A DNA stretch of 64,000 bases from contig NZ_CP118259.1 in the NCBI RefSeq assembly GCF_013337045.2, forward strand, positions 1,550,001 to 1,614,000, given 5' to 3'. Positions 1-64,000 of the stretch are shown here, piece after piece. Every line of letters starts with the position of its first letter. Position 1 is the stretch's first letter. Source of the DNA: Agrobacterium vitis (GTDB taxonomy: Bacteria; Pseudomonadota; Alphaproteobacteria; Rhizobiales; Rhizobiaceae). The notes beneath the pieces were generated by a model. The model worked only from the letters and a program-made list of their open reading frames with translations, was not told where the DNA came from and did no database searches. Both the position numbers and the translations under genes were made by a program.

Positions 1-340
1 AGCCCTGGTAAGAGGTCTCGCCAGAATTAGAGCCAACCCATCCGCCCTTATGCACGAGACTGCCCTCAATCGGGATGATTGCTACATTATCGATCACGGC
101 GAACGGCAGCAAGTTGGCGCGCTGATAGGCGCGCTCCAGTTGGTTTCCGACCTTACCCGCCAGTGGACGGCCATTGCCGAAAGCAACATGATCCGCAGCG
201 CCCGCCGGGTTGGCGATGACGATGGTATCACCAGCGATCCGGCTGCCCATGCCTTGCAAGAAAGCTTCGGCCTTGCGCGGATCGTAGAGCAACGGTGTGT
301 TGAACACCCGCTGCGCGATATGGCCATAGCGAAAACTCAT
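1..340 (-). CDS. S49/SppA-like prohead protease, N-terminal part (copy 1, cut by window edge)
   Basis: The first 113 codons of a head-maturation protease, truncated by the left edge. The start is placed at 340 (ATG, protein beginning MSFRYGHIAQ), matching the start of the full copy at 55141. The family (lambda gpC-like, ClpP/SppA fold) cleaves scaffold and portal during prohead maturation. The catalytic serine and lysine lie beyond the edge and cannot be checked here. It follows the gpW-like gene by 10 bases in the head operon. Confidence 0.85.
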   Translation of the reverse strand, partial: MSFRYGHIAQRVFNTPLLYDPRKAEAFLQGMGSRIAGDTIVIANPAGAADHVAFGNGRPLAGKVGNQLERAYQRANLLPFAVIDNVAIIPIEGSLVHKGGWVGSNSGETSYQG

Positions 341-350
341 GACTTTCCCT

Positions 351-617
351 CTAAAACCGAAGCCGCCAGCGGCGACTAGGCCGCCGTCCGGTGGTCTTTT
401 CCTGGCAAGCGGCAGCAAGCCGGTTCAGTTCAGCGTCGAGCGCTGACAGATTGGCTGATGAAAACACCACCTGGTCGCGGGTTACAGGTGACTGGATCGA
501 CATCTGGCTAACATGCTCGCCCGCCAAAGCCCTCAATTTCACCGAATAAAGCGCCTGAAACAGCGCGCAAGGATCGTCCTGATCGACATCGACACCGTTG
601 ATCTTCACCAGCGCCAT
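351..617 (-). CDS. gpW-like head-tail joining protein (copy 1)
   Basis: An 88-residue protein in the position of lambda gpW, between portal and protease. The stretch with VTRDQVVFSSANLSALDAEL resembles the second half of gpW-family proteins, which insert below the portal to close the packaged head. The ATG at 617 shares one base with the portal stop (TGATG), which favours this start; a GTG at 620 is the alternative. The C-terminus is Arg-rich. The assignment rests on size, context and weak sequence resemblance. Confidence 0.7.
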   Translation of the reverse strand: MALVKINGVDVDQDDPCALFQALYSVKLRALAGEHVSQMSIQSPVTRDQVVFSSANLSALDAELNRLAAACQEKTTGRRPSRRWRLRF

Positions 618-2254
618 CACGCACCCGCCGTCTGTTCCTGGCTCGCGCCAGATTCATTGCTGCCTGCTGGATCGCTCGGCAAGCCACGCTCGAATGGCGA
701 CGGCATGCCAGCATCCTTGTAGCGAGTGTGCCACCAGAAGCGGTTTTCAAACCGCTCTTCGGCATCGCCGCCCAATTCGCTGATTTCCTCGGTCAGATCG
801 CCCGTTCCGTTGGCAATCCGTTCGCTGGCGGCTTTGGCCCGCTTCAAATCGTCGGCTGTTGGCTTGGCCGGGCCGTTGCACAGCGCCCACTGCGCCGCAT
901 CGCGGTTCGCACGGTAAACTTCAAGACCGCCCTTGAAGGGAATACGGCCCTCCTCGATCGCCTCATCCAGCCAACTACCGTACGGCACAAGCACATGCGG
1001 TGCGGCAATCCTCTGGGTCCGACGCTGGGCAATCGGCCAAAGCGCCGAATTCTCCATCATCGTCGAGGCATAGGTGGCATCCGTGTAATCAAGCGTGTAA
1101 CCGCCATAGCTGACCCCGAGCCCACGTGCTGTCTCCCGATGCAATGAAGACATAAAGTCTTTATTGTAGGGGCCTGGAGCCGTGATGTTCTTGAATTCAA
1201 AATCCTCGCCGGGAGCGAGATGCGAAACACCGGCCCCAGAGCCCATCCGGATTTCCGATTCGGCAGCACGATCCATCTGTGCTCGAAAGTAATCGACAAC
1301 GTCCTGCGCCATGTCCTTAGCCCCGTCCAAAGGACTGTCTTTGAGGCTTTCAAGCGCTTCAAACACCTCAGCGCTGGGCTTGTCGCTTTTCAGAACCGCC
1401 GAATAGATGGTCTGCATGAACATGATCTGCGCCGTGGCATCATCCGTGTTCTCGGCCATCAGATATTTCCGGAAGGTCGGGACCAGAGGGGAAATCCCAC
1501 GCACATCTTCCGCCGAAAACGGATCGAAGGCATGCATCACAAGCTGTCGTCCATCCGCATCCGCCGCCGCATAGTCCACCGTATAGGTCAGACCGTCCCG
1601 GCATTCCTTGAAGCGATAAACCTGCGGGCGACCATAGGCATCGTGGTAGATGCCTTGATAGAGACCACTCATTTCGCTGGTATCCTGCACCAGCTTTTGC
1701 GGCGACAGCATAAGCATTTTCGTGCCGGTACGGCAGCCTGGAAGACGCTGCGCACGCGGCAGGTATGAAACCACACCAGTGCTTTCGCCAAAGGCCAACC
1801 AGTTGCGCACGCCGACATCGGTCATCTGGGCAATGGTCAGTTTGGCGCGGAAATCGCATTCACGCGGGTTCCAGCTCCATGTCTTCCATTCGGCCTTGAC
1901 CAGCCGCGTCCACTCGATAGCTTCAAGCGTGTCATAGCCAAACCGTGTTAGATCCGGCTTCGGGTTCAATTGCAGCTCGACACCGATGGTATCGGCCAGG
2001 ATCTGGTCAGCGGCCCCGCGCAACCGGCCGGAATTCTGCAACATGTCCATGGCAAGGCCCGCCGCCCGCCACCAGATGCGCCGAACCTCGTCACGATGCT
2101 CCCGCAAAGACGCCGGACGAGAGGCAATGATACCGGACTGGCTATCGCGCATATAGGCGGACGAAGCGCGCCCGTTGCGGGGCGCACCAGTTGGGCGCAC
2201 TGCGGGCGCGCTCACGCTGCCCGCCTTCACCCTCACCCGTGGCTTTTCCGTCAT
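617..2254 (-). CDS. Phage portal protein, lambda gpB family (copy 1)
   Basis: A 545-residue portal protein forming the ring at the packaging vertex through which DNA enters and leaves the head. It has the length and layout of the lambda family, with the conserved middle LSPQKLVQDTSEMSGLYQGI and an Ala/Ser/Gln-rich tail. The ATG at 2254 overlaps the large terminase stop in ATGA, so it is preferred over the in-frame ATG 15 bases upstream. Compared with the copy at 55418-57055, most changes cluster near residues 90-130; the rest is almost unchanged. Confidence 0.93.
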   Translation of the reverse strand: MTEKPRVRVKAGSVSAPAVRPTGAPRNGRASSAYMRDSQSGIIASRPASLREHRDEVRRIWWRAAGLAMDMLQNSGRLRGAADQILADTIGVELQLNPKPDLTRFGYDTLEAIEWTRLVKAEWKTWSWNPRECDFRAKLTIAQMTDVGVRNWLAFGESTGVVSYLPRAQRLPGCRTGTKMLMLSPQKLVQDTSEMSGLYQGIYHDAYGRPQVYRFKECRDGLTYTVDYAAADADGRQLVMHAFDPFSAEDVRGISPLVPTFRKYLMAENTDDATAQIMFMQTIYSAVLKSDKPSAEVFEALESLKDSPLDGAKDMAQDVVDYFRAQMDRAAESEIRMGSGAGVSHLAPGEDFEFKNITAPGPYNKDFMSSLHRETARGLGVSYGGYTLDYTDATYASTMMENSALWPIAQRRTQRIAAPHVLVPYGSWLDEAIEEGRIPFKGGLEVYRANRDAAQWALCNGPAKPTADDLKRAKAASERIANGTGDLTEEISELGGDAEERFENRFWWHTRYKDAGMPSPFERGLPSDPAGSNESGASQEQTAGA

Positions 2255-4266
2255 TTGCGCTTTTTCCACCTGTTTTCAGTCGGTTTGTCTGCTCTGGCCT
2301 GCGCCGGTACCGACGACGCGGGCGCGGTAACCGGTATTTTCTGCGGCTCCGCTGGCCGATCCTCATGCAAGACCTTGTGGCTGACAGAAGACAGCAGGTC
2401 CGGCACAATCTCCGGCTCCAGCATTGTTCTCAGTCTTGCCCAATCGCTTGCGCTCATCTTCGAAAGGCCAAGGTGTTCCGCCATGGCCATCGCGTAGATT
2501 CTGCAATCGAGAAAGTGGTTATGTTCCCGCCGCTTCTTCCACTCTTCGTGCAGCTTGCCCTTCACCAAAGCCTGATGAAAATATTCCCCGGTGATCTGCT
2601 GGAAATATTCCTCGCCAAGCTCCTTATGGAAATGGCAATAGCCGGATGGGTCCTGCGCCTCTCCAGCCGCAAGACCAATCTTGTGCAAATTGCCGTAAAA
2701 CTCTGCCTTCAATGACCATGTGCCGACCGGCCAGGACATCGCCGAACCGAACCGCTTGCGCTTGCCCCGTTTGGTAACGGTCTTGCGCGACGGCAGGCCG
2801 ATGGCCGGTAGGCCCCGGCCTGGCTGGCCCTTCGTGGCATAGGCATTCGGATGGCGGCGGCACCATTCCATGACCTGGTTGGTACGCCAGCCAGCATCAA
2901 CGGCCAGTGCATCGATCTTCCGAAGCACCCCGAACGCATCCGGAAATTCCTGCGAAACGAATTCCTCAAACAGCAGCCAGGCGCCCGCTTGCGGGTTGTC
3001 CGTCGCGCCTTCAAAGAATTCGGCGAAGACGTTCCAGCTCTGCCGATCCTCTCCGAAGGCAACGCCTTCGCAGTAGATGCCGTAGCCCTGGACGTCTGCA
3101 CCGGCCACAAACAGCAGTCCGCCAGATGGGATGACGCCGGGCTTGTAGTCTTCCCGCCGCTCCATCAGCCGCTTGTGGTCCGGTGCGTTGCCCTTCATCT
3201 GATATGGCTTGGCCAGGATCAGATTATGGTAGTCCTTCGCGCCGGCCTCACCCTTTGCCTCGTAGCTGATCTTGTCCTCGGCAATCGCCTCGTAGGACAT
3301 CATCAACGACATGAAGGCGTCGACATGAAAGCCAGGATGACGATCCGGCCCGGAGAGAGACGGAATATACCGCCCTTCCCGCACCGCAGATACCCGCTCC
3401 ATTTCCGAAATATGATGCCCGCATTTCACGCAACGCATCACAGATTTATGCGGCTGGCCCCGGTTGATCAGAAAGTTCTGATCGTCCTGGACCTGCTCAA
3501 CACCGCATTCCGGGCATTTGATATGCCAGAATCGCTGGTCCGAACGCCGGAACGAACGGTCGATACGGCAATGGCCAGGCCCCTCGCCCAGCGCATCGCC
3601 ACTGTCCAGTTCCGGCGTGGACAGCTCAAAAATCTTATAGGTCTTCTGCCTGCGAAACGCCGTGAAGCGACCAAAGAACAGGTTTTCCGGATCAGCGCCA
3701 TTCGGCAGCATGTTCCATTTGGACACCTCGTCCTTGACGCCGAACCGCGCCGTCTTCGCCGACAGATCCATGACCGTGTTGGCATTGGCCAGATAGATCG
3801 CACCGCCGGCGAATTTCTTCTCATACGTGGTTGATCCAACCCCGGAACGGCTGGTCGAGGGATAGATCGTCTCTTTGCCCGTCCGCTTCTGCCAGGCGTC
3901 GATCAGCGGCTGAAGCTTGCCGGAGTTGATGTCTTGCAGAGCATCGATGCCCGGCACGCCGTACAGCGCGTTATCCGGGCAGGTCTCGGCAATGTACAAC
4001 ATCCAAGCCAGCGCCAGGATCGAGACCCCGGTCTGTTGCGATTTACGACACGAAACCAGATTGCAAGGATGCTCCTGGCTCAGACATTGCGCCATCTCGA
4101 CCAGGTATGGCGCATCCGCCGCTGACCAAAGCTCACCCTTTTTCGGCCCGTCCACCAAAACGACATTCTGGGTCAGCCAACGATCAAAGGGCACGGGCGG
4201 CGTTGGCCTGATAGCTGTCGCCAACGTGGACGCAACACCACGCAGCGCACCAGGATGAACTGTCAC
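2251..4266 (-). CDS. Terminase large subunit, GpA family (copy 1)
   Basis: A 671-residue packaging ATPase and nuclease of the lambda GpA type, which cuts at cos and translocates DNA into the prohead. The Walker-A-like segment CRKSQQTG lies near residues 73-80, where GpA proteins have a modified P-loop. Two CxxC pairs (CPEC and CVKC) form a probable zinc knuckle in the middle, and the C-terminal half carries the nuclease region. The start is a GTG at 4266 that overlaps the small terminase stop (GTGA). The second copy is nearly identical. Confidence 0.95.
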   Translation of the reverse strand: MTVHPGALRGVASTLATAIRPTPPVPFDRWLTQNVVLVDGPKKGELWSAADAPYLVEMAQCLSQEHPCNLVSCRKSQQTGVSILALAWMLYIAETCPDNALYGVPGIDALQDINSGKLQPLIDAWQKRTGKETIYPSTSRSGVGSTTYEKKFAGGAIYLANANTVMDLSAKTARFGVKDEVSKWNMLPNGADPENLFFGRFTAFRRQKTYKIFELSTPELDSGDALGEGPGHCRIDRSFRRSDQRFWHIKCPECGVEQVQDDQNFLINRGQPHKSVMRCVKCGHHISEMERVSAVREGRYIPSLSGPDRHPGFHVDAFMSLMMSYEAIAEDKISYEAKGEAGAKDYHNLILAKPYQMKGNAPDHKRLMERREDYKPGVIPSGGLLFVAGADVQGYGIYCEGVAFGEDRQSWNVFAEFFEGATDNPQAGAWLLFEEFVSQEFPDAFGVLRKIDALAVDAGWRTNQVMEWCRRHPNAYATKGQPGRGLPAIGLPSRKTVTKRGKRKRFGSAMSWPVGTWSLKAEFYGNLHKIGLAAGEAQDPSGYCHFHKELGEEYFQQITGEYFHQALVKGKLHEEWKKRREHNHFLDCRIYAMAMAEHLGLSKMSASDWARLRTMLEPEIVPDLLSSVSHKVLHEDRPAEPQKIPVTAPASSVPAQARADKPTENRWKKRK

Positions 4267-4865
4267 GCTTCCTCTTCCTCGATCAAGGCATCACCGGCCG
4301 GCGCTTCGCTGGCAATCGCCTCCAGCTTGTCCGCCATCTCGTTGCCGATCTCAAAAGCGATTTCCCGCAACAAGACCCGCACACCATGCACGCCCTCTTT
4401 CGAGACGGCCAAAGCGAGATCGTCCGCCAGATTCGGTAACCGCCGGATAATCGCCTGCAATTCGGCCCCGATGCCGCGCACCGCAGCATCCACGCTGTCT
4501 TTGCGCACCAGCTGCCCGCATTCTTCCTGCCGCCGTAGCTTCTCGCGGCCAACAGCCAGCCATTCTTTCTGGCGCCGCGCCTCATCAAAGCTTTCACTTT
4601 GCGGCAAAAGCGGCCCAGCATTACCGGGCCTGTCTTCGGACCCAACGCCCCGAATGGGCGCCGAGGCCTTGGCCGGGTTGATATGCCGCGACCGGTAATG
4701 GTCATAGTGCGCCAAAGACACCCGCATGACCTGCCCCTGCGGACCACGATCAACCGGCGTTTCCGGCTGGGCTTCCAACATCTTCTTGACCGCCTTGGAA
4801 ATCGCAGCCTTCGAAACACTGTCCCGCGCCGCAATTTCGGTGATTGACCACATCACATCCGACAT
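4263..4865 (-). CDS. Terminase small subunit / cos-binding protein (copy 1)
   Basis: A 200-residue protein in the Nu1 position, just upstream of the GpA-type terminase. The N-terminus (ITEIAARDSVSKAAISKAVK) is a helix-turn-helix typical of DNA-recognition subunits. The C-terminal half is helical and acidic and probably contacts the large subunit. A good ribosome site (AGGTGATGG) precedes the ATG at 4865. The gene lies directly beside the CCGT(C/T)AACC repeat array, a plausible binding target. Residues near 85-95 differ from the second copy. Confidence 0.85.
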   Translation of the reverse strand: MSDVMWSITEIAARDSVSKAAISKAVKKMLEAQPETPVDRGPQGQVMRVSLAHYDHYRSRHINPAKASAPIRGVGSEDRPGNAGPLLPQSESFDEARRQKEWLAVGREKLRRQEECGQLVRKDSVDAAVRGIGAELQAIIRRLPNLADDLALAVSKEGVHGVRVLLREIAFEIGNEMADKLEAIASEAPAGDALIEEEEA

Positions 4866-4885
4866 CGATCACCATCACCTTTCAG

Positions 4886-5040
4886 CCGTCAACCCCGTCA
4901 ACCACCCCCGTTAACCCCGTCAACCCCGTTAACCCAACATTCAAACCTCTGAGACTGCCCGAAACCCGGGCACAAATCTGTTCGTGGGCCTGTCGGGCTG
5001 GGGTACGGTCCCTAGACCAAGGGGGGGGTGTGGCAGGGTT
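4886..5040. other. Candidate cos region: 9-bp repeat array plus conserved palindrome (copy 1)
   Basis: The 242-base gap upstream of the small terminase gene holds five tandem copies of about 9 bp of CCGT(C/T)AACC (4886-4934). About 75 bases on is a conserved block with CCCTAGACC and a run of eight G (about 5006-5040). The repeats are unchanged in the second prophage, while the sequence between array and G-run has diverged. In lambda-type phages cos sits just upstream of the small terminase gene, so the repeats could be terminase-binding sites and the G-run part of the cut. The function is inferred. Confidence 0.45.
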
Positions 5041-5107
5041 GCCACGCCCGGCTCTCGGGGTGGAAATCGATGCAAAATGCAACATTTTGTGCCTTTACGT
5101 CATTTTT

Positions 5108-5737
5108 TTATTCAAAGAAACCAGGGATCAGATACCCGATCTCATGCATGACGCGCGTCGGCAGGTTAGTCTCGACGGTCTCGGTGAAGACCTTGGCGCT
5201 TGCACCTGAGACCATCTCGGACGGAATGACCACACCAGAGTTTTGAAGCTCGATAGGGTTGCGACCTTTTCCCGCCCGGCGGAAGACGTGACCGTGAAGG
5301 GAAGGCGCATTCACCCGACCAGGGAAACGCCCGCCCTTCATGAATGTGCCGGCGAACAGCGTGCGCTTACCGAACGGGGCAGCGGTCACGCCAGCCTTGG
5401 TTTCCCGAGCCTTGAAGTATTTCAGGGCGATATCGCCGCCCCGAGATGTGATCGTGTAGTTGAACGAGGCATCGGTAAACGAGACGATCTCGCCAGTTTC
5501 CCGGCTGATACCCGTTCCCGTCGCCTTTCGAACCTTCAACGCCTTCTTGATGACGCCGTATGGCAGTCCGGTCTGCTTTGCCAGTGTGCGACTGACCTGT
5601 GTCAGGGCTTTGTCACCGGTATGATTGACCGCACGCTGCAAGACGATCCGCTTTTGCGGGCCATCCAACTTTTTCATGGCGTTTTCCAACCGGTTCATAC
5701 CGGAGACATCGCCCCAACGGATGGTCAGATCAGCCAT
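5108..5737 (-). CDS. Minor tail protein gpZ-like (copy 1)
   Basis: A 209-residue protein resembling the phage minor tail protein Z family, with a basic N-terminal part (LDGPQKRIVLQRAVNHTG) and a beta-rich C-terminus ending IGYLIPGFFE. Such proteins act at the tail-head interface. The location is unusual: upstream of the terminase genes and separated from the other tail genes by the whole head module. Residues 1-130 match the second copy almost perfectly, whereas the last 80 are clearly diverged. The ATG is at 5737. Confidence 0.7.
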   Translation of the reverse strand: MADLTIRWGDVSGMNRLENAMKKLDGPQKRIVLQRAVNHTGDKALTQVSRTLAKQTGLPYGVIKKALKVRKATGTGISRETGEIVSFTDASFNYTITSRGGDIALKYFKARETKAGVTAAPFGKRTLFAGTFMKGGRFPGRVNAPSLHGHVFRRAGKGRNPIELQNSGVVIPSEMVSGASAKVFTETVETNLPTRVMHEIGYLIPGFFE

Positions 5738-6023
5738 AGCAAAAACTCCAGAGTGATCGAGGCGACCGCTGGGCCGCTTATAGATGTTTGGTTCTCCAAG
5801 CAGCTGCTATCCCAGAACGGCACCAGACATCATCGCCTCTCACTGAAAGCCGCCATTACAGCGGCGGGGTTCATGGTCGCCTCCATCGGCTGGAAATGCG
5901 AAACCCGCCGAGCGTTTCCGCCAGCGGGTTTTTCTTACCTTTTTCAGTGTGTTCAACCTATGTCAAACTTTGGCCGACGTCCATTGACCGCAATTGCGAT
6001 TATTTCGGTGTATTTTCAATGAA
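5738..6023. other. Intergenic stretch upstream of the gpZ-like gene (copy 1)
   Basis: No convincing gene is seen in these 286 bases; the open frames across it are shadows. It contains the GC hairpin described separately near 5901. It is well conserved up to about 5960 in the other prophage and then diverges. A promoter for the late (packaging) genes could lie here, but no clear -35/-10 pair was recognised. Confidence 0.5.
5901..5935 (+). terminator. Hairpin with T-run (copy 1)
   Basis: AACCCGC and GCGGGTT arms around a 15-base loop, followed by TTTTT on the plus strand. It could stop antisense transcription entering the early operon; on the minus strand it lacks a good T-run. The hairpin is conserved at 60701-60735. 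Confidence 0.5.
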
Positions 6024-6803
6024 CTATGCACATTCCTGCATTTTTTCTTCGCTCGCCCAAGGCTCAAGATCCGGCTCGAAGGGCAGAATTTCATGGGCTA
6101 GCAAATCAGTTTGCAGATCGGCGGCGAGGATGGCGAGGGCGGCTTGCCATTGCTGCCATTCCATCCGGTCGAGGATCGCACCCCGGATGGACGATGCAAG
6201 CTGGTATTTGTGGTAGGCGCCACGGTGCGGCTTGCGGGCGCGGCGGTTATAGCCGTCCGTTTCGATGGTATAGGATCGACCAAAGGCATCCTTCGATGTT
6301 CGCTGGCAAAACCAGCGTGGCGTGCCATCCTTGTCGGCAATCATTGTTTCGCGCGGTTTCGATGCCTGCCAATCGGGGCCACGGTTGAGAATGGCGCATG
6401 TGGTGACCAGCGCGGCCACATGACTGCCAGCCAGCCTATCGCCCTTGATCATCACCTCAGCTCTCACGCGCTCAACTTCGGCGGCAACCAGACCATGGTC
6501 ATCCGGCCATTCGGGAAAGAGGTTCCAGCCTTCTGGAATATCCTGGGCAACAGTAGCCAATTGCCGCACCGCGTCCCCTGCCCGCACTGCGTCCGCGTGC
6601 GGCAAGCCATCCTCAATGAAATCGGGGATCACGCCGTACCCGTTCGGGCTGCGGTCAATCATCGTGCCCAAGGCCGCGTATGAGCCGATCATCCCCCAAG
6701 ACGATGGAATTGAGGCCAGACCGACATTTGATCCAGACCCGACTTTGCAGAGTTCTTTCGTGAAAGCCCAATTCAGAAAGGCTTCAATCGTAATTTTTTT
6801 CAT
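6024..6803 (-). CDS. Conserved phage protein of unknown function (copy 1)
   Basis: A 259-residue soluble protein, not recognised. The ATG at 6803 is chosen because a strong ribosome site (GAGGTGAGAG) lies just upstream. It is the first gene after the iteron origin and has its own leader. No enzyme motif is evident; it is rich in Trp and acidic residues and has a conserved RGPDWQA segment. Against the copy at 60826-61605 the first ~77 residues are nearly identical while the rest is only moderately similar, indicating recombination or selection on the C-terminal part. Confidence 0.8.
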   Translation of the reverse strand: MKKITIEAFLNWAFTKELCKVGSGSNVGLASIPSSWGMIGSYAALGTMIDRSPNGYGVIPDFIEDGLPHADAVRAGDAVRQLATVAQDIPEGWNLFPEWPDDHGLVAAEVERVRAEVMIKGDRLAGSHVAALVTTCAILNRGPDWQASKPRETMIADKDGTPRWFCQRTSKDAFGRSYTIETDGYNRRARKPHRGAYHKYQLASSIRGAILDRMEWQQWQAALAILAADLQTDLLAHEILPFEPDLEPWASEEKMQECA

Positions 6804-6828
6804 TCTCTCACCTCTTATTTGCAAAGTT

Positions 6829-7215
6829 TGGACAGCAAGGACAGATAACTGGTAAAAAACGGACAGATAAAATCGACAAATGGACAGATAAAATCTAATA
6901 AAAACAATAGATGGACAGCTAGGACAGATAAGTTGCGACCTTTAATGATGCGCGCAATACAAACCGCATCATCAATTTCTCATGACACGCATCATCCATG
7001 GCAATCCGGTTCTGAAAAAATGCGCGCGAGCGCGCATCACGAAAGGACGGTAATTACCTGTCCTAGCTGTCCATCGTTCATAACATTTTGAAAACGTTGC
7101 GCTCTTCCTGTCCGAAGAAAAAAACCTATCTGTCCGTAAGAATGGTTTATCTGTCCTAGCTGTCCACCCCGGACCCTCGGAAGGGTGCAAAAGGCAGGTA
7201 GACGCCGCGCTGTCC
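6829..7215. repeat. Candidate replication origin: two opposed iteron arrays (copy 1)
   Basis: Thirteen copies of GGACAG occur in about 390 bases: six on the plus strand (starting 6830, 6839, 6861, 6882, 6913, 6922, mostly as GGACAGATAA) and seven as CTGTCC (7058, 7067, 7108, 7130, 7151, 7160, 7210). They point towards a 126-base core holding several GATGCG/CGCATC motifs and the palindrome ATGCGCGC-GA-GCGCGCAT (7020-7037). The array abuts a P4-type primase-helicase gene; P4 alpha protein binds iterons containing GAACAG at its origin. By eye the region has only about five changes in the second prophage and none in the hexamers. Confidence 0.6.
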
Positions 7216-7252
7216 ACCTTGTACCACCGAAGGGTCCGGGCGCGCAACGGCA

Positions 7253-9256
7253 TCAGAAGCCCTCCGGCATGGGTTCGTGGTCTGGATAATGGCCGCCAGG
7301 CGCTTCCGGCCTAAATTCATCCCTCACGCGAATGCCGTAGTAGACCGTGCCATTCGACCGTCCACGGCGGAACTGATGCATGCCGCCATCTGGCCCCTTC
7401 CAACTCTTGCGGGTTTGATCCGGCAATCGGCGGGTGAATGTGGGCTGATGAAATTCAGACAGCCCCTCGCGCTTCGCATAGCGCTGATAGGCATTGTATA
7501 GGTCGAGCGGTGTTTCCTGATCGGCGTCGGCGCCTGTAATATGGCAGGCATGGCGCAAGAACGCGCCGATAGGGTCGCTTTCCTCGCGATACTCGCGTGT
7601 CGCGTCCTTAATGCCCTCTGGCTCTTGAAGCCCTGTCTCCAGATAGGCAATCGCCCCCGACACCATCCAGGCGAATATGCCGTTGCGTTCCTCGCGCAAT
7701 TTGCGCGGCAGGTCGCGGTCTACGTCTTCTTCCGGGATCTGGATCTCCCACGGCACCAGCTTTACGCGCCGCCATATGCCGTCCGAATCGTCCTTGATGA
7801 TCGGCTTATGGTTGCCGGACAGGATGATTTTGAATTGCGGGATCAGTTCGAAGAAGTCCTGGTTGAGCTTTCGCACCGGGAGTGGTTCGCCACCGGTCAG
7901 GGATTTGATCAGCGCGTCCTTGAGCTGCACGCCCATTTCCGGCTCCGAGGCCGCCACCAGGCGCACGCCGGGCAGACGAGCCAGATCGGGCGTGGCCTCG
8001 GCGCCAGAGCGGCGCTTTTCGCCGGCGAAACTATCGATCGACATGGACGCGGCATAATCAGCCAGAATATCCACCATCAGATCCACGAAGGTCGATTTAC
8101 CGTTGCGGCCAGCGCCATAGAAGAACAGCAAGCACTGCTCGCCGGTCATTCCCAACAGGCAATAGCCGAGATAGCGTTGCAGAAAGTTGCGATACTCGAC
8201 ATTCGGCATGACCTGTTTCAGAAAATTGCGAAATGTCGGGCAATCCTCGTCCGGCGTGAAATCCACCTCTGCCATCTTGGAGATCAGGTCTTCCGGCCGA
8301 TGTTTGTCCATCCGGATTTTCCAGCGCCGCACGCCTTCCACCACCCGGCAATAGAACCGCAGCGTCCCGCTCTGGCAATTCATGGCGTAGAGATCGGTAT
8401 TCAGATCCTTCACATCCAGCGAGCAGTAAGGCACCGCCTCTTTCAGCATATTGTCGATCTTGGATGTCCCGGCCGCGCTCTTGGCGTGGCTGTGGCGGGA
8501 AGACATGCGGCCACGCCGCCCCTCTTCCACCTCGTCCATGGCGTCGACCATCTTTTCCAGTTCGGCATACTCGGCATATTGCTCTGGCGTCCAGGAGGAT
8601 GTGGCATCCACCATCTTGCGCCGCGCCCGCTCGGCCTGCTGACCGGTTTTGATCCGATCCTTGATTTTCTGATGCTGCACATGGGCTTCCTCTGGCCATT
8701 CGGCTTTCGGGTTGCCCATCATCACCTTTTCCCGTTCGGCTTCCTTCATATCGGCGATCAAGCCGTTCAATTCCGCCAATCGATCATCGTCGACGGCCTC
8801 GCGCACGGTTGGCGGGCGGCCCATATCCTGCAACTTTTTCGCGGCATCGCGCCCGGCCTCGATAGCCGCCTGTTCCTTGGTTGAGCAATCCAACAGGATC
8901 GCCTCATCATCGATCAGCTCGGCAGTGCGATGGGCAAAACGGCGCACCACGGCGCCGGATGCATCTTCCATCCAGCGTTGACCGTCGAACCCATGCCAGC
9001 CGACATGCGTCACATGGCGCAAATACCGCCCATATCGGGTCAGCAGCCGGTTGGCATTGCCGATGTCGGTTTCGGGCAGAGCCGCGCATTCTTCGAGGAT
9101 CTCCGGCCCGGACAGCTCAAGGACTTCTTCGTCCGGTTCCGGCTCATCAATAGGCAAAGGGTCCGGGCGACCGGCATAGGCCTGCCGCTGCGCCGCAGCT
9201 TCTTCCAGAATCTTGCGGACGGCCTCCGGCAGATCCGGTTTTTTCGGCTCTGTCAT
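7253..9256 (-). CDS. P4-type DNA primase-helicase (SF3/D5 family) (copy 1)
   Basis: A 667-residue replication protein. A Walker A motif (GAGRNGKST, near residues 381-389) begins the superfamily 3 helicase core, preceded by the D5 N-terminal domain and followed by the phage/plasmid primase P4 C-terminal region. Residues ~130-250 form a charged helical insert. It probably unwinds DNA at the adjacent iteron origin. The start at 9256 overlaps the preceding gene in ATGA, and the stop lies beside the iteron array. Zinc-binding primase functions appear to sit in the separate gene at 9435-10700. Confidence 0.93.
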   Translation of the reverse strand: MTEPKKPDLPEAVRKILEEAAAQRQAYAGRPDPLPIDEPEPDEEVLELSGPEILEECAALPETDIGNANRLLTRYGRYLRHVTHVGWHGFDGQRWMEDASGAVVRRFAHRTAELIDDEAILLDCSTKEQAAIEAGRDAAKKLQDMGRPPTVREAVDDDRLAELNGLIADMKEAEREKVMMGNPKAEWPEEAHVQHQKIKDRIKTGQQAERARRKMVDATSSWTPEQYAEYAELEKMVDAMDEVEEGRRGRMSSRHSHAKSAAGTSKIDNMLKEAVPYCSLDVKDLNTDLYAMNCQSGTLRFYCRVVEGVRRWKIRMDKHRPEDLISKMAEVDFTPDEDCPTFRNFLKQVMPNVEYRNFLQRYLGYCLLGMTGEQCLLFFYGAGRNGKSTFVDLMVDILADYAASMSIDSFAGEKRRSGAEATPDLARLPGVRLVAASEPEMGVQLKDALIKSLTGGEPLPVRKLNQDFFELIPQFKIILSGNHKPIIKDDSDGIWRRVKLVPWEIQIPEEDVDRDLPRKLREERNGIFAWMVSGAIAYLETGLQEPEGIKDATREYREESDPIGAFLRHACHITGADADQETPLDLYNAYQRYAKREGLSEFHQPTFTRRLPDQTRKSWKGPDGGMHQFRRGRSNGTVYYGIRVRDEFRPEAPGGHYPDHEPMPEGF

Positions 9257-9438
9257 GGCTTGCGGGTCCAGTCACGGTTAAGAAAATGGCGAAAGACATG
9301 CCAAGCGCCAAGGGCAATAACCAAAAAGATCACCAGCCCCGGCAAAAGCCCAAAAGCGGAAGCCTTGACGTTTGAGGAAATTAAACCTGCATAGTAGGCC
9401 ACGAAGAAAAGCCACATACCATTGTTCTTCATCATCAT
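9253..9438 (-). CDS. Small membrane protein between the two primase genes
   Basis: A 61-residue protein with two predicted membrane segments (WLFFVAYYAGLI and LLPGLVIFLVIALGAWHVF) and a basic C-terminus (NRDWTRKP). Both junctions are ATGA overlaps, with the Toprim primase upstream and the P4-type helicase downstream, so it is translated as part of the replication operon. No family is recognised. A role in anchoring replication at the membrane is possible but only inferred from context. Confidence 0.75.
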   Translation of the reverse strand: MMMKNNGMWLFFVAYYAGLISSNVKASAFGLLPGLVIFLVIALGAWHVFRHFLNRDWTRKP

Positions 9439-10700
9439 TCCTCCCCTCGCACGGCGGCAAAGGCTTCTGAAAAATCCATTGTGGCGGGCGGATAGACGAT
9501 CTGGATATCCAGCCCCGGTCGCTCCAGGCGGGCGGCCATGCGGGCGAGGCAGGCGGCGGTTTGTACCGGTTCGCTATCGCCATCGGCCAGCACCAGCAGT
9601 TCGGTCACATGGGCGGGAACCTGCATGGCATCGTCCGGCGCCTGGTCCGGCTTTGGCGCCGGACCCTGCACATTGACACGACGCGACCGGCCGATCTTGT
9701 CGACCGTCGTCAGCGTCGGGTGTTTGAAATCCGAGGCCGGGTCGCGTGGACCGGCGAGATTGCCGATGTCGCCGGCGGCGAGGTAGAACGTGTCTTCGCG
9801 CCAGCCTTCCGGCCCGGCCCAGGCGGCGGGATTTTCAATCCCCTCGCCGACTACCCAGCGCTTGACCTCCGGATTGCCGAACACCGGCAGGATCGAGCCT
9901 TTCTTGACGCCGTGCATTTTCTTCGATGACAGCGGTTTTCCCTCGGCATCGAGCAACACCGGGCGGTATTTCGGCTTGTTGGCGAGATTGATCCAGATCT
10001 GTTGGCTGCCGGTGATCCGAAAGTCCAGATTGACGAAGGGAATGGACAGTGCCGGGCCGACATAGATCGACATCGGCCGCTTCCATTCGTCGACACCATA
10101 ATAGGTGGCGCGGGGCAGGAAACGGATATGCTCGAACACGCCATCATGCGGCCAGAAGCCGGTGCGAAACCGCAGGTAACGGCGGATCAGCGCATAGCCT
10201 TCCGCCTCACGCTGACCAGCGGCAAGGCAATCCAGGGCATTGAGCCAGAGATTGCGCCCGAGGTTGATGGCCTTCTGGCGCTGCTGATCGGCCTTTGCAT
10301 CGTTTTCGGCCCGTTTCTTATCGGCCTTGGCGCGGCTATCAGCTGCTCGCTGTTCGCGCGCCAGGCGCTGTTCTTCCGTTTCCTGCTCACCCTCGGCTGG
10401 CACCGTCTCACCTAAAGCGTGACCGCAGGCCATCAGAAATTCCGCCCGGTTGCGCAGATCGAGATCGCGCCAGACAGCCGCCAGACCGATCCCATCGCGC
10501 CCGCCGCCGCAGGTGCGGCAATTGAAGACATTCTTGGTGCGGTTGACGGAAAACCGATCCGTGCCATCATGGCAGCGCGGGCACGGCCCCTGATATTCGG
10601 TGCGGCCTTTGGTTTCACTGATCCCGAGCCGGTCAGCGGCCTCCGAGACGGTGACATCGCGGGCGCGGGTGACGAAATCGTCGATGATGGGGCTGGTCAT
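9435..10700 (-). CDS. CHC2 zinc-finger and Toprim DNA primase
   Basis: A 421-residue primase. A CHC2-type zinc finger is seen near residues 40-66 (CPRCHDG ... FNCRTCG). A charged helical linker follows, then a Toprim domain with the glutamate in VVGEGIEN and the acidic pair in ADGD. It would synthesise RNA primers for replication and act with the P4-type helicase encoded two genes downstream, so primase and helicase activities are split. Start and stop are both ATGA overlaps with neighbouring genes. Confidence 0.9.
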   Translation of the reverse strand: MTSPIIDDFVTRARDVTVSEAADRLGISETKGRTEYQGPCPRCHDGTDRFSVNRTKNVFNCRTCGGGRDGIGLAAVWRDLDLRNRAEFLMACGHALGETVPAEGEQETEEQRLAREQRAADSRAKADKKRAENDAKADQQRQKAINLGRNLWLNALDCLAAGQREAEGYALIRRYLRFRTGFWPHDGVFEHIRFLPRATYYGVDEWKRPMSIYVGPALSIPFVNLDFRITGSQQIWINLANKPKYRPVLLDAEGKPLSSKKMHGVKKGSILPVFGNPEVKRWVVGEGIENPAAWAGPEGWREDTFYLAAGDIGNLAGPRDPASDFKHPTLTTVDKIGRSRRVNVQGPAPKPDQAPDDAMQVPAHVTELLVLADGDSEPVQTAACLARMAARLERPGLDIQIVYPPATMDFSEAFAAVRGEE

Positions 10701-12910
10701 TCGGCAGCCTCACGCCACACCATCAGCTCCGGGCAATTTGCGGCAACGATGGCAGCATAGGGCGGTGGCGAAACGCTGTTGCCGACGCATGAGACCTGCA
10801 CGCTCTTCGGGAAGCTGACCCAGACGGGATCACCACCCGATTCGGGAACGGACCATCCGCCATCAATGACGTAATCGGGAGGGAAACCCTGCGCATTGTA
10901 AAGCTCGCGCGGGGTCAGCATTCGAATGCCGATATCGACGACGACATAGGTCTGTTCGCCGATATCAAGCGTTACGAATTCGCGATCATCCCAAAAGCTG
11001 TAGGACCGCAGAAAGGCCGCAACCTGCCGCGCCCGGTCTTCCTGATCGGCCGTGAACGGCGGCACAGAAATACCAGCCTCAACATGGCCGAAGCGATCTT
11101 TGACCGTTACGGTGCGCATTGGGTCATCATGGCGGGCGCCATCACCCATTCCGTAATATGACTGGAGATAAGGCGTCACCAGTTGCGATTTCCCACCGCC
11201 ATCCGCCATAACCGTCGCCGCAGGCTCATCAATGCCGTGGCCAGTCGATGTTCCGAACTGCCGGGCGATGAAGGCCGAAACCGCGCCCTGCTGCGCACCG
11301 GTCTGCGTCACTGTTGAAAGAGGCTCTTCCGCCGCCCTGCCCGGGTTGACGCCACCCACGCGGCGGCTGTCGTTATTGTGCTGGGCGATAAATGCCGCAG
11401 CAACACAGGCATCGGCCTTGGTGGTTATGGTCGCCATCGGCTCATCACCGCTACGCGGGCGGCTTTGACCGGCCCGGCCACCGCAACCGACCAGCGACGG
11501 AATGATGACGGCATTCTGATCTTTCGCACTGGCACAGATTGTGTGGTGCGGTGCGTCGATAGGCCGGACAGCGCCGCCCTGTTGTGCGTGGGTCAGGACA
11601 GGGGCAACAACGGAAAGGCCAGCGCCACCGGCGGTTATCGTATGGGTCGGTTCATCTGCCCCGTTGAAAGGCTTGCCTGAGTTGCGCATGGTCATGACAT
11701 GCGGCGCGATCAGCGAATGCCGATTTTCAGTGGGGATTGTCGCAATCGGCTGAGAAAGATCGGCGACACGCTCCGACCTGCCATCCGTGTGGCTGTAGTA
11801 TGAGGCGAGATGCGGGGCGACAATTGCGTGGGAAATCCCGCCGCTGGTGACGGTTCCCATTGGATCATCCAGCGGATATTCCCGCCTTCCACCGCTATAG
11901 CCATGCGCGACCGACACGAGATGCGGGGCAACGACCGCCTTTTCACCACGGTTTGCGCCCGTGATCGTCTTGAACGGCTCGTCAACATCCTCAAGGCGTG
12001 CGCCATGGGTCAGATTGACAAGGAACGGGCGCTCGGCATCGAGAACATAGCGCTTCATGCCCCTCGCCACACGGGCCATGGTCGCATCCGCCAAAGGCCG
12101 CACGGCCCGCAGACGGTGCTTTGCAAAGATCTGCTCTGCCGTCTCGAAAATCGACGGGCATGGCAGCGACCAGTCAATGCATTCTGCGGCGGTGCGCCAT
12201 GGCAGTTTCGTGCCAGAGAGAACATCGGGATCACCAGGTGCGCCGTGTGTCGGCTCTGGCCAGACAATCGGCTTGCCGTCAAACCGGATCACCAGGAACA
12301 ACCGCTTGCGGATCGTCGGCGCGCCAAAGTCGCAGGCCCGGATTTCACGGAATTCCATCTTGCCGCCGAGCCTCTTGATGGCCTTGCTCCAGGCGGCAAA
12401 GGTTTCGCCGCGCCGCTCAGGGTCGGGCATCAGACCCTTTTCGGTTTGCAGCAGCGGCCCCCAATCCTTCCATTCCTCGACATTTTCCATGGTGACGACA
12501 TCGACCTTGCCGCCACTTTTCTGGATGCGCTCGATCCAGCCGGGAATGATCCAGGCGAGATCGCGGATATTCCGCTCGACCGGTTTGCCGCCCTTTGCCT
12601 TGGAGAAATGTTTGCAGTCGGGACTGAAATGCATGAGCCCGATGTGCTTGCCCCGCATATGGTCCAACGGGTCGACCCGGTAGACATTTTCGGACAGGTG
12701 CAGCGTTTCGGGATGGTTGGCCGCATGCAGCGCCAGCGCCGCCGGGTTGTGGTTGATGGCAATGTCCGGTGATCGGCCCAAAGCCATTTCAATGCCGGTG
12801 GATGCACCGCCGCCGCCAGCAAAACTGTCCACGATCATCGGGCGACCGGCTGTCAGCGCAGGTGCAGAGGTGGAGGCGCGGAAATCGTCCGGCAAAAAGC
12901 TCATATTCAT
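10697..12910 (-). CDS. C5 cytosine DNA methyltransferase with nine internal repeats
   Basis: A 737-residue Dcm-type methylase. Motif I FAGGGG is near residue 30, a motif IV-like SPDCK near 96 (PDC in place of the usual PC), motif VI ENVEEW near 142, motif VIII RKRLFLV near 201, motif IX RELYNAQGFP near 668 and motif X GNSVSPPPYAAI near 710. Between VIII and IX, residues ~295-612, lie about nine ~36-residue repeats, each with a P-HL-like start and a DEPxxTIT-like end. This is where target recognition domains sit. No restriction gene is adjacent, so it probably protects phage DNA. The start overlaps the upstream stop (ATGA). Confidence 0.92.
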   Translation of the reverse strand: MNMSFLPDDFRASTSAPALTAGRPMIVDSFAGGGGASTGIEMALGRSPDIAINHNPAALALHAANHPETLHLSENVYRVDPLDHMRGKHIGLMHFSPDCKHFSKAKGGKPVERNIRDLAWIIPGWIERIQKSGGKVDVVTMENVEEWKDWGPLLQTEKGLMPDPERRGETFAAWSKAIKRLGGKMEFREIRACDFGAPTIRKRLFLVIRFDGKPIVWPEPTHGAPGDPDVLSGTKLPWRTAAECIDWSLPCPSIFETAEQIFAKHRLRAVRPLADATMARVARGMKRYVLDAERPFLVNLTHGARLEDVDEPFKTITGANRGEKAVVAPHLVSVAHGYSGGRREYPLDDPMGTVTSGGISHAIVAPHLASYYSHTDGRSERVADLSQPIATIPTENRHSLIAPHVMTMRNSGKPFNGADEPTHTITAGGAGLSVVAPVLTHAQQGGAVRPIDAPHHTICASAKDQNAVIIPSLVGCGGRAGQSRPRSGDEPMATITTKADACVAAAFIAQHNNDSRRVGGVNPGRAAEEPLSTVTQTGAQQGAVSAFIARQFGTSTGHGIDEPAATVMADGGGKSQLVTPYLQSYYGMGDGARHDDPMRTVTVKDRFGHVEAGISVPPFTADQEDRARQVAAFLRSYSFWDDREFVTLDIGEQTYVVVDIGIRMLTPRELYNAQGFPPDYVIDGGWSVPESGGDPVWVSFPKSVQVSCVGNSVSPPPYAAIVAANCPELMVWREAAE

Positions 12911-13227
12911 GATACCACCTCCCCACGGGAACCGTGCTCCCCACGCAATTCGCGCAATTCCTTAAAGCCGATTCTCCGCAACCGGCCGCTGGCCAGCAGG
13001 CTTTGCGCCAGGTCTTTCAGCCGCACGTCTTCCCGGCCGAACAGATTGAAATCGATCAGGCAGGCCGTGCCTTCGTGCCAGCCACGCAGGCCTTCCGGGC
13101 AGGTGATGACGCGCAGCGCGCGGCCATCGCCAAGGCGGCCACGCGGCACCTGCCAGGCATCGCAGGTCTTCGCCGCCGCATCCCGGTTGGGGGCGATGAT
13201 CAGGGTGATTTTTCGGTCCTCACCCAT
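12907..13227 (-). CDS. Unknown small phage protein
   Basis: A 106-residue protein beginning MGEDRKITLIIAP. The ATG at 13227 overlaps the upstream regulator by 8 bases; an upstream ATG at 13260 lies deep in that gene and is less likely. It alternates beta and alpha segments and ends in a basic, charged helix. No family is recognised. It is co-transcribed with the C5 methylase, whose start overlaps its stop. Confidence 0.7.
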   Translation of the reverse strand: MGEDRKITLIIAPNRDAAAKTCDAWQVPRGRLGDGRALRVITCPEGLRGWHEGTACLIDFNLFGREDVRLKDLAQSLLASGRLRRIGFKELRELRGEHGSRGEVVS

Positions 13228-13708
13228 CGGCCGCCTCCAGCGCAATGGCCGCAATGGCAAGACGACCGGCGTCGGTGACCGACCATGTGCTTTGACGCGG
13301 GCCTTTGCCGGCGCGAAGGCAGACGATCAGTCCGCGTTCCTTCAGGCTTTCCAATATCCAGCGCACCGAACCTTTGGTCAGGCCCGCCCGACGCTCCATT
13401 TCAGCATGAGGCATGCTGATCGGCCCATCTTCGGCACAAAACAGCCGCAGGATTTTCGAGGCGGGCGCAGAGAGATCGTCATCATCGCTTCGTTCGCAGC
13501 GGTTGCGTTCCCTCTGGTCTGGCATATTGACCTGATGGCGCGCCGCGCCGATCCGCTGCATGCCATCACCTTTCAAGCCCGTGGCACCGGCCATTTCCGA
13601 CATTTTTTCAAACATCAGGCGGACGCAAAGCGTCTGATCTGCGGGGGAAAGGCTTGCGAATTTTACCGGGGACAAAGAACAAGGCCCGAAGAGATCCAGT
13701 GCGATCAT
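13220..13708 (-). CDS. Winged-helix DNA-binding regulator (MarR-like)
   Basis: A 162-residue protein. The C-terminal half (PASKILRLFC ... GSVRWILESLKERGLI ... WSVTDAGRLAI) has the helix-turn-helix plus wing pattern of MarR-type regulators, with the usual TDAGR end. The N-terminal part may mediate dimerisation. The ATG at 13708 is supported by an ATGA overlap with the preceding stop and a GAGGTGG ribosome site; 44 in-frame upstream codons are not used in this model. It may regulate the phage early or late switch. Confidence 0.72.
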   Translation of the reverse strand: MIALDLFGPCSLSPVKFASLSPADQTLCVRLMFEKMSEMAGATGLKGDGMQRIGAARHQVNMPDQRERNRCERSDDDDLSAPASKILRLFCAEDGPISMPHAEMERRAGLTKGSVRWILESLKERGLIVCLRAGKGPRQSTWSVTDAGRLAIAAIALEAADG

Positions 13709-14139
13709 GACCACCTCGATTTTCTGGGAAGGGAAGACGCGGCGGCCTGGTCCGGATGACTGGCCGCCGAGGGAGAGGAAACCGGCGCGGAGGGTGCGGG
13801 TGACGGCTCCGTTGGTGTGGCCGGCGCATCGACGGCCCACCGCTTGTCATGCCAGGCTTGAAGCGTGGCCACATGGGCGGCATAATCCATGTCGAATTTC
13901 CGCCGCTGGCGCTCTTCGCGCCAGATCTGTTCAAACAGATCGCCGTAGCCGTACCATTGGTTGATCACCTTGGCGTCGGTCGGGATCGCCGGGATCCCCG
14001 AGACATCACTGACGATCCGCGCCCATGCAGGCACCAGCTCCAGATCGCAATGAAAGAGATCGATGGCTGCCGCCTGCGGTTTGTTGGTGACGACGTAGAG
14101 GCCGGGCGCGGCAGATGGCTTGACGCTGGCGCTGCTCAC
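13705..14139 (-). CDS. Unknown phage protein with Pro/Ala/Ser-rich tail
   Basis: A 144-residue protein. The GTG at 14139 is chosen because it overlaps the methylase stop (GTGA); longer frames run back into that gene. The folded part (LYVVTNKPQAAAIDLFHCDL ... INQWYGYGDLFEQIW) is followed by ~40 low-complexity Pro/Ala/Ser residues. The function is unknown. It sits between a methylase and a winged-helix regulator in the early operon. Confidence 0.7.
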   Translation of the reverse strand: MSSASVKPSAAPGLYVVTNKPQAAAIDLFHCDLELVPAWARIVSDVSGIPAIPTDAKVINQWYGYGDLFEQIWREERQRRKFDMDYAAHVATLQAWHDKRWAVDAPATPTEPSPAPSAPVSSPSAASHPDQAAASSLPRKSRWS

Positions 14140-15401
14140 TGGGCTGCCTCCACAAAGAGAGGGAGAACACCAATCGGGTCTTTCCGCTTTCGCTGGACCC
14201 GCCATTCATCTTCAATCCGAGATTTTGCAATTTCTGCGTATTCTGCATTCAGCTCGATCAGCGCCGCGTTTCTGCCATGTCTGAGAGCGACCAGCGCCGT
14301 CGTGCCAGCGCCGCCGAATGGGTCGAGGACGAGACCACCCTTTGGGCAGCCTGCCAAAATGCAACGTTCGGCCAGCTCAGTTGGGAAGGTTGCAAAATGC
14401 GCCTCAGAGAAAGCCTGCGTTGCCATCTCCCAAACGGTCAGCGGCGCTGGCTCATAATTGCGAAGATACCGACCATTACCCCGTCCCAGCTCATCGAGAC
14501 CGGTGTGGTTGATTTGTCCTTGGTGACGCGGCGTTACCTCCAGGATCTTTCCTGATTCGCGACCACGACGATGGCGAGAGCCATGGGCACCCTCGCCAGA
14601 TTCCCATCCATCTGGCATCTTGATTTTGCTGGGAGCTCGGCGCTGGTTCTCCGGGATCGCCTGTCCAAGGCTGTGGCGGTTATGTTCATTACCGGTTAAA
14701 CCCGGAGCGCCGCCTTGTTTGACGACTTCGGCATCATAAAAAGACCCTATGCGTAACCATCGGGCGCCATCCCGCTTCGGGTCCGTCACCAAGCCGCAAC
14801 GCTCCGACAAGTCTGGGAAAAATGAGACTTCCCCTGTGTCGCGTGCTCGCCAGACGTCACCGTCCGCCGTTTTCGTCAGCATGAAGATCTTTTCATGCGC
14901 CGTGGATGGACGATAAGCACCGGAACTATCGGGCATAGGGTTTGTCTTGCCCCAGATGATTTCAGACCGAACCCACCACCCGGCATCCTGCAACGCAATC
15001 GCGAGGCGGTTGGGAATCATGCACAGGTCTTTTGCCTTGATACCGCCGCCAACCGTCGAGAATGGCTTATCGCGGAACGTACGGTCATCATTGCCGGCGG
15101 TCTTGGTATCCGCTGCGCTCCGACCATTTGGCGCTGCGGCATAACAATCGCCGTAATTGATCCAGCAGGTTCCAGTTGGCTTCAGAACCCGTCGCACTTC
15201 ATCAAAAACCCCGACCATCACGGCAAGATGTTCGGCTAATGTCGGCTCAAGACCGATTTGGCCTTCAACGCCATAATCCCGCAAACCCCAATAGGGCGGC
15301 GACGTCACAACGCAATCGATGCTGTCGGAAGTAATGGTGCGAAGCACCTCCAGGCAATCGCCAGGATACAAGGTCACGCGACCATCGAGAAAGGTGATCA
15401 T
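14136..15401 (-). CDS. Site-specific DNA methyltransferase, beta class (N6-adenine or N4-cytosine)
   Basis: A 421-residue amino-methyltransferase. The catalytic motif TSPPYWGLRDYG lies near residues 33-44 and the SAM-binding motif DPFGGAGTT near residues 360-368. This order (catalytic first, SAM site last) defines the beta class. The base methylated cannot be told from sequence; SPPY occurs in both N6A and N4C enzymes. There is no partner endonuclease, so a protective role against host restriction is likely. ATGA and GTGA overlaps link it to both neighbours. Confidence 0.92.
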   Translation of the reverse strand: MITFLDGRVTLYPGDCLEVLRTITSDSIDCVVTSPPYWGLRDYGVEGQIGLEPTLAEHLAVMVGVFDEVRRVLKPTGTCWINYGDCYAAAPNGRSAADTKTAGNDDRTFRDKPFSTVGGGIKAKDLCMIPNRLAIALQDAGWWVRSEIIWGKTNPMPDSSGAYRPSTAHEKIFMLTKTADGDVWRARDTGEVSFFPDLSERCGLVTDPKRDGARWLRIGSFYDAEVVKQGGAPGLTGNEHNRHSLGQAIPENQRRAPSKIKMPDGWESGEGAHGSRHRRGRESGKILEVTPRHQGQINHTGLDELGRGNGRYLRNYEPAPLTVWEMATQAFSEAHFATFPTELAERCILAGCPKGGLVLDPFGGAGTTALVALRHGRNAALIELNAEYAEIAKSRIEDEWRVQRKRKDPIGVLPLFVEAAQ

Positions 15402-16225
15402 GCCACGTCACCCCGCACCAGCTGATAGAATGTCGGCTGACCGCCGCGCTTGCCTTGCCGTGCGACCTCAAGAAACCCGCGCCGCGTCAGCGATTGGAGG
15501 ATTTCGTGCGTACGCCAGCGTTCGGCACTGAGGGTTTCGGCGATCTGGTTGGTTGAGAGTTCCACCGGCCCGGGCGGCTGATTGGCAAACCACTCCAGAA
15601 AGCGGCGTTGCGTGGCCCCGAGCCTCGAGGGCGGGCGTTGCGCCGCTTTGGCAGGCTGTTCGGCCACGACGGCAGGCACGCGCACGAAGGCTTGCGGCGG
15701 GTCGCCGTCGAACACCGCGTCAATCAGATCGGCGGCGACGACTGCCTTCAGCAGCGCCAGCGCCACATGCTGCGGCAGGCAATCATGCTGCTCGGCCTTG
15801 GCATGCAGGGCAGAAATCACCAATTTGTCGTAAACGGTCACGCCCAACGAGCGCTGAAACCCGCTATGCTCAGGCAACGCAATAGGGGCGATCTTTTCGC
15901 GGCCACCCCGTGACACCTCGATCCAATAGCCCTGGAAACGCCGCGACAGAATCTCGATCCCATGATCGGACAACCGCGCCCGCAGCTTTGAGACATGAGC
16001 ATGGATGGCACCATCGGCATTTTCCGGCTCGTCATCGATGTCATAAACCAACTGGACCAGCATGCTGGGCGAAACAGTGCGCCCCTTGGCATCCCAGAGC
16101 GCTTCGAAAATCTGCGCTTCGCGGCGCACAAGCCGCACGCTCCAGCCATCGCCGGAGACGACACCAGATCCGGCGTCAAACGTCACCGATGCAGGCTGAT
16201 CAAGAACCGCTTCCGCCTCGACCAT
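15398..16225 (-). CDS. Two-domain winged-helix regulator
   Basis: A 275-residue protein. Residues ~25-105 (VRRE ... HAHVSKLRARL ... GYWI) look like an OmpR/PhoB-type winged helix, without a receiver domain. The C-terminal ~80 residues (STNQIAETLSAERWRTHEILQSLTRRGFL) form a second helix-turn-helix. It is likely a phage transcription regulator, possibly of late genes. The ATG at 16225 shares a base with the upstream stop; a GTG at 16228 is the alternative. The stop overlaps the methylase start. Confidence 0.8.
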   Translation of the reverse strand: MVEAEAVLDQPASVTFDAGSGVVSGDGWSVRLVRREAQIFEALWDAKGRTVSPSMLVQLVYDIDDEPENADGAIHAHVSKLRARLSDHGIEILSRRFQGYWIEVSRGGREKIAPIALPEHSGFQRSLGVTVYDKLVISALHAKAEQHDCLPQHVALALLKAVVAADLIDAVFDGDPPQAFVRVPAVVAEQPAKAAQRPPSRLGATQRRFLEWFANQPPGPVELSTNQIAETLSAERWRTHEILQSLTRRGFLEVARQGKRGGQPTFYQLVRGDVA

Positions 16226-16428
16226 CACAGCAGATCCCTCCGCACTTCCGCGACAATTTCCGCGCAGCGAATGCAGTGTTTTTCGATCACCTCGGCCATT
16301 GTCAGCGTCGATCTACACTTCCGGCAGGTGCGCCGATCCATCGGCGGGTTGGGCGCAAAGGCAGCCACGTTGATTTCGTGGTCATGGCGACGACGGGCGT
16401 CGTGAAGCTTCTGTTCAACCGGGGTCAT
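16225..16428 (-). CDS. Small zinc-binding protein
   Basis: A 67-residue protein with two CxxC pairs (CRKC and CIRC) separated by about 14 residues, consistent with a single zinc site. Both flanks are charged helices. The start at 16428 overlaps the upstream regulator (ATGA). The function is unknown; small zinc proteins in phage early operons often bind nucleic acid or host factors. Confidence 0.75.
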   Translation of the reverse strand: MTPVEQKLHDARRRHDHEINVAAFAPNPPMDRRTCRKCRSTLTMAEVIEKHCIRCAEIVAEVRRDLL

Positions 16429-16889
16429 ACGCTTGCCCCCGCCTTGGACATGATTTCACGCACTTTTTTGATGACCCGCTCACCTTCGCGGCCGATATCG
16501 CGGGCCTCACCCGTGGAAATATGTCCATCGTCCAAAGCCTCGACGACGGCGGTCTTGAGCGCGGCGGCAAAGCTGTCCATGGTCAGCAGATCAATAAAAC
16601 CAAGCCCGGCAGGAACAGCTTCCGGCTCGTCCTTGACCAGGCGATACCCCTGCAACCGGGCCAGCTGCTCGGTAATCACCGGTGAACCGGCCTCAAGATC
16701 GGCTTCCAGCACGATATCTAGCGGCATGAACTTTTCCGCATTGTCCTCGGAGGTGCTGGCATAGTTGGACAGCGGCGCCTTGCCGACGCGCGTGGTGTGC
16801 TGAAAGCATTCCGCCGTGCCCGCCATCTGGACTGCGCGGCGGGTGGCGCCCTTCAAGGCGGCGGCCTGATCTTTGTTAATTGCGCGCAC
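16425..16889 (-). CDS. CP76/CII-like phage regulatory protein
   Basis: A 154-residue protein resembling the phage CII (CP76) family, in the stretch VGKAPLSNYAS ... FMPLDIVLEADL, which in that family precedes a statement of gene dosage or host mode. The GTG at 16889 is preferred over an upstream ATG at 16910, since AGGAGG lies five bases before it. It is the first gene of the long leftward operon after the small Cro-position gene. It may activate or tune lysogeny or replication genes; family assignment is from recalled resemblance only. Confidence 0.72.
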   Translation of the reverse strand: MRAINKDQAAALKGATRRAVQMAGTAECFQHTTRVGKAPLSNYASTSEDNAEKFMPLDIVLEADLEAGSPVITEQLARLQGYRLVKDEPEAVPAGLGFIDLLTMDSFAAALKTAVVEALDDGHISTGEARDIGREGERVIKKVREIMSKAGASV

Positions 16890-17163
16890 GTTTCCCTCCT
16901 CAGAAGTCAAGGATATTTTTTGCCGATTTGTTTTCGTGAACTGCCCCGCGCAGGCGGATAAAACCGCAACAGAAACAGGGGCTTAACTTTAGAACTTACT
17001 CATTTGCGAGGCCGATATGACCCAGACAAAACCTCCTGCCGAAACCAGGAACCCCCAGCCCCGGCAGGAGAGCCGCACAACGACCGGGGAACCCCAATCC
17101 GGCGGCAAGATTGCGCCGGGAAACGACCAGACCCGACGCGGGAGGAACGGAAAGCGGGGCGCT
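16890..17163. other. Non-coding leader between the Cro-position gene and the CII-like gene
   Basis: About 270 bases with no supported gene on either strand. A plus-strand open frame from 17017 is Pro/Arg-rich, runs over the downstream real gene and is judged spurious. The stretch probably is the untranslated leader, and possibly an antitermination or terminator site, in the leftward transcript; no clear motif was recognised. Confidence 0.45.
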
Positions 17164-17424
17164 TCATTCGGCGACCTCCGGGACAAGAGCTTGATCTGGA
17201 CGGGTAACGCCATCTGGCCAAACCAGATCAGCGGGCCAACGGTCAGAAAACCACTGCATGGCACGCTCAAATGTTCCGGTCGTCACATCGGCCCGGCCAT
17301 CCGCAATAGCGTCAAGGGTCGAGCCTCGATTTAGCACCAACGTCGAAATGCGCTGGCGACCAACGCCGCGAGACGCAGCATAGGTATCGGAAATCAGAAT
17401 GAGCTTTTCGCGCAATGTCATCAT
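17164..17424 (-). CDS. Small Cro-position regulatory protein
   Basis: An 86-residue protein divergent from the repressor. The helical N-terminus (LREKLILISDTYAASRGVGRQRISTLVLN) and the DAIADG segment look like a helix-turn-helix of the kind found in small regulators. It occupies the place of cro or an equivalent. ATG codons at 17424 and 17421 and a GTG at 17430 are all possible; the predicted transcript start lies only a few bases upstream, so translation may be nearly leaderless. It would be repressed through the operator inside its promoter. Confidence 0.72.
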   Translation of the reverse strand: MMTLREKLILISDTYAASRGVGRQRISTLVLNRGSTLDAIADGRADVTTGTFERAMQWFSDRWPADLVWPDGVTRPDQALVPEVAE

Positions 17425-17432
17425 GGTCACGA

Positions 17433-17461
17433 AGGATACGGAACGTTTTCCGCATCGTCAA
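17433..17461 (-). promoter_or_regulatory. Leftward early promoter (PL-like)
   Basis: On the minus strand: -35 TTGACG (17461-17456), a 17-base spacer and -10 TATCCT (17438-17433). Operator O1 fills the spacer next to the -10 box, so bound repressor would block RNA polymerase. The expected start point is about 17426, almost at the start codon of the divergent gene. Confidence 0.65.
17439..17452. promoter_or_regulatory. Operator O1, CGGAA-N4-TTCCG
   Basis: Perfect inverted repeat CGGAACGTTTTCCG located between the -35 and -10 boxes of the leftward promoter. It shares its half-sites with four further sites in the immunity region. Confidence 0.75.
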
Positions 17462-17475
17462 CGGAATTCTTTCCG
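17462..17475. promoter_or_regulatory. Operator O2, CGGAA-N4-TTCCG
   Basis: Perfect inverted repeat CGGAATTCTTTCCG (arms extend by one pair to ACGGAA/TTCCGT), adjacent to the -35 box of the leftward promoter and upstream of the repressor promoter. It is centred 23 bases from O1. Confidence 0.75.
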
Positions 17476-17477
17476 TC

Positions 17478-17505
17478 TTACCGAAAAACAAAACGCGGAT
17501 AGTAT
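17478..17505 (+). promoter_or_regulatory. Possible repressor promoter (PRM-like)
   Basis: A weak -35 TTACCG (17478-17483), a 16-base spacer and -10 TAGTAT (17500-17505). Transcription would begin at about 17512-17513, the start codon itself, giving a leaderless message like lambda cI from PRM. Operator O3 covers the -10 box, suggesting autorepression at high repressor levels. Confidence 0.4.
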
Positions 17506-17509
17506 TCCG
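17496..17509. promoter_or_regulatory. Operator O3, CGGAT-N4-TTCCG
   Basis: CGGATAGTATTCCG, the same half-site pattern with one mismatch. It overlaps the putative -10 box of the repressor promoter and ends just before the start codon. It is centred 34 bases from O2. Confidence 0.6.
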
Positions 17510-17512
17510 CTC

Positions 17513-18220
17513 ATGACCGAAAGCATTCAGCAGCGCATATCGAAACTCATCCAATCCACCGGGAAAGGCCCGCAGTGGGTGTCGAAGGAGATTGGCCTGG
17601 ACAAGGAGACGCTGCCGAAGCTCCTCAGAAAGCCCGATCAGGTGCCGAGCATGCGGACAATCGCCGCCTTGGCGAAATTCTTTGATGTCACCGAGCAGTT
17701 CATCATGCACGGCAAAGCCGGCGATGAAGTGCAGGCGGTAAAGGAACAGGACGCTGCGCAGCCGGAAGTCTCCAGCGTCCAGGCCACGACCTCTGCGCCT
17801 CAAACAATGGCAATGGACGTTCCAGTCATGGGGACCGCCGCAGGGTCTCTCGTCAGGGGCGCGTTCAAGCTTGAACCAGGTGTCGTCGACTATGTCCGCC
17901 GTCCGCCAGCTTTGATGGGCGCGCGCGATATCTATGCCCTGTACGTCGAAGGGTCATCGATGGAGCCGCAGTTTTTCCCGGGTGACCTGATTTATCTCAA
18001 CCCTCACCGCCCAGCCAGAGCAGGCGATGTCGTCGTCGTCCAAAGCAAAACCAGCGACCACATCGATGTCGAGGCATCGCTCGGAGTTTTCCTGCGAAAG
18101 ACAGAGAACCATGTCGTCATCGGCAAGCACAATCCTGCCAAATCGGAGGTGAGCCTCCCAAGGGAATTCGTTGTCAGCATCCATCGCGTCTTGAGCGTCA
18201 ACGAATTGCTTTCGTCTTAA
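17513..18220 (+). CDS. S24/LexA-like phage repressor
   Basis: A 235-residue CI-type repressor. The N-terminal helix-turn-helix (IQQRISKLIQ ... WVSKEIGLDKETLPKLL) is followed by a linker and a C-terminal S24 peptidase-like domain with the nucleophile serine in EGSSMEPQFFPGD. RecA-stimulated self-cleavage is expected of the family, so the prophage is probably SOS-inducible. The ATG at 17513 is chosen because upstream in-frame codons run through the operators. Its stop shares bases with the stop of the convergent membrane gene. Confidence 0.9.
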   Translation: MTESIQQRISKLIQSTGKGPQWVSKEIGLDKETLPKLLRKPDQVPSMRTIAALAKFFDVTEQFIMHGKAGDEVQAVKEQDAAQPEVSSVQATTSAPQTMAMDVPVMGTAAGSLVRGAFKLEPGVVDYVRRPPALMGARDIYALYVEGSSMEPQFFPGDLIYLNPHRPARAGDVVVVQSKTSDHIDVEASLGVFLRKTENHVVIGKHNPAKSEVSLPREFVVSIHRVLSVNELLSS

Positions 18221-19104
18221 TGCGGTGATGTGCTTATCACTTTCAGCAAAATCAAAATGCCGGAGCCAATGGCCAGAAACCACCAAACTGGTAGGCTCTT
18301 CGCAGGTGGATGGCTAATTATGCCCTTATTTTGCGGGCTTTGGGCTGCCTGACTGGAAAGCCGGGCTTGGCTTTGCAAAACCTCTGCCACATGACGCTGG
18401 ACAGACAATTCTATTTCAGCACTTACAGGCTCAGGCCTGACCGGAGCATGGCCAATCACGGAAAGAGCAGCCCGAACCTTTTGGAAGGCGCGGGTTCTCA
18501 TACTTTCGCCTTGATGCCCTTTGTAGACCCCAAACCACCGAAATCCACAGACTGAATTCCGACAAACGCGCCTTAGGACAGGAAGCCATTCCGGGTCAGC
18601 CATCAAGTCCTGAGCGACACTCTTCAGTTTTGGATCGTCAGGCGCAAAGCCACCACCCGGTACGCCATGGTAAAGCATGTGGCGAGAAACCCTCCACACG
18701 AACCAGATGGTCATATCCATCCACGCCTCTCGGTGAAGCAGGTGGTTAAAAATGCGCTGGTACACCATCGGCTTCGATGCATAGCGCGTCACTTCAACGC
18801 GGAAAAGCGCGGCAACATTCATATCCGTCTTATTGATCGCAAGCTGCTTCCTCAACGTGGCATCAGTGAGATCGATGGCCTCATCCCTTGACAACCCGCG
18901 CGGCGCATCAACGCCTAAACCTTTTAGATAGGCGATCTGCGCCTCGGTCGCAGGCTCTGGCGGAAGCAATTGCGCCACCACACTCCCGTCAACAGCCTCA
19001 CCCTTGCACGTCTCACAGGCGTCCGCCTCGTCAAAGGCCTTCACATTTCTGCTGTTGTGCTTACCGGTTTTTGTCGAGACGAAACCGACTCTGTAAATTG
19101 GCAC
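18217..19104 (-). CDS. Tail-anchored unknown protein under operator control
   Basis: About 295 residues, unknown function. One clear membrane segment near the C-terminus (VWWFLAIGSGILILLKVI) would leave the bulk in the cytoplasm. The N-terminus has a CxxC pair (CETC). The GTG at 19104 with AGAGGG upstream is chosen because longer frames pass through operator O4 and O5; a start at 19167 cannot be excluded. It faces the repressor tail-to-tail, so it may be expressed in the lysogen, as superinfection-exclusion genes are; that role is a guess. Confidence 0.7.
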   Translation of the reverse strand: MPIYRVGFVSTKTGKHNSRNVKAFDEADACETCKGEAVDGSVVAQLLPPEPATEAQIAYLKGLGVDAPRGLSRDEAIDLTDATLRKQLAINKTDMNVAALFRVEVTRYASKPMVYQRIFNHLLHREAWMDMTIWFVWRVSRHMLYHGVPGGGFAPDDPKLKSVAQDLMADPEWLPVLRRVCRNSVCGFRWFGVYKGHQGESMRTRAFQKVRAALSVIGHAPVRPEPVSAEIELSVQRHVAEVLQSQARLSSQAAQSPQNKGIISHPPAKSLPVWWFLAIGSGILILLKVISTSPH

Positions 19105-19128
19105 GGAATACCCTCTCCCAACAAAAAA

Positions 19129-19142
19129 CGGAATTCCTTCCG
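19129..19142. promoter_or_regulatory. Operator O4, CGGAA-N4-TTCCG
   Basis: CGGAATTCCTTCCG lies just upstream of the leftward membrane gene (start 19104) and 16 bases before O5. It probably lets the repressor control that gene, the rightward promoter, or both. Confidence 0.7.
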
Positions 19143-19151
19143 CACTCCCCG

Positions 19152-19180
19152 TTGACACGGAATTCATTCCGCATCATATT
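19152..19180 (+). promoter_or_regulatory. Rightward early promoter (PR-like)
   Basis: Consensus -35 TTGACA (19152-19157), a 17-base spacer and -10 CATATT (19175-19180). The spacer begins with operator O5. It drives the plus-strand genes from 19287 on. The same arrangement of TTGAC-, then operator, then -10 is seen at the leftward promoter. Confidence 0.65.
19158..19171. promoter_or_regulatory. Operator O5, CGGAA-N4-TTCCG
   Basis: CGGAATTCATTCCG begins right after the -35 box of the rightward promoter. A degenerate further half-site (ATTCCG at 19178-19183) follows. Confidence 0.75.
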
Positions 19181-19286
19181 CCGTTTCATCCACCGCAACC
19201 ACACGGTGGCTACCCCGAGGCCCGCCGCCATTGCCCTACAGATCCACCGGGCGGCGGGCACCCGGACCTTCAACGGGGAACAGATC

Positions 19287-19451
19287 ATGTCTTTCAAATC
19301 ACTGCAATTGGTGATGGTGCCTTTTTGCGTCCCTTCGCCCGCCACCCGCTTTGACCTGCGCCGCATCGGCGCTTTCATCGCCCGCCACCAGATCGCTTTC
19401 ATGCTGCCCTGTGCTTGCGCTATCGGCTTCATGATCGCTTGCAGCGTGTGA
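19287..19451 (+). CDS. Small membrane protein at the start of the rightward operon
   Basis: 54 residues starting MSFKSLQLVM, with a hydrophobic C-terminal segment (FMLPCACAIGFMIAC) that could span the membrane. A GGGGA ribosome site lies seven bases before the ATG. It is the first gene after the rightward promoter and is followed closely by 19459. No family is recognised; its reality rests on ribosome site and position. Confidence 0.55.
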   Translation: MSFKSLQLVMVPFCVPSPATRFDLRRIGAFIARHQIAFMLPCACAIGFMIACSV

Positions 19452-19458
19452 GGCGGCC

Positions 19459-19647
19459 ATGACACCGCAAGAGCAAGACGCCCTGATCCGCGAGAACTAC
19501 ACCCTGAAAATGGCCCTTGTCCGCACATTCAGGGAAATCGACCCCTGCACGATGATCGACACCAACACGCCGATCAAAGAGCTGTGCGATCTGCCCTTCA
19601 CGCTGCGCAATCAACTGCGACTGCTGACGCTGGAGGTTGCGCGATGA
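19459..19647 (+). CDS. Unknown 62-residue protein
   Basis: A short acidic helical protein (MTPQEQDALIRENYTLK ... LRLLTLEVAR) with GAGGCGG before the ATG. Its stop overlaps the next start in ATGA. The function is unknown. Confidence 0.65.
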   Translation: MTPQEQDALIRENYTLKMALVRTFREIDPCTMIDTNTPIKELCDLPFTLRNQLRLLTLEVAR

Positions 19648-19940
19648 CGCCTGACGTCTTGATGCAGGTTTACGGCCTGATCCTCCTGGTGATCTGCTGT
19701 TTCGGATGGATACTGTATTTGTGGAATTCAAACAGCACGTTGCGTAGGGCTCATGTGGACGACCGCGTCCGCCGTGTCAGCGCCGAGGCCGCCCTTTCCT
19801 TTGCCGCCAATCTGCCTGCGCACGACCGGGCAGAATTCATCTGGCAATACCATTTCGGCGGGACGCCTGCCGTTGGCTACCCGGCTTGGCCGCAATTTCT
19901 CCAGGCGCGCATCAACGTTGCGCTGGACAATCGCTCATGA
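19644..19940 (+). CDS. Unknown single-pass membrane protein
   Basis: 98 residues, with an N-terminal membrane segment (MQVYGLILLVICCFGWILYLW) and a soluble C-terminal part. ATGA overlaps occur at both ends, with 19459-19647 before and the HD protein after. The function is unknown; possibly an early host-takeover or exclusion protein. Confidence 0.7.
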   Translation: MTPDVLMQVYGLILLVICCFGWILYLWNSNSTLRRAHVDDRVRRVSAEAALSFAANLPAHDRAEFIWQYHFGGTPAVGYPAWPQFLQARINVALDNRS

Positions 19941-20635
19941 CCCGCCTCGCCCGCGCCCCGGTTTCGTCTTTCCGCGCCGATGGTTCGCTGCTGGATATGG
20001 TTGCGCCTGATGTCGGAGAGGTCTGCATCTATAAGATGGCCGCAGGCCTATCGCGCATCAACCGTTACAATGGCGTGCCGGAAGCGGGCGGGTTTAGCGT
20101 TGCCCAGCACAGCGTTATGGGCACCGAGGCGCTGCTGCACGAGCGCGTCGATCCCATCGTGGCCGCGCTATTTTTGCTTCACGATGGCCATGAATTCGTT
20201 GTGGGGGATTGGACCCGCCCGGCGCAAGACGCGCTGGCCGCAATCATCACCCAGCAGACGGCGGACCCTGCCTATGCCGTCGCCTTCCGCCGCGCCATGC
20301 AGACCCTGAAAACCGGATGGGACACGGTGATCTATACCGCGCTTGGCCTGCCCGCGCCTGCCGCATGGCGCAACAATCACCGCAAGCTGGTCCACGACAT
20401 GGACCTGATGATGCTGGGTGCCGAGGCGCGCGCGCTGTTTCTGCGCGGCCAGGAGCTTTACCCCATCGGCAAATACCCCCAGCCGAAGCTGAAGGGCGCG
20501 ATCACCCCATGGGGTCCAGCCAAGGCCGAAGAGGCCTTCATCAAACTCGCCATCCGCCTGATCGGCCAGGACCGCATAGACGCCTGCCGACTGGCCCACC
20601 TCGCCCATATTTCCAAGCCGGCCAAGGGCCGGTGA
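19937..20635 (+). CDS. HD-domain phosphohydrolase
   Basis: A 232-residue protein with the HD signature: H58 in AQHS, H82-D83 in LLHDGHE and a downstream aspartate. It resembles YfbR-like 5'-nucleotidases and phage phosphohydrolases acting on deoxynucleotides. It is probably involved in adjusting the nucleotide pool during infection, next to a deoxyribosyltransferase-like gene and upstream of replication genes. The ATG at 19937 overlaps the upstream stop. Confidence 0.85.
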   Translation: MTRLARAPVSSFRADGSLLDMVAPDVGEVCIYKMAAGLSRINRYNGVPEAGGFSVAQHSVMGTEALLHERVDPIVAALFLLHDGHEFVVGDWTRPAQDALAAIITQQTADPAYAVAFRRAMQTLKTGWDTVIYTALGLPAPAAWRNNHRKLVHDMDLMMLGAEARALFLRGQELYPIGKYPQPKLKGAITPWGPAKAEEAFIKLAIRLIGQDRIDACRLAHLAHISKPAKGR

Positions 20636-20651
20636 ACTGGAGGAGTTTTTT

Positions 20652-21089
20652 ATGTCCAGAATCTACCTTGCATCCAGCTGGCGGAATACGTCGCAGCCGC
20701 TAGCCGTCCAGACGCTGCGCAACGCAGGTCACTTTGTCTACGATTTTCGAAACCCGCCAAACGGCGTCAAGGGCTTCGCGTGGTCCGAAATCGATCCTGA
20801 CTGGCAGGCATGGGATGCGAAGAAATACCGCGACCTACTGACCACCCATCCTACGGCTGCACTCGGCTACATGAATGACTTCCGAGGCATGGAGTGGGCA
20901 GACACCTGCATCCTGCTCCTACCCTGCGGACGTTCGGCACATCTGGAAGCCGGATGGTTCGCCGGTCGCGGCAAGCGCCTGATCATCTGGACCCGCGATG
21001 GCGAAGAGCCGGAACTGATGGCACTGATGGCGAACGCAATCTGCACATCGCTGGACGAAGTGCTGAATGCCTTGGAAGGCGGTGCGTGA
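20652..21089 (+). CDS. Nucleoside deoxyribosyltransferase-like protein
   Basis: A 145-residue protein with the N-terminal strand IYLASSWRN and later WADTCILLLPCGRSAHLEAGWFAG. This matches the Rossmann-like deoxyribosyltransferase superfamily, in which the last acidic residue (E in HLEAG) is catalytic. It may exchange or salvage nucleobases. A strong GGAGGA ribosome site lies before the ATG, and its stop overlaps the next start. Confidence 0.78.
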   Translation: MSRIYLASSWRNTSQPLAVQTLRNAGHFVYDFRNPPNGVKGFAWSEIDPDWQAWDAKKYRDLLTTHPTAALGYMNDFRGMEWADTCILLLPCGRSAHLEAGWFAGRGKRLIIWTRDGEEPELMALMANAICTSLDEVLNALEGGA

Positions 21090-21454
21090 TGGATAATCAA
21101 CGCATAGCGCCACCCTTCGAAGGCCAGCAATTTACCAGCTTTCAGCAGTGGGTGAACAAAGCATCTTCCTGGCTAACCTGCCATCCTGAATACAGGAATA
21201 CCGAGCATGGCGAAGGGAAAGGCTGGCGCGGCAATCATTTCACAGCGATGTGCTTTGATAGCATCGGTCGCCGTATGCGCTGCGGCGCTGATTTACACCG
21301 CGCCGATGCGGAGGGAACTTTCCCTGTCTGGTGGGTTTGGCCCGATCAGATTTGCGAGCTTGTAGCGCGCGTTTCCGACCTTGCCGCACACGGTAAGCTA
21401 TCGATGGGAATTGGCGAAAAAGCCACCAATCCATCAGAATCGGCAGATGCGTGA
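21089..21454 (+). CDS. Unknown 121-residue phage protein
   Basis: Starts MDNQRIAPPFEGQQF at an ATG that shares a base with the upstream stop (TGATG). It is rich in Trp, with one CxxH-like cluster (RMRCGADLH). No family is recognised. It is placed between nucleotide-pool and SSB genes in the same transcript. Confidence 0.75.
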   Translation: MDNQRIAPPFEGQQFTSFQQWVNKASSWLTCHPEYRNTEHGEGKGWRGNHFTAMCFDSIGRRMRCGADLHRADAEGTFPVWWVWPDQICELVARVSDLAAHGKLSMGIGEKATNPSESADA

Positions 21455-21699
21455 TGGCCTATTTTTCCAACGCATCGGAGGGGATGGGCTACGTCGAAGA
21501 GCATTGCTCTCGCTGCGTCCACGACGAAGGCTGCCCGGTCATGGAAGCCCACCTGCTGTTCAATTATCGGGAATGCAACAATCCCGACAGCATTTTGAAC
21601 ATGCTCATCCCGCGAGACGGAATCGTCAATCAGCGCTGCAAAATGTTCATTGAGAAGAAGGCGGTCGGTGACCTGTTCGCAGAAACGGCAGGTGCATAA
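21454..21699 (+). CDS. Small Cys-rich protein
   Basis: 81 residues with cysteines in [10 protein letters not shown] and two more further on, suggesting a zinc site. The ATG at 21454 overlaps the previous stop; a GTG at 21451 is an alternative. The stop overlaps the ssb start (TAATG). Similar small proteins accompany SSB in several phages; the function is unknown. Confidence 0.75.
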
Positions 21700-22175
21700 T
21701 GGCCGGTTCCGTCAACAAAGTCATTCTCATCGGCTACCTCGGCGCCGATCCGGAAATTCGCCGCACCCAGGACGGCAAGCCGATTGCCAATCTGCGGGTG
21801 GCCACATCCGAGACCTGGCGCGACCACACATCCGGTGACCGCAAGGAAAAGACCGAGTGGCACAGCGTGGTGATTTTCACCGAAGGTCTCTGCAAGGTTG
21901 CCGAGCAGTACCTGAAAAAGGGCGCTCACGTCTACATCGAGGGCAAGCTGCAAACCCGCAAATGGCAGGACCAGAGCGGCAACGACCGCTACAGCACCGA
22001 GATCGTGCTGAACGGTTTCAACGCCACCCTGACCATGCTGGGCAGCAACTCTTCCAACCGCCCGCCCGCCGCCGATAGCCCGGATGATTACGGCCAAAGC
22101 CGCGACACCGGCAGCCGCGCTGCGCCTGCTGGGCGCGACTTCCGCGACGATATGGATGACGAGGTGCCGTTCTAG
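21699..22175 (+). CDS. ssb: Single-stranded DNA-binding protein
   Basis: A 158-residue SSB. The OB fold covers residues ~5-110 ([16 protein letters not shown] ... ATSETWRD ... EWHSVVIF ... [11 protein letters not shown]). A flexible Gly/Ser/Asp-rich linker follows, then the acidic tip DDMDDEVPF that recruits replication and repair partners. It supports phage replication together with the primase, helicase and clamp of this prophage. Confidence 0.97.
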
Positions 22176-22220
22176 CACCGAGCATTCTAGCGCCTTCCCA
22201 ACCCCGAAAGGACCAATCCG

Positions 22221-22565
22221 ATGAAAGTCATAAATGAAGCCAGCGTGTTGCTGGGTGTGCTCGAACAGGGGGAGTTGAACACTGACCTGTCACGCACACT
22301 GAAAGAGGTCATCACCATTCTGCACGATCTCTCGCAGGAAAGCCCGAAGACGAAATTCAAGGGCGAAGTCAGCCTGATCATGAAGTTCGAAATGCACAAC
22401 GACATGGTCAACGTCAGCAACGAGATCAAGACAAAGACGCCGAAGGTGCAGCGCCGGGGCGATGTCTTCTGGGCAACGGATGAAGGTGCGCTTTCCACCG
22501 AACATCCCAGCCAGCGCGACATGTTCGGCGGCCCGCGCGTCATCGAAAGCACACGCCAGAACTGA
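22221..22565 (+). CDS. Unknown 114-residue protein
   Basis: An N-terminal helix followed by a beta-rich segment (FKGEVSLIMKFEMHNDMVNVSNEI). An AAGGA ribosome site precedes the ATG. It lies between ssb and a DUF2303 gene, a common neighbourhood in alphaproteobacterial phages. No function is known to me. Confidence 0.75.
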   Translation: MKVINEASVLLGVLEQGELNTDLSRTLKEVITILHDLSQESPKTKFKGEVSLIMKFEMHNDMVNVSNEIKTKTPKVQRRGDVFWATDEGALSTEHPSQRDMFGGPRVIESTRQN

Positions 22566-22623
22566 CCCTTTCCCCTCTTCGCCTTCCAAGTTTCACAGCC
22601 TTTAAACCCCAAGGAGCATGACC

Positions 22624-23568
22624 ATGACAGAAATTGACACCCTCGTCGGCAGCCTGCAACCGCTGACCCTCGATATCAACGCCATCCGCGAAATGGCGGA
22701 CGATGCAGGAACGAGGATTGACCATGTCGGGTTGATCACGGCCATCCACGGATTACCCTCGGAAATCCCCATTCTGATCGATCGCAAGGCCGGCAAGGCG
22801 ATCTCCGTCAAGCCGCTGCTGGAGGAATACCGTGAAAAGCCCCGCGCCAAACTCGGCACAGCCGAAGTCAAAACGCTGGAAAGCTTCATCGGTCTGGTCA
22901 ATCGCCACAAGACCAGCGACAGCGTGATTTTCGCCGAAACCGACTGGCAGAAACCCAGCATCACCGCCGTGATCGATTACCATCAGGCGGTAAGCGGCGG
23001 CGAAGCCGACAATTGCAAGCACCGGATCAAATATCCATTCCCGTTGTCGGAAGAATGGCAGGCATGGGTCGCACAAAACGGTCAACCCATGAACCAGACG
23101 GATTTTGCGCAGTGGATCGAAGATCATATCCCTGATCTGGCCGCACCGACGCAGGCGGAAATTGACGAATACCTGGACACATTCAGCCTGAAAACCGCCT
23201 ATCCGAACGAGCTGGTTACTCTGTCGCGCGGTTTGCAGGTCAATGTCGAAAGCAGCGTGAAGAACAACGTCACCCTGCAAAGCGGTGAAGGCCAGATCAC
23301 TTTCGAGGAAGTGCATCGGGACGCAACCGGCGCCAAGATTTCTGTGCCTGGCCTGTTCATCCTTTCCATCGCGCCGTTCTTCATGGGCACCAAGGCCCGC
23401 ATTCCCGTGCGCCTGCGCTACCGCGTCAAGAACGGGTCAGTTATCTGGAGCTTCCACCTTTACCGGCCGGACATCCATATCACCGACCAGGTGCGCGCCG
23501 ATCTGGACAGCGCGGAACAAGAGACATCCCTGCCTGCCTATGAAGGCAAGCCGGAAGTGACGGCCTAA
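22624..23568 (+). CDS. DUF2303 family protein
   Basis: A 314-residue protein matching the DUF2303 family by its layout: KTSDSVIFAE, YHQ, an HRIKYPFPLSEEW core and a beta-rich C-terminus. Members occur in phage early operons near ssb and recombination genes; their biochemical role is unknown. The ATG at 22624 is preferred because AAGGAG lies seven bases upstream, against one base for the ATG at 22618. Confidence 0.85.
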   Translation: MTEIDTLVGSLQPLTLDINAIREMADDAGTRIDHVGLITAIHGLPSEIPILIDRKAGKAISVKPLLEEYREKPRAKLGTAEVKTLESFIGLVNRHKTSDSVIFAETDWQKPSITAVIDYHQAVSGGEADNCKHRIKYPFPLSEEWQAWVAQNGQPMNQTDFAQWIEDHIPDLAAPTQAEIDEYLDTFSLKTAYPNELVTLSRGLQVNVESSVKNNVTLQSGEGQITFEEVHRDATGAKISVPGLFILSIAPFFMGTKARIPVRLRYRVKNGSVIWSFHLYRPDIHITDQVRADLDSAEQETSLPAYEGKPEVTA

Positions 23569-23572
23569 CACC

Positions 23573-23842
23573 ATGACCCCACTCGCCAGCAACCCCGCCG
23601 TGACCGATCCGAATGCGACCCTGACGCCAGCCCAGCGGGAAGCCCTGCTGGCCATCCGCTTCTATCGCTTCAACGGTCGCGAGCGGGGCGGCTGGCGAGT
23701 GGGCAACCTCTCCATTACCGCCGCCACCATCAAGGCCTTGATCAACCATGGGCTGGTGCTGGAGCGGGGCAACCGAAACCCATTGACCCTGACCACGGCT
23801 GGCGAACTGGCCGCCGACAAGCTGAAAGGCTCCGGGCTATGA
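23573..23842 (+). CDS. Small winged-helix-like protein
   Basis: 89 residues. The pattern TPAQREALLAIRF ... ITAATIKALINHGLVLE ... LTTAGELAADKL looks like a helix-turn-helix with wing, possibly DNA-binding. The stop overlaps the next start (ATGA). The function is unknown. Confidence 0.7.
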   Translation: MTPLASNPAVTDPNATLTPAQREALLAIRFYRFNGRERGGWRVGNLSITAATIKALINHGLVLERGNRNPLTLTTAGELAADKLKGSGL

Positions 23843-24093
23843 ATGCCGATCCGCCGCTCTTCACCTGTTTGATTTGCGAAAAGGACGTGCCGCAGCCGAG
23901 ACCCTACGAATATGTGTCACGGGTTGGTCCGCCAGAGCGGCCACCGATCTGCAAATCCTGCGCCTCACGCTGGGGCAACAAAATCTCCGGGCCGGTTTTC
24001 AACCGCCGCAATTTCCACGTCCTCCGGCAACTGGACGCCATGATCAGCCTTTTGCAATGGGAAATCCACAATGGACAATTCAGACATCGGTAG
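23839..24093 (+). CDS. Small zinc-ribbon-like protein
   Basis: 84 residues with CLIC and CKSC pairs about 30 residues apart, consistent with a zinc ribbon, and a C-terminal helix. It overlaps the upstream gene by ATGA and the following gene by 23 bases. The function is unknown. Confidence 0.75.
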   Translation: MNADPPLFTCLICEKDVPQPRPYEYVSRVGPPERPPICKSCASRWGNKISGPVFNRRNFHVLRQLDAMISLLQWEIHNGQFRHR

Positions 24094-24292
24094 CGCCTTC
24101 GACGTACCCGGCATCATCACCGGCCTGCGGCAAGACCTGGCCGAATTGCGCAGCGGCACGATCACGGCGCACGAAGCGAAAGTGCGAGCCGAGATCGCCA
24201 AACAGATTTTCAGCGGCCTGCGGCTGATGGTCCAGGCTCAGAAATACATGGCTGGCAATGCCAAGCCTATCACCCAAATCAGTGAGGGATAG
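24071..24292 (+). CDS. Unknown 73-residue helical protein
   Basis: Entirely alpha-helical by composition (LRQDLAELRSGTITAHEAKVRAEIAKQIF). The ATG lies inside the end of the preceding gene. Short helical proteins of this type are common in rhizobial phage operons; no function is known. Confidence 0.65.
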   Translation: MDNSDIGSAFDVPGIITGLRQDLAELRSGTITAHEAKVRAEIAKQIFSGLRLMVQAQKYMAGNAKPITQISEG

Positions 24293-24297
24293 AGACA

Positions 24298-25080
24298 ATG
24301 GCCGGGAAACCAATCCTTTTCAGCGGACCAATGATCCTTGCCCTGCTTGCCGGGACGAAGACACAAACTCGGCGCGGGCTAAAGTTTCAGCCTGCACCAG
24401 GTATCAACATAGTGCGAAAAAACATTCGCCCGTTTGATGCAGACCCATACCATTCTTTCGAGCGTCGGAGTGTCTATGGCAATTATGCCGGCGAGCTAGA
24501 CATCAAGATCAAGCGCGGCGACCGGCTCTACGTTTGCGAAGAACACTATCGTTACGGCCATTGGGAAACCGCCGAAGCCGCCCGGACCAAACAAGGTCGC
24601 CAGAAATGGCATTTTGTTGAGGATAGCCCTGAAATCCATTTCGAAGCGCCGGAAGTGTTTCGAAAGGGGCGGCACCACCATGACCCGGCCACCCCGGCTT
24701 GGCACAAGCGTCTGGGCCGCTTCATGTTTCGAAAACACTCGCGCCTCACCCTTGTCATCACTGATGTCCGCGTCATGCGAATGCAAGATATCACGGATGC
24801 CGATGCCATTGCAGAGGGCGCGACCTACCGGCTGGAATGCCGCGGCGATGCCTTGGAAGACATCGGCTGGTCAATGGATTGGGGTCCGGTCGATAGCGGC
24901 AAGGTGTTGGATATCGATCATTGCCTGTCGACAGCGGGCGGCGCTTTCCTCAACTATTTCCACACCTTGAACAAGTTCCCCAAAAAATACGGCGATGACC
25001 CGAGCATGTGGCCGAACCCATGGGTCGCTGCCTACACCTTCCGCGTCATCAAATCCAATATCGACAGGGTTTCATCATGA
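24298..25080 (+). CDS. ASCH/PUA-like phage protein
   Basis: A 260-residue protein with the typical start KPILFSGPMILALLAGTKTQ TRR, the RGDRLYVCEE strand, the LVITDVRVMRMQDITDADAIAEG segment and a C-terminal WPNPWVAAYTF. Together these fit the phage ASCH-type proteins, an RNA- or nucleotide-binding beta-barrel fold. The role is unknown. Its stop overlaps the sliding clamp start (ATGA). Confidence 0.75.
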   Translation: MAGKPILFSGPMILALLAGTKTQTRRGLKFQPAPGINIVRKNIRPFDADPYHSFERRSVYGNYAGELDIKIKRGDRLYVCEEHYRYGHWETAEAARTKQGRQKWHFVEDSPEIHFEAPEVFRKGRHHHDPATPAWHKRLGRFMFRKHSRLTLVITDVRVMRMQDITDADAIAEGATYRLECRGDALEDIGWSMDWGPVDSGKVLDIDHCLSTAGGAFLNYFHTLNKFPKKYGDDPSMWPNPWVAAYTFRVIKSNIDRVSS

Positions 25081-26177
25081 TCACCGCCAGCAAATCCGCC
25101 CTCGCCGCCGCGTTGAAGATCCGCAAGAGCATTGTCGAGACCCGCAACACCATTCCGATTCTCTCCAATGTCGGGTTTGAGCGCGGGGCCTCTGGCCTGC
25201 AACTGCGTATGACGGACCTCGACATTGAAGGCACCGTCGATCTCGCGGCCGATCTTGATATGGATTTCCACCCGTTCACGATCGCGGCCAAGCTGCTGGA
25301 CGATATCGTTGGCAAGCTGCCGGATGGCGTGCAGGTGAAGATCAAGTTGGATGCGGATAAGACGCAAGCCATCGTCTCGTCTGGCCGGTCGAAGTTTCAG
25401 CTTCAGGTGCTGCCGCTGGACGATCTGCCGATCATGCCGGATTTTACCGCCGATAACCCCACCCGTTGCACCGCCTCCGGGTCGGGGCTGAAAGCCGCAC
25501 TCACCTCCGTCGCCTTCGCCATTTCCACGGAAGAGACCCGCTATTATCTGAATGGCGTCTTTATTGAGCCAGGCGCCGATGGGGCCTTGCTGGTGGCGAC
25601 GGACGGCCACCGCCTGGCCAAGCGCTGGCTGCGCATCGAGGGCGTTGCCCCTGATCGCATTATCCTGCCGCGCAAGCTGGTTACTGCGTTGCTGGCACAC
25701 CTGCCCGATGGCGACGTGACGCTGGAGGCGACGGATAGCCGAATCTCTATCACCATGCCCGGCCTGCGGATCGTCTCAAAGCTGATCGACGGCACTTTCC
25801 CGGATTATACCCGCGTCATTCCGCAGGCGGGCGCGGCGAAGGCTGAGTTTGAGGCCAAGGCCATCAGGCCCGCCGTCGAGCGCGTCATCGTCATTTCCAG
25901 CGAGAAAGGCCGGGCCGTCAAGTTCAAGTTTTCGGATGGCCAGTTGCAGCTGTCCGTCAACAACCCAGACGCTGGATCGGCCGAGGAAACCATTCCGGTC
26001 GAAGGCTCGCTGGAAATCGAAGCCGGTTTCAACGGCAAATATGTCCTCGACGCCCTGACCCACCTCGGCGACGGGCCGCTAACCCTCGCCATGGAAACCG
26101 CTGGCAGCCCCGCCATCCTGCGGGCCGATGGTGACCACGAAGAAAACCTCATCGTGCTGATGCCGATGCGGGTGTGA
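25077..26177 (+). CDS. Phage-encoded DNA polymerase sliding clamp (DnaN-like)
   Basis: A 366-residue beta clamp with three repeated domains, close to the bacterial length. Recognisable elements are TRNTIPILSNV in domain 1, TEETRYYLNGVFIE and ATDGHRLA in domain 2, and the conserved end VLMPMRV. It would tether the host polymerase III to phage DNA or compete with the host clamp. No phage polymerase is visible in the window. The ATG at 25077 overlaps the previous stop. Confidence 0.93.
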   Translation: MITASKSALAAALKIRKSIVETRNTIPILSNVGFERGASGLQLRMTDLDIEGTVDLAADLDMDFHPFTIAAKLLDDIVGKLPDGVQVKIKLDADKTQAIVSSGRSKFQLQVLPLDDLPIMPDFTADNPTRCTASGSGLKAALTSVAFAISTEETRYYLNGVFIEPGADGALLVATDGHRLAKRWLRIEGVAPDRIILPRKLVTALLAHLPDGDVTLEATDSRISITMPGLRIVSKLIDGTFPDYTRVIPQAGAAKAEFEAKAIRPAVERVIVISSEKGRAVKFKFSDGQLQLSVNNPDAGSAEETIPVEGSLEIEAGFNGKYVLDALTHLGDGPLTLAMETAGSPAILRADGDHEENLIVLMPMRV

Positions 26178-26190
26178 TTGGAGAGAGATG

Positions 26191-26553
26191 ATGGAAATCA
26201 CAGACAAAATGGTTGATGCCGCCGACAGCGTTCTTTCCAGGTCTCGTCCCGGTATCCCCGATGACGTTATTCGCATGGCTATTCAAGCCGCCATTGCCGC
26301 AGCGCCTGCGCATGCCGACGATATCGCTGTTGACCGCTTCGCCGCAGCTATGAAGGAAAAGCTCGCCAAGAAGCGCCTCGATGGCCGCAGTGGCTGGGAG
26401 GACAAGGATGATTGCTCACAACTTTTCATTTCGCATCTCCTCCGCGAGCATGTCGAAAAGGGCGATCCAGTCGATGTTGGCAATCTCGCAATGATGCTTC
26501 ACCAACGAGAGGAGCGGATCGCCTCTCTCCTCGAAACTCTTCAAGGAGAATAG
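26191..26553 (+). CDS. Unknown 120-residue protein
   Basis: A helical protein (MEITDKMVDAADSVLS ... HLLREHVEKGD ... REERIASLLETL). Two adjacent ATGs are possible (26188, 26191); the second has better spacing to GGAGAG. No motif is recognised. It sits between the clamp and a composite protein gene. Confidence 0.7.
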   Translation: MEITDKMVDAADSVLSRSRPGIPDDVIRMAIQAAIAAAPAHADDIAVDRFAAAMKEKLAKKRLDGRSGWEDKDDCSQLFISHLLREHVEKGDPVDVGNLAMMLHQREERIASLLETLQGE

Positions 26554-26556
26554 ACG

Positions 26557-27468
26557 ATGATAGATGCAGAAGCCCAACTTCATGCCGTTGTGGATGCGTG
26601 GGAAGCGCTACCCGGTGGGCGTCAGTGCGGCGTAAGGGACGTCGAAGCATGGCTTGCGAGGGATATGGCTCCAGCCATCAACGCTATTCGTGGATTCCTC
26701 CGTCGTCCTCGACCCGATGGCGTCCTTCCACCATCGCCGCAATCGATTGTGATGGCACCAGCGCATGAACCCGTCACTCTCACCACTTCGCCAGCGCAGG
26801 AGCCAATTACCTATCATAACGACGATGCGGGCTTTACCGAATTCCTCAACAGTGACCAACCGTATTCCGTCCGGGAGATTGATGGACATTGCGCAATCCT
26901 AATGGATCTGAAACAGGCCAACATTATTGGCTATCGGGCTTATGACCATGAGCGTACCGATCCTGTCACTCTCACCTACACCAACTATCGCGGCGAGACA
27001 TCAGAACGCACCATCCTACCCAAGAATATCTGGTTTGGCTCGACCGAGTGGCACCCGGAACCGCAATGGCTCCTCACGGCCTTCGATCTAGGCAAGCAAA
27101 CCGTCCGCGATTTCGCGCTGAAGGACTTTGGCAAACCCACATCGACCGAACTCTTCGGCCTTTGCGTCCTGCCCGTTCCCATGCCCTTCGCAATCGGCGA
27201 CACAGTCGAAAAACACACCGGCGACTACACGGCCAAGGGCGAGGTGCGCGGCATCTTCGCCACAACACGCGGCGCTGTCCGCTACGTGGTCGAACATCAG
27301 GCCGATGGTGGCGGATCGTTCTGCCACATCTACAGCGAGAAGAACCTGCGCCCCGCCCGCAGATTTGTCAAACTGTCGCCTGACGAGCGGCTGGAGTGGA
27401 TCGCCAAATCCAAAGCCGCCGAAGACGGCATGCTACCAAAGGCAATGGAGGGCAGCGCCGATGCATGA
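26557..27468 (+). CDS. Composite protein: WYL-like domain plus beta-barrel module
   Basis: 303 residues with two recognisable parts. Residues ~130-185 (VTLTYTNYRGETSER ... WFGSTEWHPEPQWLLTAFD) look like a WYL-type ligand-sensing domain without its usual helix-turn-helix. Residues ~215-275 (IGDTVEKHTGDYTAKGEVRG ... RYVVEH ... IYSEKNL) form a small SH3-like module that in many phages occurs as a separate short protein. The N-terminal 60 residues are helical. The gene may be a fusion; the role is unknown. Confidence 0.72.
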   Translation: MIDAEAQLHAVVDAWEALPGGRQCGVRDVEAWLARDMAPAINAIRGFLRRPRPDGVLPPSPQSIVMAPAHEPVTLTTSPAQEPITYHNDDAGFTEFLNSDQPYSVREIDGHCAILMDLKQANIIGYRAYDHERTDPVTLTYTNYRGETSERTILPKNIWFGSTEWHPEPQWLLTAFDLGKQTVRDFALKDFGKPTSTELFGLCVLPVPMPFAIGDTVEKHTGDYTAKGEVRGIFATTRGAVRYVVEHQADGGGSFCHIYSEKNLRPARRFVKLSPDERLEWIAKSKAAEDGMLPKAMEGSADA

Positions 27469-27874
27469 GAAGGAGAAAACCAATCGATCCACTGTCGAAA
27501 TTGACATTGTCGAGCGCCTACGAACATATCGGCCAACTGACGAGTGGGGCGATGGTGTCCACCACACCATTTGCGACGAAGCCGCAAACGAGATCACCCG
27601 CCTGAGCAACGAACTACGGCAATCTCAATCTGCCCTCGATCTTGCCATTAGTCGCGGCTGCGATCACTGCGCCGAAAATATCCGCCATGCCCGCAACATG
27701 GCCGTGCGGTCGGTCATCTGCCCAGCCACAAGCCCCGAACTACTGGAACTGATCGCCAAAGCCAAAGCCACCTACGACGCCATGTCACCGGAGGAGAAGG
27801 CGCGGCACGACCAGGCGCAGCGCGAAAGCTTCCTGCGCGGCATGATGCCAACCGGCGATCCGAGATTGGACTGA
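27461..27874 (+). CDS. Unknown protein with a CxxC motif
   Basis: 137 residues, starting MHEKEKTNRS inside the end of the preceding gene. It has a helical region (DEAANEITRLSNELRQSQ), one CDHC motif and a charged C-terminus. The function is unknown. Confidence 0.7.
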   Translation: MHEKEKTNRSTVEIDIVERLRTYRPTDEWGDGVHHTICDEAANEITRLSNELRQSQSALDLAISRGCDHCAENIRHARNMAVRSVICPATSPELLELIAKAKATYDAMSPEEKARHDQAQRESFLRGMMPTGDPRLD

Positions 27875-27878
27875 GGAC

Positions 27879-28127
27879 ATGAGCACCATGACCACCGCCC
27901 GCGCCTACAAACTCCAATCCACCACCCGCTGCCCATGCTGTGGCGCCGACCGGATTATGCTGGATGTCGACACCGCCAGGACCTGGGCAACCGTCACCTA
28001 TAAGTGCCACGCCAGTTTCACCATAACCAACGGTGAAATCACCGTCGCCGGCGTCTGCCACGCCGGGACGAACCTGGCTGCGTATTTGATGAATGCCGAA
28101 ACCATGGGACCAAGAAGGGGAAAATGA
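27879..28127 (+). CDS. Small Cys-rich protein
   Basis: 82 residues with CPCCGAD near the N-terminus and further cysteines in YKCHAS and GVCHAG, suggesting a zinc-binding fold. GAGG lies before the ATG; an internal ATG at 27888 is possible. No family is recognised. Confidence 0.68.
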   Translation: MSTMTTARAYKLQSTTRCPCCGADRIMLDVDTARTWATVTYKCHASFTITNGEITVAGVCHAGTNLAAYLMNAETMGPRRGK

Positions 28128-28128
28128 T

Positions 28129-28311
28129 ATGGGTAGAAGAACCATTCCCTTCACAGAGGACTCTATTGCCAGGGCCATCAAGGCGGTGAAGCGCGCGGGC
28201 GTCGAAATCAAAACTGTCCGGGTCAACCCGGATGGCGCGGTTGTGATTAACGGGGATAACGACCAGATCAGCGAAAAACAGCTTGAAGAAAGCGCGAGAG
28301 GCTATCTCTGA
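28129..28311 (+). CDS. Putative excision factor next to the integrase
   Basis: 60 basic residues (MGRRTIPFTEDSIARAIKAVKRAG ...), with a helical N-terminus and a beta hairpin (VRVNPDGAVVING). AAGGGGA precedes the ATG. It directly precedes the integrase and overlaps its start (TGATG). Size, charge and position suit a recombination directionality factor, but no sequence signature proves it. Confidence 0.65.
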   Translation: MGRRTIPFTEDSIARAIKAVKRAGVEIKTVRVNPDGAVVINGDNDQISEKQLEESARGYL

Positions 28312-29384
28312 TGGAGGATATGCCGCGCCCCCGATATCAATATGTTCAGAAGCAGACGACCAGACACAATAAAACCGTCTGGTACTTCCGCATCGGCGAC
28401 GGCAAGCGCACGCGGTTGCCCGGTGAATACGCATCGGAAGAATTCATTGCCGCCTGGAAAAGTTTGATGGCCGGTGCGCAGGTCGAGAAGTCCGCACCAT
28501 CGAAACACACTCTGCAATGGCTGGTCGACAAGTACCAGGAGAGTGCCGCCTTCAAGGGCCTGAAGGAATCAACCCAGGCCAATCGCCGCAACATCCTGAA
28601 GGTTGTTTGCAAGACAGGCGGCAAGATGATCGTATCGCACATCGATCGGGCAGCGATCGCCGCTGGCCGTGATCGGCGAGCGGCCACGCCCCACGCCGCC
28701 GTGAATTACATGAAGGTGATGGGCTATCTGTTCGAATGGGCTGTAGACGCTGGCTATGCCCGGGAAAACCCCGTTCGTGGCGTGAAGCGGCCACGGCCCA
28801 AATCTCGCGGCTTTTTACCTTGGTCAGAACAGGACGTCATTGATTTCTACCGCCATCATGGCCCCGGCACGCCGGCACGTCTTGCAATGGAAATGATGCT
28901 GTTCACCGGATTACGCCGACAGGATGTCTATCGCCTCGGCCCGCAGCACATCAAGGATGGCGTCATCGAGATCCGCGCGGGAAAGAACGACGCGGAACTA
29001 TTCATCCCCCTGCACCCGATTCTGGCGCAGACATTGAGCAGGACAAGCACAGGACATCTGGCCTATCTGGTGACACCCGTGCACGGGCGCCCCTTCAAAT
29101 CCGCCGCGGCCTTTGGCAACTGGTTTGGCGACATGTGCAAGGAAGCTGGCATCGACGGTCGAGCCCACGGGCTGCGGAAATCCATCGCCCAAAAACTCGC
29201 TGAGGCGGGCGGCAGCAACGCCGAACTGAAAGCACTCTTTGGCTGGAATTCCGACGCGATGGCCGCGCTCTATACGAAAAAAGCCGACCGCAAGAAACTC
29301 TCGCAGGCGGCTGCAACGAAACTGAACGGGAACAGTCTATCCCCTCACCCTAAACCACCAACCCCTCACCTTAAAAATAATTGA
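28311..29384 (+). CDS. int: Tyrosine-recombinase integrase
   Basis: A 357-residue integrase. The core-binding domain covers residues ~65-155. The catalytic domain shows R202 in FTGLRRQDV, the H286-x-x-R289 box in HGLRK, W312 in the place of the second histidine, and Y321 in ALYTKKAD. A basic N-terminal arm may contact att arm sites. It catalyses integration and, with the small upstream protein, excision. The attachment site is expected in the gene-free stretch right after its stop. Confidence 0.95.
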   Translation: MEDMPRPRYQYVQKQTTRHNKTVWYFRIGDGKRTRLPGEYASEEFIAAWKSLMAGAQVEKSAPSKHTLQWLVDKYQESAAFKGLKESTQANRRNILKVVCKTGGKMIVSHIDRAAIAAGRDRRAATPHAAVNYMKVMGYLFEWAVDAGYARENPVRGVKRPRPKSRGFLPWSEQDVIDFYRHHGPGTPARLAMEMMLFTGLRRQDVYRLGPQHIKDGVIEIRAGKNDAELFIPLHPILAQTLSRTSTGHLAYLVTPVHGRPFKSAAAFGNWFGDMCKEAGIDGRAHGLRKSIAQKLAEAGGSNAELKALFGWNSDAMAALYTKKADRKKLSQAAATKLNGNSLSPHPKPPTPHLKNN

Positions 29385-29736
29385 ATATCTTCAATGGCTT
29401 ACGCGGTGAATTTTGAAGATTGGCGACCCCTGCAGGCGCGTCAATATCATTTGATTTCAATTGGTTACCATCAGGTGGGACAGAAAGTCGCCCCGTTGAA
29501 AACACTAATGAATTTCAATCGCCGGGTCGCACTGGGGCGATCATGAAAAGGCCTAACATCGCCAGTTGCTGGAAGTAAGTCGGTACACTAACGCAGCGAT
29601 TGCGTCGCCGATGGTCTGTCGTTTAAATCTACTCAAAGGTGGGGCTGCTATTTTGTGAGCCCCTCCCCTTTCCTTTTGAAATCACAGCATTATGTTCCAC
29701 CGCACGGCGCAATTAAGCGTCTTTAGGAGTGGGGCT
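29385..29736. other. Gene-free junction between the two prophages; expected att site
   Basis: About 350 bases with no supported gene. Just after the integrase stop is TTGAATATCTTCAA (29381-29394), itself a TTGAA-N4-TTCAA inverted repeat, and a matching TTGAAGAT at 29413-29420. A short hairpin (GCGATTGCGTCGC) lies near 29596. No tRNA or tmRNA end was recognised. The core cannot be fixed from one junction. Confidence 0.5.
29641..29677 (+). terminator. Possible terminator after the integrase region
   Basis: GGGGCT and AGCCCC arms (29641-29646, 29658-29663) around an 11-base loop, followed by a C/T-rich stretch. It is flanked by AAAGG and CCTTT, which could extend the stem. Confidence 0.4.
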
Positions 29737-29904
29737 TTGGGTACTTCAATTCTCATCAGCATCCTAATCACCTTCCTGGTGATTGTGCTGATTCTCTATC
29801 TCATTGGCATGTTGCCGATTGATGCCCGGGCAAAACAGATCGCCCGTCTCGTCGTTATCATCATCGGCATTCTTTCGCTGCTGAAGTACATTGCTGTGTT
29901 CTGA
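29737..29904 (+). CDS. Small membrane protein (Thivi_2564-like)
   Basis: 55 residues with two membrane segments around LPIDARAKQIARLV, the pattern of Thivi_2564-type small membrane proteins known from phages and bacteria. The TTG at 29737 is chosen because AGGAG lies seven bases upstream; a longer ATG frame starts at 29692. It is followed by a strong terminator. It may be the leftmost gene of prophage 2 or a host gene trapped between prophages. Confidence 0.65.
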   Translation: MGTSILISILITFLVIVLILYLIGMLPIDARAKQIARLVVIIIGILSLLKYIAVF

Positions 29905-29910
29905 ACGACA

Positions 29911-29942
29911 AAAAGCCCCGACAGGATACTGCCGGGGCTTTT
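29911..29942. terminator. Bidirectional intrinsic terminator
   Basis: AAAAGCCCCG and CGGGGCTTTT arms form a perfect stem with T-runs on both strands. It can end the small membrane protein transcript and the long leftward late transcript, which converge here. Confidence 0.85.
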
Positions 29943-30040
29943 GGCTTGATCAGCACCCATAGGACGGCAGAGGCGGAACGCCACGTTGTGCCGCATCGAT
30001 GCGCTGCAAGATTTCCCGCATACTCGTTTGAACTCTTTTT

Positions 30041-30925
30041 TCACAGCCTGCGCATAACGAGTACATCTTGATTGGCACAGAAGTGAATAGGTCCTGAAAT
30101 TGCGGACTGCCTATGCAACAAAACTTCAAAACCTTCGAACATTTCAGCGAAGAACTGTTCACTGGCAAGGGTGGCGACAGAATTTTCTCCTTCTGCCGCA
30201 TCTGGGAATTGATGCACATAGTGTTTATCGCTCCGCATAACATCGGAGAGATCAGGAATTAATTTAGAGAACTCTTGATGATACATTGACCCATGGAATG
30301 AAACAACAAGAACACCGCCACCCCGCATTACTCGAGACAATTCCTGGGCCCATTTTCGCATCGACACACTCGACATGTGTGTGAAAACTGACGAACTATA
30401 AATGAAATCAAACGTTGCCGGACCAAACGGCAACGGCGGCATCAGATCTGTTTGATAAATCTCCGCGAACGGAAATGACCGTTTTGCAAAATCTACCAAC
30501 TTTGGATTTATATCGCAGCCGACAAGTCTGACATGATTGGAAAACAAGCCCTCAAAACCTGCGAGCACCCTTCCACATCCGCATCCAAAGTCCAACACGC
30601 TTGAAAAGCGAGAGAACTCTTCACCAGCGGCGGCGACCAATCGAACTACATCCATTGCGGCTGGTCGTCTCGATGCGGCATGCGCAATCACGTCACGATG
30701 ACCATTCACAAGTAGAACCAGATCAGGTGTGGGCAAGTTTGTCGTTAGACCATCCTCGCCAGAGGATTTGTAACCAATAACTCGGCTCTCGTTTGGATGA
30801 AGATCGAAATGATCTCTTCCCGAAACAAAATCCCCACGCTCTACGGCCGCCGCTACATCCTCGTTGTAGGCAAGGTAAGCCGTTTCATCAAAGTTTTTCG
30901 GGTCGGCAATGATGGCTTGATACAT
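30041..30925 (-). CDS. SAM-dependent methyltransferase at the prophage end
   Basis: A 294-residue class I methyltransferase. Motif I is VLDFGCGCGRVL near residue 110, with the acidic GCDIN strand and a DFIYSSSVF motif IV-like strand. It has an extra N-terminal segment (NFDETAYLAYNEDVAAAVERGDF) of a type seen in bacterial glycan-related proteins. It sits directly after the last tail fibre gene and at the edge of the prophage, so it may be a cargo gene modifying fibre, surface glycan or host target. The substrate cannot be inferred. Confidence 0.85.
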   Translation of the reverse strand: MYQAIIADPKNFDETAYLAYNEDVAAAVERGDFVSGRDHFDLHPNESRVIGYKSSGEDGLTTNLPTPDLVLLVNGHRDVIAHAASRRPAAMDVVRLVAAAGEEFSRFSSVLDFGCGCGRVLAGFEGLFSNHVRLVGCDINPKLVDFAKRSFPFAEIYQTDLMPPLPFGPATFDFIYSSSVFTHMSSVSMRKWAQELSRVMRGGGVLVVSFHGSMYHQEFSKLIPDLSDVMRSDKHYVHQFPDAAEGENSVATLASEQFFAEMFEGFEVLLHRQSAISGPIHFCANQDVLVMRRL

Positions 30926-30930
30926 GTTGA

Positions 30931-32694
30931 TTAGCTCAGTGCTACTGTTCCAGATCGCACAACACCATCCGTCCCCCTTAAACGGAAAGTGACGGCATTG
31001 TTGTTCGTAGTTTCGATTATTAGATCGCCGTTGGCAGCCGGCACAATAATGGTTCCTACGCCTGGTTGCAAAGTCAACTTATTGAATTTTGTTCCACCGG
31101 GCGCGATGCTGAAGGACGTCCCCTTCATATAGGCGCCATGCACATTCGCGGTACCGAAATCAATTCCGTGGAGAAGATGATCGACATCAAACCGAATACC
31201 GGTACTATTCTCAGTCAATGGCGCGCTACCATTTTCACTGCCGAAATGAACACCTACATCCCAAAACGCGCCATCCGCTAGATTGCTGATCGCAATGGCA
31301 TAATCATGGACCGTTCCTTTACCAGGCCCCCCACCCGCGATTTGAATACCAGATCTATACCAAGCCGAAGTGTTAGCATCCATGGTGACGTTGAATTCCC
31401 ACGAAGTGACATTTCGCCAGTTGATCGCTCCCGACTTGAGTTGTGCAAAGCTACTTCCGGCGAATAGCGCGCCCTGGCTCAAAGACGGCGACGAACTAGT
31501 TGTGCCATTGTCAGCGCTCGTTGCAAATGCTCCCGCCTGTATACCAACGTAATGAGCACCCTCGCCTGGAGCGTTTCCAGAAGGCGCTTCGACATAGATA
31601 GACCCACGAAGATTTTCACGGATTCCAGTCGCCCCTGATCGCTGACGTGTAACAACGCTGACATTACTAACGCGCCCGGGAAACACCTTGATATCATCGA
31701 AAGCTTCAAAGGTATTGTAATTCACACTCTCCGTTGAAGCATAACCGAGACCAAGCGAAGAGAACCACCTGCCGAGCGAAGGGATTGCGCCATTCCTGAA
31801 GGTCTTTGGACCGTAAAGATTGACAGGACCGAGAAGAATGTCCGCCCAGTTAAACCCTGTGAGCAACAACGTGCCATAAACATCCCAGTTGACGCGCTTC
31901 GTCCCGGAAACACCAAGAGTAAAATCATAACTCCCCGGCGGCACAACAATCGTATCGCCTTCACTGGCAGCATTATAAGCCGCCTGAAACGCTGTCGAGG
32001 TTGCGGCGGCATTCGTTCCATCATTATATGCGCCATGCTGAAGCACATTGCGGCACACCCATGTTTTGGGCACGACAGCATTGACCGCCGCAAAATCCGA
32101 CGCTGCCGACAAAGCAGCACTTCCCAAGCCCATGTTGGTGCGGCCATTTGCCTTCTGCGTGTCGGTCAACCCCTGCGCGGCGGTATCCACCCGTAGCCGG
32201 TTGCCAAGCGCGGTCGACATGGTCGTCGCAAAGTTCGGGTCATTGCCCAGCGCGGTCGCCAACTCGTTCAGCGTATCCAGCGCTGCCGGCGAACTATTCA
32301 CCAGCGCGGCGATGGCAGCGGAAATATCGGCAGGCGTGGCCTTGGCCGCCAGCGCAGCGATCAACCCGGTGATGGTTGCCATCGCCTGTTCGCCCGTGTG
32401 GCTGGAGCGATCACGCAAGGCGGCATCTGTCGCGTTCGCCGTTGCACCGGTCGCCACGCCGTCCAGTTTCACTTTGTCGGCGGCGACCATCAGGCCGTCT
32501 TGCGCCGTCGTCACCAGGTCATCAGGCTGGATCGCGGTGACGGCCAATGCACCCTGTCCAGCCGTGGCGAAGGCGCTGGCGTCTTCATCGGCCGCGCTGC
32601 CCAGCTCCATCGCTTCGCGCAATGCGGTTTTCAGTTCACCGTCATCGCCGGTGAGATCATACAAAAATGCGTCCTTGCTCTGGACCTTGCTCAT
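30931..32694 (-). CDS. Tail fibre/spike protein
   Basis: A 587-residue fibre. The N-terminal ~190 residues contain fibre-type repeats (LNELATALGNDPNFATTMSTALGNR). From about residue 240, GDTIVVPPGSYDFTL marks the start of a right-handed beta-helix of the pectate-lyase-like kind, as in receptor-binding spikes. The C-terminus (VTFRLRGTDG) is a short capping domain. It probably determines host receptor choice. The start overlaps the upstream stop (ATGA). Confidence 0.85.
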   Translation of the reverse strand: MSKVQSKDAFLYDLTGDDGELKTALREAMELGSAADEDASAFATAGQGALAVTAIQPDDLVTTAQDGLMVAADKVKLDGVATGATANATDAALRDRSSHTGEQAMATITGLIAALAAKATPADISAAIAALVNSSPAALDTLNELATALGNDPNFATTMSTALGNRLRVDTAAQGLTDTQKANGRTNMGLGSAALSAASDFAAVNAVVPKTWVCRNVLQHGAYNDGTNAAATSTAFQAAYNAASEGDTIVVPPGSYDFTLGVSGTKRVNWDVYGTLLLTGFNWADILLGPVNLYGPKTFRNGAIPSLGRWFSSLGLGYASTESVNYNTFEAFDDIKVFPGRVSNVSVVTRQRSGATGIRENLRGSIYVEAPSGNAPGEGAHYVGIQAGAFATSADNGTTSSSPSLSQGALFAGSSFAQLKSGAINWRNVTSWEFNVTMDANTSAWYRSGIQIAGGGPGKGTVHDYAIAISNLADGAFWDVGVHFGSENGSAPLTENSTGIRFDVDHLLHGIDFGTANVHGAYMKGTSFSIAPGGTKFNKLTLQPGVGTIIVPAANGDLIIETTNNNAVTFRLRGTDGVVRSGTVALS

Positions 32695-32873
32695 GCGGAA
32701 GCCTCCAGGGGCGCGTAAACATAGGCCCCGTTGCGATCAATCAGGTAAAGTTCGGTGGAACCGGTGCGCACAACCCAACCCATGCCATCGGGCGGGTCTT
32801 CGGTCGGGGCAACGGGCGTCCAGGAATACAGCGACCCAAGCGCTATGTTGGGCCGGCCAAAATTCAGCGCCAT
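32691..32873 (-). CDS. Small tail-associated protein
   Basis: 60 residues beginning MALNFGRPNIALGS, beta-rich, just upstream of the fibre gene and overlapping its start. The ATG at 32873 is chosen because the longer frame overlaps the upstream gene. It may be a fibre attachment or assembly factor; unknown. Confidence 0.65.
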   Translation of the reverse strand: MALNFGRPNIALGSLYSWTPVAPTEDPPDGMGWVVRTGSTELYLIDRNGAYVYAPLEASA

Positions 32874-32877
32874 GGCA

Positions 32878-33180
32878 TCAATCGCCCTGCATTTCGATCC
32901 GCAGGGCGCTATCACCCTCCGGATAGCCGTAGACATCGCAGGCCTCGGTGAAGCTGGCCGCGTAGGGTTTCAGCGCTGTCATGGTCACGAAGTGAAAACT
33001 GGCGTCACTGGCCGATCCTTCCGGATCAGGCGCAACGGCGGGTGCGTCCGATCCGGCTTCGACACGGCGGATGTAGAGCGTGCCGGTCTTCGGCAGGTTG
33101 ACGAGAACGTTCAGAACGCCATCAGCAATCAGTGTCCATTGCGCCGCTTGGCACAAAACAGCACCGTCTTTCAGGGCCAT
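32878..33180 (-). CDS. Small putative virion protein
   Basis: 100 residues starting MALKDGAVLCQAAQWTLIADG, with AAAGGA before the ATG at 33180. It is beta-rich and acidic towards the end. It lies between lysis and fibre genes; the role is not known. A 16-base palindrome lies 15 bases upstream of the start. Confidence 0.65.
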   Translation of the reverse strand: MALKDGAVLCQAAQWTLIADGVLNVLVNLPKTGTLYIRRVEAGSDAPAVAPDPEGSASDASFHFVTMTALKPYAASFTEACDVYGYPEGDSALRIEMQGD

Positions 33181-33194
33181 AGGAAATCCTTTCG

Positions 33195-33210
33195 CCGCCA
33201 GATCTGGCGG
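33195..33210. repeat. Palindrome CCGCCAGATCTGGCGG
   Basis: A perfect 16-base palindrome in the 90-base gap upstream of the gene starting at 33180. It lacks a T-run on the minus strand, so it is not a clear terminator; it could form a hairpin before the ribosome site or bind a dimeric protein. Confidence 0.5.
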
Positions 33211-33270
33211 TTCCATCGAGGGTTAAACTTTTGAATTACATTGCGGTGGCTACCCGATCAGGACATGTGG

Positions 33271-33918
33271 TCAGCTCGGCGGGCGTTGGCCGTAAAGCTG
33301 GCGCTCGAAACGATCCTGCCGGTCGCGCATATCCAGCAGCAGGTCACGGGCACTATAGGTGGTGGCCTGCCCCTGCTTCAGTTCATCGATCTGCTTTTGC
33401 ATTTGCGCGCGCTGCTGATCCTCGGATTGCCATGCCCGCTCCAGCTCGGCCCGGGGCACCTGGTCTTTGCGGATGGTTTCGAGCTGCGTATTCACCTGGT
33501 TGAATTTGTCGATCAGGTCGTTGCGGGACACGACCCGATTGTTTTCATAAGTCGCCTTGAAATCGGTGAAGGCAGCGACCGATAGAGAATTCTGCGCCGT
33601 GACCCGCAAATCTGTCTTCGTCTCGGAAACTGCTTCCTTGATCGGGCTCAGAGCCTGCGATCCGAGCGCAACGATAATCCCGAAACAGACGCCAGCCGCC
33701 GCCCAGATCACCGGCCACTGTGTCTTGCTGGAGCTGCGCAATTCATTCGACAAAGCATTGATCGAAGATTGCACGCTCTGGAAGCCGGTGTTCATATTCG
33801 ACCTGAGATCGACAATGTCCTTGCCCTGGTTTTCGACGCGCTCGCTCAACCTTGCCCAGGACGCCATCGGGTCGAACAAATTGGTGCTGGCTGCCACGTC
33901 CTGTTCTCCTGTCGCCAT
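33271..33918 (-). CDS. Membrane-anchored coiled-coil protein
   Basis: A 215-residue protein with one membrane segment (PVIWAAAGVCFGIIVALG) and long heptad-like helices on both sides. It sits directly after the spanin genes. It may take part in lysis or tail structure; no family is recognised. Confidence 0.72.
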   Translation of the reverse strand: MATGEQDVAASTNLFDPMASWARLSERVENQGKDIVDLRSNMNTGFQSVQSSINALSNELRSSSKTQWPVIWAAAGVCFGIIVALGSQALSPIKEAVSETKTDLRVTAQNSLSVAAFTDFKATYENNRVVSRNDLIDKFNQVNTQLETIRKDQVPRAELERAWQSEDQQRAQMQKQIDELKQGQATTYSARDLLLDMRDRQDRFERQLYGQRPPS

Positions 33919-33924
33919 CAGCCC

Positions 33925-34215
33925 CTAATTCCCCTGCAATGAATTGATCGTCGCCGCCTTCGCGGCATTTAAGGCACGGCAGTCCGCCAGCGCCTTCCTG
34001 TCCTGGCCCCACAGCCGGTATTCGTCATCCCGGTCCACACCGGCCGGGATGTATGCAAGCCCCGCACAATCGGCCATCACGGCGGCTGATACGTTCGGCT
34101 TGCGGTCATGGCTTGGTTGCGCCGATAGCGTTGAGCGCGTTCCGCACCCCGTCAGGCATGCCACCATCAGAGATAGCAGGGCAGGCAGAAGAGCCAGCAG
34201 CATTCGGTTTCGCAT
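33925..34215 (-). CDS. Rz1: Outer-membrane spanin lipoprotein (Rz1-like)
   Basis: About 96 residues with a lipoprotein signal ending LTGC and a short Ser/Pro-containing mature part. It begins inside the Rz-like gene in another frame and continues past its end, the classical partly overlapped spanin pair. It would be lipidated in the outer membrane and bridge to the inner-membrane spanin for the last step of lysis. Start codons at 34233, 34215 and 34203 are possible. Confidence 0.72.
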   Translation of the reverse strand: MRNRMLLALLPALLSLMVACLTGCGTRSTLSAQPSHDRKPNVSAAVMADCAGLAYIPAGVDRDDEYRLWGQDRKALADCRALNAAKAATINSLQGN

Positions 34216-34588
34216 TTTTTCGTTTCCTCTCATCGGCAAGCGCTGCTTCCAATCCGGCGACCTGCCCGACATGCGCGGCAATGGTGGTGACCAAGGCCGC
34301 ATCAGCGGCATTGATCTGCTTCTGCTGAGCCTCGACCTTGGCAATCTGCTTCAGATCCGCCCGGCGCTGCGCCTCGGCCCATTGCTGGCGAACCTCGATG
34401 CGACCCGATTCCTTCGCGGCGTTAACCTGCTGGGTGATCTTGCCATCGATGATCTGCCAGCCGAAGAACGGCACACGCAGACCTTCATAGTTGATGCATG
34501 TCGCCGCCCATGCCAGAAAGGCACCGACAGCGAGGCCTACGATGATCGACAGACCGATCTTGATGGGGTCAGTGAGCGCCGAGAACAT
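34106..34588 (-). CDS. Rz: Inner-membrane spanin (Rz-like)
   Basis: 160 residues with an N-terminal membrane segment (IGLSIIVGLAVGAFLAWA) and a long periplasmic coiled coil (AEAQRRADLKQIAKVEAQQKQI ...). The ATG at 34588 shares a base with the endolysin stop. Together with the Rz1-like lipoprotein it would fuse inner and outer membranes during lysis. Confidence 0.82.
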   Translation of the reverse strand: MFSALTDPIKIGLSIIVGLAVGAFLAWAATCINYEGLRVPFFGWQIIDGKITQQVNAAKESGRIEVRQQWAEAQRRADLKQIAKVEAQQKQINAADAALVTTIAAHVGQVAGLEAALADERKRKNAKPNAAGSSACPAISDGGMPDGVRNALNAIGATKP

Positions 34589-35112
34589 CAGAGGCCACTC
34601 TTGCAAAGCTCGTACTCACCTATACGGTTTGCATCTCCAAGCTTCCTCCTGCTATCCAATCCCGGTACAACCTCGTTACCGGCGCGGTTGAACCAAGTCA
34701 TAGCTTGGCAACTCCCAAGCCAATCCGCCTTCAGCGCGCGGTTGCGGGCCGTGGATTTGCAGAACGCACCGACACCAACATTGTAAGAAAGGGAGATCGA
34801 GGATGCCCGCCAAGACAGTGGTGCGGCATCATAGCTAGGCACGCACTTCTTGATCGGATCTTCGTAGTCGGTCTTGAGACGCTTCCAGAGCATTTCGTCG
34901 CATTGCTGAGGGGTGTACTGATCACTCATCTTGACGCCTTTTGTCTCGCCGTAGCAGACCGTGACGACTCCAACCATGTCGCGATAAGCCTTGGTTCGCA
35001 AACCCTCCCAGGGCTGCACAAGTGCAGTCCCGGCGAGGATGACAGCGATCCCTCCAGATGCAGCGATAGCCTTTTTGGCGCGAGCGCTGGACTTAAAATT
35101 ATTGATCGGCAT
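34588..35112 (-). CDS. SAR-type endolysin (GH24 lysozyme)
   Basis: A 174-residue lysozyme. An N-terminal hydrophobic, Ala/Gly-rich segment (AIAASGGIAVILAGTALV) fits a signal-arrest-release anchor. The catalytic triad E36, D45, T51 has the E-8-D-5-T spacing of T4-type lysozymes. It cleaves peptidoglycan once released from the membrane by the holin or pinholin. AAAGGA precedes the ATG at 35112. Confidence 0.9.
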   Translation of the reverse strand: MPINNFKSSARAKKAIAASGGIAVILAGTALVQPWEGLRTKAYRDMVGVVTVCYGETKGVKMSDQYTPQQCDEMLWKRLKTDYEDPIKKCVPSYDAAPLSWRASSISLSYNVGVGAFCKSTARNRALKADWLGSCQAMTWFNRAGNEVVPGLDSRRKLGDANRIGEYELCKSGL

Positions 35113-35344
35113 CGGACAATCCTTTCTGGGCAACGACGCGCGCCCATATCGCCGCAAATGTCAAAAGCCCTTGAAGGCCGCGAAGCAGCAGATTGACCCA
35201 CGCCTCAAGGCCGTAGGCACCGTCGACAAGAGCGTCGACAACAGGCTGGATGACAAAAATCAGTCCAGCAGCAGCCGTGAAGCGGACAGACCAGGCCCGG
35301 GCCAGAACCGTTCGCCAATTTTCAACAGGCCTTAAATTGCGCAT
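35099..35344 (-). CDS. Holin-like membrane protein
   Basis: 81 residues with two probable membrane segments (FTAAAGLIFVIQPVVDALV and LLLRGLQGLLTFAAIWARVV). It overlaps the endolysin start by 14 bases. Size, topology and position fit a holin or pinholin that triggers lysis. Confidence 0.75.
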   Translation of the reverse strand: MRNLRPVENWRTVLARAWSVRFTAAAGLIFVIQPVVDALVDGAYGLEAWVNLLLRGLQGLLTFAAIWARVVAQKGLSDADQ

Positions 35345-35408
35345 GGCACACCGCCACCCGCGAAACTCTCCGCGCGATCCATGATCGTTTCCTTATGTTT
35401 GTTAAAAT

Positions 35409-36422
35409 CTACCGGCTGTCCTGGCCGGCCTTGCCCTGCGGCTCGCTCAGGCTGATCGAGGTCGTGTATCCAGACGAGCGGGAAAGCTCGTCAGTCACGC
35501 TCTTGATCGTATAGGTTCCATCCACCCCGGCCCGCAGACCGGAAAGAATGCACTTGCCGCCCGGCTGCGGGGTGGCATCGCCATTGATGACAACCGATCC
35601 CTCGGCCTTGTCACGGCTCGCCTTCCTGGCGCCGGACTTGGCCCGACGGTCGGCATGGTCCTTTGACGAGGCGGAAAACCCGGATTGCAGATCCGCGTCC
35701 ACCTTGTCGCCACTGGCATATTGCGCTGCCAGCCGCGAAGCCTTGTCGAGGTCGTAATAGGTCTCGACCTTCTGCTTGATGCGCGGGCGGTCTGTCACCG
35801 GGGCGAAGCCCGTGGCCGAAAGCAGGATCGACCGGGTGACGGTGAAGGCCGAAAGATCGGCCCCGGTCACACCCTTGCCGTAGGGGACGAACACGGCGGA
35901 TGTGCCGGAAATCCGAAAGATCGCCCCGTGCTCACGCGCCAGCCGCTCGCCAAAGGCAATGAAGCTTTCCGCATCCATTGCCTCCCAATCCAGAACTGTT
36001 TCGGCATAATCGGCATGGACAGAAACCGATATCCCCGCATCTTCACCTGCATCCTGAAGAACAGACTTCAAGGGTTTGCTATCCCAGTGCTTTTCCTTGC
36101 TGGCCTTCGCCTTACCTTTCAACGAAACAGACCGGGCCGTCACCGAAAGCACCGAGCCTGAACCCCGGCTTAGGGACCAGCTGGCCGTATCCACTTCGCC
36201 GTCGAATATGCGGATCGCGCCATTTTCCCGGCCAAGCTCGACATGCACTTTCTGCCCCGTCTGCGGCCAGCGCAGCGTGCCGCCGCTGTCATCGAGGTCG
36301 AATTGCGCGGCATCCGCCGTCTTGTCGACACCCTTGGTGATCGAGGCGGACAGCAAAACGGGCAGGAAGTTTTTCGTCACCACCCGCCCGTCGACCGACA
36401 CCAGAAAATGCGCCTTTGCCAT
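35409..36422 (-). CDS. D: Tail protein gpD (P2 late control D family)
   Basis: A 337-residue baseplate hub protein of the P2 gpD family. The N-terminal part (SITKGVDKTADAAQFDL) and the GQKVHVELG segment are typical; the C-terminal part covers the second barrel. It forms the base of the central spike. The ATG at 36422 shares a base with the gpX stop. Confidence 0.88.
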   Translation of the reverse strand: MAKAHFLVSVDGRVVTKNFLPVLLSASITKGVDKTADAAQFDLDDSGGTLRWPQTGQKVHVELGRENGAIRIFDGEVDTASWSLSRGSGSVLSVTARSVSLKGKAKASKEKHWDSKPLKSVLQDAGEDAGISVSVHADYAETVLDWEAMDAESFIAFGERLAREHGAIFRISGTSAVFVPYGKGVTGADLSAFTVTRSILLSATGFAPVTDRPRIKQKVETYYDLDKASRLAAQYASGDKVDADLQSGFSASSKDHADRRAKSGARKASRDKAEGSVVINGDATPQPGGKCILSGLRAGVDGTYTIKSVTDELSRSSGYTTSISLSEPQGKAGQDSR

Positions 36423-36670
36423 CAGTCAAACAGGCCCGTGATTTTGCTGTCGGTGGTATCGGTCGACAAGGCATCCTTGGTCGGCACGGTCAGCACCGTC
36501 CCGCGCGGGACTTCCGCGCCCTTGCGGGCAAGATCCTGGTTGAGCGACCAGACCTGTTCGCAGGCACCCGCAATCACCTGCCGGTAATGCCGCGCCAGCA
36601 CGCCGGACAGGGTCAGCCCGTCGCGGCCAACGGTGATGGTTTCCGTATCGCTCAAGACACCAGCTCCCAC
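36422..36670 (-). CDS. X: Tail protein gpX (LysM-like)
   Basis: About 82 residues. The pattern TLSGVLARHYRQVIAGACEQVWSLNQDL resembles the LysM-like gpX family of P2 tails, a baseplate component. Start codons are non-canonical: a GTG at 36670 or a TTG at 36655 overlapping the gpU stop (TTGA). Frame and family position support the gene. Confidence 0.78.
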   Translation of the reverse strand: MGAGVLSDTETITVGRDGLTLSGVLARHYRQVIAGACEQVWSLNQDLARKGAEVPRGTVLTVPTKDALSTDTTDSKITGLFD

Positions 36671-37071
36671 AAAGTCGAGAAGTAACTTTCGCCGTCCGGT
36701 GCATCGGACTTTTTCAGCTCGATCTGCATATCGATGACCTGGCCGACACCCTTGGTATTCAGATAGGTGTGACCCTCGGTAATGCGGGTGATGACAAACC
36801 AGCCCATGACCTCGCCATCGCCGCGCACCACCAGCTGCGGCACCTGGTTTTTCAGCAGGGTCTGCAATGTCTTCAGGTTGGACAAGCCACCGAGCTTGTC
36901 GGGAAACAGCCGACCGGCAAGGGTCATCTGTTCCGGCCCCTCGCCCATGGCTTCCAGCGGCGGGCGCTCGCCAATGACGGGCTTGTCAACAAAATCCGCC
37001 GTCGTCTCGCGCGAAACCCCATCGAGGTTGAACTTGAGATCGAAGGTCACCACGCCGATTTGATAGAGCAT
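36652..37071 (-). CDS. U: Tail protein gpU
   Basis: A 139-residue protein with the gpU pattern: MLYQIGVVTFDLKFNLDG and VGERPPLEAMGEGPEQMTLAGRLFPDKLGG. It belongs to the tail completion proteins of P2-like phages. An ATG at 37071 or a GTG at 37074 may be used; AAGG lies upstream. Confidence 0.88.
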   Translation of the reverse strand: MLYQIGVVTFDLKFNLDGVSRETTADFVDKPVIGERPPLEAMGEGPEQMTLAGRLFPDKLGGLSNLKTLQTLLKNQVPQLVVRGDGEVMGWFVITRITEGHTYLNTKGVGQVIDMQIELKKSDAPDGESYFSTLWELVS

Positions 37072-37103
37072 CACATTGCCTTAGGCTGGACAAAACACGA
37101 GCG

Positions 37104-37139
37104 CCCCGCCGAGAGACCCGGCAGGGTGCAGATTTCAGG
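37104..37139 (-). terminator. Weak hairpin upstream of gpU
   Basis: CCCCGCCG (37104-37111) and CGGCAGGG (37119-37126) pair around a seven-base loop. On the minus strand it is followed at some distance by a short T-run (TTTT). A possible attenuator between the inserted cassette and gpU. Confidence 0.3.
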
Positions 37140-37152
37140 TTTTTTCAGGTTT

Positions 37153-37332
37153 TCAGGCGCTCTTGTTGAGCAAATCGGAGACCTGGGGTAACTCAGATTC
37201 CTCCCAGATCTTTCGAGCGGCCTCCTTGCCATAAAGTTCCAGCGCGAATTCCAACAACGTAATCAAGGCATCAGCTTGCTTCAGAGGCATGCCGAAGACC
37301 GTGAGATTATCGATTTCACTGTTCATGTTCAT
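37153..37332 (-). CDS. Small unannotated tail-region protein
   Basis: 59 residues (MNMNSEIDNLTVFGMPLKQA ... VSDLLNKSA), found by reading the gap between gpU and the antirepressor. AGAGGAT lies before the ATG at 37332; a second ATG lies at 37326. The composition is helical and acidic. It may belong to the inserted regulatory cassette. The function is unknown. Confidence 0.6.
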   Translation of the reverse strand: MNMNSEIDNLTVFGMPLKQADALITLLEFALELYGKEAARKIWEESELPQVSDLLNKSA

Positions 37333-37345
37333 ATCCTCTTCACGG

Positions 37346-38086
37346 TCAGGATGTTTGGTCGGATAGTTGGCTCTGATGCTTCAGGCGCACGCCGATATAG
37401 CGTGAACCAGTGCTGACATGCCGCTTCACGATGCCCGCACGGATCAGGAACTTTCCGAAAGAATTATTCATGATGTACGGCGCATCATTCTTTGTCGACC
37501 ACTGCTGATAGCGCAAATATACCTCTTTCCCGGTGACTTCGGCCTTCGGATCGAACACCATGCAATCATCGATGAAATCATAGACATACTTCATCAGCCC
37601 CTTGGCCTGTCTACGCTCATTATCCGGCACTTCATCCTTAGGCATCGGCAGGCCCAGTTCCCGCCACAATGCCGCAGCCGCCGCTTTACCATGTGCGAGC
37701 CGCGCCTCACGCACCATGGCAAGCTGCTCGCGGGCAATTTCCCAATCGATCACCGGCTCCAGGGCGAAGCGACCGGTACGCCGCAACGCCGGCAGAACCT
37801 CGTGGAAGACAAACCGCTTCAAGCGCTCGGCCTCCGGCTTGGTGCTTGAGAAAATCAGGCGGTAGAGACCAGGCTCGTTGATACAAACCGTTTCCTGCTC
37901 TCTGCCGTGGGGGTCGGAAATTCCTACCCCCGATTTTTCGTCGTCGTGCAACTTTCTAAGCGCGTCATTATGGTTCTGAATATTAAGGCACCTGCACACG
38001 TCCTTACCAACAAACCATTCCTGCTCATCTCGTTCAAATGCCCGCACCGGCTGGTTTTCAAAATCGAAGGTGAGAAGCCCGCTCAT
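37346..38086 (-). CDS. BRO-family antirepressor
   Basis: A 246-residue protein. The BRO N-terminal domain (FVGKDVCRCLNIQNHNDALRKL ... INEPGLYRLIFSS ... LKRFVFHEVLPALRRTG) covers residues ~15-105; the C-terminal half is a separate DNA-binding-like domain. Such antirepressors inactivate phage repressors by binding. It lies inside the late tail region on the same strand and is preceded by a small gene and an Arc-type repressor gene. Confidence 0.88.
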   Translation of the reverse strand: MSGLLTFDFENQPVRAFERDEQEWFVGKDVCRCLNIQNHNDALRKLHDDEKSGVGISDPHGREQETVCINEPGLYRLIFSSTKPEAERLKRFVFHEVLPALRRTGRFALEPVIDWEIAREQLAMVREARLAHGKAAAAALWRELGLPMPKDEVPDNERRQAKGLMKYVYDFIDDCMVFDPKAEVTGKEVYLRYQQWSTKNDAPYIMNNSFGKFLIRAGIVKRHVSTGSRYIGVRLKHQSQLSDQTS

Positions 38087-38391
38087 GCTGCAATTCCTTC
38101 CTGTTCGGCTTCATTCCGTTCCTGCGTTTCAATCACCGTGATGAGATATTTCTCCGCATCGTCCACCAGACCTTCCAGATACCAGGAAAGCTCCAGCGCC
38201 GATTTGTTGCGGCGATAGGTCGTTTCCGCATCTTCGATCACCAAGAGATCGTTGATCGCGTAAACGATGCGCTGAATGGATGTGATCTTGCCCTCGACAT
38301 TTGCCAGCAGGCAGGCCAGAGGCACAGGCTTTCTTGACGTGGGCCGGGGTCTTGCCAGACCGGGCGTGGATTTGCTATTATGCTTTCGCAT
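38083..38391 (-). CDS. Unknown protein of the antirepressor cassette
   Basis: 102 residues: a basic N-terminus (KSTPGLARPRPTSRKPVP) followed by helices with many acidic residues. AAGGAGA precedes the ATG; the stop overlaps the antirepressor start (ATGA). Unknown function, presumably co-regulated with the antirepressor. Confidence 0.7.
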   Translation of the reverse strand: MRKHNSKSTPGLARPRPTSRKPVPLACLLANVEGKITSIQRIVYAINDLLVIEDAETTYRRNKSALELSWYLEGLVDDAEKYLITVIETQERNEAEQEGIAA

Positions 38392-38458
38392 GTTCGATCT
38401 CCTTAGGTTGGAGCATGTTGCAGACCCTTACGGGATTGTTGAGAAAGAGCGGGAAGGT

Positions 38459-38629
38459 TTACGAGGCCTTGTTCCCGCTCTTTTCGTTTTGATGGATCTC
38501 CATTTTTTGCTTGAGAATGAAGATAATTTCTGAAGTCGCAGACCTCAGGTTGGCTTCTGCCTGGCTCATTACCCATGCTTTTATGTCGCTCGGGATGCGG
38601 AGCCGAAAGTGTTCGTCGTTTCTCGCCAT
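38459..38629 (-). CDS. Arc-family repressor, short paralogue
   Basis: 56 residues, found by reading the minus strand: MARNDEHFRLRIPSDIKAWV ... RSATSEIIFILKQKM. This is a ribbon-helix-helix protein (RLRIP strand, then two helices). It starts 89 bases from a divergent, longer Arc protein and shares its FRLRIP core. In P22 the similarly placed Arc represses the antirepressor gene; the same is likely here. Confidence 0.75.
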   Translation of the reverse strand: MARNDEHFRLRIPSDIKAWVMSQAEANLRSATSEIIFILKQKMEIHQNEKSGNKAS

Positions 38630-38640
38630 TGCCGTTTCCT

Positions 38641-38684
38641 ATGACGCATTGTGCGTCACTTCTATATAGCGCACAATGCGTCAT
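38641..38684. promoter_or_regulatory. Operator between divergent Arc genes
   Basis: Perfect 15-base inverted repeat ATGACGCATTGTGCG (38641-38655) and its complement at 38670-38684, separated by 14 bases. The core TGCGTCA recurs near 38713-38719. It is a likely binding site for one or both Arc-type proteins, controlling both divergent promoters. Confidence 0.75.
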
Positions 38685-38718
38685 TGTCGTCAATCAAAAA
38701 GTGCGGCATATGTGCGTC

Positions 38719-38967
38719 ATGGCAAAAGATGATCCGCATTTCCGGCTTCGAATTCCGGAAACTCTGAAAAATCAAATCGAGAGCGCAGCCGAAAGCAATC
38801 ATCGATCTATAAATGCCGAGATAATTCATCGGCTCGAACAGTCGTTTGCCACCCTGCCAGATTTGGATGAGGATGACCTACAAGCCATCCTTCGGCAAAT
38901 TGACGTTGTGAAATACAATATCGTCAAAGCCCACTCCAAGAAAAATCAGCAGAACAGCGGCGACTAA
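38719..38967 (+). CDS. Arc-family repressor, long paralogue
   Basis: 82 residues: the ribbon-helix-helix MAKDDPHFRLRIPETLKNQIESAAESNHRSINAEIIHRLEQ, followed by a C-terminal helix. It is transcribed opposite to all tail genes around it. A start at 38719 is preferred; an ATG at 38710 is possible. It may bind the inverted repeat upstream and repress both its own gene and the antirepressor operon. Confidence 0.82.
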   Translation: MAKDDPHFRLRIPETLKNQIESAAESNHRSINAEIIHRLEQSFATLPDLDEDDLQAILRQIDVVKYNIVKAHSKKNQQNSGD

Positions 38968-38973
38968 GACCGC

Positions 38974-38991
38974 CTGCTCAATTTTGAGCAG
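38974..38991. terminator. Hairpin between convergent genes
   Basis: CTGCTCAA and TTGAGCAG arms with a two-base loop, between the Arc gene and the tape measure stop. It lacks a T-run, but sits where the two transcripts converge. Confidence 0.4.
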
Positions 38992-38997
38992 ACGGTA

Positions 38998-40785
38998 TCA
39001 AGGCGCGTCGATAAACTGCCCGTTGCTCTGCTGCTGCACCGCCTGCCCCGTGCTGCGTGGCTGCCCACCGCCCGGGTTGGCCATGAAGGAACCGAGGGCT
39101 CCGGAGATTTTCGAGACGATGGCAGACCCTATGGCGGCGCCAATCGCACCCGCCTGGCTCTGCATAGTATCGGCCGCCGCCTTGCCTGCTGCACCGCCAC
39201 CTTGGGTGATCTGGTCGGAAATCACGGTGCCAATATTCGGCGCACCATTGGTGCCCATCAGCGCCGCATCCATTTGCTGCTGGAGTAATTCATTCTCACT
39301 CAAGGCAGATTGCACGGACCCTGCCGCTTTTGGCCATTGACGTGGCGGGCCATCGGTAAATTCGGCCATCACGTCTTTCTGTTCGCCGCTTTTCACCCGT
39401 TTGGTCGCCTCGAAATAGGCGTTGCCCGCCTCCCATGGCCAGGCATTCGGATTGCGGGCATTCCAGGCCCCCTTATATCCGGTCGCCTCACTCTGCACTG
39501 CCTTGATGCGCTCGCTTTCCGCTTCGCTGGCTTTGCGGTTCGCATCCATCTGTTCATTAATGTAGCTCAAAGCCGGGCTTGCCACCTTGGCAACACCAGA
39601 GCCGACATTCTTCACCAGCCGATCCCATTCATTATTGAGATCCTGCAACTTGGCTTTGCTATCGCCAATGACCTGCGCAAAATCCCGCATGGTCGAACCA
39701 TCGACATTTTTCAGGGATGCATTCAACTTGTTCATTTCCTCGCGCTGGGTGATCAGGCCACGCACACCGGCCTGCATCTGCGCATCGGGAAACAGCAATG
39801 TCAGCTTGGAGAGATCGCCTTTTGTGGCGATCAGGCTCATATCAAGCAAAACGTCGATCACATCCTTGCCGCTCTTGCGGGCCTTATCCAATGACTTCGG
39901 CAGGTCAATGCCGAATTTCTTGAACTTGGTGGCGGTGTCAGCCGAATACATCTTCTGAAGGATGTTTTGCAAATTGGTTGCCGCCTCGCCGGAGGTGCCG
40001 GTCTGGTTGCGCAAAACCTGCAACATCGCCACCATCTTCTCCAGTCCAGCGGTACCCTTGTACCCAAGGGCCGCGAAGGCTGGCAGCAGACTTGGCAGTT
40101 CGGACGCCATATCCTTCAGCTCAAACTTGCCAGCCTTGCCGCCTGCCACCAGAATATCGAAGGCATGCTGCATGTCTTTGGCACCAATCTTCAGCGATCC
40201 GGACATCGAATCTGCCGTCAACGCCATATCGGAGATAGCCGCACCGGATGCCTGCGCCGTCATCGTTACCGCTGGCAGAAACTGCATCGCTTCATCAAGC
40301 GAACGCCCAGATGAAACCAGCGTCTCCAAACCTTCGACAACATCGGAAAAGGCCATCTTGGTCGTAGACGCGACTTCCTGAAGCTTGGCAATTGTCGGCT
40401 GAATTGCATCGGCACCCTTATCGGCGTTGATCACGATGCGGTTGACCCGGCGCTCCAGCTCGGCAAAGTCAACATAGGCCTTGCCCGCAGCGGCGCCAGC
40501 GATGGCAACACCGCTGGCCAGGCGGCCTATAACCGCCGCCCGCGAAGCCACGCTTCTGGCATGGTTTTCTCTCATCTGGGCAAGCCGCGCTTCCTCGGCA
40601 GCCTGCCGCTCCATCATCAGGCGTTCCATCGACCTGTCTTTATTAGACAGCCGCAAGCCCTTGCTGGACAGCATATAATCCCGCTCTGCCTTTTGCAGAC
40701 GGCTCATATTGCCGATAACAGCCGATGTTTTCGCGCCGGTCTTGTCGACCAGATCGACCACCAGCGAGGCTTGCAACTTGCTCAA
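38998..40785 (-). CDS. Tail tape measure protein
   Basis: A 595-residue tape measure, mostly helical, with the conserved segment SSGRSLDEAMQFLPAVTMTAQ ... MALTADSMSG typical of the family. Its length sets tail length and is modest, so the tail is expected to be short for a myovirus. The start codon is TTG at 40785, five bases after the chaperone stop. A Gln/Gly-rich C-terminus ends QQSNGQFIDAP. Confidence 0.9.
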   Translation of the reverse strand: MSKLQASLVVDLVDKTGAKTSAVIGNMSRLQKAERDYMLSSKGLRLSNKDRSMERLMMERQAAEEARLAQMRENHARSVASRAAVIGRLASGVAIAGAAAGKAYVDFAELERRVNRIVINADKGADAIQPTIAKLQEVASTTKMAFSDVVEGLETLVSSGRSLDEAMQFLPAVTMTAQASGAAISDMALTADSMSGSLKIGAKDMQHAFDILVAGGKAGKFELKDMASELPSLLPAFAALGYKGTAGLEKMVAMLQVLRNQTGTSGEAATNLQNILQKMYSADTATKFKKFGIDLPKSLDKARKSGKDVIDVLLDMSLIATKGDLSKLTLLFPDAQMQAGVRGLITQREEMNKLNASLKNVDGSTMRDFAQVIGDSKAKLQDLNNEWDRLVKNVGSGVAKVASPALSYINEQMDANRKASEAESERIKAVQSEATGYKGAWNARNPNAWPWEAGNAYFEATKRVKSGEQKDVMAEFTDGPPRQWPKAAGSVQSALSENELLQQQMDAALMGTNGAPNIGTVISDQITQGGGAAGKAAADTMQSQAGAIGAAIGSAIVSKISGALGSFMANPGGGQPRSTGQAVQQQSNGQFIDAP

Positions 40786-40789
40786 CGGA

Positions 40790-41260
40790 TCATTCCCCGA
40801 TCATGAAGGACGGCACGACATCGCGGTAAAGCTGGAATACAGCCTCCGCATCCGGCCATTTCAGCCGCTTGATCACGGCTGGATGCAGCCCGGTCAGGCG
40901 GGCCAGCATGGCGCGGGTGCCAGAGATTTCGCCGGAATAAAAATCATCGATATCCTGCTGTTCCGGCAGCCGCATGGTGACGGTGGCCAGCAACACGCCG
41001 TCCACCTTCGGCTTATGCACCAGCGTGTAAGACCGCGATCCGGCGCGCTCATCGTCGTAAATGACAACCGGATCACGCTCTTCGTCATCAAGATCAGGCG
41101 AATTGTAAACCTCGCCTACCGATGTGGTGAAGGCATCGAGATCGACCAGCGTGGCCTTTGGCGCGGGGGACGCTTCCGGCACGGCGGGTGCAGGCCCGGC
41201 CAGGGCCTGCCCCAAGGGATCATCAACCGGCTTGCGGCTGCGGCGCGGCTCAACCATCAT
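40790..41260 (-). CDS. Tail assembly chaperone (gpE/Mu gp41 family)
   Basis: 156 residues with the family segment GVLLATVTMRLPEQQDIDDFY ... GLHPAVIKRLKWPDAEAV. These chaperones coat the tape measure during tail assembly. Relatives often make a second, frameshifted product; no E'-like frame of adequate length was seen here. The ATG at 41260 overlaps the tube stop. Confidence 0.85.
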   Translation of the reverse strand: MMVEPRRSRKPVDDPLGQALAGPAPAVPEASPAPKATLVDLDAFTTSVGEVYNSPDLDDEERDPVVIYDDERAGSRSYTLVHKPKVDGVLLATVTMRLPEQQDIDDFYSGEISGTRAMLARLTGLHPAVIKRLKWPDAEAVFQLYRDVVPSFMIGE

Positions 41261-41790
41261 TCAATCCCCAGCGCCACGCGGATCGACTGCGTTTCGTCAT
41301 TGCCGAACTGGCGGACCGTCGAGGTGAAATAGTCCAGATAGAACCACTCCGTGCCGTCAACGGTCAGCTGGTAATGCGTCACTTCTGTGATGCCATGATC
41401 GTGGCCGAAGGCGCTGGCCCGGTCGAAACTATCCGGCGTCACCTTGCCGACAATGCCCTGGATAACGGCCTTGGCCTGCAAGATGGCACCCGTCTGCTTG
41501 TTGCGCAGCACACCATAAGCGGTGAATTTCTGGCTCTCATTGCTGCCGATCCCGAGATACTTATAGGATGTCTCGGTGAAGCCGGCGAGTTTGAAGCTGG
41601 GCTCCAGCGCGTTGAAGGCGCCAACGGTCCAGTTGACACTCATCACAGCACCGCCGCCCAGATGCGAGACGGCGGCGCGTTCCAGTGTTGGCAGGCCAAG
41701 GCTTTGCAGCTTGACGTGGTTGGTGTCCTCAGGGTCAGCATCGCCGACGAAGATGTTGACCTGTTCGAGGATAAGCAGTTTTTCAGCCAT
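41257..41790 (-). CDS. FII: Major tail tube protein FII
   Basis: A 177-residue tail tube protein of the P2 FII family (LLILEQVNIFVGDAD ... VTHYQLTVDGTEWFYLDYFTS). It stacks as hexamers inside the contractile sheath. It follows the sheath gene by 27 bases. Confidence 0.92.
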   Translation of the reverse strand: MAEKLLILEQVNIFVGDADPEDTNHVKLQSLGLPTLERAAVSHLGGGAVMSVNWTVGAFNALEPSFKLAGFTETSYKYLGIGSNESQKFTAYGVLRNKQTGAILQAKAVIQGIVGKVTPDSFDRASAFGHDHGITEVTHYQLTVDGTEWFYLDYFTSTVRQFGNDETQSIRVALGIE

Positions 41791-41817
41791 GTGCGTGTTT
41801 CCTTATCTCGCCAGCGG

Positions 41818-43080
41818 TCAGGCGTTCTGTGCCGCCAAGATTTCATCGATGGTGGCATCCAGCGCCGCCGCGTAAGGCCGGGAGGCCACAGTCAGACGCT
41901 TGAAGACCGGGGCTTCTTCGAACTGCATATCCACGTAGATATGCCCGGCGCGCAGGTCGCTGGCATTGTTCTTGTCCGCGTCGAACCGCGCCCGGAACCC
42001 GAGGATATCGCCGTTTGACTGCCGGTTCTGCAGGATGGTGGAAATGGTGTTGACGACAGACTGGATGGTCTGTGTGGTCAGATTGTACTTGCCGAGGTAG
42101 GACCGCACGGTGCGCAGCACGGTCAGCTCGACAAAATCGCGGCCACGGACCTTGTGATACTGGTCCCAGACGCTTTCCTCGGACAGATTGTCCGTGCCGA
42201 TGAAGACGAAACCGCCATCGGAAATCGAGAAATCGTCGCCGCTTTCGCCCCGGACGATAATGCCGCCATGCACGGCCAGGATCTGCTGGCCCTCTGTCGA
42301 TCCATCCGTGAGCGAAAACCGCAAATTCTTTTCCACGCCGGTAATGCCATAGACCGTCTGGTTGGCAATCGACTTGAAGGGCGATCCATCATTCTCGTAA
42401 TCGCGGCGTACGAACAGACCAGCCACGCGCGGGCTCATCGGTCGCAACACATCCGTGCCGGTGCTGTCAGTGGCATAGACGCCCCCGGAAACGGGAATGA
42501 TCCGCATACCGGCATGGTTTTCGACCCAATCGGTAAAGTCGGTGAGTCCTGCCGGGCCATCGGCAATCACCTGCGCGAGGATCTGGTTGGCCACAGTCGG
42601 CAACGACGCCAGCACCGGGTTGGCGGCGCCATCGGCATGGACCTTGGTAAAGCCCGGGCAAATCAGCAGGCGGGGATAAACCCCGACATCCGGACCGGCA
42701 TCGAGAAAGGCGAAGATGCCCGTGCCTGCCACCGATGTGCCGGTGATGTTGGCCATGGTCGCCGCATCGTCGACACCCTCGGCAACACGGACAACCACCA
42801 GGGTGGCCGCCGTCTGATAGCTGCCAAGCTGATCGTTGATGCCTTCGACCGCGTCGATGAAGCCGCCATCCTGATCGCAGAGCGCCAGAATGCTGGTGTC
42901 ATTGCTGTTCAGCTTAACGCAGGTGTTCAGCGGGAACGCCGTGTTGAACGCCGTCTGATCGGCGCTGGCAGCCTTATCGATCGGCATGCAAATGCCAACG
43001 ACGCTCATCTGCGCTTTCGAGGCCGTCGTCGCCTCGTTGGCGCTTCGGTTGATGGTAATGCCAAATGTCGGGTCGGTCAT
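41818..43080 (-). CDS. FI: Tail sheath protein FI
   Basis: A 420-residue sheath protein. The end region (VWDQYHKVRGRDFVELTVLRTVRSYLGKYN) and C-terminal RPYAAALDATIDEIL match the P2 FI family. Contraction drives the tube through the host envelope. The ATG at 43080 has TAGGAGC upstream; 14 further in-frame codons exist but overlap the terminator region. Confidence 0.92.
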   Translation of the reverse strand: MTDPTFGITINRSANEATTASKAQMSVVGICMPIDKAASADQTAFNTAFPLNTCVKLNSNDTSILALCDQDGGFIDAVEGINDQLGSYQTAATLVVVRVAEGVDDAATMANITGTSVAGTGIFAFLDAGPDVGVYPRLLICPGFTKVHADGAANPVLASLPTVANQILAQVIADGPAGLTDFTDWVENHAGMRIIPVSGGVYATDSTGTDVLRPMSPRVAGLFVRRDYENDGSPFKSIANQTVYGITGVEKNLRFSLTDGSTEGQQILAVHGGIIVRGESGDDFSISDGGFVFIGTDNLSEESVWDQYHKVRGRDFVELTVLRTVRSYLGKYNLTTQTIQSVVNTISTILQNRQSNGDILGFRARFDADKNNASDLRAGHIYVDMQFEEAPVFKRLTVASRPYAAALDATIDEILAAQNA

Positions 43081-43132
43081 GACCGAAGCTCCTATTGCTG
43101 ATAAGCCCCGGCCAGCGGGCAAATACGGCCAT

Positions 43133-43156
43133 AAAAAAAGCCGCCAGAAAGGCGGC
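43133..43156 (-). terminator. Intrinsic terminator between fibre and sheath genes
   Basis: GCCGCC and GGCGGC arms with a five-base loop, followed on the minus strand by TTTTTTT. It separates the baseplate/fibre transcript from the sheath gene, which must have its own promoter or depend on read-through. Confidence 0.85.
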
Positions 43157-43188
43157 CATATCGGGTGGCGTCAGTGGTCAGGTGGTGG

Positions 43189-44352
43189 TCATCCGACCCT
43201 TTTGGCGTGATACCATTGAGCATGGCCATCACCCAGACCGCCACGAACTCTCCATGTCCCATTCAAAGGCGTTCCCGCGTCAGATCGGTTGGCGCGCGTG
43301 AAGCCACCACCATTGGTCTTGTTGTGGCAAGGGACGATCAGCGCGTTACGATTGAACACGAGCCCGCCGGAATAAACGATGATACTTTCACCAATCGGGA
43401 AATCCGTCAGGTCCGTCTCTGATCCTGTATAGACTTCTGCGGCGACAAACCCGAGCGGGTGATCGTGGCCGGTATTATCGACTGTTCCGGTCGTACTGTT
43501 GGTGATCGGCTTGGCGCTGCCGAGCGAAATGGCACGATCTGCGGAAAGATCGCCGCCGCCATTCAATCCGCTGCCCGCTGACACCTTGCGTCCGACCGGA
43601 ACCACCGAAGCCGCCAAGCTCGACAGCGAGGACGAAACAGAGGCCAGGGCTGTTGAGATCGCCGTTGTGACAAAAGCTGTGGTCGAAATGCGCGTATTGT
43701 TGCTGCCAGCTGTCTGTGTCGGCGCTGTCGGGTTGCCGGTGAAGGCGGGGCTGTTCAGCGAGGCCTTGTTGCCCAAATCCGACGCGACCGTGGCGGCAAA
43801 ATTCTTGTCCCCGCCAAGCGCTGCAAACAGCTTGGCCAATGTATTGCCATCCGCCGCCACACCGCCGAGGATCATCGCCTTGATCGACTGGACCCATCCG
43901 GTTGTCGGGATCTTCTGCGAATTATCATCGGCGGCGGGCGTGACTGTCGTCGGTGTCCCGGTCAGATTGGCGCTGTCCAGCGGTGCGCGGGTATTGATCA
44001 GCGCCGTCAGTCCAGTGACGACATCAGCGTCTTCAAGCGCCGCCTGCAATTCGGTGATGGTCGAGATCGCGCCTTCCGCGTCGGACAGAAATTGCGAAAG
44101 CGCCGCCTTCACATGCGCGGTCGTTGCCAGCGTGGCATTGTTTGCGGTTGGTGGCTGGGTGGGTGCTGTCGGGCTGCCGCTGAAGCCCGGGCTGTCAATG
44201 GCGGCCTTCAGCGCCAAGGTGGTCAAGATGCTGGCCACATCTACATCGATGGCCGTCAGCGCGCTAATCAGCCTGGCAACATCATGCGCCATGGTATTTT
44301 CGATGTTTGGCAGCGGGTATTCCCGGTTGCTTGTCTCAAGATCGACGGTCAT
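43189..44352 (-). CDS. Tail fibre protein with tail repeats
   Basis: A 387-residue fibre. Repeats of the type DSPGFSGSPTAPTQPPTANNA occur about three times (near residues 55, 130 and 210), followed by a C-terminal receptor-type region (GGGFTRANRSDAGTPLNGTWRVRGG). GAGGGTAG precedes the ATG. It probably works with the distal fibre gene 30931-32694. Confidence 0.82.
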   Translation of the reverse strand: MTVDLETSNREYPLPNIENTMAHDVARLISALTAIDVDVASILTTLALKAAIDSPGFSGSPTAPTQPPTANNATLATTAHVKAALSQFLSDAEGAISTITELQAALEDADVVTGLTALINTRAPLDSANLTGTPTTVTPAADDNSQKIPTTGWVQSIKAMILGGVAADGNTLAKLFAALGGDKNFAATVASDLGNKASLNSPAFTGNPTAPTQTAGSNNTRISTTAFVTTAISTALASVSSSLSSLAASVVPVGRKVSAGSGLNGGGDLSADRAISLGSAKPITNSTTGTVDNTGHDHPLGFVAAEVYTGSETDLTDFPIGESIIVYSGGLVFNRNALIVPCHNKTNGGGFTRANRSDAGTPLNGTWRVRGGLGDGHAQWYHAKRVG

Positions 44353-44361
44353 GTTCTACCC

Positions 44362-47300
44362 TCAAAACGTCCAGGCGCGCAGGTCGGCAATGGCAGGGCG
44401 GGCCGCCGGCGTTCCGGTCAGCACCATTTTCAATCGCCCACCATCCGGTGCGGCATGGCTGGCAATCTTGTAGGTGTATTCCACCCAGCCATCGTCCAGG
44501 GCCTCGGCCTTCGACAAGGACGCCGCAGCAAATGTGCCGTCATTCGCATCGGCCGACACAGCCACCGTTGACCCGTTTGGCAGCAGACCAGAAAACACCA
44601 CATTCAGCTCGACGCCCGATCCCATGGTGAAGCTGCGGCCGACATAGTCGCCCATTGCCCGCATGGTTCCGAAAATCACCGTGACATCCTTGTTCAGCAG
44701 CGGCGAAACCTTCGACGTGCCGGACAAAACAGCTGTGATGGTTACGGTTCCCGTGGCAAAATAGTCCAGCTCCAAGGTCTGATCGACAGAGACCGTGTAG
44801 GTCGTATAGGTCGTGACGCCGCTGGTCACCTTCGGCACCTTCACCTGAAACACCACGGAACAACTGCTTTCCGGCAGAATGACATCGGAGCGGATCAGAA
44901 TGTCGGACACGTCAGCCACGACGAAATCACCGATGGCAATGTTTTTCGTGATCGGCGAAAACACGGCGGCCCGCATCTTGAAACTGATGTCGCTGGACGG
45001 ATGCAGCAGCCAGCTTTCATTGTTCGACCCGGAAAACCGGTCGCCAATCGTATAGGGCTGCGATGTCACCCACGCCTGCGCGCTCGAATCGAAATCGCCG
45101 AGCGTGGCGATCCCGATGGAATGGCTGGCATCGTCCGTGCGCAGCTTGAAGGCCAGATAGGTATCGGCCGGATTGTAAACCGGGCAATCCAGCGCCGCCT
45201 TCGTCCAGCCCCCGGTGGCAACCGAATTCATATCGATCCGCTTGTTGGCAAACACCGAATTGGTCGGAAAGCCGTTTTCCATTTCCACGAAATCGATATC
45301 AACAGGCTTAGAGCGCGTGCCGATGGCGCAGAATTTCACATCCAGCGATGTGATATAGCGCCCTTCGGTCAAAGCGTAGCTCTGCGCCTGCGGGTCGGAA
45401 CTGTTATGGCCGCCACTTTCATGTTCACGGGTCACGGTCACTGTTGAAAACCGCTCGATGACGGTGGTGGTTTGCGTCGTGGTCGTTTCCAACCGGCCTT
45501 CACCCCGGAAGGTCGCAGATGCCGAAAGCCCTGCCCCACCAACCGCCTCGATCTTCTTGGTGCCAGCCGAGACATTGGCGGGGATCTGGAACGTGCCGGT
45601 GGCCTTGCCATTCACATCGGCGACGATCCCGCCCGGGTTCACGTCCAGCCCGTCGAAGGTGAGGCCCGACAGGTTCTCGCCGCCGCCCATGCCGGTGATT
45701 TCGAAACCAATGTCGATCTGGCGCAAATAGGCAATCACCGTGCTGGTCGTGGTGGATGATACGGTAGACGACCGGACGCGGCTTTCGTTGCCGGAGCCGA
45801 ACACCTGCGTGATCGCCGAAAGCGAAACCGTCTGGGTTTCGGTCCAATAGTCCGTCGACGGGTCAATGGTGATTTCGAACGGGACCGGGTTGAAATTCTG
45901 ATAGGGATTGATCTTTTCGCAAGCCGTATAAAGCTCCTGCGAAACAATCACTTCCTCGCTGTAATCTAGCAGCCCCCAATCGGCCAGCCGAACGGATCGC
46001 ACATCGGCGTCGATTGCCACTTGCATCGATCCGTCAAACACTGCCGCCGTCTGGGCGACCCCGAAATCCCGGTAGCTGTCATCCCACAGAGGATCGGTAA
46101 ACACCCCCAGCGTCGGCCCGGCAGAACGGGCGTTGGCGTCGGATTTCAGCCGCTCGATCAGCACAAGGTCGATCACCTCGGAAAGCCTGTCCTGAAGATA
46201 GTTCAGCCTCTTGTATCCGATAGCACGGGTCGCATCGTTGTTGATAACAGGCGTGCCATACCAATCATTCTGCACCGTGCAGAGCGACAAGGCATCCTCC
46301 GGTTCGGCGGGCGCATGCGGATTGGCGACCGACGAAATGCCCTTGAGATAGGATAGCGAACCATCGGACGAGATCAGGATGCGGTCATAGCGCGGCAGTT
46401 TGTAGGAATATTCCAGGAACATGTCGGTCCCGTCGACACCGCCAGAGACCACAATGGTGGTCGAGGTGAAGCTGTCAGGCACGACATTGTCATAATAGCG
46501 ATAGGTCACCTGATAGCTCGACCCGGTGGCAGGCTCGGCGCCAGCGGGAGACCAGTTCACGCTGTCACCGGATCGGATGTAATCGGTGTCGACAGTATAG
46601 GTGGTCGAGAGCTGCACCACGCTGATGATGCTGACCACGCCGGTATCGGGCAGTGCATCGGAAGAACCACCAACACCCTTGGAGAGCGTCACAGTCTTCT
46701 GCCGGGTGATCACGATATCCTCGATAGCCGCAATCGGCGGACGGCGAGCGGTAATGGTGACCGTGCCCGTGCCGCCACTGGCAAAGGTATGCCCTTCCAG
46801 GCTGACCGATGCCACATCGGGCTCTTCCGCCACGGTCAGGCGGTTGTCGCTGCCACGGGTGACTTTCGTCCCCTGCACGTTGCAGACACCAGCGCCCACG
46901 GAAAACACCTGTGCCGATCCTGTCTTGCCCAGCGCCGCAACAGTGCAGCCTCGCACCACATAATTGCCATGGGCATCATAATCATAGGTGCCGATCTGCT
47001 TTTGCACGCCGGTCAGCGTCGGCGGGGCATCCTGCGAAATCACAGCACCGTCGCGCAACATGGAATAGCTGTAGAAATCGCCCTCGCCGCCATCCGTCGC
47101 CGTCGCCCAGGTGATCGCCATATTGGTGCGCACCGCACCTTCTTCGCCGTAGCCTTCCGTGCCGGAAACGAGACCATAGAAAATACTGTCATCCGCCGCC
47201 GTCAGGGGCGAAGTCACAACCCGCACACCCAAGGAAACATCGCCGGTCATCGCAACACCCGTCAACGTCCGGGCGTCAACGCTGCGCGGCGCACCCTTCA

Positions 47301-47571
47301 GATAGATCGAGCCCTGCGTGATCAACACCGTTCCAGCATCCACGTCGACGACAATGTCAGCACCGGACAGCCGGTCGCCATCGGAGGCGACCAGATCACC
47401 AATCGCGCTGCGCTTCTTTTCCTCGATGGAAAACGCCTCATTGATATCGGCAGCCTGCGCAAAATCACCTTCACCGAAATAGACGCGGTCAATGTCCGGT
47501 CGGTCCGTCGACCGGTCATGCACATTGGCAAGATCCGGGTACGTCCCGGTATCGAAAACATTGGTTGTCAT
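44362..47571 (-). CDS. Large DUF4815 baseplate/tail protein
   Basis: A 1069-residue protein, the largest in the window. The N-terminal ~450 residues (YPDLANVHDRSTDRPDIDRVYFGEGDF ...) match the DUF4815 type found between gpI and fibres in phage baseplates. The C-terminal half is beta-rich and low in Cys, suited to a structural adsorption apparatus. It lies between gpI and the fibre gene in the same transcript. Confidence 0.8.
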   Translation of the reverse strand: MTTNVFDTGTYPDLANVHDRSTDRPDIDRVYFGEGDFAQAADINEAFSIEEKKRSAIGDLVASDGDRLSGADIVVDVDAGTVLITQGSIYLKGAPRSVDARTLTGVAMTGDVSLGVRVVTSPLTAADDSIFYGLVSGTEGYGEEGAVRTNMAITWATATDGGEGDFYSYSMLRDGAVISQDAPPTLTGVQKQIGTYDYDAHGNYVVRGCTVAALGKTGSAQVFSVGAGVCNVQGTKVTRGSDNRLTVAEEPDVASVSLEGHTFASGGTGTVTITARRPPIAAIEDIVITRQKTVTLSKGVGGSSDALPDTGVVSIISVVQLSTTYTVDTDYIRSGDSVNWSPAGAEPATGSSYQVTYRYYDNVVPDSFTSTTIVVSGGVDGTDMFLEYSYKLPRYDRILISSDGSLSYLKGISSVANPHAPAEPEDALSLCTVQNDWYGTPVINNDATRAIGYKRLNYLQDRLSEVIDLVLIERLKSDANARSAGPTLGVFTDPLWDDSYRDFGVAQTAAVFDGSMQVAIDADVRSVRLADWGLLDYSEEVIVSQELYTACEKINPYQNFNPVPFEITIDPSTDYWTETQTVSLSAITQVFGSGNESRVRSSTVSSTTTSTVIAYLRQIDIGFEITGMGGGENLSGLTFDGLDVNPGGIVADVNGKATGTFQIPANVSAGTKKIEAVGGAGLSASATFRGEGRLETTTTQTTTVIERFSTVTVTREHESGGHNSSDPQAQSYALTEGRYITSLDVKFCAIGTRSKPVDIDFVEMENGFPTNSVFANKRIDMNSVATGGWTKAALDCPVYNPADTYLAFKLRTDDASHSIGIATLGDFDSSAQAWVTSQPYTIGDRFSGSNNESWLLHPSSDISFKMRAAVFSPITKNIAIGDFVVADVSDILIRSDVILPESSCSVVFQVKVPKVTSGVTTYTTYTVSVDQTLELDYFATGTVTITAVLSGTSKVSPLLNKDVTVIFGTMRAMGDYVGRSFTMGSGVELNVVFSGLLPNGSTVAVSADANDGTFAAASLSKAEALDDGWVEYTYKIASHAAPDGGRLKMVLTGTPAARPAIADLRAWTF

Positions 47572-47583
47572 GGATAAATCCTA

Positions 47584-48717
47584 TTAGCCGAGGCTCAGAG
47601 CAGGGTTTGCGTAATGCACCGGCACGATCTGGATCGGATTGATGGTCAGCGTCACGGTCATCAACTCGCGCACCGTCCTGAAAAATGTCAGCGCGAAATT
47701 GGTTTTCCCAACCTCGACGCCAGATCCGGCAATCACATCGGACGGCTCCAGCCAGGGCTTGTAAGGTTTGACGCCATCGGCCAGTTCAAGCCCGTAGATG
47801 ATGCTGATCTTCGCCACGGTCTTCCCGGCCCCATTTCCGAATCGGGTCCGGACTTTATAGGCGACGGTCACCAGGTCATCGTCTGCGTCCGTCTGGTTTT
47901 CCGCCGCCATGATCACCCGGGCATAGCCGATCACATCCCCACCAGCGGCATAAAATGCGATAAAGGCGGTCTGCTGTAACAGCAGCCATGCCTTCATGGT
48001 CGTCGACGATCCTGCAGCCGACCACGGAATTGTCGCCTGCGACCACGCAATGCCGGGCCATCCCCCATCGCCAAAAGCCGAAAGCAGATCGTTCCAGCCG
48101 AACAATTCCCATTCGTAGAACGTATCTTCGATGGCAACCGAATGGCTGCGGCCATGGCTCCATTTGACCGGGTTGCCATCGATCCGTGTGCCCGATGAAT
48201 CTCCCCACAATGCCCCACCCCAGCGATGACGGCTCCAGGCAAGGCCCCGAACATCATAACCGAAGTAGCCGCGGAAGAATTCCGCCCGGGCCGGGTCCGA
48301 CAGATCAGCGAGATACCAGGCATTATAGAGCCGCTGCACCTCGTCATCGCCGGGCAATTCACCCATGGCGATCTGATAAAGATGCCAGCGGCGGCGACCC
48401 TTCACCTGGTCTTCAAGCCGCGCGCCGTAATAGGCAATCCAGCGCAGCGCATCGAGAACGGCTTTCGGCGTCCCGCGAATTCTCTGCCAGGCCCGGCCGG
48501 TATCGATCAGGTCTTCTGCTGTCGCAAAGAAATCGGCAATCGGCCCAAGCCCGTATTCCTGCACCAGATAGGGCGCCACAGTCGCATTCAGCGGGCGCTG
48601 GTAGCGAAACCCGCGCACCGCATCGATATCATCAAGCGTGGCGTCGTAAGGATCGGTGGCAACGGCCAGCGCCTCTTCCAGCACCGTCGAATTGCTGGGA
48701 ACAATCACCGCCGTCAT
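47584..48717 (-). CDS. I: Baseplate protein gpI (extended)
   Basis: A 377-residue protein. The N-terminal ~190 residues (IDAVRGFRYQRPLNATVAPYLVQEYGLGPIADF) match the P2 gpI family; the remainder is an extension relative to the ~180-residue P2 protein. It belongs to the baseplate wedge. The start overlaps the gpJ stop. Confidence 0.82.
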   Translation of the reverse strand: MTAVIVPSNSTVLEEALAVATDPYDATLDDIDAVRGFRYQRPLNATVAPYLVQEYGLGPIADFFATAEDLIDTGRAWQRIRGTPKAVLDALRWIAYYGARLEDQVKGRRRWHLYQIAMGELPGDDEVQRLYNAWYLADLSDPARAEFFRGYFGYDVRGLAWSRHRWGGALWGDSSGTRIDGNPVKWSHGRSHSVAIEDTFYEWELFGWNDLLSAFGDGGWPGIAWSQATIPWSAAGSSTTMKAWLLLQQTAFIAFYAAGGDVIGYARVIMAAENQTDADDDLVTVAYKVRTRFGNGAGKTVAKISIIYGLELADGVKPYKPWLEPSDVIAGSGVEVGKTNFALTFFRTVRELMTVTLTINPIQIVPVHYANPALSLG

Positions 48718-49571
48718 TTCGAGCGGCCCTTATAGGCAAGGGTGATCGTGCCAAATGTCGCCGCCGAATTGCTGTCCACTACCACATCGGCGGCGGGCGC
48801 GGTGATCGACACCTTGGACACACCTGATACCATCAGTTTGGCAATCAGCCAGGCCCGGTTTATGTCGAAGCCGAAGCCTCCCTCGCTATCGAGCGCAGCC
48901 CGCAACACGGCTTCCAGACCATCGAACACGGCAACCGGCGTATCCGGCAACAGCCAGACATCCACCACGACATCAACAGTGGTCTTGGTGCCGGACACCA
49001 CAGACACGATATCATTCACGCACCGCACCGCGTTGGAGGTGACTTTCGCCGAGACCTGCGCTAGCAGCGCCGAAGATGGCACGCCACCCTCCGCAGTCGA
49101 CAGAATGGCAACCTCAATTTCCGGGCCGCTGCCCGTCCGGTAAACCGCAACAGCATCCACTTCGGACGAAACGGACCGCGCCTGATAGGCGTACCATTCT
49201 TCCGACCCTGCCGTGGAAGAACCCTGATCGGCCAGCACGATCCGAGACCGCAACTGCGCATCTGTCTCGCCCGTCAAGCGGGTCACTCCATGGTCGGCGG
49301 CAAGCGCATCAAGATCGGCCCCGGCGGAAAACGCCAGCAGATTGGATTTCAGCACATCGTTGAAAGACGCATAGAGCGCCGCCCGCTGATAGGCCTGAAA
49401 CTCGATCTGCACGGCAATCGGCTCACCTTCCAGCGAGACAATGCCGGTCACATCCACACCGTAATTGTCTTGCGCCCATGCAACAAAGGCGGTCGCCATG
49501 GTGGTAATCATCGCCTCCGCATCGATGCTTTGCAGCATCTGCGGGGTCGGCAGTGTCGTCAGATCGACCAT
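48714..49571 (-). CDS. J: Baseplate protein gpJ
   Basis: A 285-residue baseplate J family protein with FQAYQRAALYASFNDV ... LAFSAGADLDALAADHGVTRL ... DAQLRSRI, characteristic of the family. It is a baseplate wedge component. The ATG lies four bases after the gpW stop. Confidence 0.92.
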   Translation of the reverse strand: MVDLTTLPTPQMLQSIDAEAMITTMATAFVAWAQDNYGVDVTGIVSLEGEPIAVQIEFQAYQRAALYASFNDVLKSNLLAFSAGADLDALAADHGVTRLTGETDAQLRSRIVLADQGSSTAGSEEWYAYQARSVSSEVDAVAVYRTGSGPEIEVAILSTAEGGVPSSALLAQVSAKVTSNAVRCVNDIVSVVSGTKTTVDVVVDVWLLPDTPVAVFDGLEAVLRAALDSEGGFGFDINRAWLIAKLMVSGVSKVSITAPAADVVVDSNSAATFGTITLAYKGRSK

Positions 49572-49574
49572 GAT

Positions 49575-49970
49575 TTACCCTGCGATGATGGTTGAGGTTC
49601 CGTCAGAACCGAATGAAAGCGAAACTTCACCGGCTTCGGTCAGGTCGCCAAGATGCGCCCGTGGCCGATAGGTGCCGCGAATGGTCCAGGTCGAGTTTCC
49701 CTTGCGATCCAGCGCGTCCATGGTGACTTTGGTCGGTTTGAAGCGCGGCTCGAACAGCTCGATCGCCAGCACCAAGGCCCAGCGGAATTTCAGGATCGTC
49801 TGCACGTTGGCCGTCTGGCCAAGAATGGTTGGCACGGGCGATCCGACATATTCGCGCAACACCCGCTCGAAATATCGGGTGGTCAGCAGCTTGCCGATGG
49901 CAACCACCACGCTATCCCAGCCGGAAACCCACTTTCCAGTCTCCGGGTCCATGCCGTATTGCGTGCTCAT
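49575..49970 (-). CDS. W: Baseplate wedge protein gpW (gp25-like)
   Basis: A 131-residue gp25-type protein (SVVVAIGKLLTTRYFERVLREYVGS). It nucleates sheath assembly at the baseplate. The ATG at 49970 is supported by an ATGA overlap with gpV; a longer frame to 50009 is unlikely. Confidence 0.88.
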   Translation of the reverse strand: MSTQYGMDPETGKWVSGWDSVVVAIGKLLTTRYFERVLREYVGSPVPTILGQTANVQTILKFRWALVLAIELFEPRFKPTKVTMDALDRKGNSTWTIRGTYRPRAHLGDLTEAGEVSLSFGSDGTSTIIAG

Positions 49971-50509
49971 TCGGCAAAAACCTTTTCCGATGCCTCGACA
50001 ATAGGCCACAGACCGGCAGACGAACCGCTGGATACGCGCACCCGGTCACCCAGCCGCGCCACCCGCTTGCCATCTGTCCCGGCCAGATTGACCCGCTCTC
50101 CATGCAATTCGGTCACCCCACCATTGTCGGAAAACCCGATCAGGCCGGAACCGAACGACGACAGGATGCGGGCATCAAGCGCCGAAGACGGCGCGCCATT
50201 GGCATCCGAAAACGTCAATGGTACCGCCACGCCCTGCCGCATATCGCCAAATGGCGACAGCAATATCATTTGCTGACCCTTGGATGGTGGCCGCCAGCTC
50301 TTTTCAGCGCCAGCCACTTCCGACCATGGCCGCCATGGCGTCAGGAATTCATTGCCAGCATCGCCCGCCAGTTTCATCCGCAGACGGCGAGTATCGCCAT
50401 CAACAGCGTGAACCGTGCCGACCCGCTGCATGCCCTGCACTGCCCGGCGCAGGCCCGCAACCTCGGCCTTCAGCTCAAGGATGATGTTGACAAGCACCTG
50501 GTCGCTCAT
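49967..50509 (-). CDS. V: Baseplate spike protein gpV
   Basis: A 180-residue spike protein with an OB-like N-terminal part (RVGTVHAVDGDTRRLRMKL) and a beta-rich tip. It forms the membrane-piercing tip below gpD. The start overlaps the upstream stop (ATGA). Confidence 0.88.
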   Translation of the reverse strand: MSDQVLVNIILELKAEVAGLRRAVQGMQRVGTVHAVDGDTRRLRMKLAGDAGNEFLTPWRPWSEVAGAEKSWRPPSKGQQMILLSPFGDMRQGVAVPLTFSDANGAPSSALDARILSSFGSGLIGFSDNGGVTELHGERVNLAGTDGKRVARLGDRVRVSSGSSAGLWPIVEASEKVFAE

Positions 50510-51291
50510 GCGCCCGGAGCCTCGATTTCCCCGGCGATGTTCAGCGACACGTCGCTGATCAGAACTTCAATGCCATCATCCGGCGTGCCAACCCCGATCA
50601 GGGCGGGAACCGGCTTGGTCACGCCCAGCATCGCCTGTACCTCTTCCCATTTGGCAAGACCGGCGCCACCAGCCAGTGAGGCCGAGAAGATCCGCGCCAG
50701 ATCGGCATAATCGTCCGTTTCGGTCATTTTCGCCAACCCGGTGGCAATCACCTCTGGTACATCTTGCCTCAATGATGGCTCGGCAATCGGATCGAGCGTG
50801 ACTTCAATGATCCGGGCCGCATGCTTTCGCCCGCTTTCCGGATCGACCATGCGAACATCGCTGATCCGCCCAAAACCGCCGATAAGACCAAGCAGAATCT
50901 GGGACCATTCATTGCCCGGGTCCGAAAGCGCCAGCCGCCATTGCCGGTCCATCAGGTTCAAACTTGCTTCCAGAGCCGCATCCGTGGTGCCAATTTCCAG
51001 CATGGACATGCTGCCCGGACCGCCGTTTTCATCTTCCACCGCGACCGAAACAGATTTCGCCACGGCCATCTGCAATTGCAGCGTCATACTGACATCGGTG
51101 CGAAACAGGCCGTCGCCAGTCGATGGGCTGAGACTGTCCTCGACAGAAACGGCGATGATTGGCTTCGGGTCATCATCCATGATTAATGGCAACGCCATGA
51201 TCAAACTGTCCTTGACGCGATCCTCGGCAATGGTCCGCCAAAGAAGCGCTTCCGTCGCGGCAATCTGGATCAGCTGGCGAACAACACCCAT
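50506..51291 (-). CDS. Unknown neck/tail completion protein
   Basis: 261 residues between head-joining genes and gpV. Mixed alpha/beta, with no motif I recognise. The position suggests a tail terminator or tail completion function. Confidence 0.7.
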   Translation of the reverse strand: MGVVRQLIQIAATEALLWRTIAEDRVKDSLIMALPLIMDDDPKPIIAVSVEDSLSPSTGDGLFRTDVSMTLQLQMAVAKSVSVAVEDENGGPGSMSMLEIGTTDAALEASLNLMDRQWRLALSDPGNEWSQILLGLIGGFGRISDVRMVDPESGRKHAARIIEVTLDPIAEPSLRQDVPEVIATGLAKMTETDDYADLARIFSASLAGGAGLAKWEEVQAMLGVTKPVPALIGVGTPDDGIEVLISDVSLNIAGEIEAPGA

Positions 51292-51293
51292 GA

Positions 51294-51665
51294 TTAGACC
51301 TCCGACAGCCAGAAAATCACGCCGGCGCCAGCATCCTCGCCGGGTCGCACGACTTCGAAGACATCGCCGTTGGCGCGCGAGATCCGGTCACCCTGCTTGG
51401 GCAGCCAGTCAAGCGCTGCCCGGTCAAAGCTGACCGTCTTGGTTGCCGCACCCACGGTGGCGCGGCTGCGCACCACATCACCGCCACCCAATGCCGTATC
51501 GTCAGGCACAGAATCGAACCGCGCCATGACGCCGGTCTGCAAATCGCGCGACAGGTCGCGGCTCGACTTCATTTTGCTGATCGTCATCGGCGTGATGGTC
51601 GCGGGCTCACCAAGCAAAGCCCGCGTCATCGATGGCAAGGCAGCACGGGCAGCAGCGATATCCAT
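51294..51665 (-). CDS. Head-tail joining protein
   Basis: 123 residues ending in a beta-rich domain (WLPKQGDRISRANGDVFEVV) like head-tail stopper proteins of the lambda FII type. It sits just before the tail genes, as such proteins do. Confidence 0.68.
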   Translation of the reverse strand: MDIAAARAALPSMTRALLGEPATITPMTISKMKSSRDLSRDLQTGVMARFDSVPDDTALGGGDVVRSRATVGAATKTVSFDRAALDWLPKQGDRISRANGDVFEVVRPGEDAGAGVIFWLSEV

Positions 51666-51668
51666 GGA

Positions 51669-52148
51669 TCAAGCCTTGCTCTGGCCGGACAAATCGAGCT
51701 GCTTGGCCTCATCAGCGGCCTTCTTCGCAGCATCTTCATCAGCGGCCTTCTTGTCCGCAGCGTCCTGTTCGGCCTTTGCCTTGGCAGCAGCTTCCTCGGC
51801 AGCCTTCTTATCGGCTGCGTCCTGCTCTGCTTTGGCCTTGGCGGCAGCCTCTTCCTCGGCTTTTACCTTGGCAGCGGCGGCGTCCGCAGCGTCCTGTTCA
51901 GCCTTAGCCTTCGCGGCGGCCTCTTCATCGGCCTTCGCCTTGGCAGCAGCTTCCTCGGCCAGCTCTTCAGCAGATAGCACCTGCTCGAAGACAAGATCGA
52001 GCGCGGTCAAACGTTCGATGTCTTCATCATCAAGCACCGGGTCAGGGGTCAACGTCTCGGTCTTGTTGGGGCGGATGGTGCAGTGGCCGCCGCGAACGCG
52101 GATAGCCTGCGACCGAAACCCATTATTCGTCACAGCATAGGAAACCAT
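51669..52148 (-). CDS. Protein with Ala/Lys/Glu repeat tail
   Basis: 159 residues. The first ~60 form a small beta domain (YAVTNNGFRSQAIRVRGGHCTI); the rest is a repeat of the type EEAAAKAKAEQDAADKKA, predicted as a long coiled coil. The start at 52148 is chosen for AAGGA upstream. It sits between capsid and neck genes and may bind the capsid surface or tail. Confidence 0.72.
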   Translation of the reverse strand: MVSYAVTNNGFRSQAIRVRGGHCTIRPNKTETLTPDPVLDDEDIERLTALDLVFEQVLSAEELAEEAAAKAKADEEAAAKAKAEQDAADAAAAKVKAEEEAAAKAKAEQDAADKKAAEEAAAKAKAEQDAADKKAADEDAAKKAADEAKQLDLSGQSKA

Positions 52149-52184
52149 GATTTTTCCTTCCAATTCCAGGCAAACAAAGAACTG

Positions 52185-52208
52185 AAAAGGCGGGTCACCC
52201 CGCCTTTC
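52185..52208 (-). terminator. Intrinsic terminator after the capsid gene
   Basis: AAAGGCGGG and CCCGCCTTT arms with a four-base loop and T-run on the minus strand. It probably limits the amount of downstream tail message relative to capsid message. Confidence 0.8.
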
Positions 52209-52225
52209 CGATCTCGGATGGAAGA

Positions 52226-53242
52226 TTACAGCGTGGCGCGGCGCAGGACCTGCGGCTGAACACACATGTAGAGAGGGTAGGAATAAAGCTCACCCTTCGC
52301 CCATGCCTCGCGGTCCTTATCTACGATGTTCATGGCGTAGACATCCTGGCCTTTGGTGTTGACGAAGGGCATGAATTCGTCAGCTGGCGAGACAAACTTT
52401 TTGAAGACATTGCTCGCACCGACCGGGAAAATGCTGGCTTCATCAGTTGGAATGGCAACCGTCGAATTGTCATCCGTGCCGCGATAATTGTGCCAGGTGA
52501 CGCCACCGAAAGTGAAGGCCTGGAACGCAATATTCTGCCGCAGATCGGCAGCAGCAGCCCAGTTTTCATAAGTCCGGATGACCTTCGGGTGGTTCACCAG
52601 GGTGTCATAGAACTCATCGCCCGTGAGAGCGTGAACACTGGTCGCAGTCGTGAACGCTCCTTTGGCGGAACGCGCCATGCTGCGGGTCAGTTCATGGCAT
52701 TTGCCACGAACGTCAGTGGTATCGACATCAAGAGCAAGATCGATGGCAGCAGGTTCCGCAATGTCGAATTCATCGAAATAGTCATAAATGACCGATGTGC
52801 CATTTGCATCGAGAAGCTTGCCCTGCAATGCGCCGAGGCGATGATATTCGTGGGTCAGATCCATATTGGTCCGTACATCCGCCATGCGTTCAGCATATTC
52901 GGTCTGCACTACCTTCAGCTCGCTTTCCGTACCAAACGCACGGAAGCCAGCAACTTCGGAAGCGTAAAGTGTGAAACCGTCAGCCAGGCGGACGGACCGG
53001 AAATCACGGATATTGCCCGTTGTTGGCGTGGACTGACGCGGCGGGGCGCCATCTGGGGAAGTCGGGATCAGGCTGAGAGTATCGCCCTTTTTCTCGACGG
53101 CGATCTTGCGCACATATACGCCCTTTTCCTCGAAAATGCCGAGCGATCCCAGCAACTGAGGCACGTACTCGACTTCCTTCACCGCAGCGGAAAGCTCCAC
53201 CATGCTGAAGGCATCGTCCCTGAAAATGTCCATGGATGCCAT
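52226..53242 (-). CDS. Major capsid protein, lambda gpE family
   Basis: A 338-residue capsid protein beginning MASMDIFRDDAFSMVELSAAV, with the E-family FDEFDIAEPAAIDLALD and the C-terminal domain ending LRRATL. An HK97-type fold is expected. The ATG at 53242 is chosen from the family start; 39 codons of open frame upstream overlap the decoration gene. Confidence 0.93.
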   Translation of the reverse strand: MASMDIFRDDAFSMVELSAAVKEVEYVPQLLGSLGIFEEKGVYVRKIAVEKKGDTLSLIPTSPDGAPPRQSTPTTGNIRDFRSVRLADGFTLYASEVAGFRAFGTESELKVVQTEYAERMADVRTNMDLTHEYHRLGALQGKLLDANGTSVIYDYFDEFDIAEPAAIDLALDVDTTDVRGKCHELTRSMARSAKGAFTTATSVHALTGDEFYDTLVNHPKVIRTYENWAAAADLRQNIAFQAFTFGGVTWHNYRGTDDNSTVAIPTDEASIFPVGASNVFKKFVSPADEFMPFVNTKGQDVYAMNIVDKDREAWAKGELYSYPLYMCVQPQVLRRATL

Positions 53243-53253
53243 GGTATTGCTCC

Positions 53254-53616
53254 TTATCGCGCGATGATGCCGAGAGCCGCAAGTGCGGTGATCCCAGCGG
53301 TTTTCTGGTTGTCGGTGGCGCCGCTGAACCAGTTCAGGATTGGTGCCTTGACTTGGCAATGACGGCGCAGGACCGTCGCTTCGTCCTCGCCGGTCACCGG
53401 GTAGATGAGGATGGCGGCAACCGTCTGGCTGCCATCATTGTTGGCGGGGTTGTAAATGGCGTACTTGCCGGAAGCGGTGATTTTGCCCAGCACGGTGTTG
53501 GCCGGATATGTCACGCCGACGCCAGGCGCGACGACAACAACGTCGCGGCTGTAAAAGTGGTCGCCTTCCTGGATGATGCAGGAACCGGGGCCGAGTTTTT
53601 CGGTCAGGACGGTCAT
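53254..53616 (-). CDS. Head decoration protein D
   Basis: A 120-residue protein of the lambda gpD family (VVVAPGVGVTYPANTVLGKITASGKYA), a trimeric cement protein stabilising the expanded capsid. It sits between scaffold and capsid genes, as in lambda. Confidence 0.9.
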   Translation of the reverse strand: MTVLTEKLGPGSCIIQEGDHFYSRDVVVVAPGVGVTYPANTVLGKITASGKYAIYNPANNDGSQTVAAILIYPVTGEDEATVLRRHCQVKAPILNWFSGATDNQKTAGITALAALGIIAR

Positions 53617-53619
53617 GGG

Positions 53620-54216
53620 TTATGCTCCCTTCCGGCCGACGCCGGCCTTGGCAATGGCATCCTTCCAGGATGCACCTACGGTTTCCTTGGCCGCCGGCTG
53701 TCCGCCGCCGGGCATGGCAAGATTGGCGGCAGCAAGGCGCTGCTGCTCATAGGATATGGCTGGCTGACCAGCCGGTGCGGCGGCGGCGGGCGCTGGCCCC
53801 GAAGCCGCAGCAGGCGCGGCGGTGTTGGCACCGGCAACGTTGCCCGTCACGAATGCCACGACCTGTTCGGCTGTCATGCCGGGGGCCGTGCTGGCGAGTT
53901 CGAGGGCGGCGCTCATACGGGCGCTGTCCCCCTTGATGCCGTCTGCCGACAGGATCGAATTGATCCGATCTACGGCTGCCTGCGCGCCATCTGCACCACC
54001 CTGAACGGCGGCAGCGACGGCGGCGATTGCTCCGGTCGCGGAAGCCGCGCCGGGCACTGTCTGGTTTGCAGACATGTCACCTCCAGTGGTTGATGCCTCA
54101 GGGGTCAGAGGCGCTTCGGATAAGGACGCATTTGCGTCCGGTTCACCCTCGTCGAGGGCAAGGGGGTGCGATCCCGGAGAAACAATCCCCCGGATCGTGG
54201 CAATCAAACTGGTCAT
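53620..54216 (-). CDS. Putative scaffold protein
   Basis: 198 residues, Ala/Gly/Pro-rich and low in complexity, between protease and decoration protein. In lambda the scaffold (Nu3) is the C-terminal part of the protease gene; here it is a separate gene. The basic C-terminus (WKDAIAKAGVGRKG) resembles capsid-binding ends of scaffolds. Inferred mainly from position and composition. Confidence 0.65.
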   Translation of the reverse strand: MTSLIATIRGIVSPGSHPLALDEGEPDANASLSEAPLTPEASTTGGDMSANQTVPGAASATGAIAAVAAAVQGGADGAQAAVDRINSILSADGIKGDSARMSAALELASTAPGMTAEQVVAFVTGNVAGANTAAPAAASGPAPAAAAPAGQPAISYEQQRLAAANLAMPGGGQPAAKETVGASWKDAIAKAGVGRKGA

Positions 54217-54220
54217 GGGA

Positions 54221-55141
54221 TCAACTCCGGTTAACTTCCTTCACGAAGGCGTCGAACGCCTCGATGGGATCGCCGATGGCATCCACCAAACCCATGGCAA
54301 GGGCCTGCTTTGCGTCATAAACATCGGCTTCAGACGCCAGCGCCTTCGCCTTGGTGATCCGGTTCTTGCGGCCCTTGGCGACGGTTTCGGCGAATTTGTC
54401 GCGCATCTGGTCGGCCTGCGCCTGCCAGCGGTCAGCAACATCGGCAGATAATGGTTCGTACGGGTTCCCATCCGCCTTTTTCTTGCCGGAGCGGATGATT
54501 GTGACCTTGATGCCATCCTGTTCAAGGGCCTGCGAATAATCGGCATGCATGATGATCACGCCAATGGACCCCGCCCCGCCAAATTCCGGCATGACGATGC
54601 CCCGCGCCTGCGATGCCAGCAGATACCCCGCCGAATAGGCAAAATCTGTCAGGATCGCCAGGGTCGGCTTTTCCCGCGAAAGCGCCTGCATGGCGGCGGC
54701 TGTTTCAAACCCGCCGTTCACCTCGCCGCCATAGCTGTCATATTCGAAGACCACGCCTTTGACGCCCGCATATTTACGGGCCGCCGCGACTTGAGCCTGC
54801 AAACCCTGGTAAGAGGTCTCGCCAGAGGCCGAACCGACCCACCCACCCTTATGGACAAGGCTGCCTTCGACCGGGATGATCGCAATGTTGTCGATCATGT
54901 CGAACGGCAACATATTGGCGCGCTGATAGGCTCGCTCCAGTCGGTTTCCGACCTTGCCCGCCAGTGGGCGGCCATTACCGAAAGCAACATGATCCGCAGC
55001 GCCCGCCGGGTTGGCGATGACGATGGTATCACCAGCGATCCGGCTGCCCATGCCCTGCAAGAAAGCTTCCGCCTTGCGCGGATCGTAGAGCAACGGTGTG
55101 TTGAACACCCGCTGTGCGATATGGCCATAGCGAAAACTCAT
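54221..55141 (-). CDS. S49/SppA-like prohead protease (copy 2, complete)
   Basis: A 306-residue serine protease. The nucleophile is in FAYSAGYLL and the probable general-base lysine in the following SGKKKADGNPYEPLS stretch, the SppA/ClpP-type dyad. It matures the prohead by cutting scaffold and portal. The ATG at 55141 matches the start in copy 1. It is followed five bases later by the scaffold gene. Confidence 0.9.
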   Translation of the reverse strand: MSFRYGHIAQRVFNTPLLYDPRKAEAFLQGMGSRIAGDTIVIANPAGAADHVAFGNGRPLAGKVGNRLERAYQRANMLPFDMIDNIAIIPVEGSLVHKGGWVGSASGETSYQGLQAQVAAARKYAGVKGVVFEYDSYGGEVNGGFETAAAMQALSREKPTLAILTDFAYSAGYLLASQARGIVMPEFGGAGSIGVIIMHADYSQALEQDGIKVTIIRSGKKKADGNPYEPLSADVADRWQAQADQMRDKFAETVAKGRKNRITKAKALASEADVYDAKQALAMGLVDAIGDPIEAFDAFVKEVNRS

Positions 55142-55151
55142 GACTTTCCCT

Positions 55152-55418
55152 CTAAAACCGAAGCCGCCAGCGGCGACTAGGCCGCCGTCCGGTGGTCTTT
55201 TCCTGGCAGGCGGCGGCAAGCCGGTTCAATTCGGCGTTGAGCGCCGACAGATCGGCCGATGAAAACACCACCTGGTCGCGGGTGACAGGTGACTGAATCG
55301 ACATCTGGCTGACATGCTCGCCCGCCAAAGCCCTCAATTTCACCGAATAAAGCGCCTGAAACAGCGCGCAAGGATCGTCCTGGTCGACATCGACACCGTT
55401 GATCTTCACCAGCGCCAT
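55152..55418 (-). CDS. gpW-like head-tail joining protein (copy 2)
   Basis: 88 residues, nearly identical to the copy at 351-617 (changes such as ANLSALDAEL to ADLSALNAEL). The start shares a base with the portal stop. Roles as in copy 1. Confidence 0.7.
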   Translation of the reverse strand: MALVKINGVDVDQDDPCALFQALYSVKLRALAGEHVSQMSIQSPVTRDQVVFSSADLSALNAELNRLAAACQEKTTGRRPSRRWRLRF

Positions 55419-57055
55419 CACGCACCCGCCGTCTGTTCTTGGCTTGCGCCAGATTCATTGCTACCGGCTGGATCGCTCGGCAAGCCGCGCTCGAAAGGTG
55501 AAGCCATCCCCGCTTCCTTGTAGCGATTATGCCACCGGAGACGGCTTTCAAACCGCTCCTCGGCATCGCCGCCCAATTCGCTGATTTCCTCAGTCAGGTC
55601 ACCCGTTCCGTTCGCGATCCGCTCGCTGGAAGCCTTGGCCCGCTTCAAATCGTCGGCGGTCGGCTTGGCCGGACCGTTGCACAGCGCCCATTGCACCGCA
55701 TCGCGGTTGGCGCGGTAGACTTCGAGACCACCCTTGAAGGGAATACGGCCCTCCTCGATCATTTCATCGAGCCAGCTACCATAAGGCACGAGCACATGCG
55801 GCGCGGCAATTCGCTGGGTCCGACGCTGGGCAATCGGCCAAAGCGCCGAATTCTCCATCATCGTCGAGGCATAGGTGGCAGCCGTGTAGTCAAGCGTGTA
55901 CCCGCCATAGCTGACACCAAGCGCCCGGGCCGTTTCCCGGTGCAACGACGCCATAAAATCCTTGTAATAGGAGCCAGGCGCCGTGATGTTCTTGAATTCA
56001 AGATCCTCGCCGGGAGCGAGATGCGAAACACCGGCCCCAGAGCCCATCCGGATTTCCGATTCGGCAGCACGATCCATCTGTGCTCGAAAGTAATCGACAA
56101 CGTCCTGCGCCATGTCCTTAGCCCCGTCCAAAGGGCTGTCTTTCAGGCTTTCAAGCGCCTCAAACACCTCAGCGCTGGGCTTGTCACTTTTCAGGACTGC
56201 CGAATAGATGGTCTGCATGAACATGATCTGCGCCGTGGCATCATCCGTGTTCTCGGCCATCAGATATTTCCGGAAGGTCGGGACCAGCGGGGAAATCCCA
56301 CGCACATCTTCCGCCGAAAACGGATCGAAGGCATGCATGACAAGCTGTCGTCCATCCGCATCCGCCGCCGCATAGTCCACCGTATAGGTCAGACCGTCCC
56401 GGCATTCCTTGAAGCGATAGACCTGTGGGCGGCCATAGGCATCGTGGTAGATGCCTTGATAGAGACCCATCATCTCGCTGGTATCCTGAACCAGCTTTTG
56501 CGGGGACAGCATCAGCATTTTCGTGCCGGTACGGCAGCCCGGAAGACGCTGCGCACGCGGCAGATACGAAACCACGCCGGTGCTTTCGCCGAAGGCCAGC
56601 CAGTTTCGCATGCCGACATCTGTCTGCTGCGGAATGGTCAGCTTGGCGCGGAAATCGCACTCACGCGGGTTCCAGCTCCAAGGCTTCCATTCCCCCTTCA
56701 CCATTCGTGTCCAGGCTATAGATTCCATCTGATCGTAGCCGAGACGGCTCAAATCCGGCATCGGGTTCAGTTGCAGCTCCACACCAATGGTATCGGCCAG
56801 GATCTGGTCAGCAGCTCCGCGCAACCGGCCGGAATTCTGCAACATATCCATGGCAAGGCCCGCCGCCCGCCACCAGATGCGCCGAACCTCGTCACGATGC
56901 TCCCGCAAAGACGCCGGGCGAGAGGCAATGATACCAGACTGGCTATCACGCATATATGCGGACGAAGCGCGCCCGTTGCGGGGCACACCAGTTGGGCGCA
57001 CTGCGGGCGCGCTCACGCTACCCGCCTTCACCCTCACCCGTGGCTTTTCCGTCAT
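55418..57055 (-). CDS. Phage portal protein, lambda gpB family (copy 2)
   Basis: 545 residues. It differs from copy 1 mainly around residues 90-130 and in the C-terminal ~120 residues. The ATGA start at 57055 is conserved. Confidence 0.93.
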   Translation of the reverse strand: MTEKPRVRVKAGSVSAPAVRPTGVPRNGRASSAYMRDSQSGIIASRPASLREHRDEVRRIWWRAAGLAMDMLQNSGRLRGAADQILADTIGVELQLNPMPDLSRLGYDQMESIAWTRMVKGEWKPWSWNPRECDFRAKLTIPQQTDVGMRNWLAFGESTGVVSYLPRAQRLPGCRTGTKMLMLSPQKLVQDTSEMMGLYQGIYHDAYGRPQVYRFKECRDGLTYTVDYAAADADGRQLVMHAFDPFSAEDVRGISPLVPTFRKYLMAENTDDATAQIMFMQTIYSAVLKSDKPSAEVFEALESLKDSPLDGAKDMAQDVVDYFRAQMDRAAESEIRMGSGAGVSHLAPGEDLEFKNITAPGSYYKDFMASLHRETARALGVSYGGYTLDYTAATYASTMMENSALWPIAQRRTQRIAAPHVLVPYGSWLDEMIEEGRIPFKGGLEVYRANRDAVQWALCNGPAKPTADDLKRAKASSERIANGTGDLTEEISELGGDAEERFESRLRWHNRYKEAGMASPFERGLPSDPAGSNESGASQEQTAGA

Positions 57056-59067
57056 TTGCGCTTTTTCCACCTGTTTTCAGTCGGTTTGTCTGCTTTGGTC
57101 TGCGCCGGTACCGACGACGCGGGCGCGGTAACCGGTATTTTCTGCGGCTCCGCTGGCCGATCCTCATGCAAGACCTTGTGGCTGACAGAAGACAGCAGAT
57201 CCGGCACAATCTCCGGCTCCAGCATTGTTCTCAGTCTTGCCCAATCGCTTGCGCTCATCTTCGAAAGGCCAAGGTGTTCCGCCATGGCCATCGCGTAGAT
57301 TCTGCAATCGAGAAAGTGGTTATGTTCCCGCCGCTTCTTCCACTCTTCGTGCAGCTTGCCCTTCACCAAAGCCTGATGAAAATATTCCCCGGTGATCTGC
57401 TGGAAATATTCCTCGCCAAGCTCCTTATGGAAATGGCAATAGCCGGATGGGTCCTGCGCCTCTCCAGCCGCAAGACCAATCTTGTGCAAATTGCCGTAAA
57501 ACTCTGCCTTCAATGACCATGTGCCGACCGGCCAGGACATCGCCGAACCGAACCGCTTGCGCTTGCCCCGTTTGGTAACGGTCTTGCGCGACGGCAGGCC
57601 GATGGCCGGTAGGCCCCGGCCTGGCTGGCCCTTCGTGGCATAGGCATTCGGATGGCGGCGGCACCATTCCATGACCTGGTTGGTACGCCAGCCAGCATCA
57701 ACGGCCAGTGCATCGATCTTCCGCAGCACCCCGAACGCATCCGGAAATTCCTGCGAAACGAATTCCTCAAACAGCAGCCAGGCGCCCGCTTGCGGGTTGT
57801 CCGTCGCGCCTTCAAAGAATTCGGCGAAGACGTTCCAGCTCTGCCGATCCTCTCCGAAGGCAACGCCTTCGCAGTAGATGCCGTAGCCCTGGACGTCTGC
57901 ACCGGCCACAAACAGCAGTCCGCCAGATGGGATGACGCCGGGCTTGTAGTCTTCCCGCCGCTCCATCAGCCGCTTGTGGTCCGGTGCATTGCCCTTCATC
58001 TGATATGGCTTGGCCAAGATCAGATTATGGTAGTCCTTCGCGCCGGCCTCACCCTTTGCCTCGTAGCTGATCTTGTCCTCGGCAATCGCCTCGTAGGACA
58101 TCATCAACGACATGAAGGCGTCGACATGGAAGCCAGGATGACGATCCGGACCGGATAGAGACGGAATATACCGCCCTTCCCGCACCGCAGATACCCGCTC
58201 CATTTCCGAAATATGATGGCCGCATTTTACGCAACGCATCACAGATTTATGCGGCTGGCCCCGGTTGATCAGAAAGTTCTGATCGTCCTGGACCTGCTCA
58301 ACACAGCATTCCGGGCATTTGATATGCCAGAACCGCTGATCCGAACGCCGGAATGAACGGTCGATACGGCAATGGCCCGGCCCCTCGCCAAGCGCATCGC
58401 CGCTGTCCAGCTCCGGCGTGGACAGCTCAAAAATCTTATAGGTCTTCTGACGGCGGAACGCTGTAAAGCGACCGAAGAACAGGTTTTCCGGATCAGCGCC
58501 ATTCGGCAGCATGTTCCACTTGGACACCTCGTCCTTGACGCCAAACCGCGCCGTCTTCGCCGACAGATCCATGACCGTATTGGCATTGGCCAGATAGATC
58601 GCACCACCGGCGAATTTCTTCTCATACGTGGTCGATCCAACCCCGGAACGGCTGGTCGACGGATAGATCGTTTCCTTGCCCGTCCGCTTCTGCCAGGCGT
58701 CGATCAGCGGCTGAAGCTTGCCGGAGTTGATGTCTTGCAGAGCATCAATGCCCGGTACGCCATACAGCGCGTTATCCGGGCAGGTCTCCGCAATGTACAT
58801 CATCCAGGACAACGCCAGAATGGACACGCCAGTCTGCTGCGATTTTCGGCAAGACACCAGATTGCAAGGATGCTCCTGGCTCAGACATTGCGCCATCTCG
58901 ACCAGGTATGGCGCATCCGCCGCTGACCAAAGCTCGCCCTTTTTCGGCCCATCCACCAACACGACATTCTGGGTCAACCAGCGATCAAAGGGCACCGGCG
59001 GTGTCGGCCTGATGGCTGTCGCCAACGTGGACGCAACACCGCGCAGCGCACCAGGATGAACTGTCAC
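57052..59067 (-). CDS. Terminase large subunit, GpA family (copy 2)
   Basis: 671 residues, almost identical to copy 1. Notable changes: CPECG to CPECC in the zinc knuckle, and AWMLYIAE to SWMMYIAE after the P-loop. GTG start as in copy 1. Confidence 0.95.
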   Translation of the reverse strand: MTVHPGALRGVASTLATAIRPTPPVPFDRWLTQNVVLVDGPKKGELWSAADAPYLVEMAQCLSQEHPCNLVSCRKSQQTGVSILALSWMMYIAETCPDNALYGVPGIDALQDINSGKLQPLIDAWQKRTGKETIYPSTSRSGVGSTTYEKKFAGGAIYLANANTVMDLSAKTARFGVKDEVSKWNMLPNGADPENLFFGRFTAFRRQKTYKIFELSTPELDSGDALGEGPGHCRIDRSFRRSDQRFWHIKCPECCVEQVQDDQNFLINRGQPHKSVMRCVKCGHHISEMERVSAVREGRYIPSLSGPDRHPGFHVDAFMSLMMSYEAIAEDKISYEAKGEAGAKDYHNLILAKPYQMKGNAPDHKRLMERREDYKPGVIPSGGLLFVAGADVQGYGIYCEGVAFGEDRQSWNVFAEFFEGATDNPQAGAWLLFEEFVSQEFPDAFGVLRKIDALAVDAGWRTNQVMEWCRRHPNAYATKGQPGRGLPAIGLPSRKTVTKRGKRKRFGSAMSWPVGTWSLKAEFYGNLHKIGLAAGEAQDPSGYCHFHKELGEEYFQQITGEYFHQALVKGKLHEEWKKRREHNHFLDCRIYAMAMAEHLGLSKMSASDWARLRTMLEPEIVPDLLSSVSHKVLHEDRPAEPQKIPVTAPASSVPAQTKADKPTENRWKKRK

Positions 59068-59666
59068 GCTTCCTCTTCCTCGATCAAGGCATCACCGGTC
59101 GGCGCTTCGCTGGCAATCGCTTCCAGCTTGTCCGCCATCTCGTTGCCGATCTCAAAAGCGATTTCCCGCAACAAGACCCGCACACCATGCACGCCCTCTT
59201 TCGAGACGGCCAATGCGAGATCGTCCGCCCGATTCGGTAACCGCCGGATAATCGCCTGCAATTCGGCCCCGATGCCGCGCACCGCAGCATCCACGCTGTC
59301 TTTGCGCACCAGCTGCCCGCATTCTTCCTGCCGCCGTAGCTTCTCACGGCCTACAGCCAGCCATTCTTTCTGGCGCCGCGCCTCATCAAAGCTTTCGCTC
59401 TGCGGCAATAGCGACCCAGTGCCGCCCGGTTTATCTTCGGAACCAACGCCCCGAATGGGCGCCGAGGCCTTGGCCGGGTTGATATGCCGCGACCGGTAAT
59501 GGTCATAGTGCGCCAAAGACACCCGCATGACCTGCCCCTGCGGACCACGATCAACCGGCGTTTCCGGCTGGGCTTCCAACATCTTCTTGACCGCCTTGGA
59601 AATCGCCGCCTTCGAAACACTGTCCCGCGCCGCAATTTCGGTGATTGACCACATCACATCCGACAT
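59064..59666 (-). CDS. Terminase small subunit (copy 2)
   Basis: 200 residues; the helix-turn-helix is unchanged relative to copy 1, while a short patch near residues 75-90 (KPGGTGSLLPQ versus RPGNAGPLLPQ) differs. The unchanged DNA-binding part fits the unchanged repeat array beside it. Confidence 0.85.
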   Translation of the reverse strand: MSDVMWSITEIAARDSVSKAAISKAVKKMLEAQPETPVDRGPQGQVMRVSLAHYDHYRSRHINPAKASAPIRGVGSEDKPGGTGSLLPQSESFDEARRQKEWLAVGREKLRRQEECGQLVRKDSVDAAVRGIGAELQAIIRRLPNRADDLALAVSKEGVHGVRVLLREIAFEIGNEMADKLEAIASEAPTGDALIEEEEA

Positions 59667-59686
59667 CGATCACCATCACCTTTCAG

Positions 59687-59845
59687 CCGTCAACCCCGTC
59701 AACCACCCCCGTTAACCCCGTCAACCCCGTTAACCCAACATTCAAACCTCTGAGACTGCCCGAGACTCGGGAGTATGTCCCCTCGTGGGCGGGTCGGACT
59801 TGGGTACGGTCCCTAGACTAGGGGGGGTGTGGCAGGGTTGCAACA
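59687..59845. other. Candidate cos region (copy 2)
   Basis: Same 9-bp repeat array (59687-59735) as copy 1, then a diverged stretch, then CCCTAG-A-CTAGGG (59811-59823), here a perfect palindrome, running into a seven-G tract. The palindrome is imperfect in copy 1. Confidence 0.45.
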
Positions 59846-59907
59846 CTCGGTTTTCGGGGTCAAAATTGATGCAAAAATGCAACATTTTCACCATCAAACC
59901 ATTGTTT

Positions 59908-60537
59908 TTATTCAAAGAAACCAGGTATCAGATATCCGATCTCATGCATGACGCGCTTCGGCAGGCTGGTCTCGACGGTCTCGGTGAAGACCTTGGCGCT
60001 TGCGCCTGAGACCATCTCGGCTGGAATGACCACACCAGATTCCTCAATCTCGATAGGGTTGCGACGTTTTCCCGCCCGGCGGACGACGTGACCGTGAAGG
60101 GAATCCGTCTTCACCCGATTAGGGAAACGCCCACCCTTCATGAATGTGCCGGCGTAGAGCTGGAGCTTGCCGAACGGGGCAGCGGTCACGCCAGCCTTGG
60201 TTTCCCGGGCCTTGAAGTATTTCAGGGCGATATCGCCGCCCCGAGATGTGATCGTGTAGTTGAACGAGGCATCGGTAAACGAGACGATCTCGCCAGTGTC
60301 CCGGCTGATACCCGTTCCTGTCGCCTTTCGAACCTTCAACGCCTTCTTGATGACGCCGTATGGCAAACCTGTCTGCTTTGCCAGTGTGCGACTAACCTGT
60401 GTCAGGGCCTTGTCACCGGTGTGATTTACCGCCCGCTGCAAGACGATCCGCTTTTGCGGGCCATCCAACTTTTTCATGGCGTTTTCCAACCGGTTCATAC
60501 CGGAGACATCGCCCCAACGGATGGTCAGATCAGCCAT
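59908..60537 (-). CDS. Minor tail protein gpZ-like (copy 2)
   Basis: 209 residues. Residues 1-130 match copy 1; the C-terminal ~80 differ at many sites (for example NPIELQNSGV to NPIEIEESGV), while the last 35 converge again. Confidence 0.7.
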   Translation of the reverse strand: MADLTIRWGDVSGMNRLENAMKKLDGPQKRIVLQRAVNHTGDKALTQVSRTLAKQTGLPYGVIKKALKVRKATGTGISRDTGEIVSFTDASFNYTITSRGGDIALKYFKARETKAGVTAAPFGKLQLYAGTFMKGGRFPNRVKTDSLHGHVVRRAGKRRNPIEIEESGVVIPAEMVSGASAKVFTETVETSLPKRVMHEIGYLIPGFFE

Positions 60538-60825
60538 AGCAAAAACTCCAGAGTGATCGAGGCGACCGCTGGGCCGCTTATAGATGTTTGGTTCTCCAAG
60601 CAGCTGCTATCCCAGGACAGCACCGAACATCATCGCCTCTCACTGAAAGCCGCCATTACAGCAGCGGGGCTCATGGTCGCCTCCATCGGCTGGAAATGCG
60701 AAACCCGCCGAGCGTTTCCGCCAGCGGGTTTTTCTTACCTTTTTCAGTGTGCTTAACCTATGTCAAACAATGGTTCAGTGTCAAACGACCGCAATTGCAA
60801 TTATTTCCCTTTATTTTCAACAAAA
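60538..60825. other. Intergenic stretch upstream of gpZ-like gene (copy 2)
   Basis: No gene seen. It contains the conserved hairpin at 60701-60735 and a diverged segment from about 60750 onward. Confidence 0.5.
60701..60735 (+). terminator. Hairpin with T-run (copy 2)
   Basis: AACCCGC and GCGGGTT arms with TTTTT on the plus strand, identical to the copy near 5901. Confidence 0.5.
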
Positions 60826-61605
60826 CTACGCGGATTTCAGGCTTTCTTGCGGGTGTGACCATGGCTCAAGATCTGGCACGAAAGGCAGAATATCGTGGGC
60901 CTGCAAATCACCTTCCAGATCAGCATAGAGCGTGGAAAGTGCGGCTTGCCAAATTTGCCATTCAAGCCGGTCGAGGATCGCACCGCGAATGGAACTCGTC
61001 AGATGATATTTGCGGTAGGCGCCTTTGACAGGGCGTCTTGTCCGCCGGTTATAGCCGTCTGTCTCGATACTATAAGTCCTGCCAAAGGCGTCTTTTGCTT
61101 TTGCCAGGGCAAACCATCTCGTTTGGCCAGTCGGGCTTGTCACCATGGCTTCGAGAGGTCTGTCCGCCTGCCAGTCCGGTCCACGGCCAAGAATGGCGCA
61201 TGTCGTCACCAGCGAAACCATATGGCTGCCGGCGAGCCTATCGCCTTTGATCAGCACTTCTTCCCGTATTTTCGCCACTTCCGCCGCCACAAGGCCACGC
61301 TCATCGGGCCATTCAGGAAACAAACACCACTCTTGTGGAATATCGAAGCCGAAGCTCGACAGGCCCAGCACAGCTTCCCCTGCCCGCACTGCATCGGCGT
61401 GCGGGAAGCCATCCTCAATGAAATCCGGGATCACACCGTACCCGTTTGGGCTGCGGTCAATCATCGTACCCAAGGCCGCGTATGAGCCGATCATCCCCCA
61501 AGACGATGGAATTAAGGCCAGACCGACATTTGATCCAGACCCGACTTTGCAGAGTTCTTTCGTGAAAGCCCAATTCAGAAAGGCTTCAATCGTAATTTTT
61601 TTCAT
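60826..61605 (-). CDS. Conserved phage protein of unknown function (copy 2)
   Basis: 259 residues; start ATG at 61605 after GAGGTGAGAG. The N-terminal ~77 residues equal copy 1 apart from two or three changes; from there on similarity drops to roughly 60 percent by eye, with no frame disruption. Both versions keep an intact frame, so both are probably functional. Confidence 0.8.
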   Translation of the reverse strand: MKKITIEAFLNWAFTKELCKVGSGSNVGLALIPSSWGMIGSYAALGTMIDRSPNGYGVIPDFIEDGFPHADAVRAGEAVLGLSSFGFDIPQEWCLFPEWPDERGLVAAEVAKIREEVLIKGDRLAGSHMVSLVTTCAILGRGPDWQADRPLEAMVTSPTGQTRWFALAKAKDAFGRTYSIETDGYNRRTRRPVKGAYRKYHLTSSIRGAILDRLEWQIWQAALSTLYADLEGDLQAHDILPFVPDLEPWSHPQESLKSA

Positions 61606-61630
61606 TCTCTCACCTCTTATTTTCAAAGTT

Positions 61631-62017
61631 TGGACAGCAAGGACAGATAACTGGTAAAAAACGGACAGATAAAATCGACAAATGGACAGATAAAATCTAA
61701 TAAAAACAATAGATGGACAGCTAGGACAGATAAGTTGCGACCTTTAATGATGCGCGCAATACAAACCGCATCATCAATTTCTCATGACACGCATCATCCA
61801 TGGCAATCCGGTTCTGAAAAAATGCGCGCGAGCGCGCATCACGAAAGGACGGGAATTACCTGTCCTAGCTGTCCATCGTTCATAACATTTTGAAAACGTT
61901 GCGCTCTTCCTGTCCGAAGGAAAAAACCTATCTGTCCGTAAGACCGGTTTATCTGTCCTAGCTGTCCACCCCGGACCCTCGGAAGGGTGCAAAAGGCAGG
62001 TAGACGCCGCGCTGTCC
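61631..62017. repeat. Candidate replication origin: two opposed iteron arrays (copy 2)
   Basis: The same 13 GGACAG/CTGTCC hexamers, core and palindrome as in copy 1 at an offset of 54802. Only about five bases differ over ~430, none of them in a hexamer, although the flanking genes carry many changes. Confidence 0.6.
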
Positions 62018-62054
62018 ACCTTGTACCACCGAAGGGTCCGGGCGCGCAACGGCA

Positions 62055-64000
62055 TCAGAAGCCCTCCGGCATGGGTTCATAGTCTGGATATTGGCCGCCA
62101 GGCGCTTCCGGCCTGAATTCATCCCTCACGCGAATGCCGTAGTAGACCGTGCCATTCGACCGTCCACGGCGGAACTGATGCATGCCGCCGTCCGGCCCTT
62201 TCCAACTCTTGCGAGTTTGATCCGGCAACCGCCGTGTGAAGGTGGGCTGATGAAATTCAGACAGGCCCTCGCGTTTCGCATAGCGTTGATAGGCATTGTA
62301 TAGGTCGAGCGGTGTTTCCTGATCGGCGTCGGCGCCGGTAATATGGCAGGCATGGCGCAAGAACGCGCCGATAGGGTCGCTTTCCTCACGATACTCGCGT
62401 GTCGCGTCCTTAATGCCCTCTGGCTCTTGAAGCCCTGTCTCCAGATAGGCAATCGCCCCCGACACCATCCAGGCGAATATGCCGTTGCGTTCCTCGCGCA
62501 GCTTGCGCGGCAGGTCGCGGTCTACATCTTCTTCAGGGATCTGGATTTCCCACGGGACCAGCTTCACACGCCGCCATATGCCGTCAGAATCGTCCTTGAT
62601 GATCGGCTTATGGTTGCCGGACAGGATGATTTTGAATTGCGGGATCAGTTCGAAGAAGTCCTGGTTGAGCTTTCGCACCGGAAGCGGTTCGCCGCCGGTC
62701 AGGGATTTGATCAGCGCATCCTTGAGCTGCACGCCCATTTCCGGCTCCGAGGCCGCCACCAGGCGCACGCCGGGCAGACGGGCCAGATCGGGCGTGGCCT
62801 CGGCGCCAGAGCGGCGCTTTTCGCCAGCGAAACTATCGATCGACATGGACGCTGCATAATCAGCCAGAATATCCACCATCAGATCCACGAAGGTCGATTT
62901 ACCGTTGCGACCCGCGCCATAGAAAAACAGCAAGCACTGCTCACCCGTCATACCCAGTAGGCAATAGCCGAGATAGCGTTGCAGAAAGTTGCGGTATTCG
63001 ACATTCGGCATGACCTGTTTCAGGAAGTTGCGAAATGTCGGGCAATCCTCGTCCGGCGTGAAATCCACCTCTGCCATCTTGGAGATCAGGTCTTCCGGCC
63101 GATGTTTGTCCATCCGGATTTTCCAGCGCCGCACGCCTTCCACCACCCGGCAATAGAACCGCAGCGTCCCGCTCTGACAATTGATGGCGTAGAGATCGGT
63201 ATTCAGATCCTTCACATCCAGCGAGCAGTAAGGCACCGCCTCTTTCAGCATGTTGTCGATCTTGGATGTCCCGGCCGCGCTCTTGGCATGACTGTGGCGA
63301 GACGACATGCGGCCACGCCGCCCCTCCTCCACCTCGTCCATGGCGTCGACCATCTTTTCCAGTTCGGCATATTCGGCATATTGCTCTGGCGTCCAGGAGG
63401 ATGTGGCATCCACCATCTTGCGCCGCGCCCGCTCGGCCTGCTGACCGGTCTTGATCCTGTCCTTGATCTTCTGATGCAGCACATGGGCTTCCTCCGGCCA
63501 GTCGGCCTTCGGATTGCCCATCTTCACCTTTTCCCGTTCGGCTTCCTTCATATCGGCGATCAGACCGTTCAATTCCGTCAGGCGATCATCGTCGACGGCT
63601 TCTCGTACGGTCGGCGGGCGGCCCATGTCCTGCAACTTTTTCGCCGCATCGCGACCAGCCTCGATAGCTGCCTGTTCCTTGGTCGAGCAATCCAGCAGGA
63701 TCGCCTCATCATCGATCAGCTCGGCGGTGCGATGGGCAAAACGGCGCACCACGGCGCCGGATGCGTCTTCCATCCAGCGTTGACCGTCGAACCCATGCCA
63801 CCCGACATGCGTCACATGGCGCAAATACCGCCCATAACGGGTCAGCAGCCGGTTGGCATTGCCGATGTCGGTTTCCGGCAGGGCCGCGCATTCTTCGAGG
63901 ATTTCCGGCCCGGACAATTCAAGGACATCTTCGTCCGGTTCCGGCTCATCAATAGGCAGAGGGTCCGGGCGACCAGCATAGGCCCGGCGCTGCGCCTCGG
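62055..64000 (-). CDS. P4-type DNA primase-helicase (copy 2, N-terminus cut by window edge)
   Basis: The last 647 residues of the primase-helicase; the start would lie at about 64058, outside the window. Walker A and the SF3 core are unchanged from copy 1. Differences lie mostly at third positions and in the charged insert. Confidence 0.93.
   Translation of the reverse strand, partial: EAQRRAYAGRPDPLPIDEPEPDEDVLELSGPEILEECAALPETDIGNANRLLTRYGRYLRHVTHVGWHGFDGQRWMEDASGAVVRRFAHRTAELIDDEAILLDCSTKEQAAIEAGRDAAKKLQDMGRPPTVREAVDDDRLTELNGLIADMKEAEREKVKMGNPKADWPEEAHVLHQKIKDRIKTGQQAERARRKMVDATSSWTPEQYAEYAELEKMVDAMDEVEEGRRGRMSSRHSHAKSAAGTSKIDNMLKEAVPYCSLDVKDLNTDLYAINCQSGTLRFYCRVVEGVRRWKIRMDKHRPEDLISKMAEVDFTPDEDCPTFRNFLKQVMPNVEYRNFLQRYLGYCLLGMTGEQCLLFFYGAGRNGKSTFVDLMVDILADYAASMSIDSFAGEKRRSGAEATPDLARLPGVRLVAASEPEMGVQLKDALIKSLTGGEPLPVRKLNQDFFELIPQFKIILSGNHKPIIKDDSDGIWRRVKLVPWEIQIPEEDVDRDLPRKLREERNGIFAWMVSGAIAYLETGLQEPEGIKDATREYREESDPIGAFLRHACHITGADADQETPLDLYNAYQRYAKREGLSEFHQPTFTRRLPDQTRKSWKGPDGGMHQFRRGRSNGTVYYGIRVRDEFRPEAPGGQYPDYEPMPEGF

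Follow-up and report, generated by a model that had tools for sequence, protein, structure and literature searches.

Two related but distinct prophages in tandem at one tRNA-Arg gene of Agrobacterium vitis

The window, a 64,000-nt stretch of the chromosome (C1:1550001-1614000), contains parts of two neighbouring prophages, here called A and B, that are almost certainly distinct phages, each integrated site-specifically at the same tRNA gene. We put a probability of about 0.78 on the whole scenario, in which the two are tandem members of one family, A entered first and B second, they have different immunity, and they have exchanged DNA by homologous recombination. Coordinates are those of the window (W), negative values lying upstream, so that the chromosome position is W + 1,550,000. 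The two units differ in length when measured from core to core. Prophage A occupies W -24352..29418 (C1:1525648-1579418; 53,771 bp), with its right part at 1..29418 of the window, as assigned from the att cores, the tRNA gene, PHROG matches and a provirus in which A is found alone. Prophage B occupies W 29419..84078 (C1:1579419-1634078; 54,660 bp), with its left part at 29419..64000, as assigned from the self-match of the flanked sequence, the att cores and the tRNA gene.

The repeat and its boundaries

The earlier note had reported that the genes of 1-9250 recur at 54802-64000 in the same order and orientation, with a period of 54.8 kb, and both statements are borne out. Self-BLAST of the window aligns 3-9194 with 54804-63996 in the same orientation (93.0% over 9216 columns), and when the flanks are included (159 kb of chromosome) a patchy match connects W -21067..28111 with 31837..82796, again at an offset of ~54.8 kb. 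Overall A and B are 95.4% identical across 41,230 aligned positions, and counterparts in B were found for 57 of the 63 genes called in A (E <= 1e-5; the gene calls are heuristic, and number 67 in B). The divergence is segment-wise, with exact runs of up to 4,055 bp, ~5% divergence elsewhere, and modules that are non-homologous.

Searches of PHROG with 40 proteins (28 from B and 12 from A) identified terminase, portal, head protease, major capsid, sheath, tape measure, baseplate, tail fibre and endolysin, together with a weak spanin match, primases, methyltransferases, repressors and integrases. A and B thus appear to be complete contractile-tailed temperate phages of one mosaic family. The terminase large subunit of B (671 aa) is encoded at 57052..59067 on the minus strand, and that of A at 2251-4266. 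The tail fibre of B (587 aa; 30931..32694, minus strand) shares its N-terminal part with that of A (846 aa; W -22750..-20210), with unlike tips (69% over 526 columns). A three-gene module of B (37153..38325, minus strand) is missing from A at the corresponding place; a Bro-N anti-repressor-like protein, recognised by family only, is encoded at 37346-38086 on the same strand.

An 18-bp att core is present at three places, W -24352, 29419 and 84079. The first is the left end of A. The middle core (29419..29436) has the right arm of A to its left and the left arm of B to its right, and the third is the right end of B, within tRNA-Arg. ARAGORN places this tRNA-Arg(tct) gene (anticodon UCU) at W 84081-84157 on the minus strand (81-157 of locus L005), so the core corresponds to the 3' end of the tRNA gene plus two bases. 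Each unit is therefore bounded by the core at both ends, with the middle copy common to the two, and in each the unit's own integrase gene adjoins an att site, IntA ending 35 bp and IntB 60 bp before a core.

The tandem layout is known from the assembled sequence alone, and might in principle be an artefact, a single prophage whose two alleles, or the versions from two strains, were laid out one after the other. The host genome (6.08 Mb) is in five contigs with completeness 100 and contamination 0.92, and contains two copies each of the terminase gene and of the 43.2-47.5 kb region. The quality of the assembly, the segment-wise divergence with different modules, and the att core and own arms that bound each unit all argue against an artefact, which is the least probable of the explanations considered. 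The statement that an assembly duplication would be identical holds in part: the diverged modules do argue against assembly, but parts of A and B are identical over up to 4 kb. That identity reflects recent recombination rather than assembly.

The same gene order, the overall identity and the long exact runs could also be accounted for if one prophage had been duplicated in tandem and the copies had diverged afterwards. In that event the copies should share integrase, ends and immunity, and they do not; these regions and the fibre tips are non-homologous or strongly diverged. The integrases are 43% identical and the repressors 50% over 236 residues. Moreover, A and B have different relatives. 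Compared with a prophage of another species (genome G086), the repressor of A is 97.9% identical and that of B 49%, and for the tape measure it is B that is close (97.4%) and A that is distant (79.7%). Tandem duplication of one prophage was ruled out by these modules of different ancestry, and we leave it hardly any probability. The view of the earlier note that these are two distinct tandem prophages stands, on the att-bounded units and on the unlike immunity regions, integrases and fibre tips.

Integrases, arm sites and immunity

IntA is a tyrosine recombinase of 357 aa (28311..29384, plus strand; PHROG 1, Pfam PF00589), and IntB (W 82985-84019) comprises 344 aa. Candidate arm-type sites lie close to both genes. 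In the right arm of A (29341..29372, plus strand) these are CCCCTCACCCT at 29341 and CCCCTCACCTT at 29362, and an exact match to the right-arm site is found in the left arm at W -24235. Across 159 kb CCCCTCACCTT has just two exact occurrences, one in each arm of A; the first lies 57 bp to the left of the middle core, the other 117 bp into A from where the left core starts. The corresponding motif of B, GGTCGCACCT, also has two exact copies in 159 kb, both in the right arm of B (W 84019 and 84041), and is absent within 300 bp of the left end of B even when one mismatch is allowed. Among relatives of IntA the A motif is present near the end of the integrase gene, with at most one mismatch, in six of ten and lacking in four; the B motif is present in nine of the 11 IntB relatives examined (L105-L115, from 13 found). 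ARAGORN finds tRNA-Arg(tct) at the core in seven of the 13 IntB loci. In another IntB relative (L112) the right arm, the core and a B-like left arm follow one another, an attP-like junction such as occurs in a free phage. From their position we infer that CCCCTCACCCT, CCCCTCACCTT and GGTCGCACCT are integrase arm sites. IntA and IntB would share the core and probably bind different arm sites.

The earlier note placed the second immunity region outside the window, and it is found there, at W 72.0-73.6 kb. Both repressors have an S24 peptidase domain. The gene of A lies at 17513..18220 on the plus strand (its start was chosen by alignment with that of B), and the gene of B at W 72363-73076. Next to the repressor gene of A, on the minus strand, a small divergent gene (86 aa; 17164..17424) with no Pfam match may have the role of cro, judging from its position; its counterpart in B (W 72024-72305) is 55% identical. 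The similarity of the repressors is unevenly distributed, with 17 of the first 70 residues identical in the DNA-binding half, 14 of 39 in residues 71-110, and 85 of 125 in the S24 half (residues 111-235). No Pfam HTH match was obtained for the repressor of A, and the N-terminal part is covered by the PHROG repressor match alone.

The interval that separates the repressor gene of A from its small divergent neighbour contains three palindromes of the form CGGAA-N4-TTCCG (17438..17509; at 17439, 17462 and 17496), and two more of this type precede the other early operon (19128..19173; at 19129 and 19158). At the corresponding places B has palindromes of a different type, GCGGAC-N4-GTCCGC, at W 72288 and 72345 and at W 73537 and 73567. 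In the 108 kb of A and B together there are four perfect A-type palindromes, all within the immunity region of A. With at most one mismatch the A-type pattern occurs ten times in A and four times in B (6.1 expected for both), and with at most two mismatches the B-type pattern occurs twice in A and six times in B (9.0 expected); over whole prophages the counts are not above chance, and so prove nothing by themselves. Perfect A-type sites are also found singly outside the immunity region in G086, and once each in genomes G011 and G019. The putative assignment of the palindromes as operators is carried instead by their placement, by the four perfect sites, and by the same layout in the G086 prophage, whose repressor is 98% identical.

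A and B are thus predicted to be heteroimmune. The earlier note had left a choice between a first prophage that failed to prevent the second from integrating and a difference in immunity, and suggested comparing repressors and operators beyond the window. The comparison favours different immunity, as a prediction: the DNA-binding parts of the repressors clearly differ, and the palindrome sets differ also, within the limits set by their counts. A PADLOC search of ten proteins for exclusion or defence genes returned methyltransferase matches and weak single hits, nothing firm.

Occupancy of the site, order of entry and exchange

A is present alone at the same tRNA site in another isolate. In the IMG/VR provirus 2899834825_000003 the right arm of A is followed by the core, tRNA-Arg and the host flank, with 428 bp identical from the core onwards, and its repressor and integrase are 100% identical to those of A. 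The left part (18,283 bp, of which 412 bp are host flank) is 99.945% identical to the chromosome of the window. Further differences from A are found in W 9480-15716 (including a replaced module at ~10.3-12.9 kb) and at W 20903. It follows that B is either an exact insertion on the tRNA side of A, or has been lost exactly from the other isolate. No isolate with B alone was found in the collections scanned.

In two related species (G015 and G012) the site is empty, the left flank (91.5% and 91.7% identical, respectively, over ~1.5 kb) passing through the core directly into the tRNA gene. These are two of 30 loci examined, among them the window's own; at the others a long match to the left flank is absent. 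Two sister species carry what appears to be a scar. The left flank of G063 (92.3% identical) and that of G064 (91.3%) end ~70 bp before the core and give way to the final ~200 bp of an IntA-like gene with its arm motifs, followed by the core. The junction is identical in both, and the simplest reading is one ancestral deletion of an A-type prophage. After the core, G063 has a phage of the A/B family with an unrelated integrase (24% identical to both IntA and IntB), and G064 has an element whose integrase is IntB at 98.5% and whose early genes and left arm are B-like, but in which an A/B-family terminase was not found (E <= 1e-80). The slot on the tRNA side next to an A-type end was thus filled independently at least in G063 and G064, and probably in the genome of the window too, which suggests that prophages have stacked at this tRNA-Arg site more than once among the relatives.

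Across 63 genomes of the genus, a 16-base core pattern is present in 30, once in 25, twice in four (G064, G019, G068 and G011), and three times solely in the genome of the window. Terminase matches (E <= 1e-80) are found in eight of the 63, and again only the genome of the window has two. G011 and G019 have single elements of the A/B family at the same tRNA with other integrases, and the relative in G086 is located at tRNA-Lys.

We propose that A entered first and would have rebuilt the tRNA gene, leaving on its tRNA side an att site that stayed usable as attB, into which B would have integrated by means of its own integrase. B would have been able to lysogenise an A-lysogen despite the repressor of A because its own repressor and putative operators differ, so that the repressor of A should not shut B off. 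Each prophage retains both of its own arms, and each is therefore predicted to excise independently.

The same two phages might have had another history, B coming first and A entering the left att site of B, or an incoming phage and a resident forming a hybrid by homologous recombination. The att sequences by themselves are compatible with either order of entry, and the long tracts common to A and B would permit homologous recombination. On the other hand, A is known alone from one isolate and B alone from none in the collections scanned, the left slot in G063 and G064 seems once to have held an A-type prophage, and each integrase adjoins arm motifs of its own type, whereas ends of mixed type are the expected outcome of a homologous crossover. 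We regard these other histories as unlikely, and prefer the entry of A followed by B.

Three long runs are identical between A and B. The longest (4,055 bp) lies at 32942..36996 in B and W -19962..-15908 in A, the second (1,856 bp) at 41720..43575 and W -13111..-11256, and the third (1,392 bp) at 48665..50056 and W -6166..-4775. Exact runs reach at most 320 bp in seven control pairs (A or B with G086, G063 and G011, plus G086 with G063), and the much longer runs of A and B therefore point to recent exchange of DNA between A and B. Within the three runs A diverges by 3-7% from G086 and by 8-9% from G063 (aligned positions), so these are not specially conserved sequences. Homologous recombination would have produced the tracts, either once both prophages were resident or not long before.

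The left 18 kb of A differs from the single-A isolate at ten sites only, all within one patch of 236 bp (W -13038..-12803) that falls inside the second run, and B agrees with A at all ten. This fits conversion of A by B after the arrival of B; alternatively the patch may have been imported into the single-A isolate. At these sites the outgroups G086, G063 and G011 sometimes match A and B and sometimes the single-A isolate, and do not decide the direction. Two of the exact runs (5,911 bp in total) cover about a third of the left 18 kb, so it is not unlikely that the patch fell inside a run by chance.

A more far-reaching possibility, which we put forward only tentatively and think somewhat doubtful, is that the tandem is a lasting evolutionary device rather than a transient accident. 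An A-type phage or its scar would hold the left slot, successive phages would occupy the slot on the tRNA side, and co-residence would drive gene conversion, such that the neighbours, though heteroimmune, would show concerted evolution everywhere except in their immunity and att modules.

Relation to known systems and significance

Tandem heteroimmune prophages have been described in Mycobacterium abscessus, tandem prophages also in Escherichia coli and heteroimmune neighbours in Salmonella, so the kind is known. In M. abscessus T36 different prophages, prophiT36-2a and prophiT36-2b, lie in tandem at one attB, and the explanation preferred by the authors is that the second used its integrase to enter at attR of the first (PMC9934374). 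As reported there, this pair resembles A and B in having stretches of similarity, repressors that are not closely related, and a tandem that is missing in related strains. It differs in that immunity is described as integration-dependent, with attP inside the repressor gene, whereas A and B have lambda-like S24 repressors away from att; both T36 prophages were also detected as excised attP (PMC9934374), whereas A and B are known here from sequence. Tandem prophages in Shiga-toxin E. coli resemble A and B in that they are usually attributed to phages with a common attB; the new mechanism presented in the same account is an attB inside a prophage (PMC8112680), whereas B lies at the core between A and the tRNA gene and not inside A. 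Among the co-resident heteroimmune Gifsy prophages of Salmonella, the anti-repressor of one is reported to act on the repressor of another (PMC3121763). By comparison, the Bro-N-type protein of B is recognised by family only, and any action on the repressor of A would be hypothetical.

A DNA search of an annotated phage collection gave short matches to tail genes only. By terminase the closest annotated records are the Rhizobium phages RR1-A (NC_021560) and vB_RleM_PPF1 (NC_025427), at 75-76%, and the overall plan is the same. RR1-A has homologues of 19 of the 63 A genes and 21 of the 67 B genes (E <= 1e-5), including the repressor and the anti-repressor of B; for PPF1 the numbers are only eight and nine. 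At the same threshold no match to IntA or IntB is found in either phage. A and B appear to be related to RR1-A but, by the measure of shared genes, to belong to a different group, most genes not being shared. We did not find this tandem described in the literature on tandem, heteroimmune or Allorhizobium vitis prophages, although it may have been published.

What the present analysis adds is the natural series at one site, with its scars and exchange tracts. A single attB is found empty, with A alone, with A and B, and, in two species, with an A-type scar next to other phages. The series offers a means to measure how a lysogen is superinfected, how prophages that share a core excise independently, and how neighbouring prophages recombine. 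The results suggest that a single site can serve integrases of one core specificity but with unlike arm sites, and that phage mosaicism arises in part when resident prophages recombine.

A possible fossil att core in A and an attP-like junction in a viral contig

Within the left arm of A (the left prophage of the tandem) lies a 27-base tRNA-like relic, upstream of the window at W -23834 to -23808 (W being window coordinates, negative upstream) and 518 bp inward from the left att core of A. Past the relic the sequence of A shows 85% similarity to the left arm of a prophage located at tRNA-Lys in a genome of the genus (G086), exactly at the tRNA-Lys core copy of the latter. The relic has the appearance of a fossil att core that an exchange of the integrase/att module left behind. 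A 62-kb viral contig carries a relative (71%) of IntB, the integrase of B (the right prophage). Here a right arm and core are joined to a left arm resembling that of B; the junction is attP-like, as for a free phage.

Gene differences between A and B

Between the tail fibre gene and the left end of B is an open frame of 294 aa (30041–30925, minus strand) that was overlooked by the gene caller. It matches PHROG 4752 (tRNA methyltransferase; 2.2e-9) and PADLOC mad2 (4.1e-14), whereas the corresponding slot in A holds another gene, of 163 aa (W -23630 to -23139). Downstream of the window, B carries a phosphoadenosine-phosphosulfate-reductase-like gene (W 66046–66879; PHROG 424, 1.3e-46) and a fused helicase-methyltransferase of 869 aa (W 68090–70696); different methyltransferase genes occupy these places in A. 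Two frames of A (238 and 137 aa; 26752–27874, plus strand) each match a separate portion of a single 394-aa gene of B (W 81384–82568), relative to which the A gene may be split.

A frame at operator-like palindromes of A, and the tail region of B

Convergent with the A repressor gene is an open frame of 316 aa (18217–19167, minus strand), which starts at the left set of operator-like palindromes and ends in a hydrophobic stretch. It has no match in Pfam or PADLOC, and is possibly a lysogen-expressed gene.

Among the tail genes of B, that of a 1069-aa protein (44362–47571, minus strand; PHROG 877, 3.3e-220) lies between sheath and baseplate genes. Also amid the tail genes sits an anti-repressor-like module (37153–38325, minus strand; Bro-N, 9.8e-24), with a 73% relative in a related prophage of another genome (G063). 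This putative anti-repressor might act on the repressor of A.
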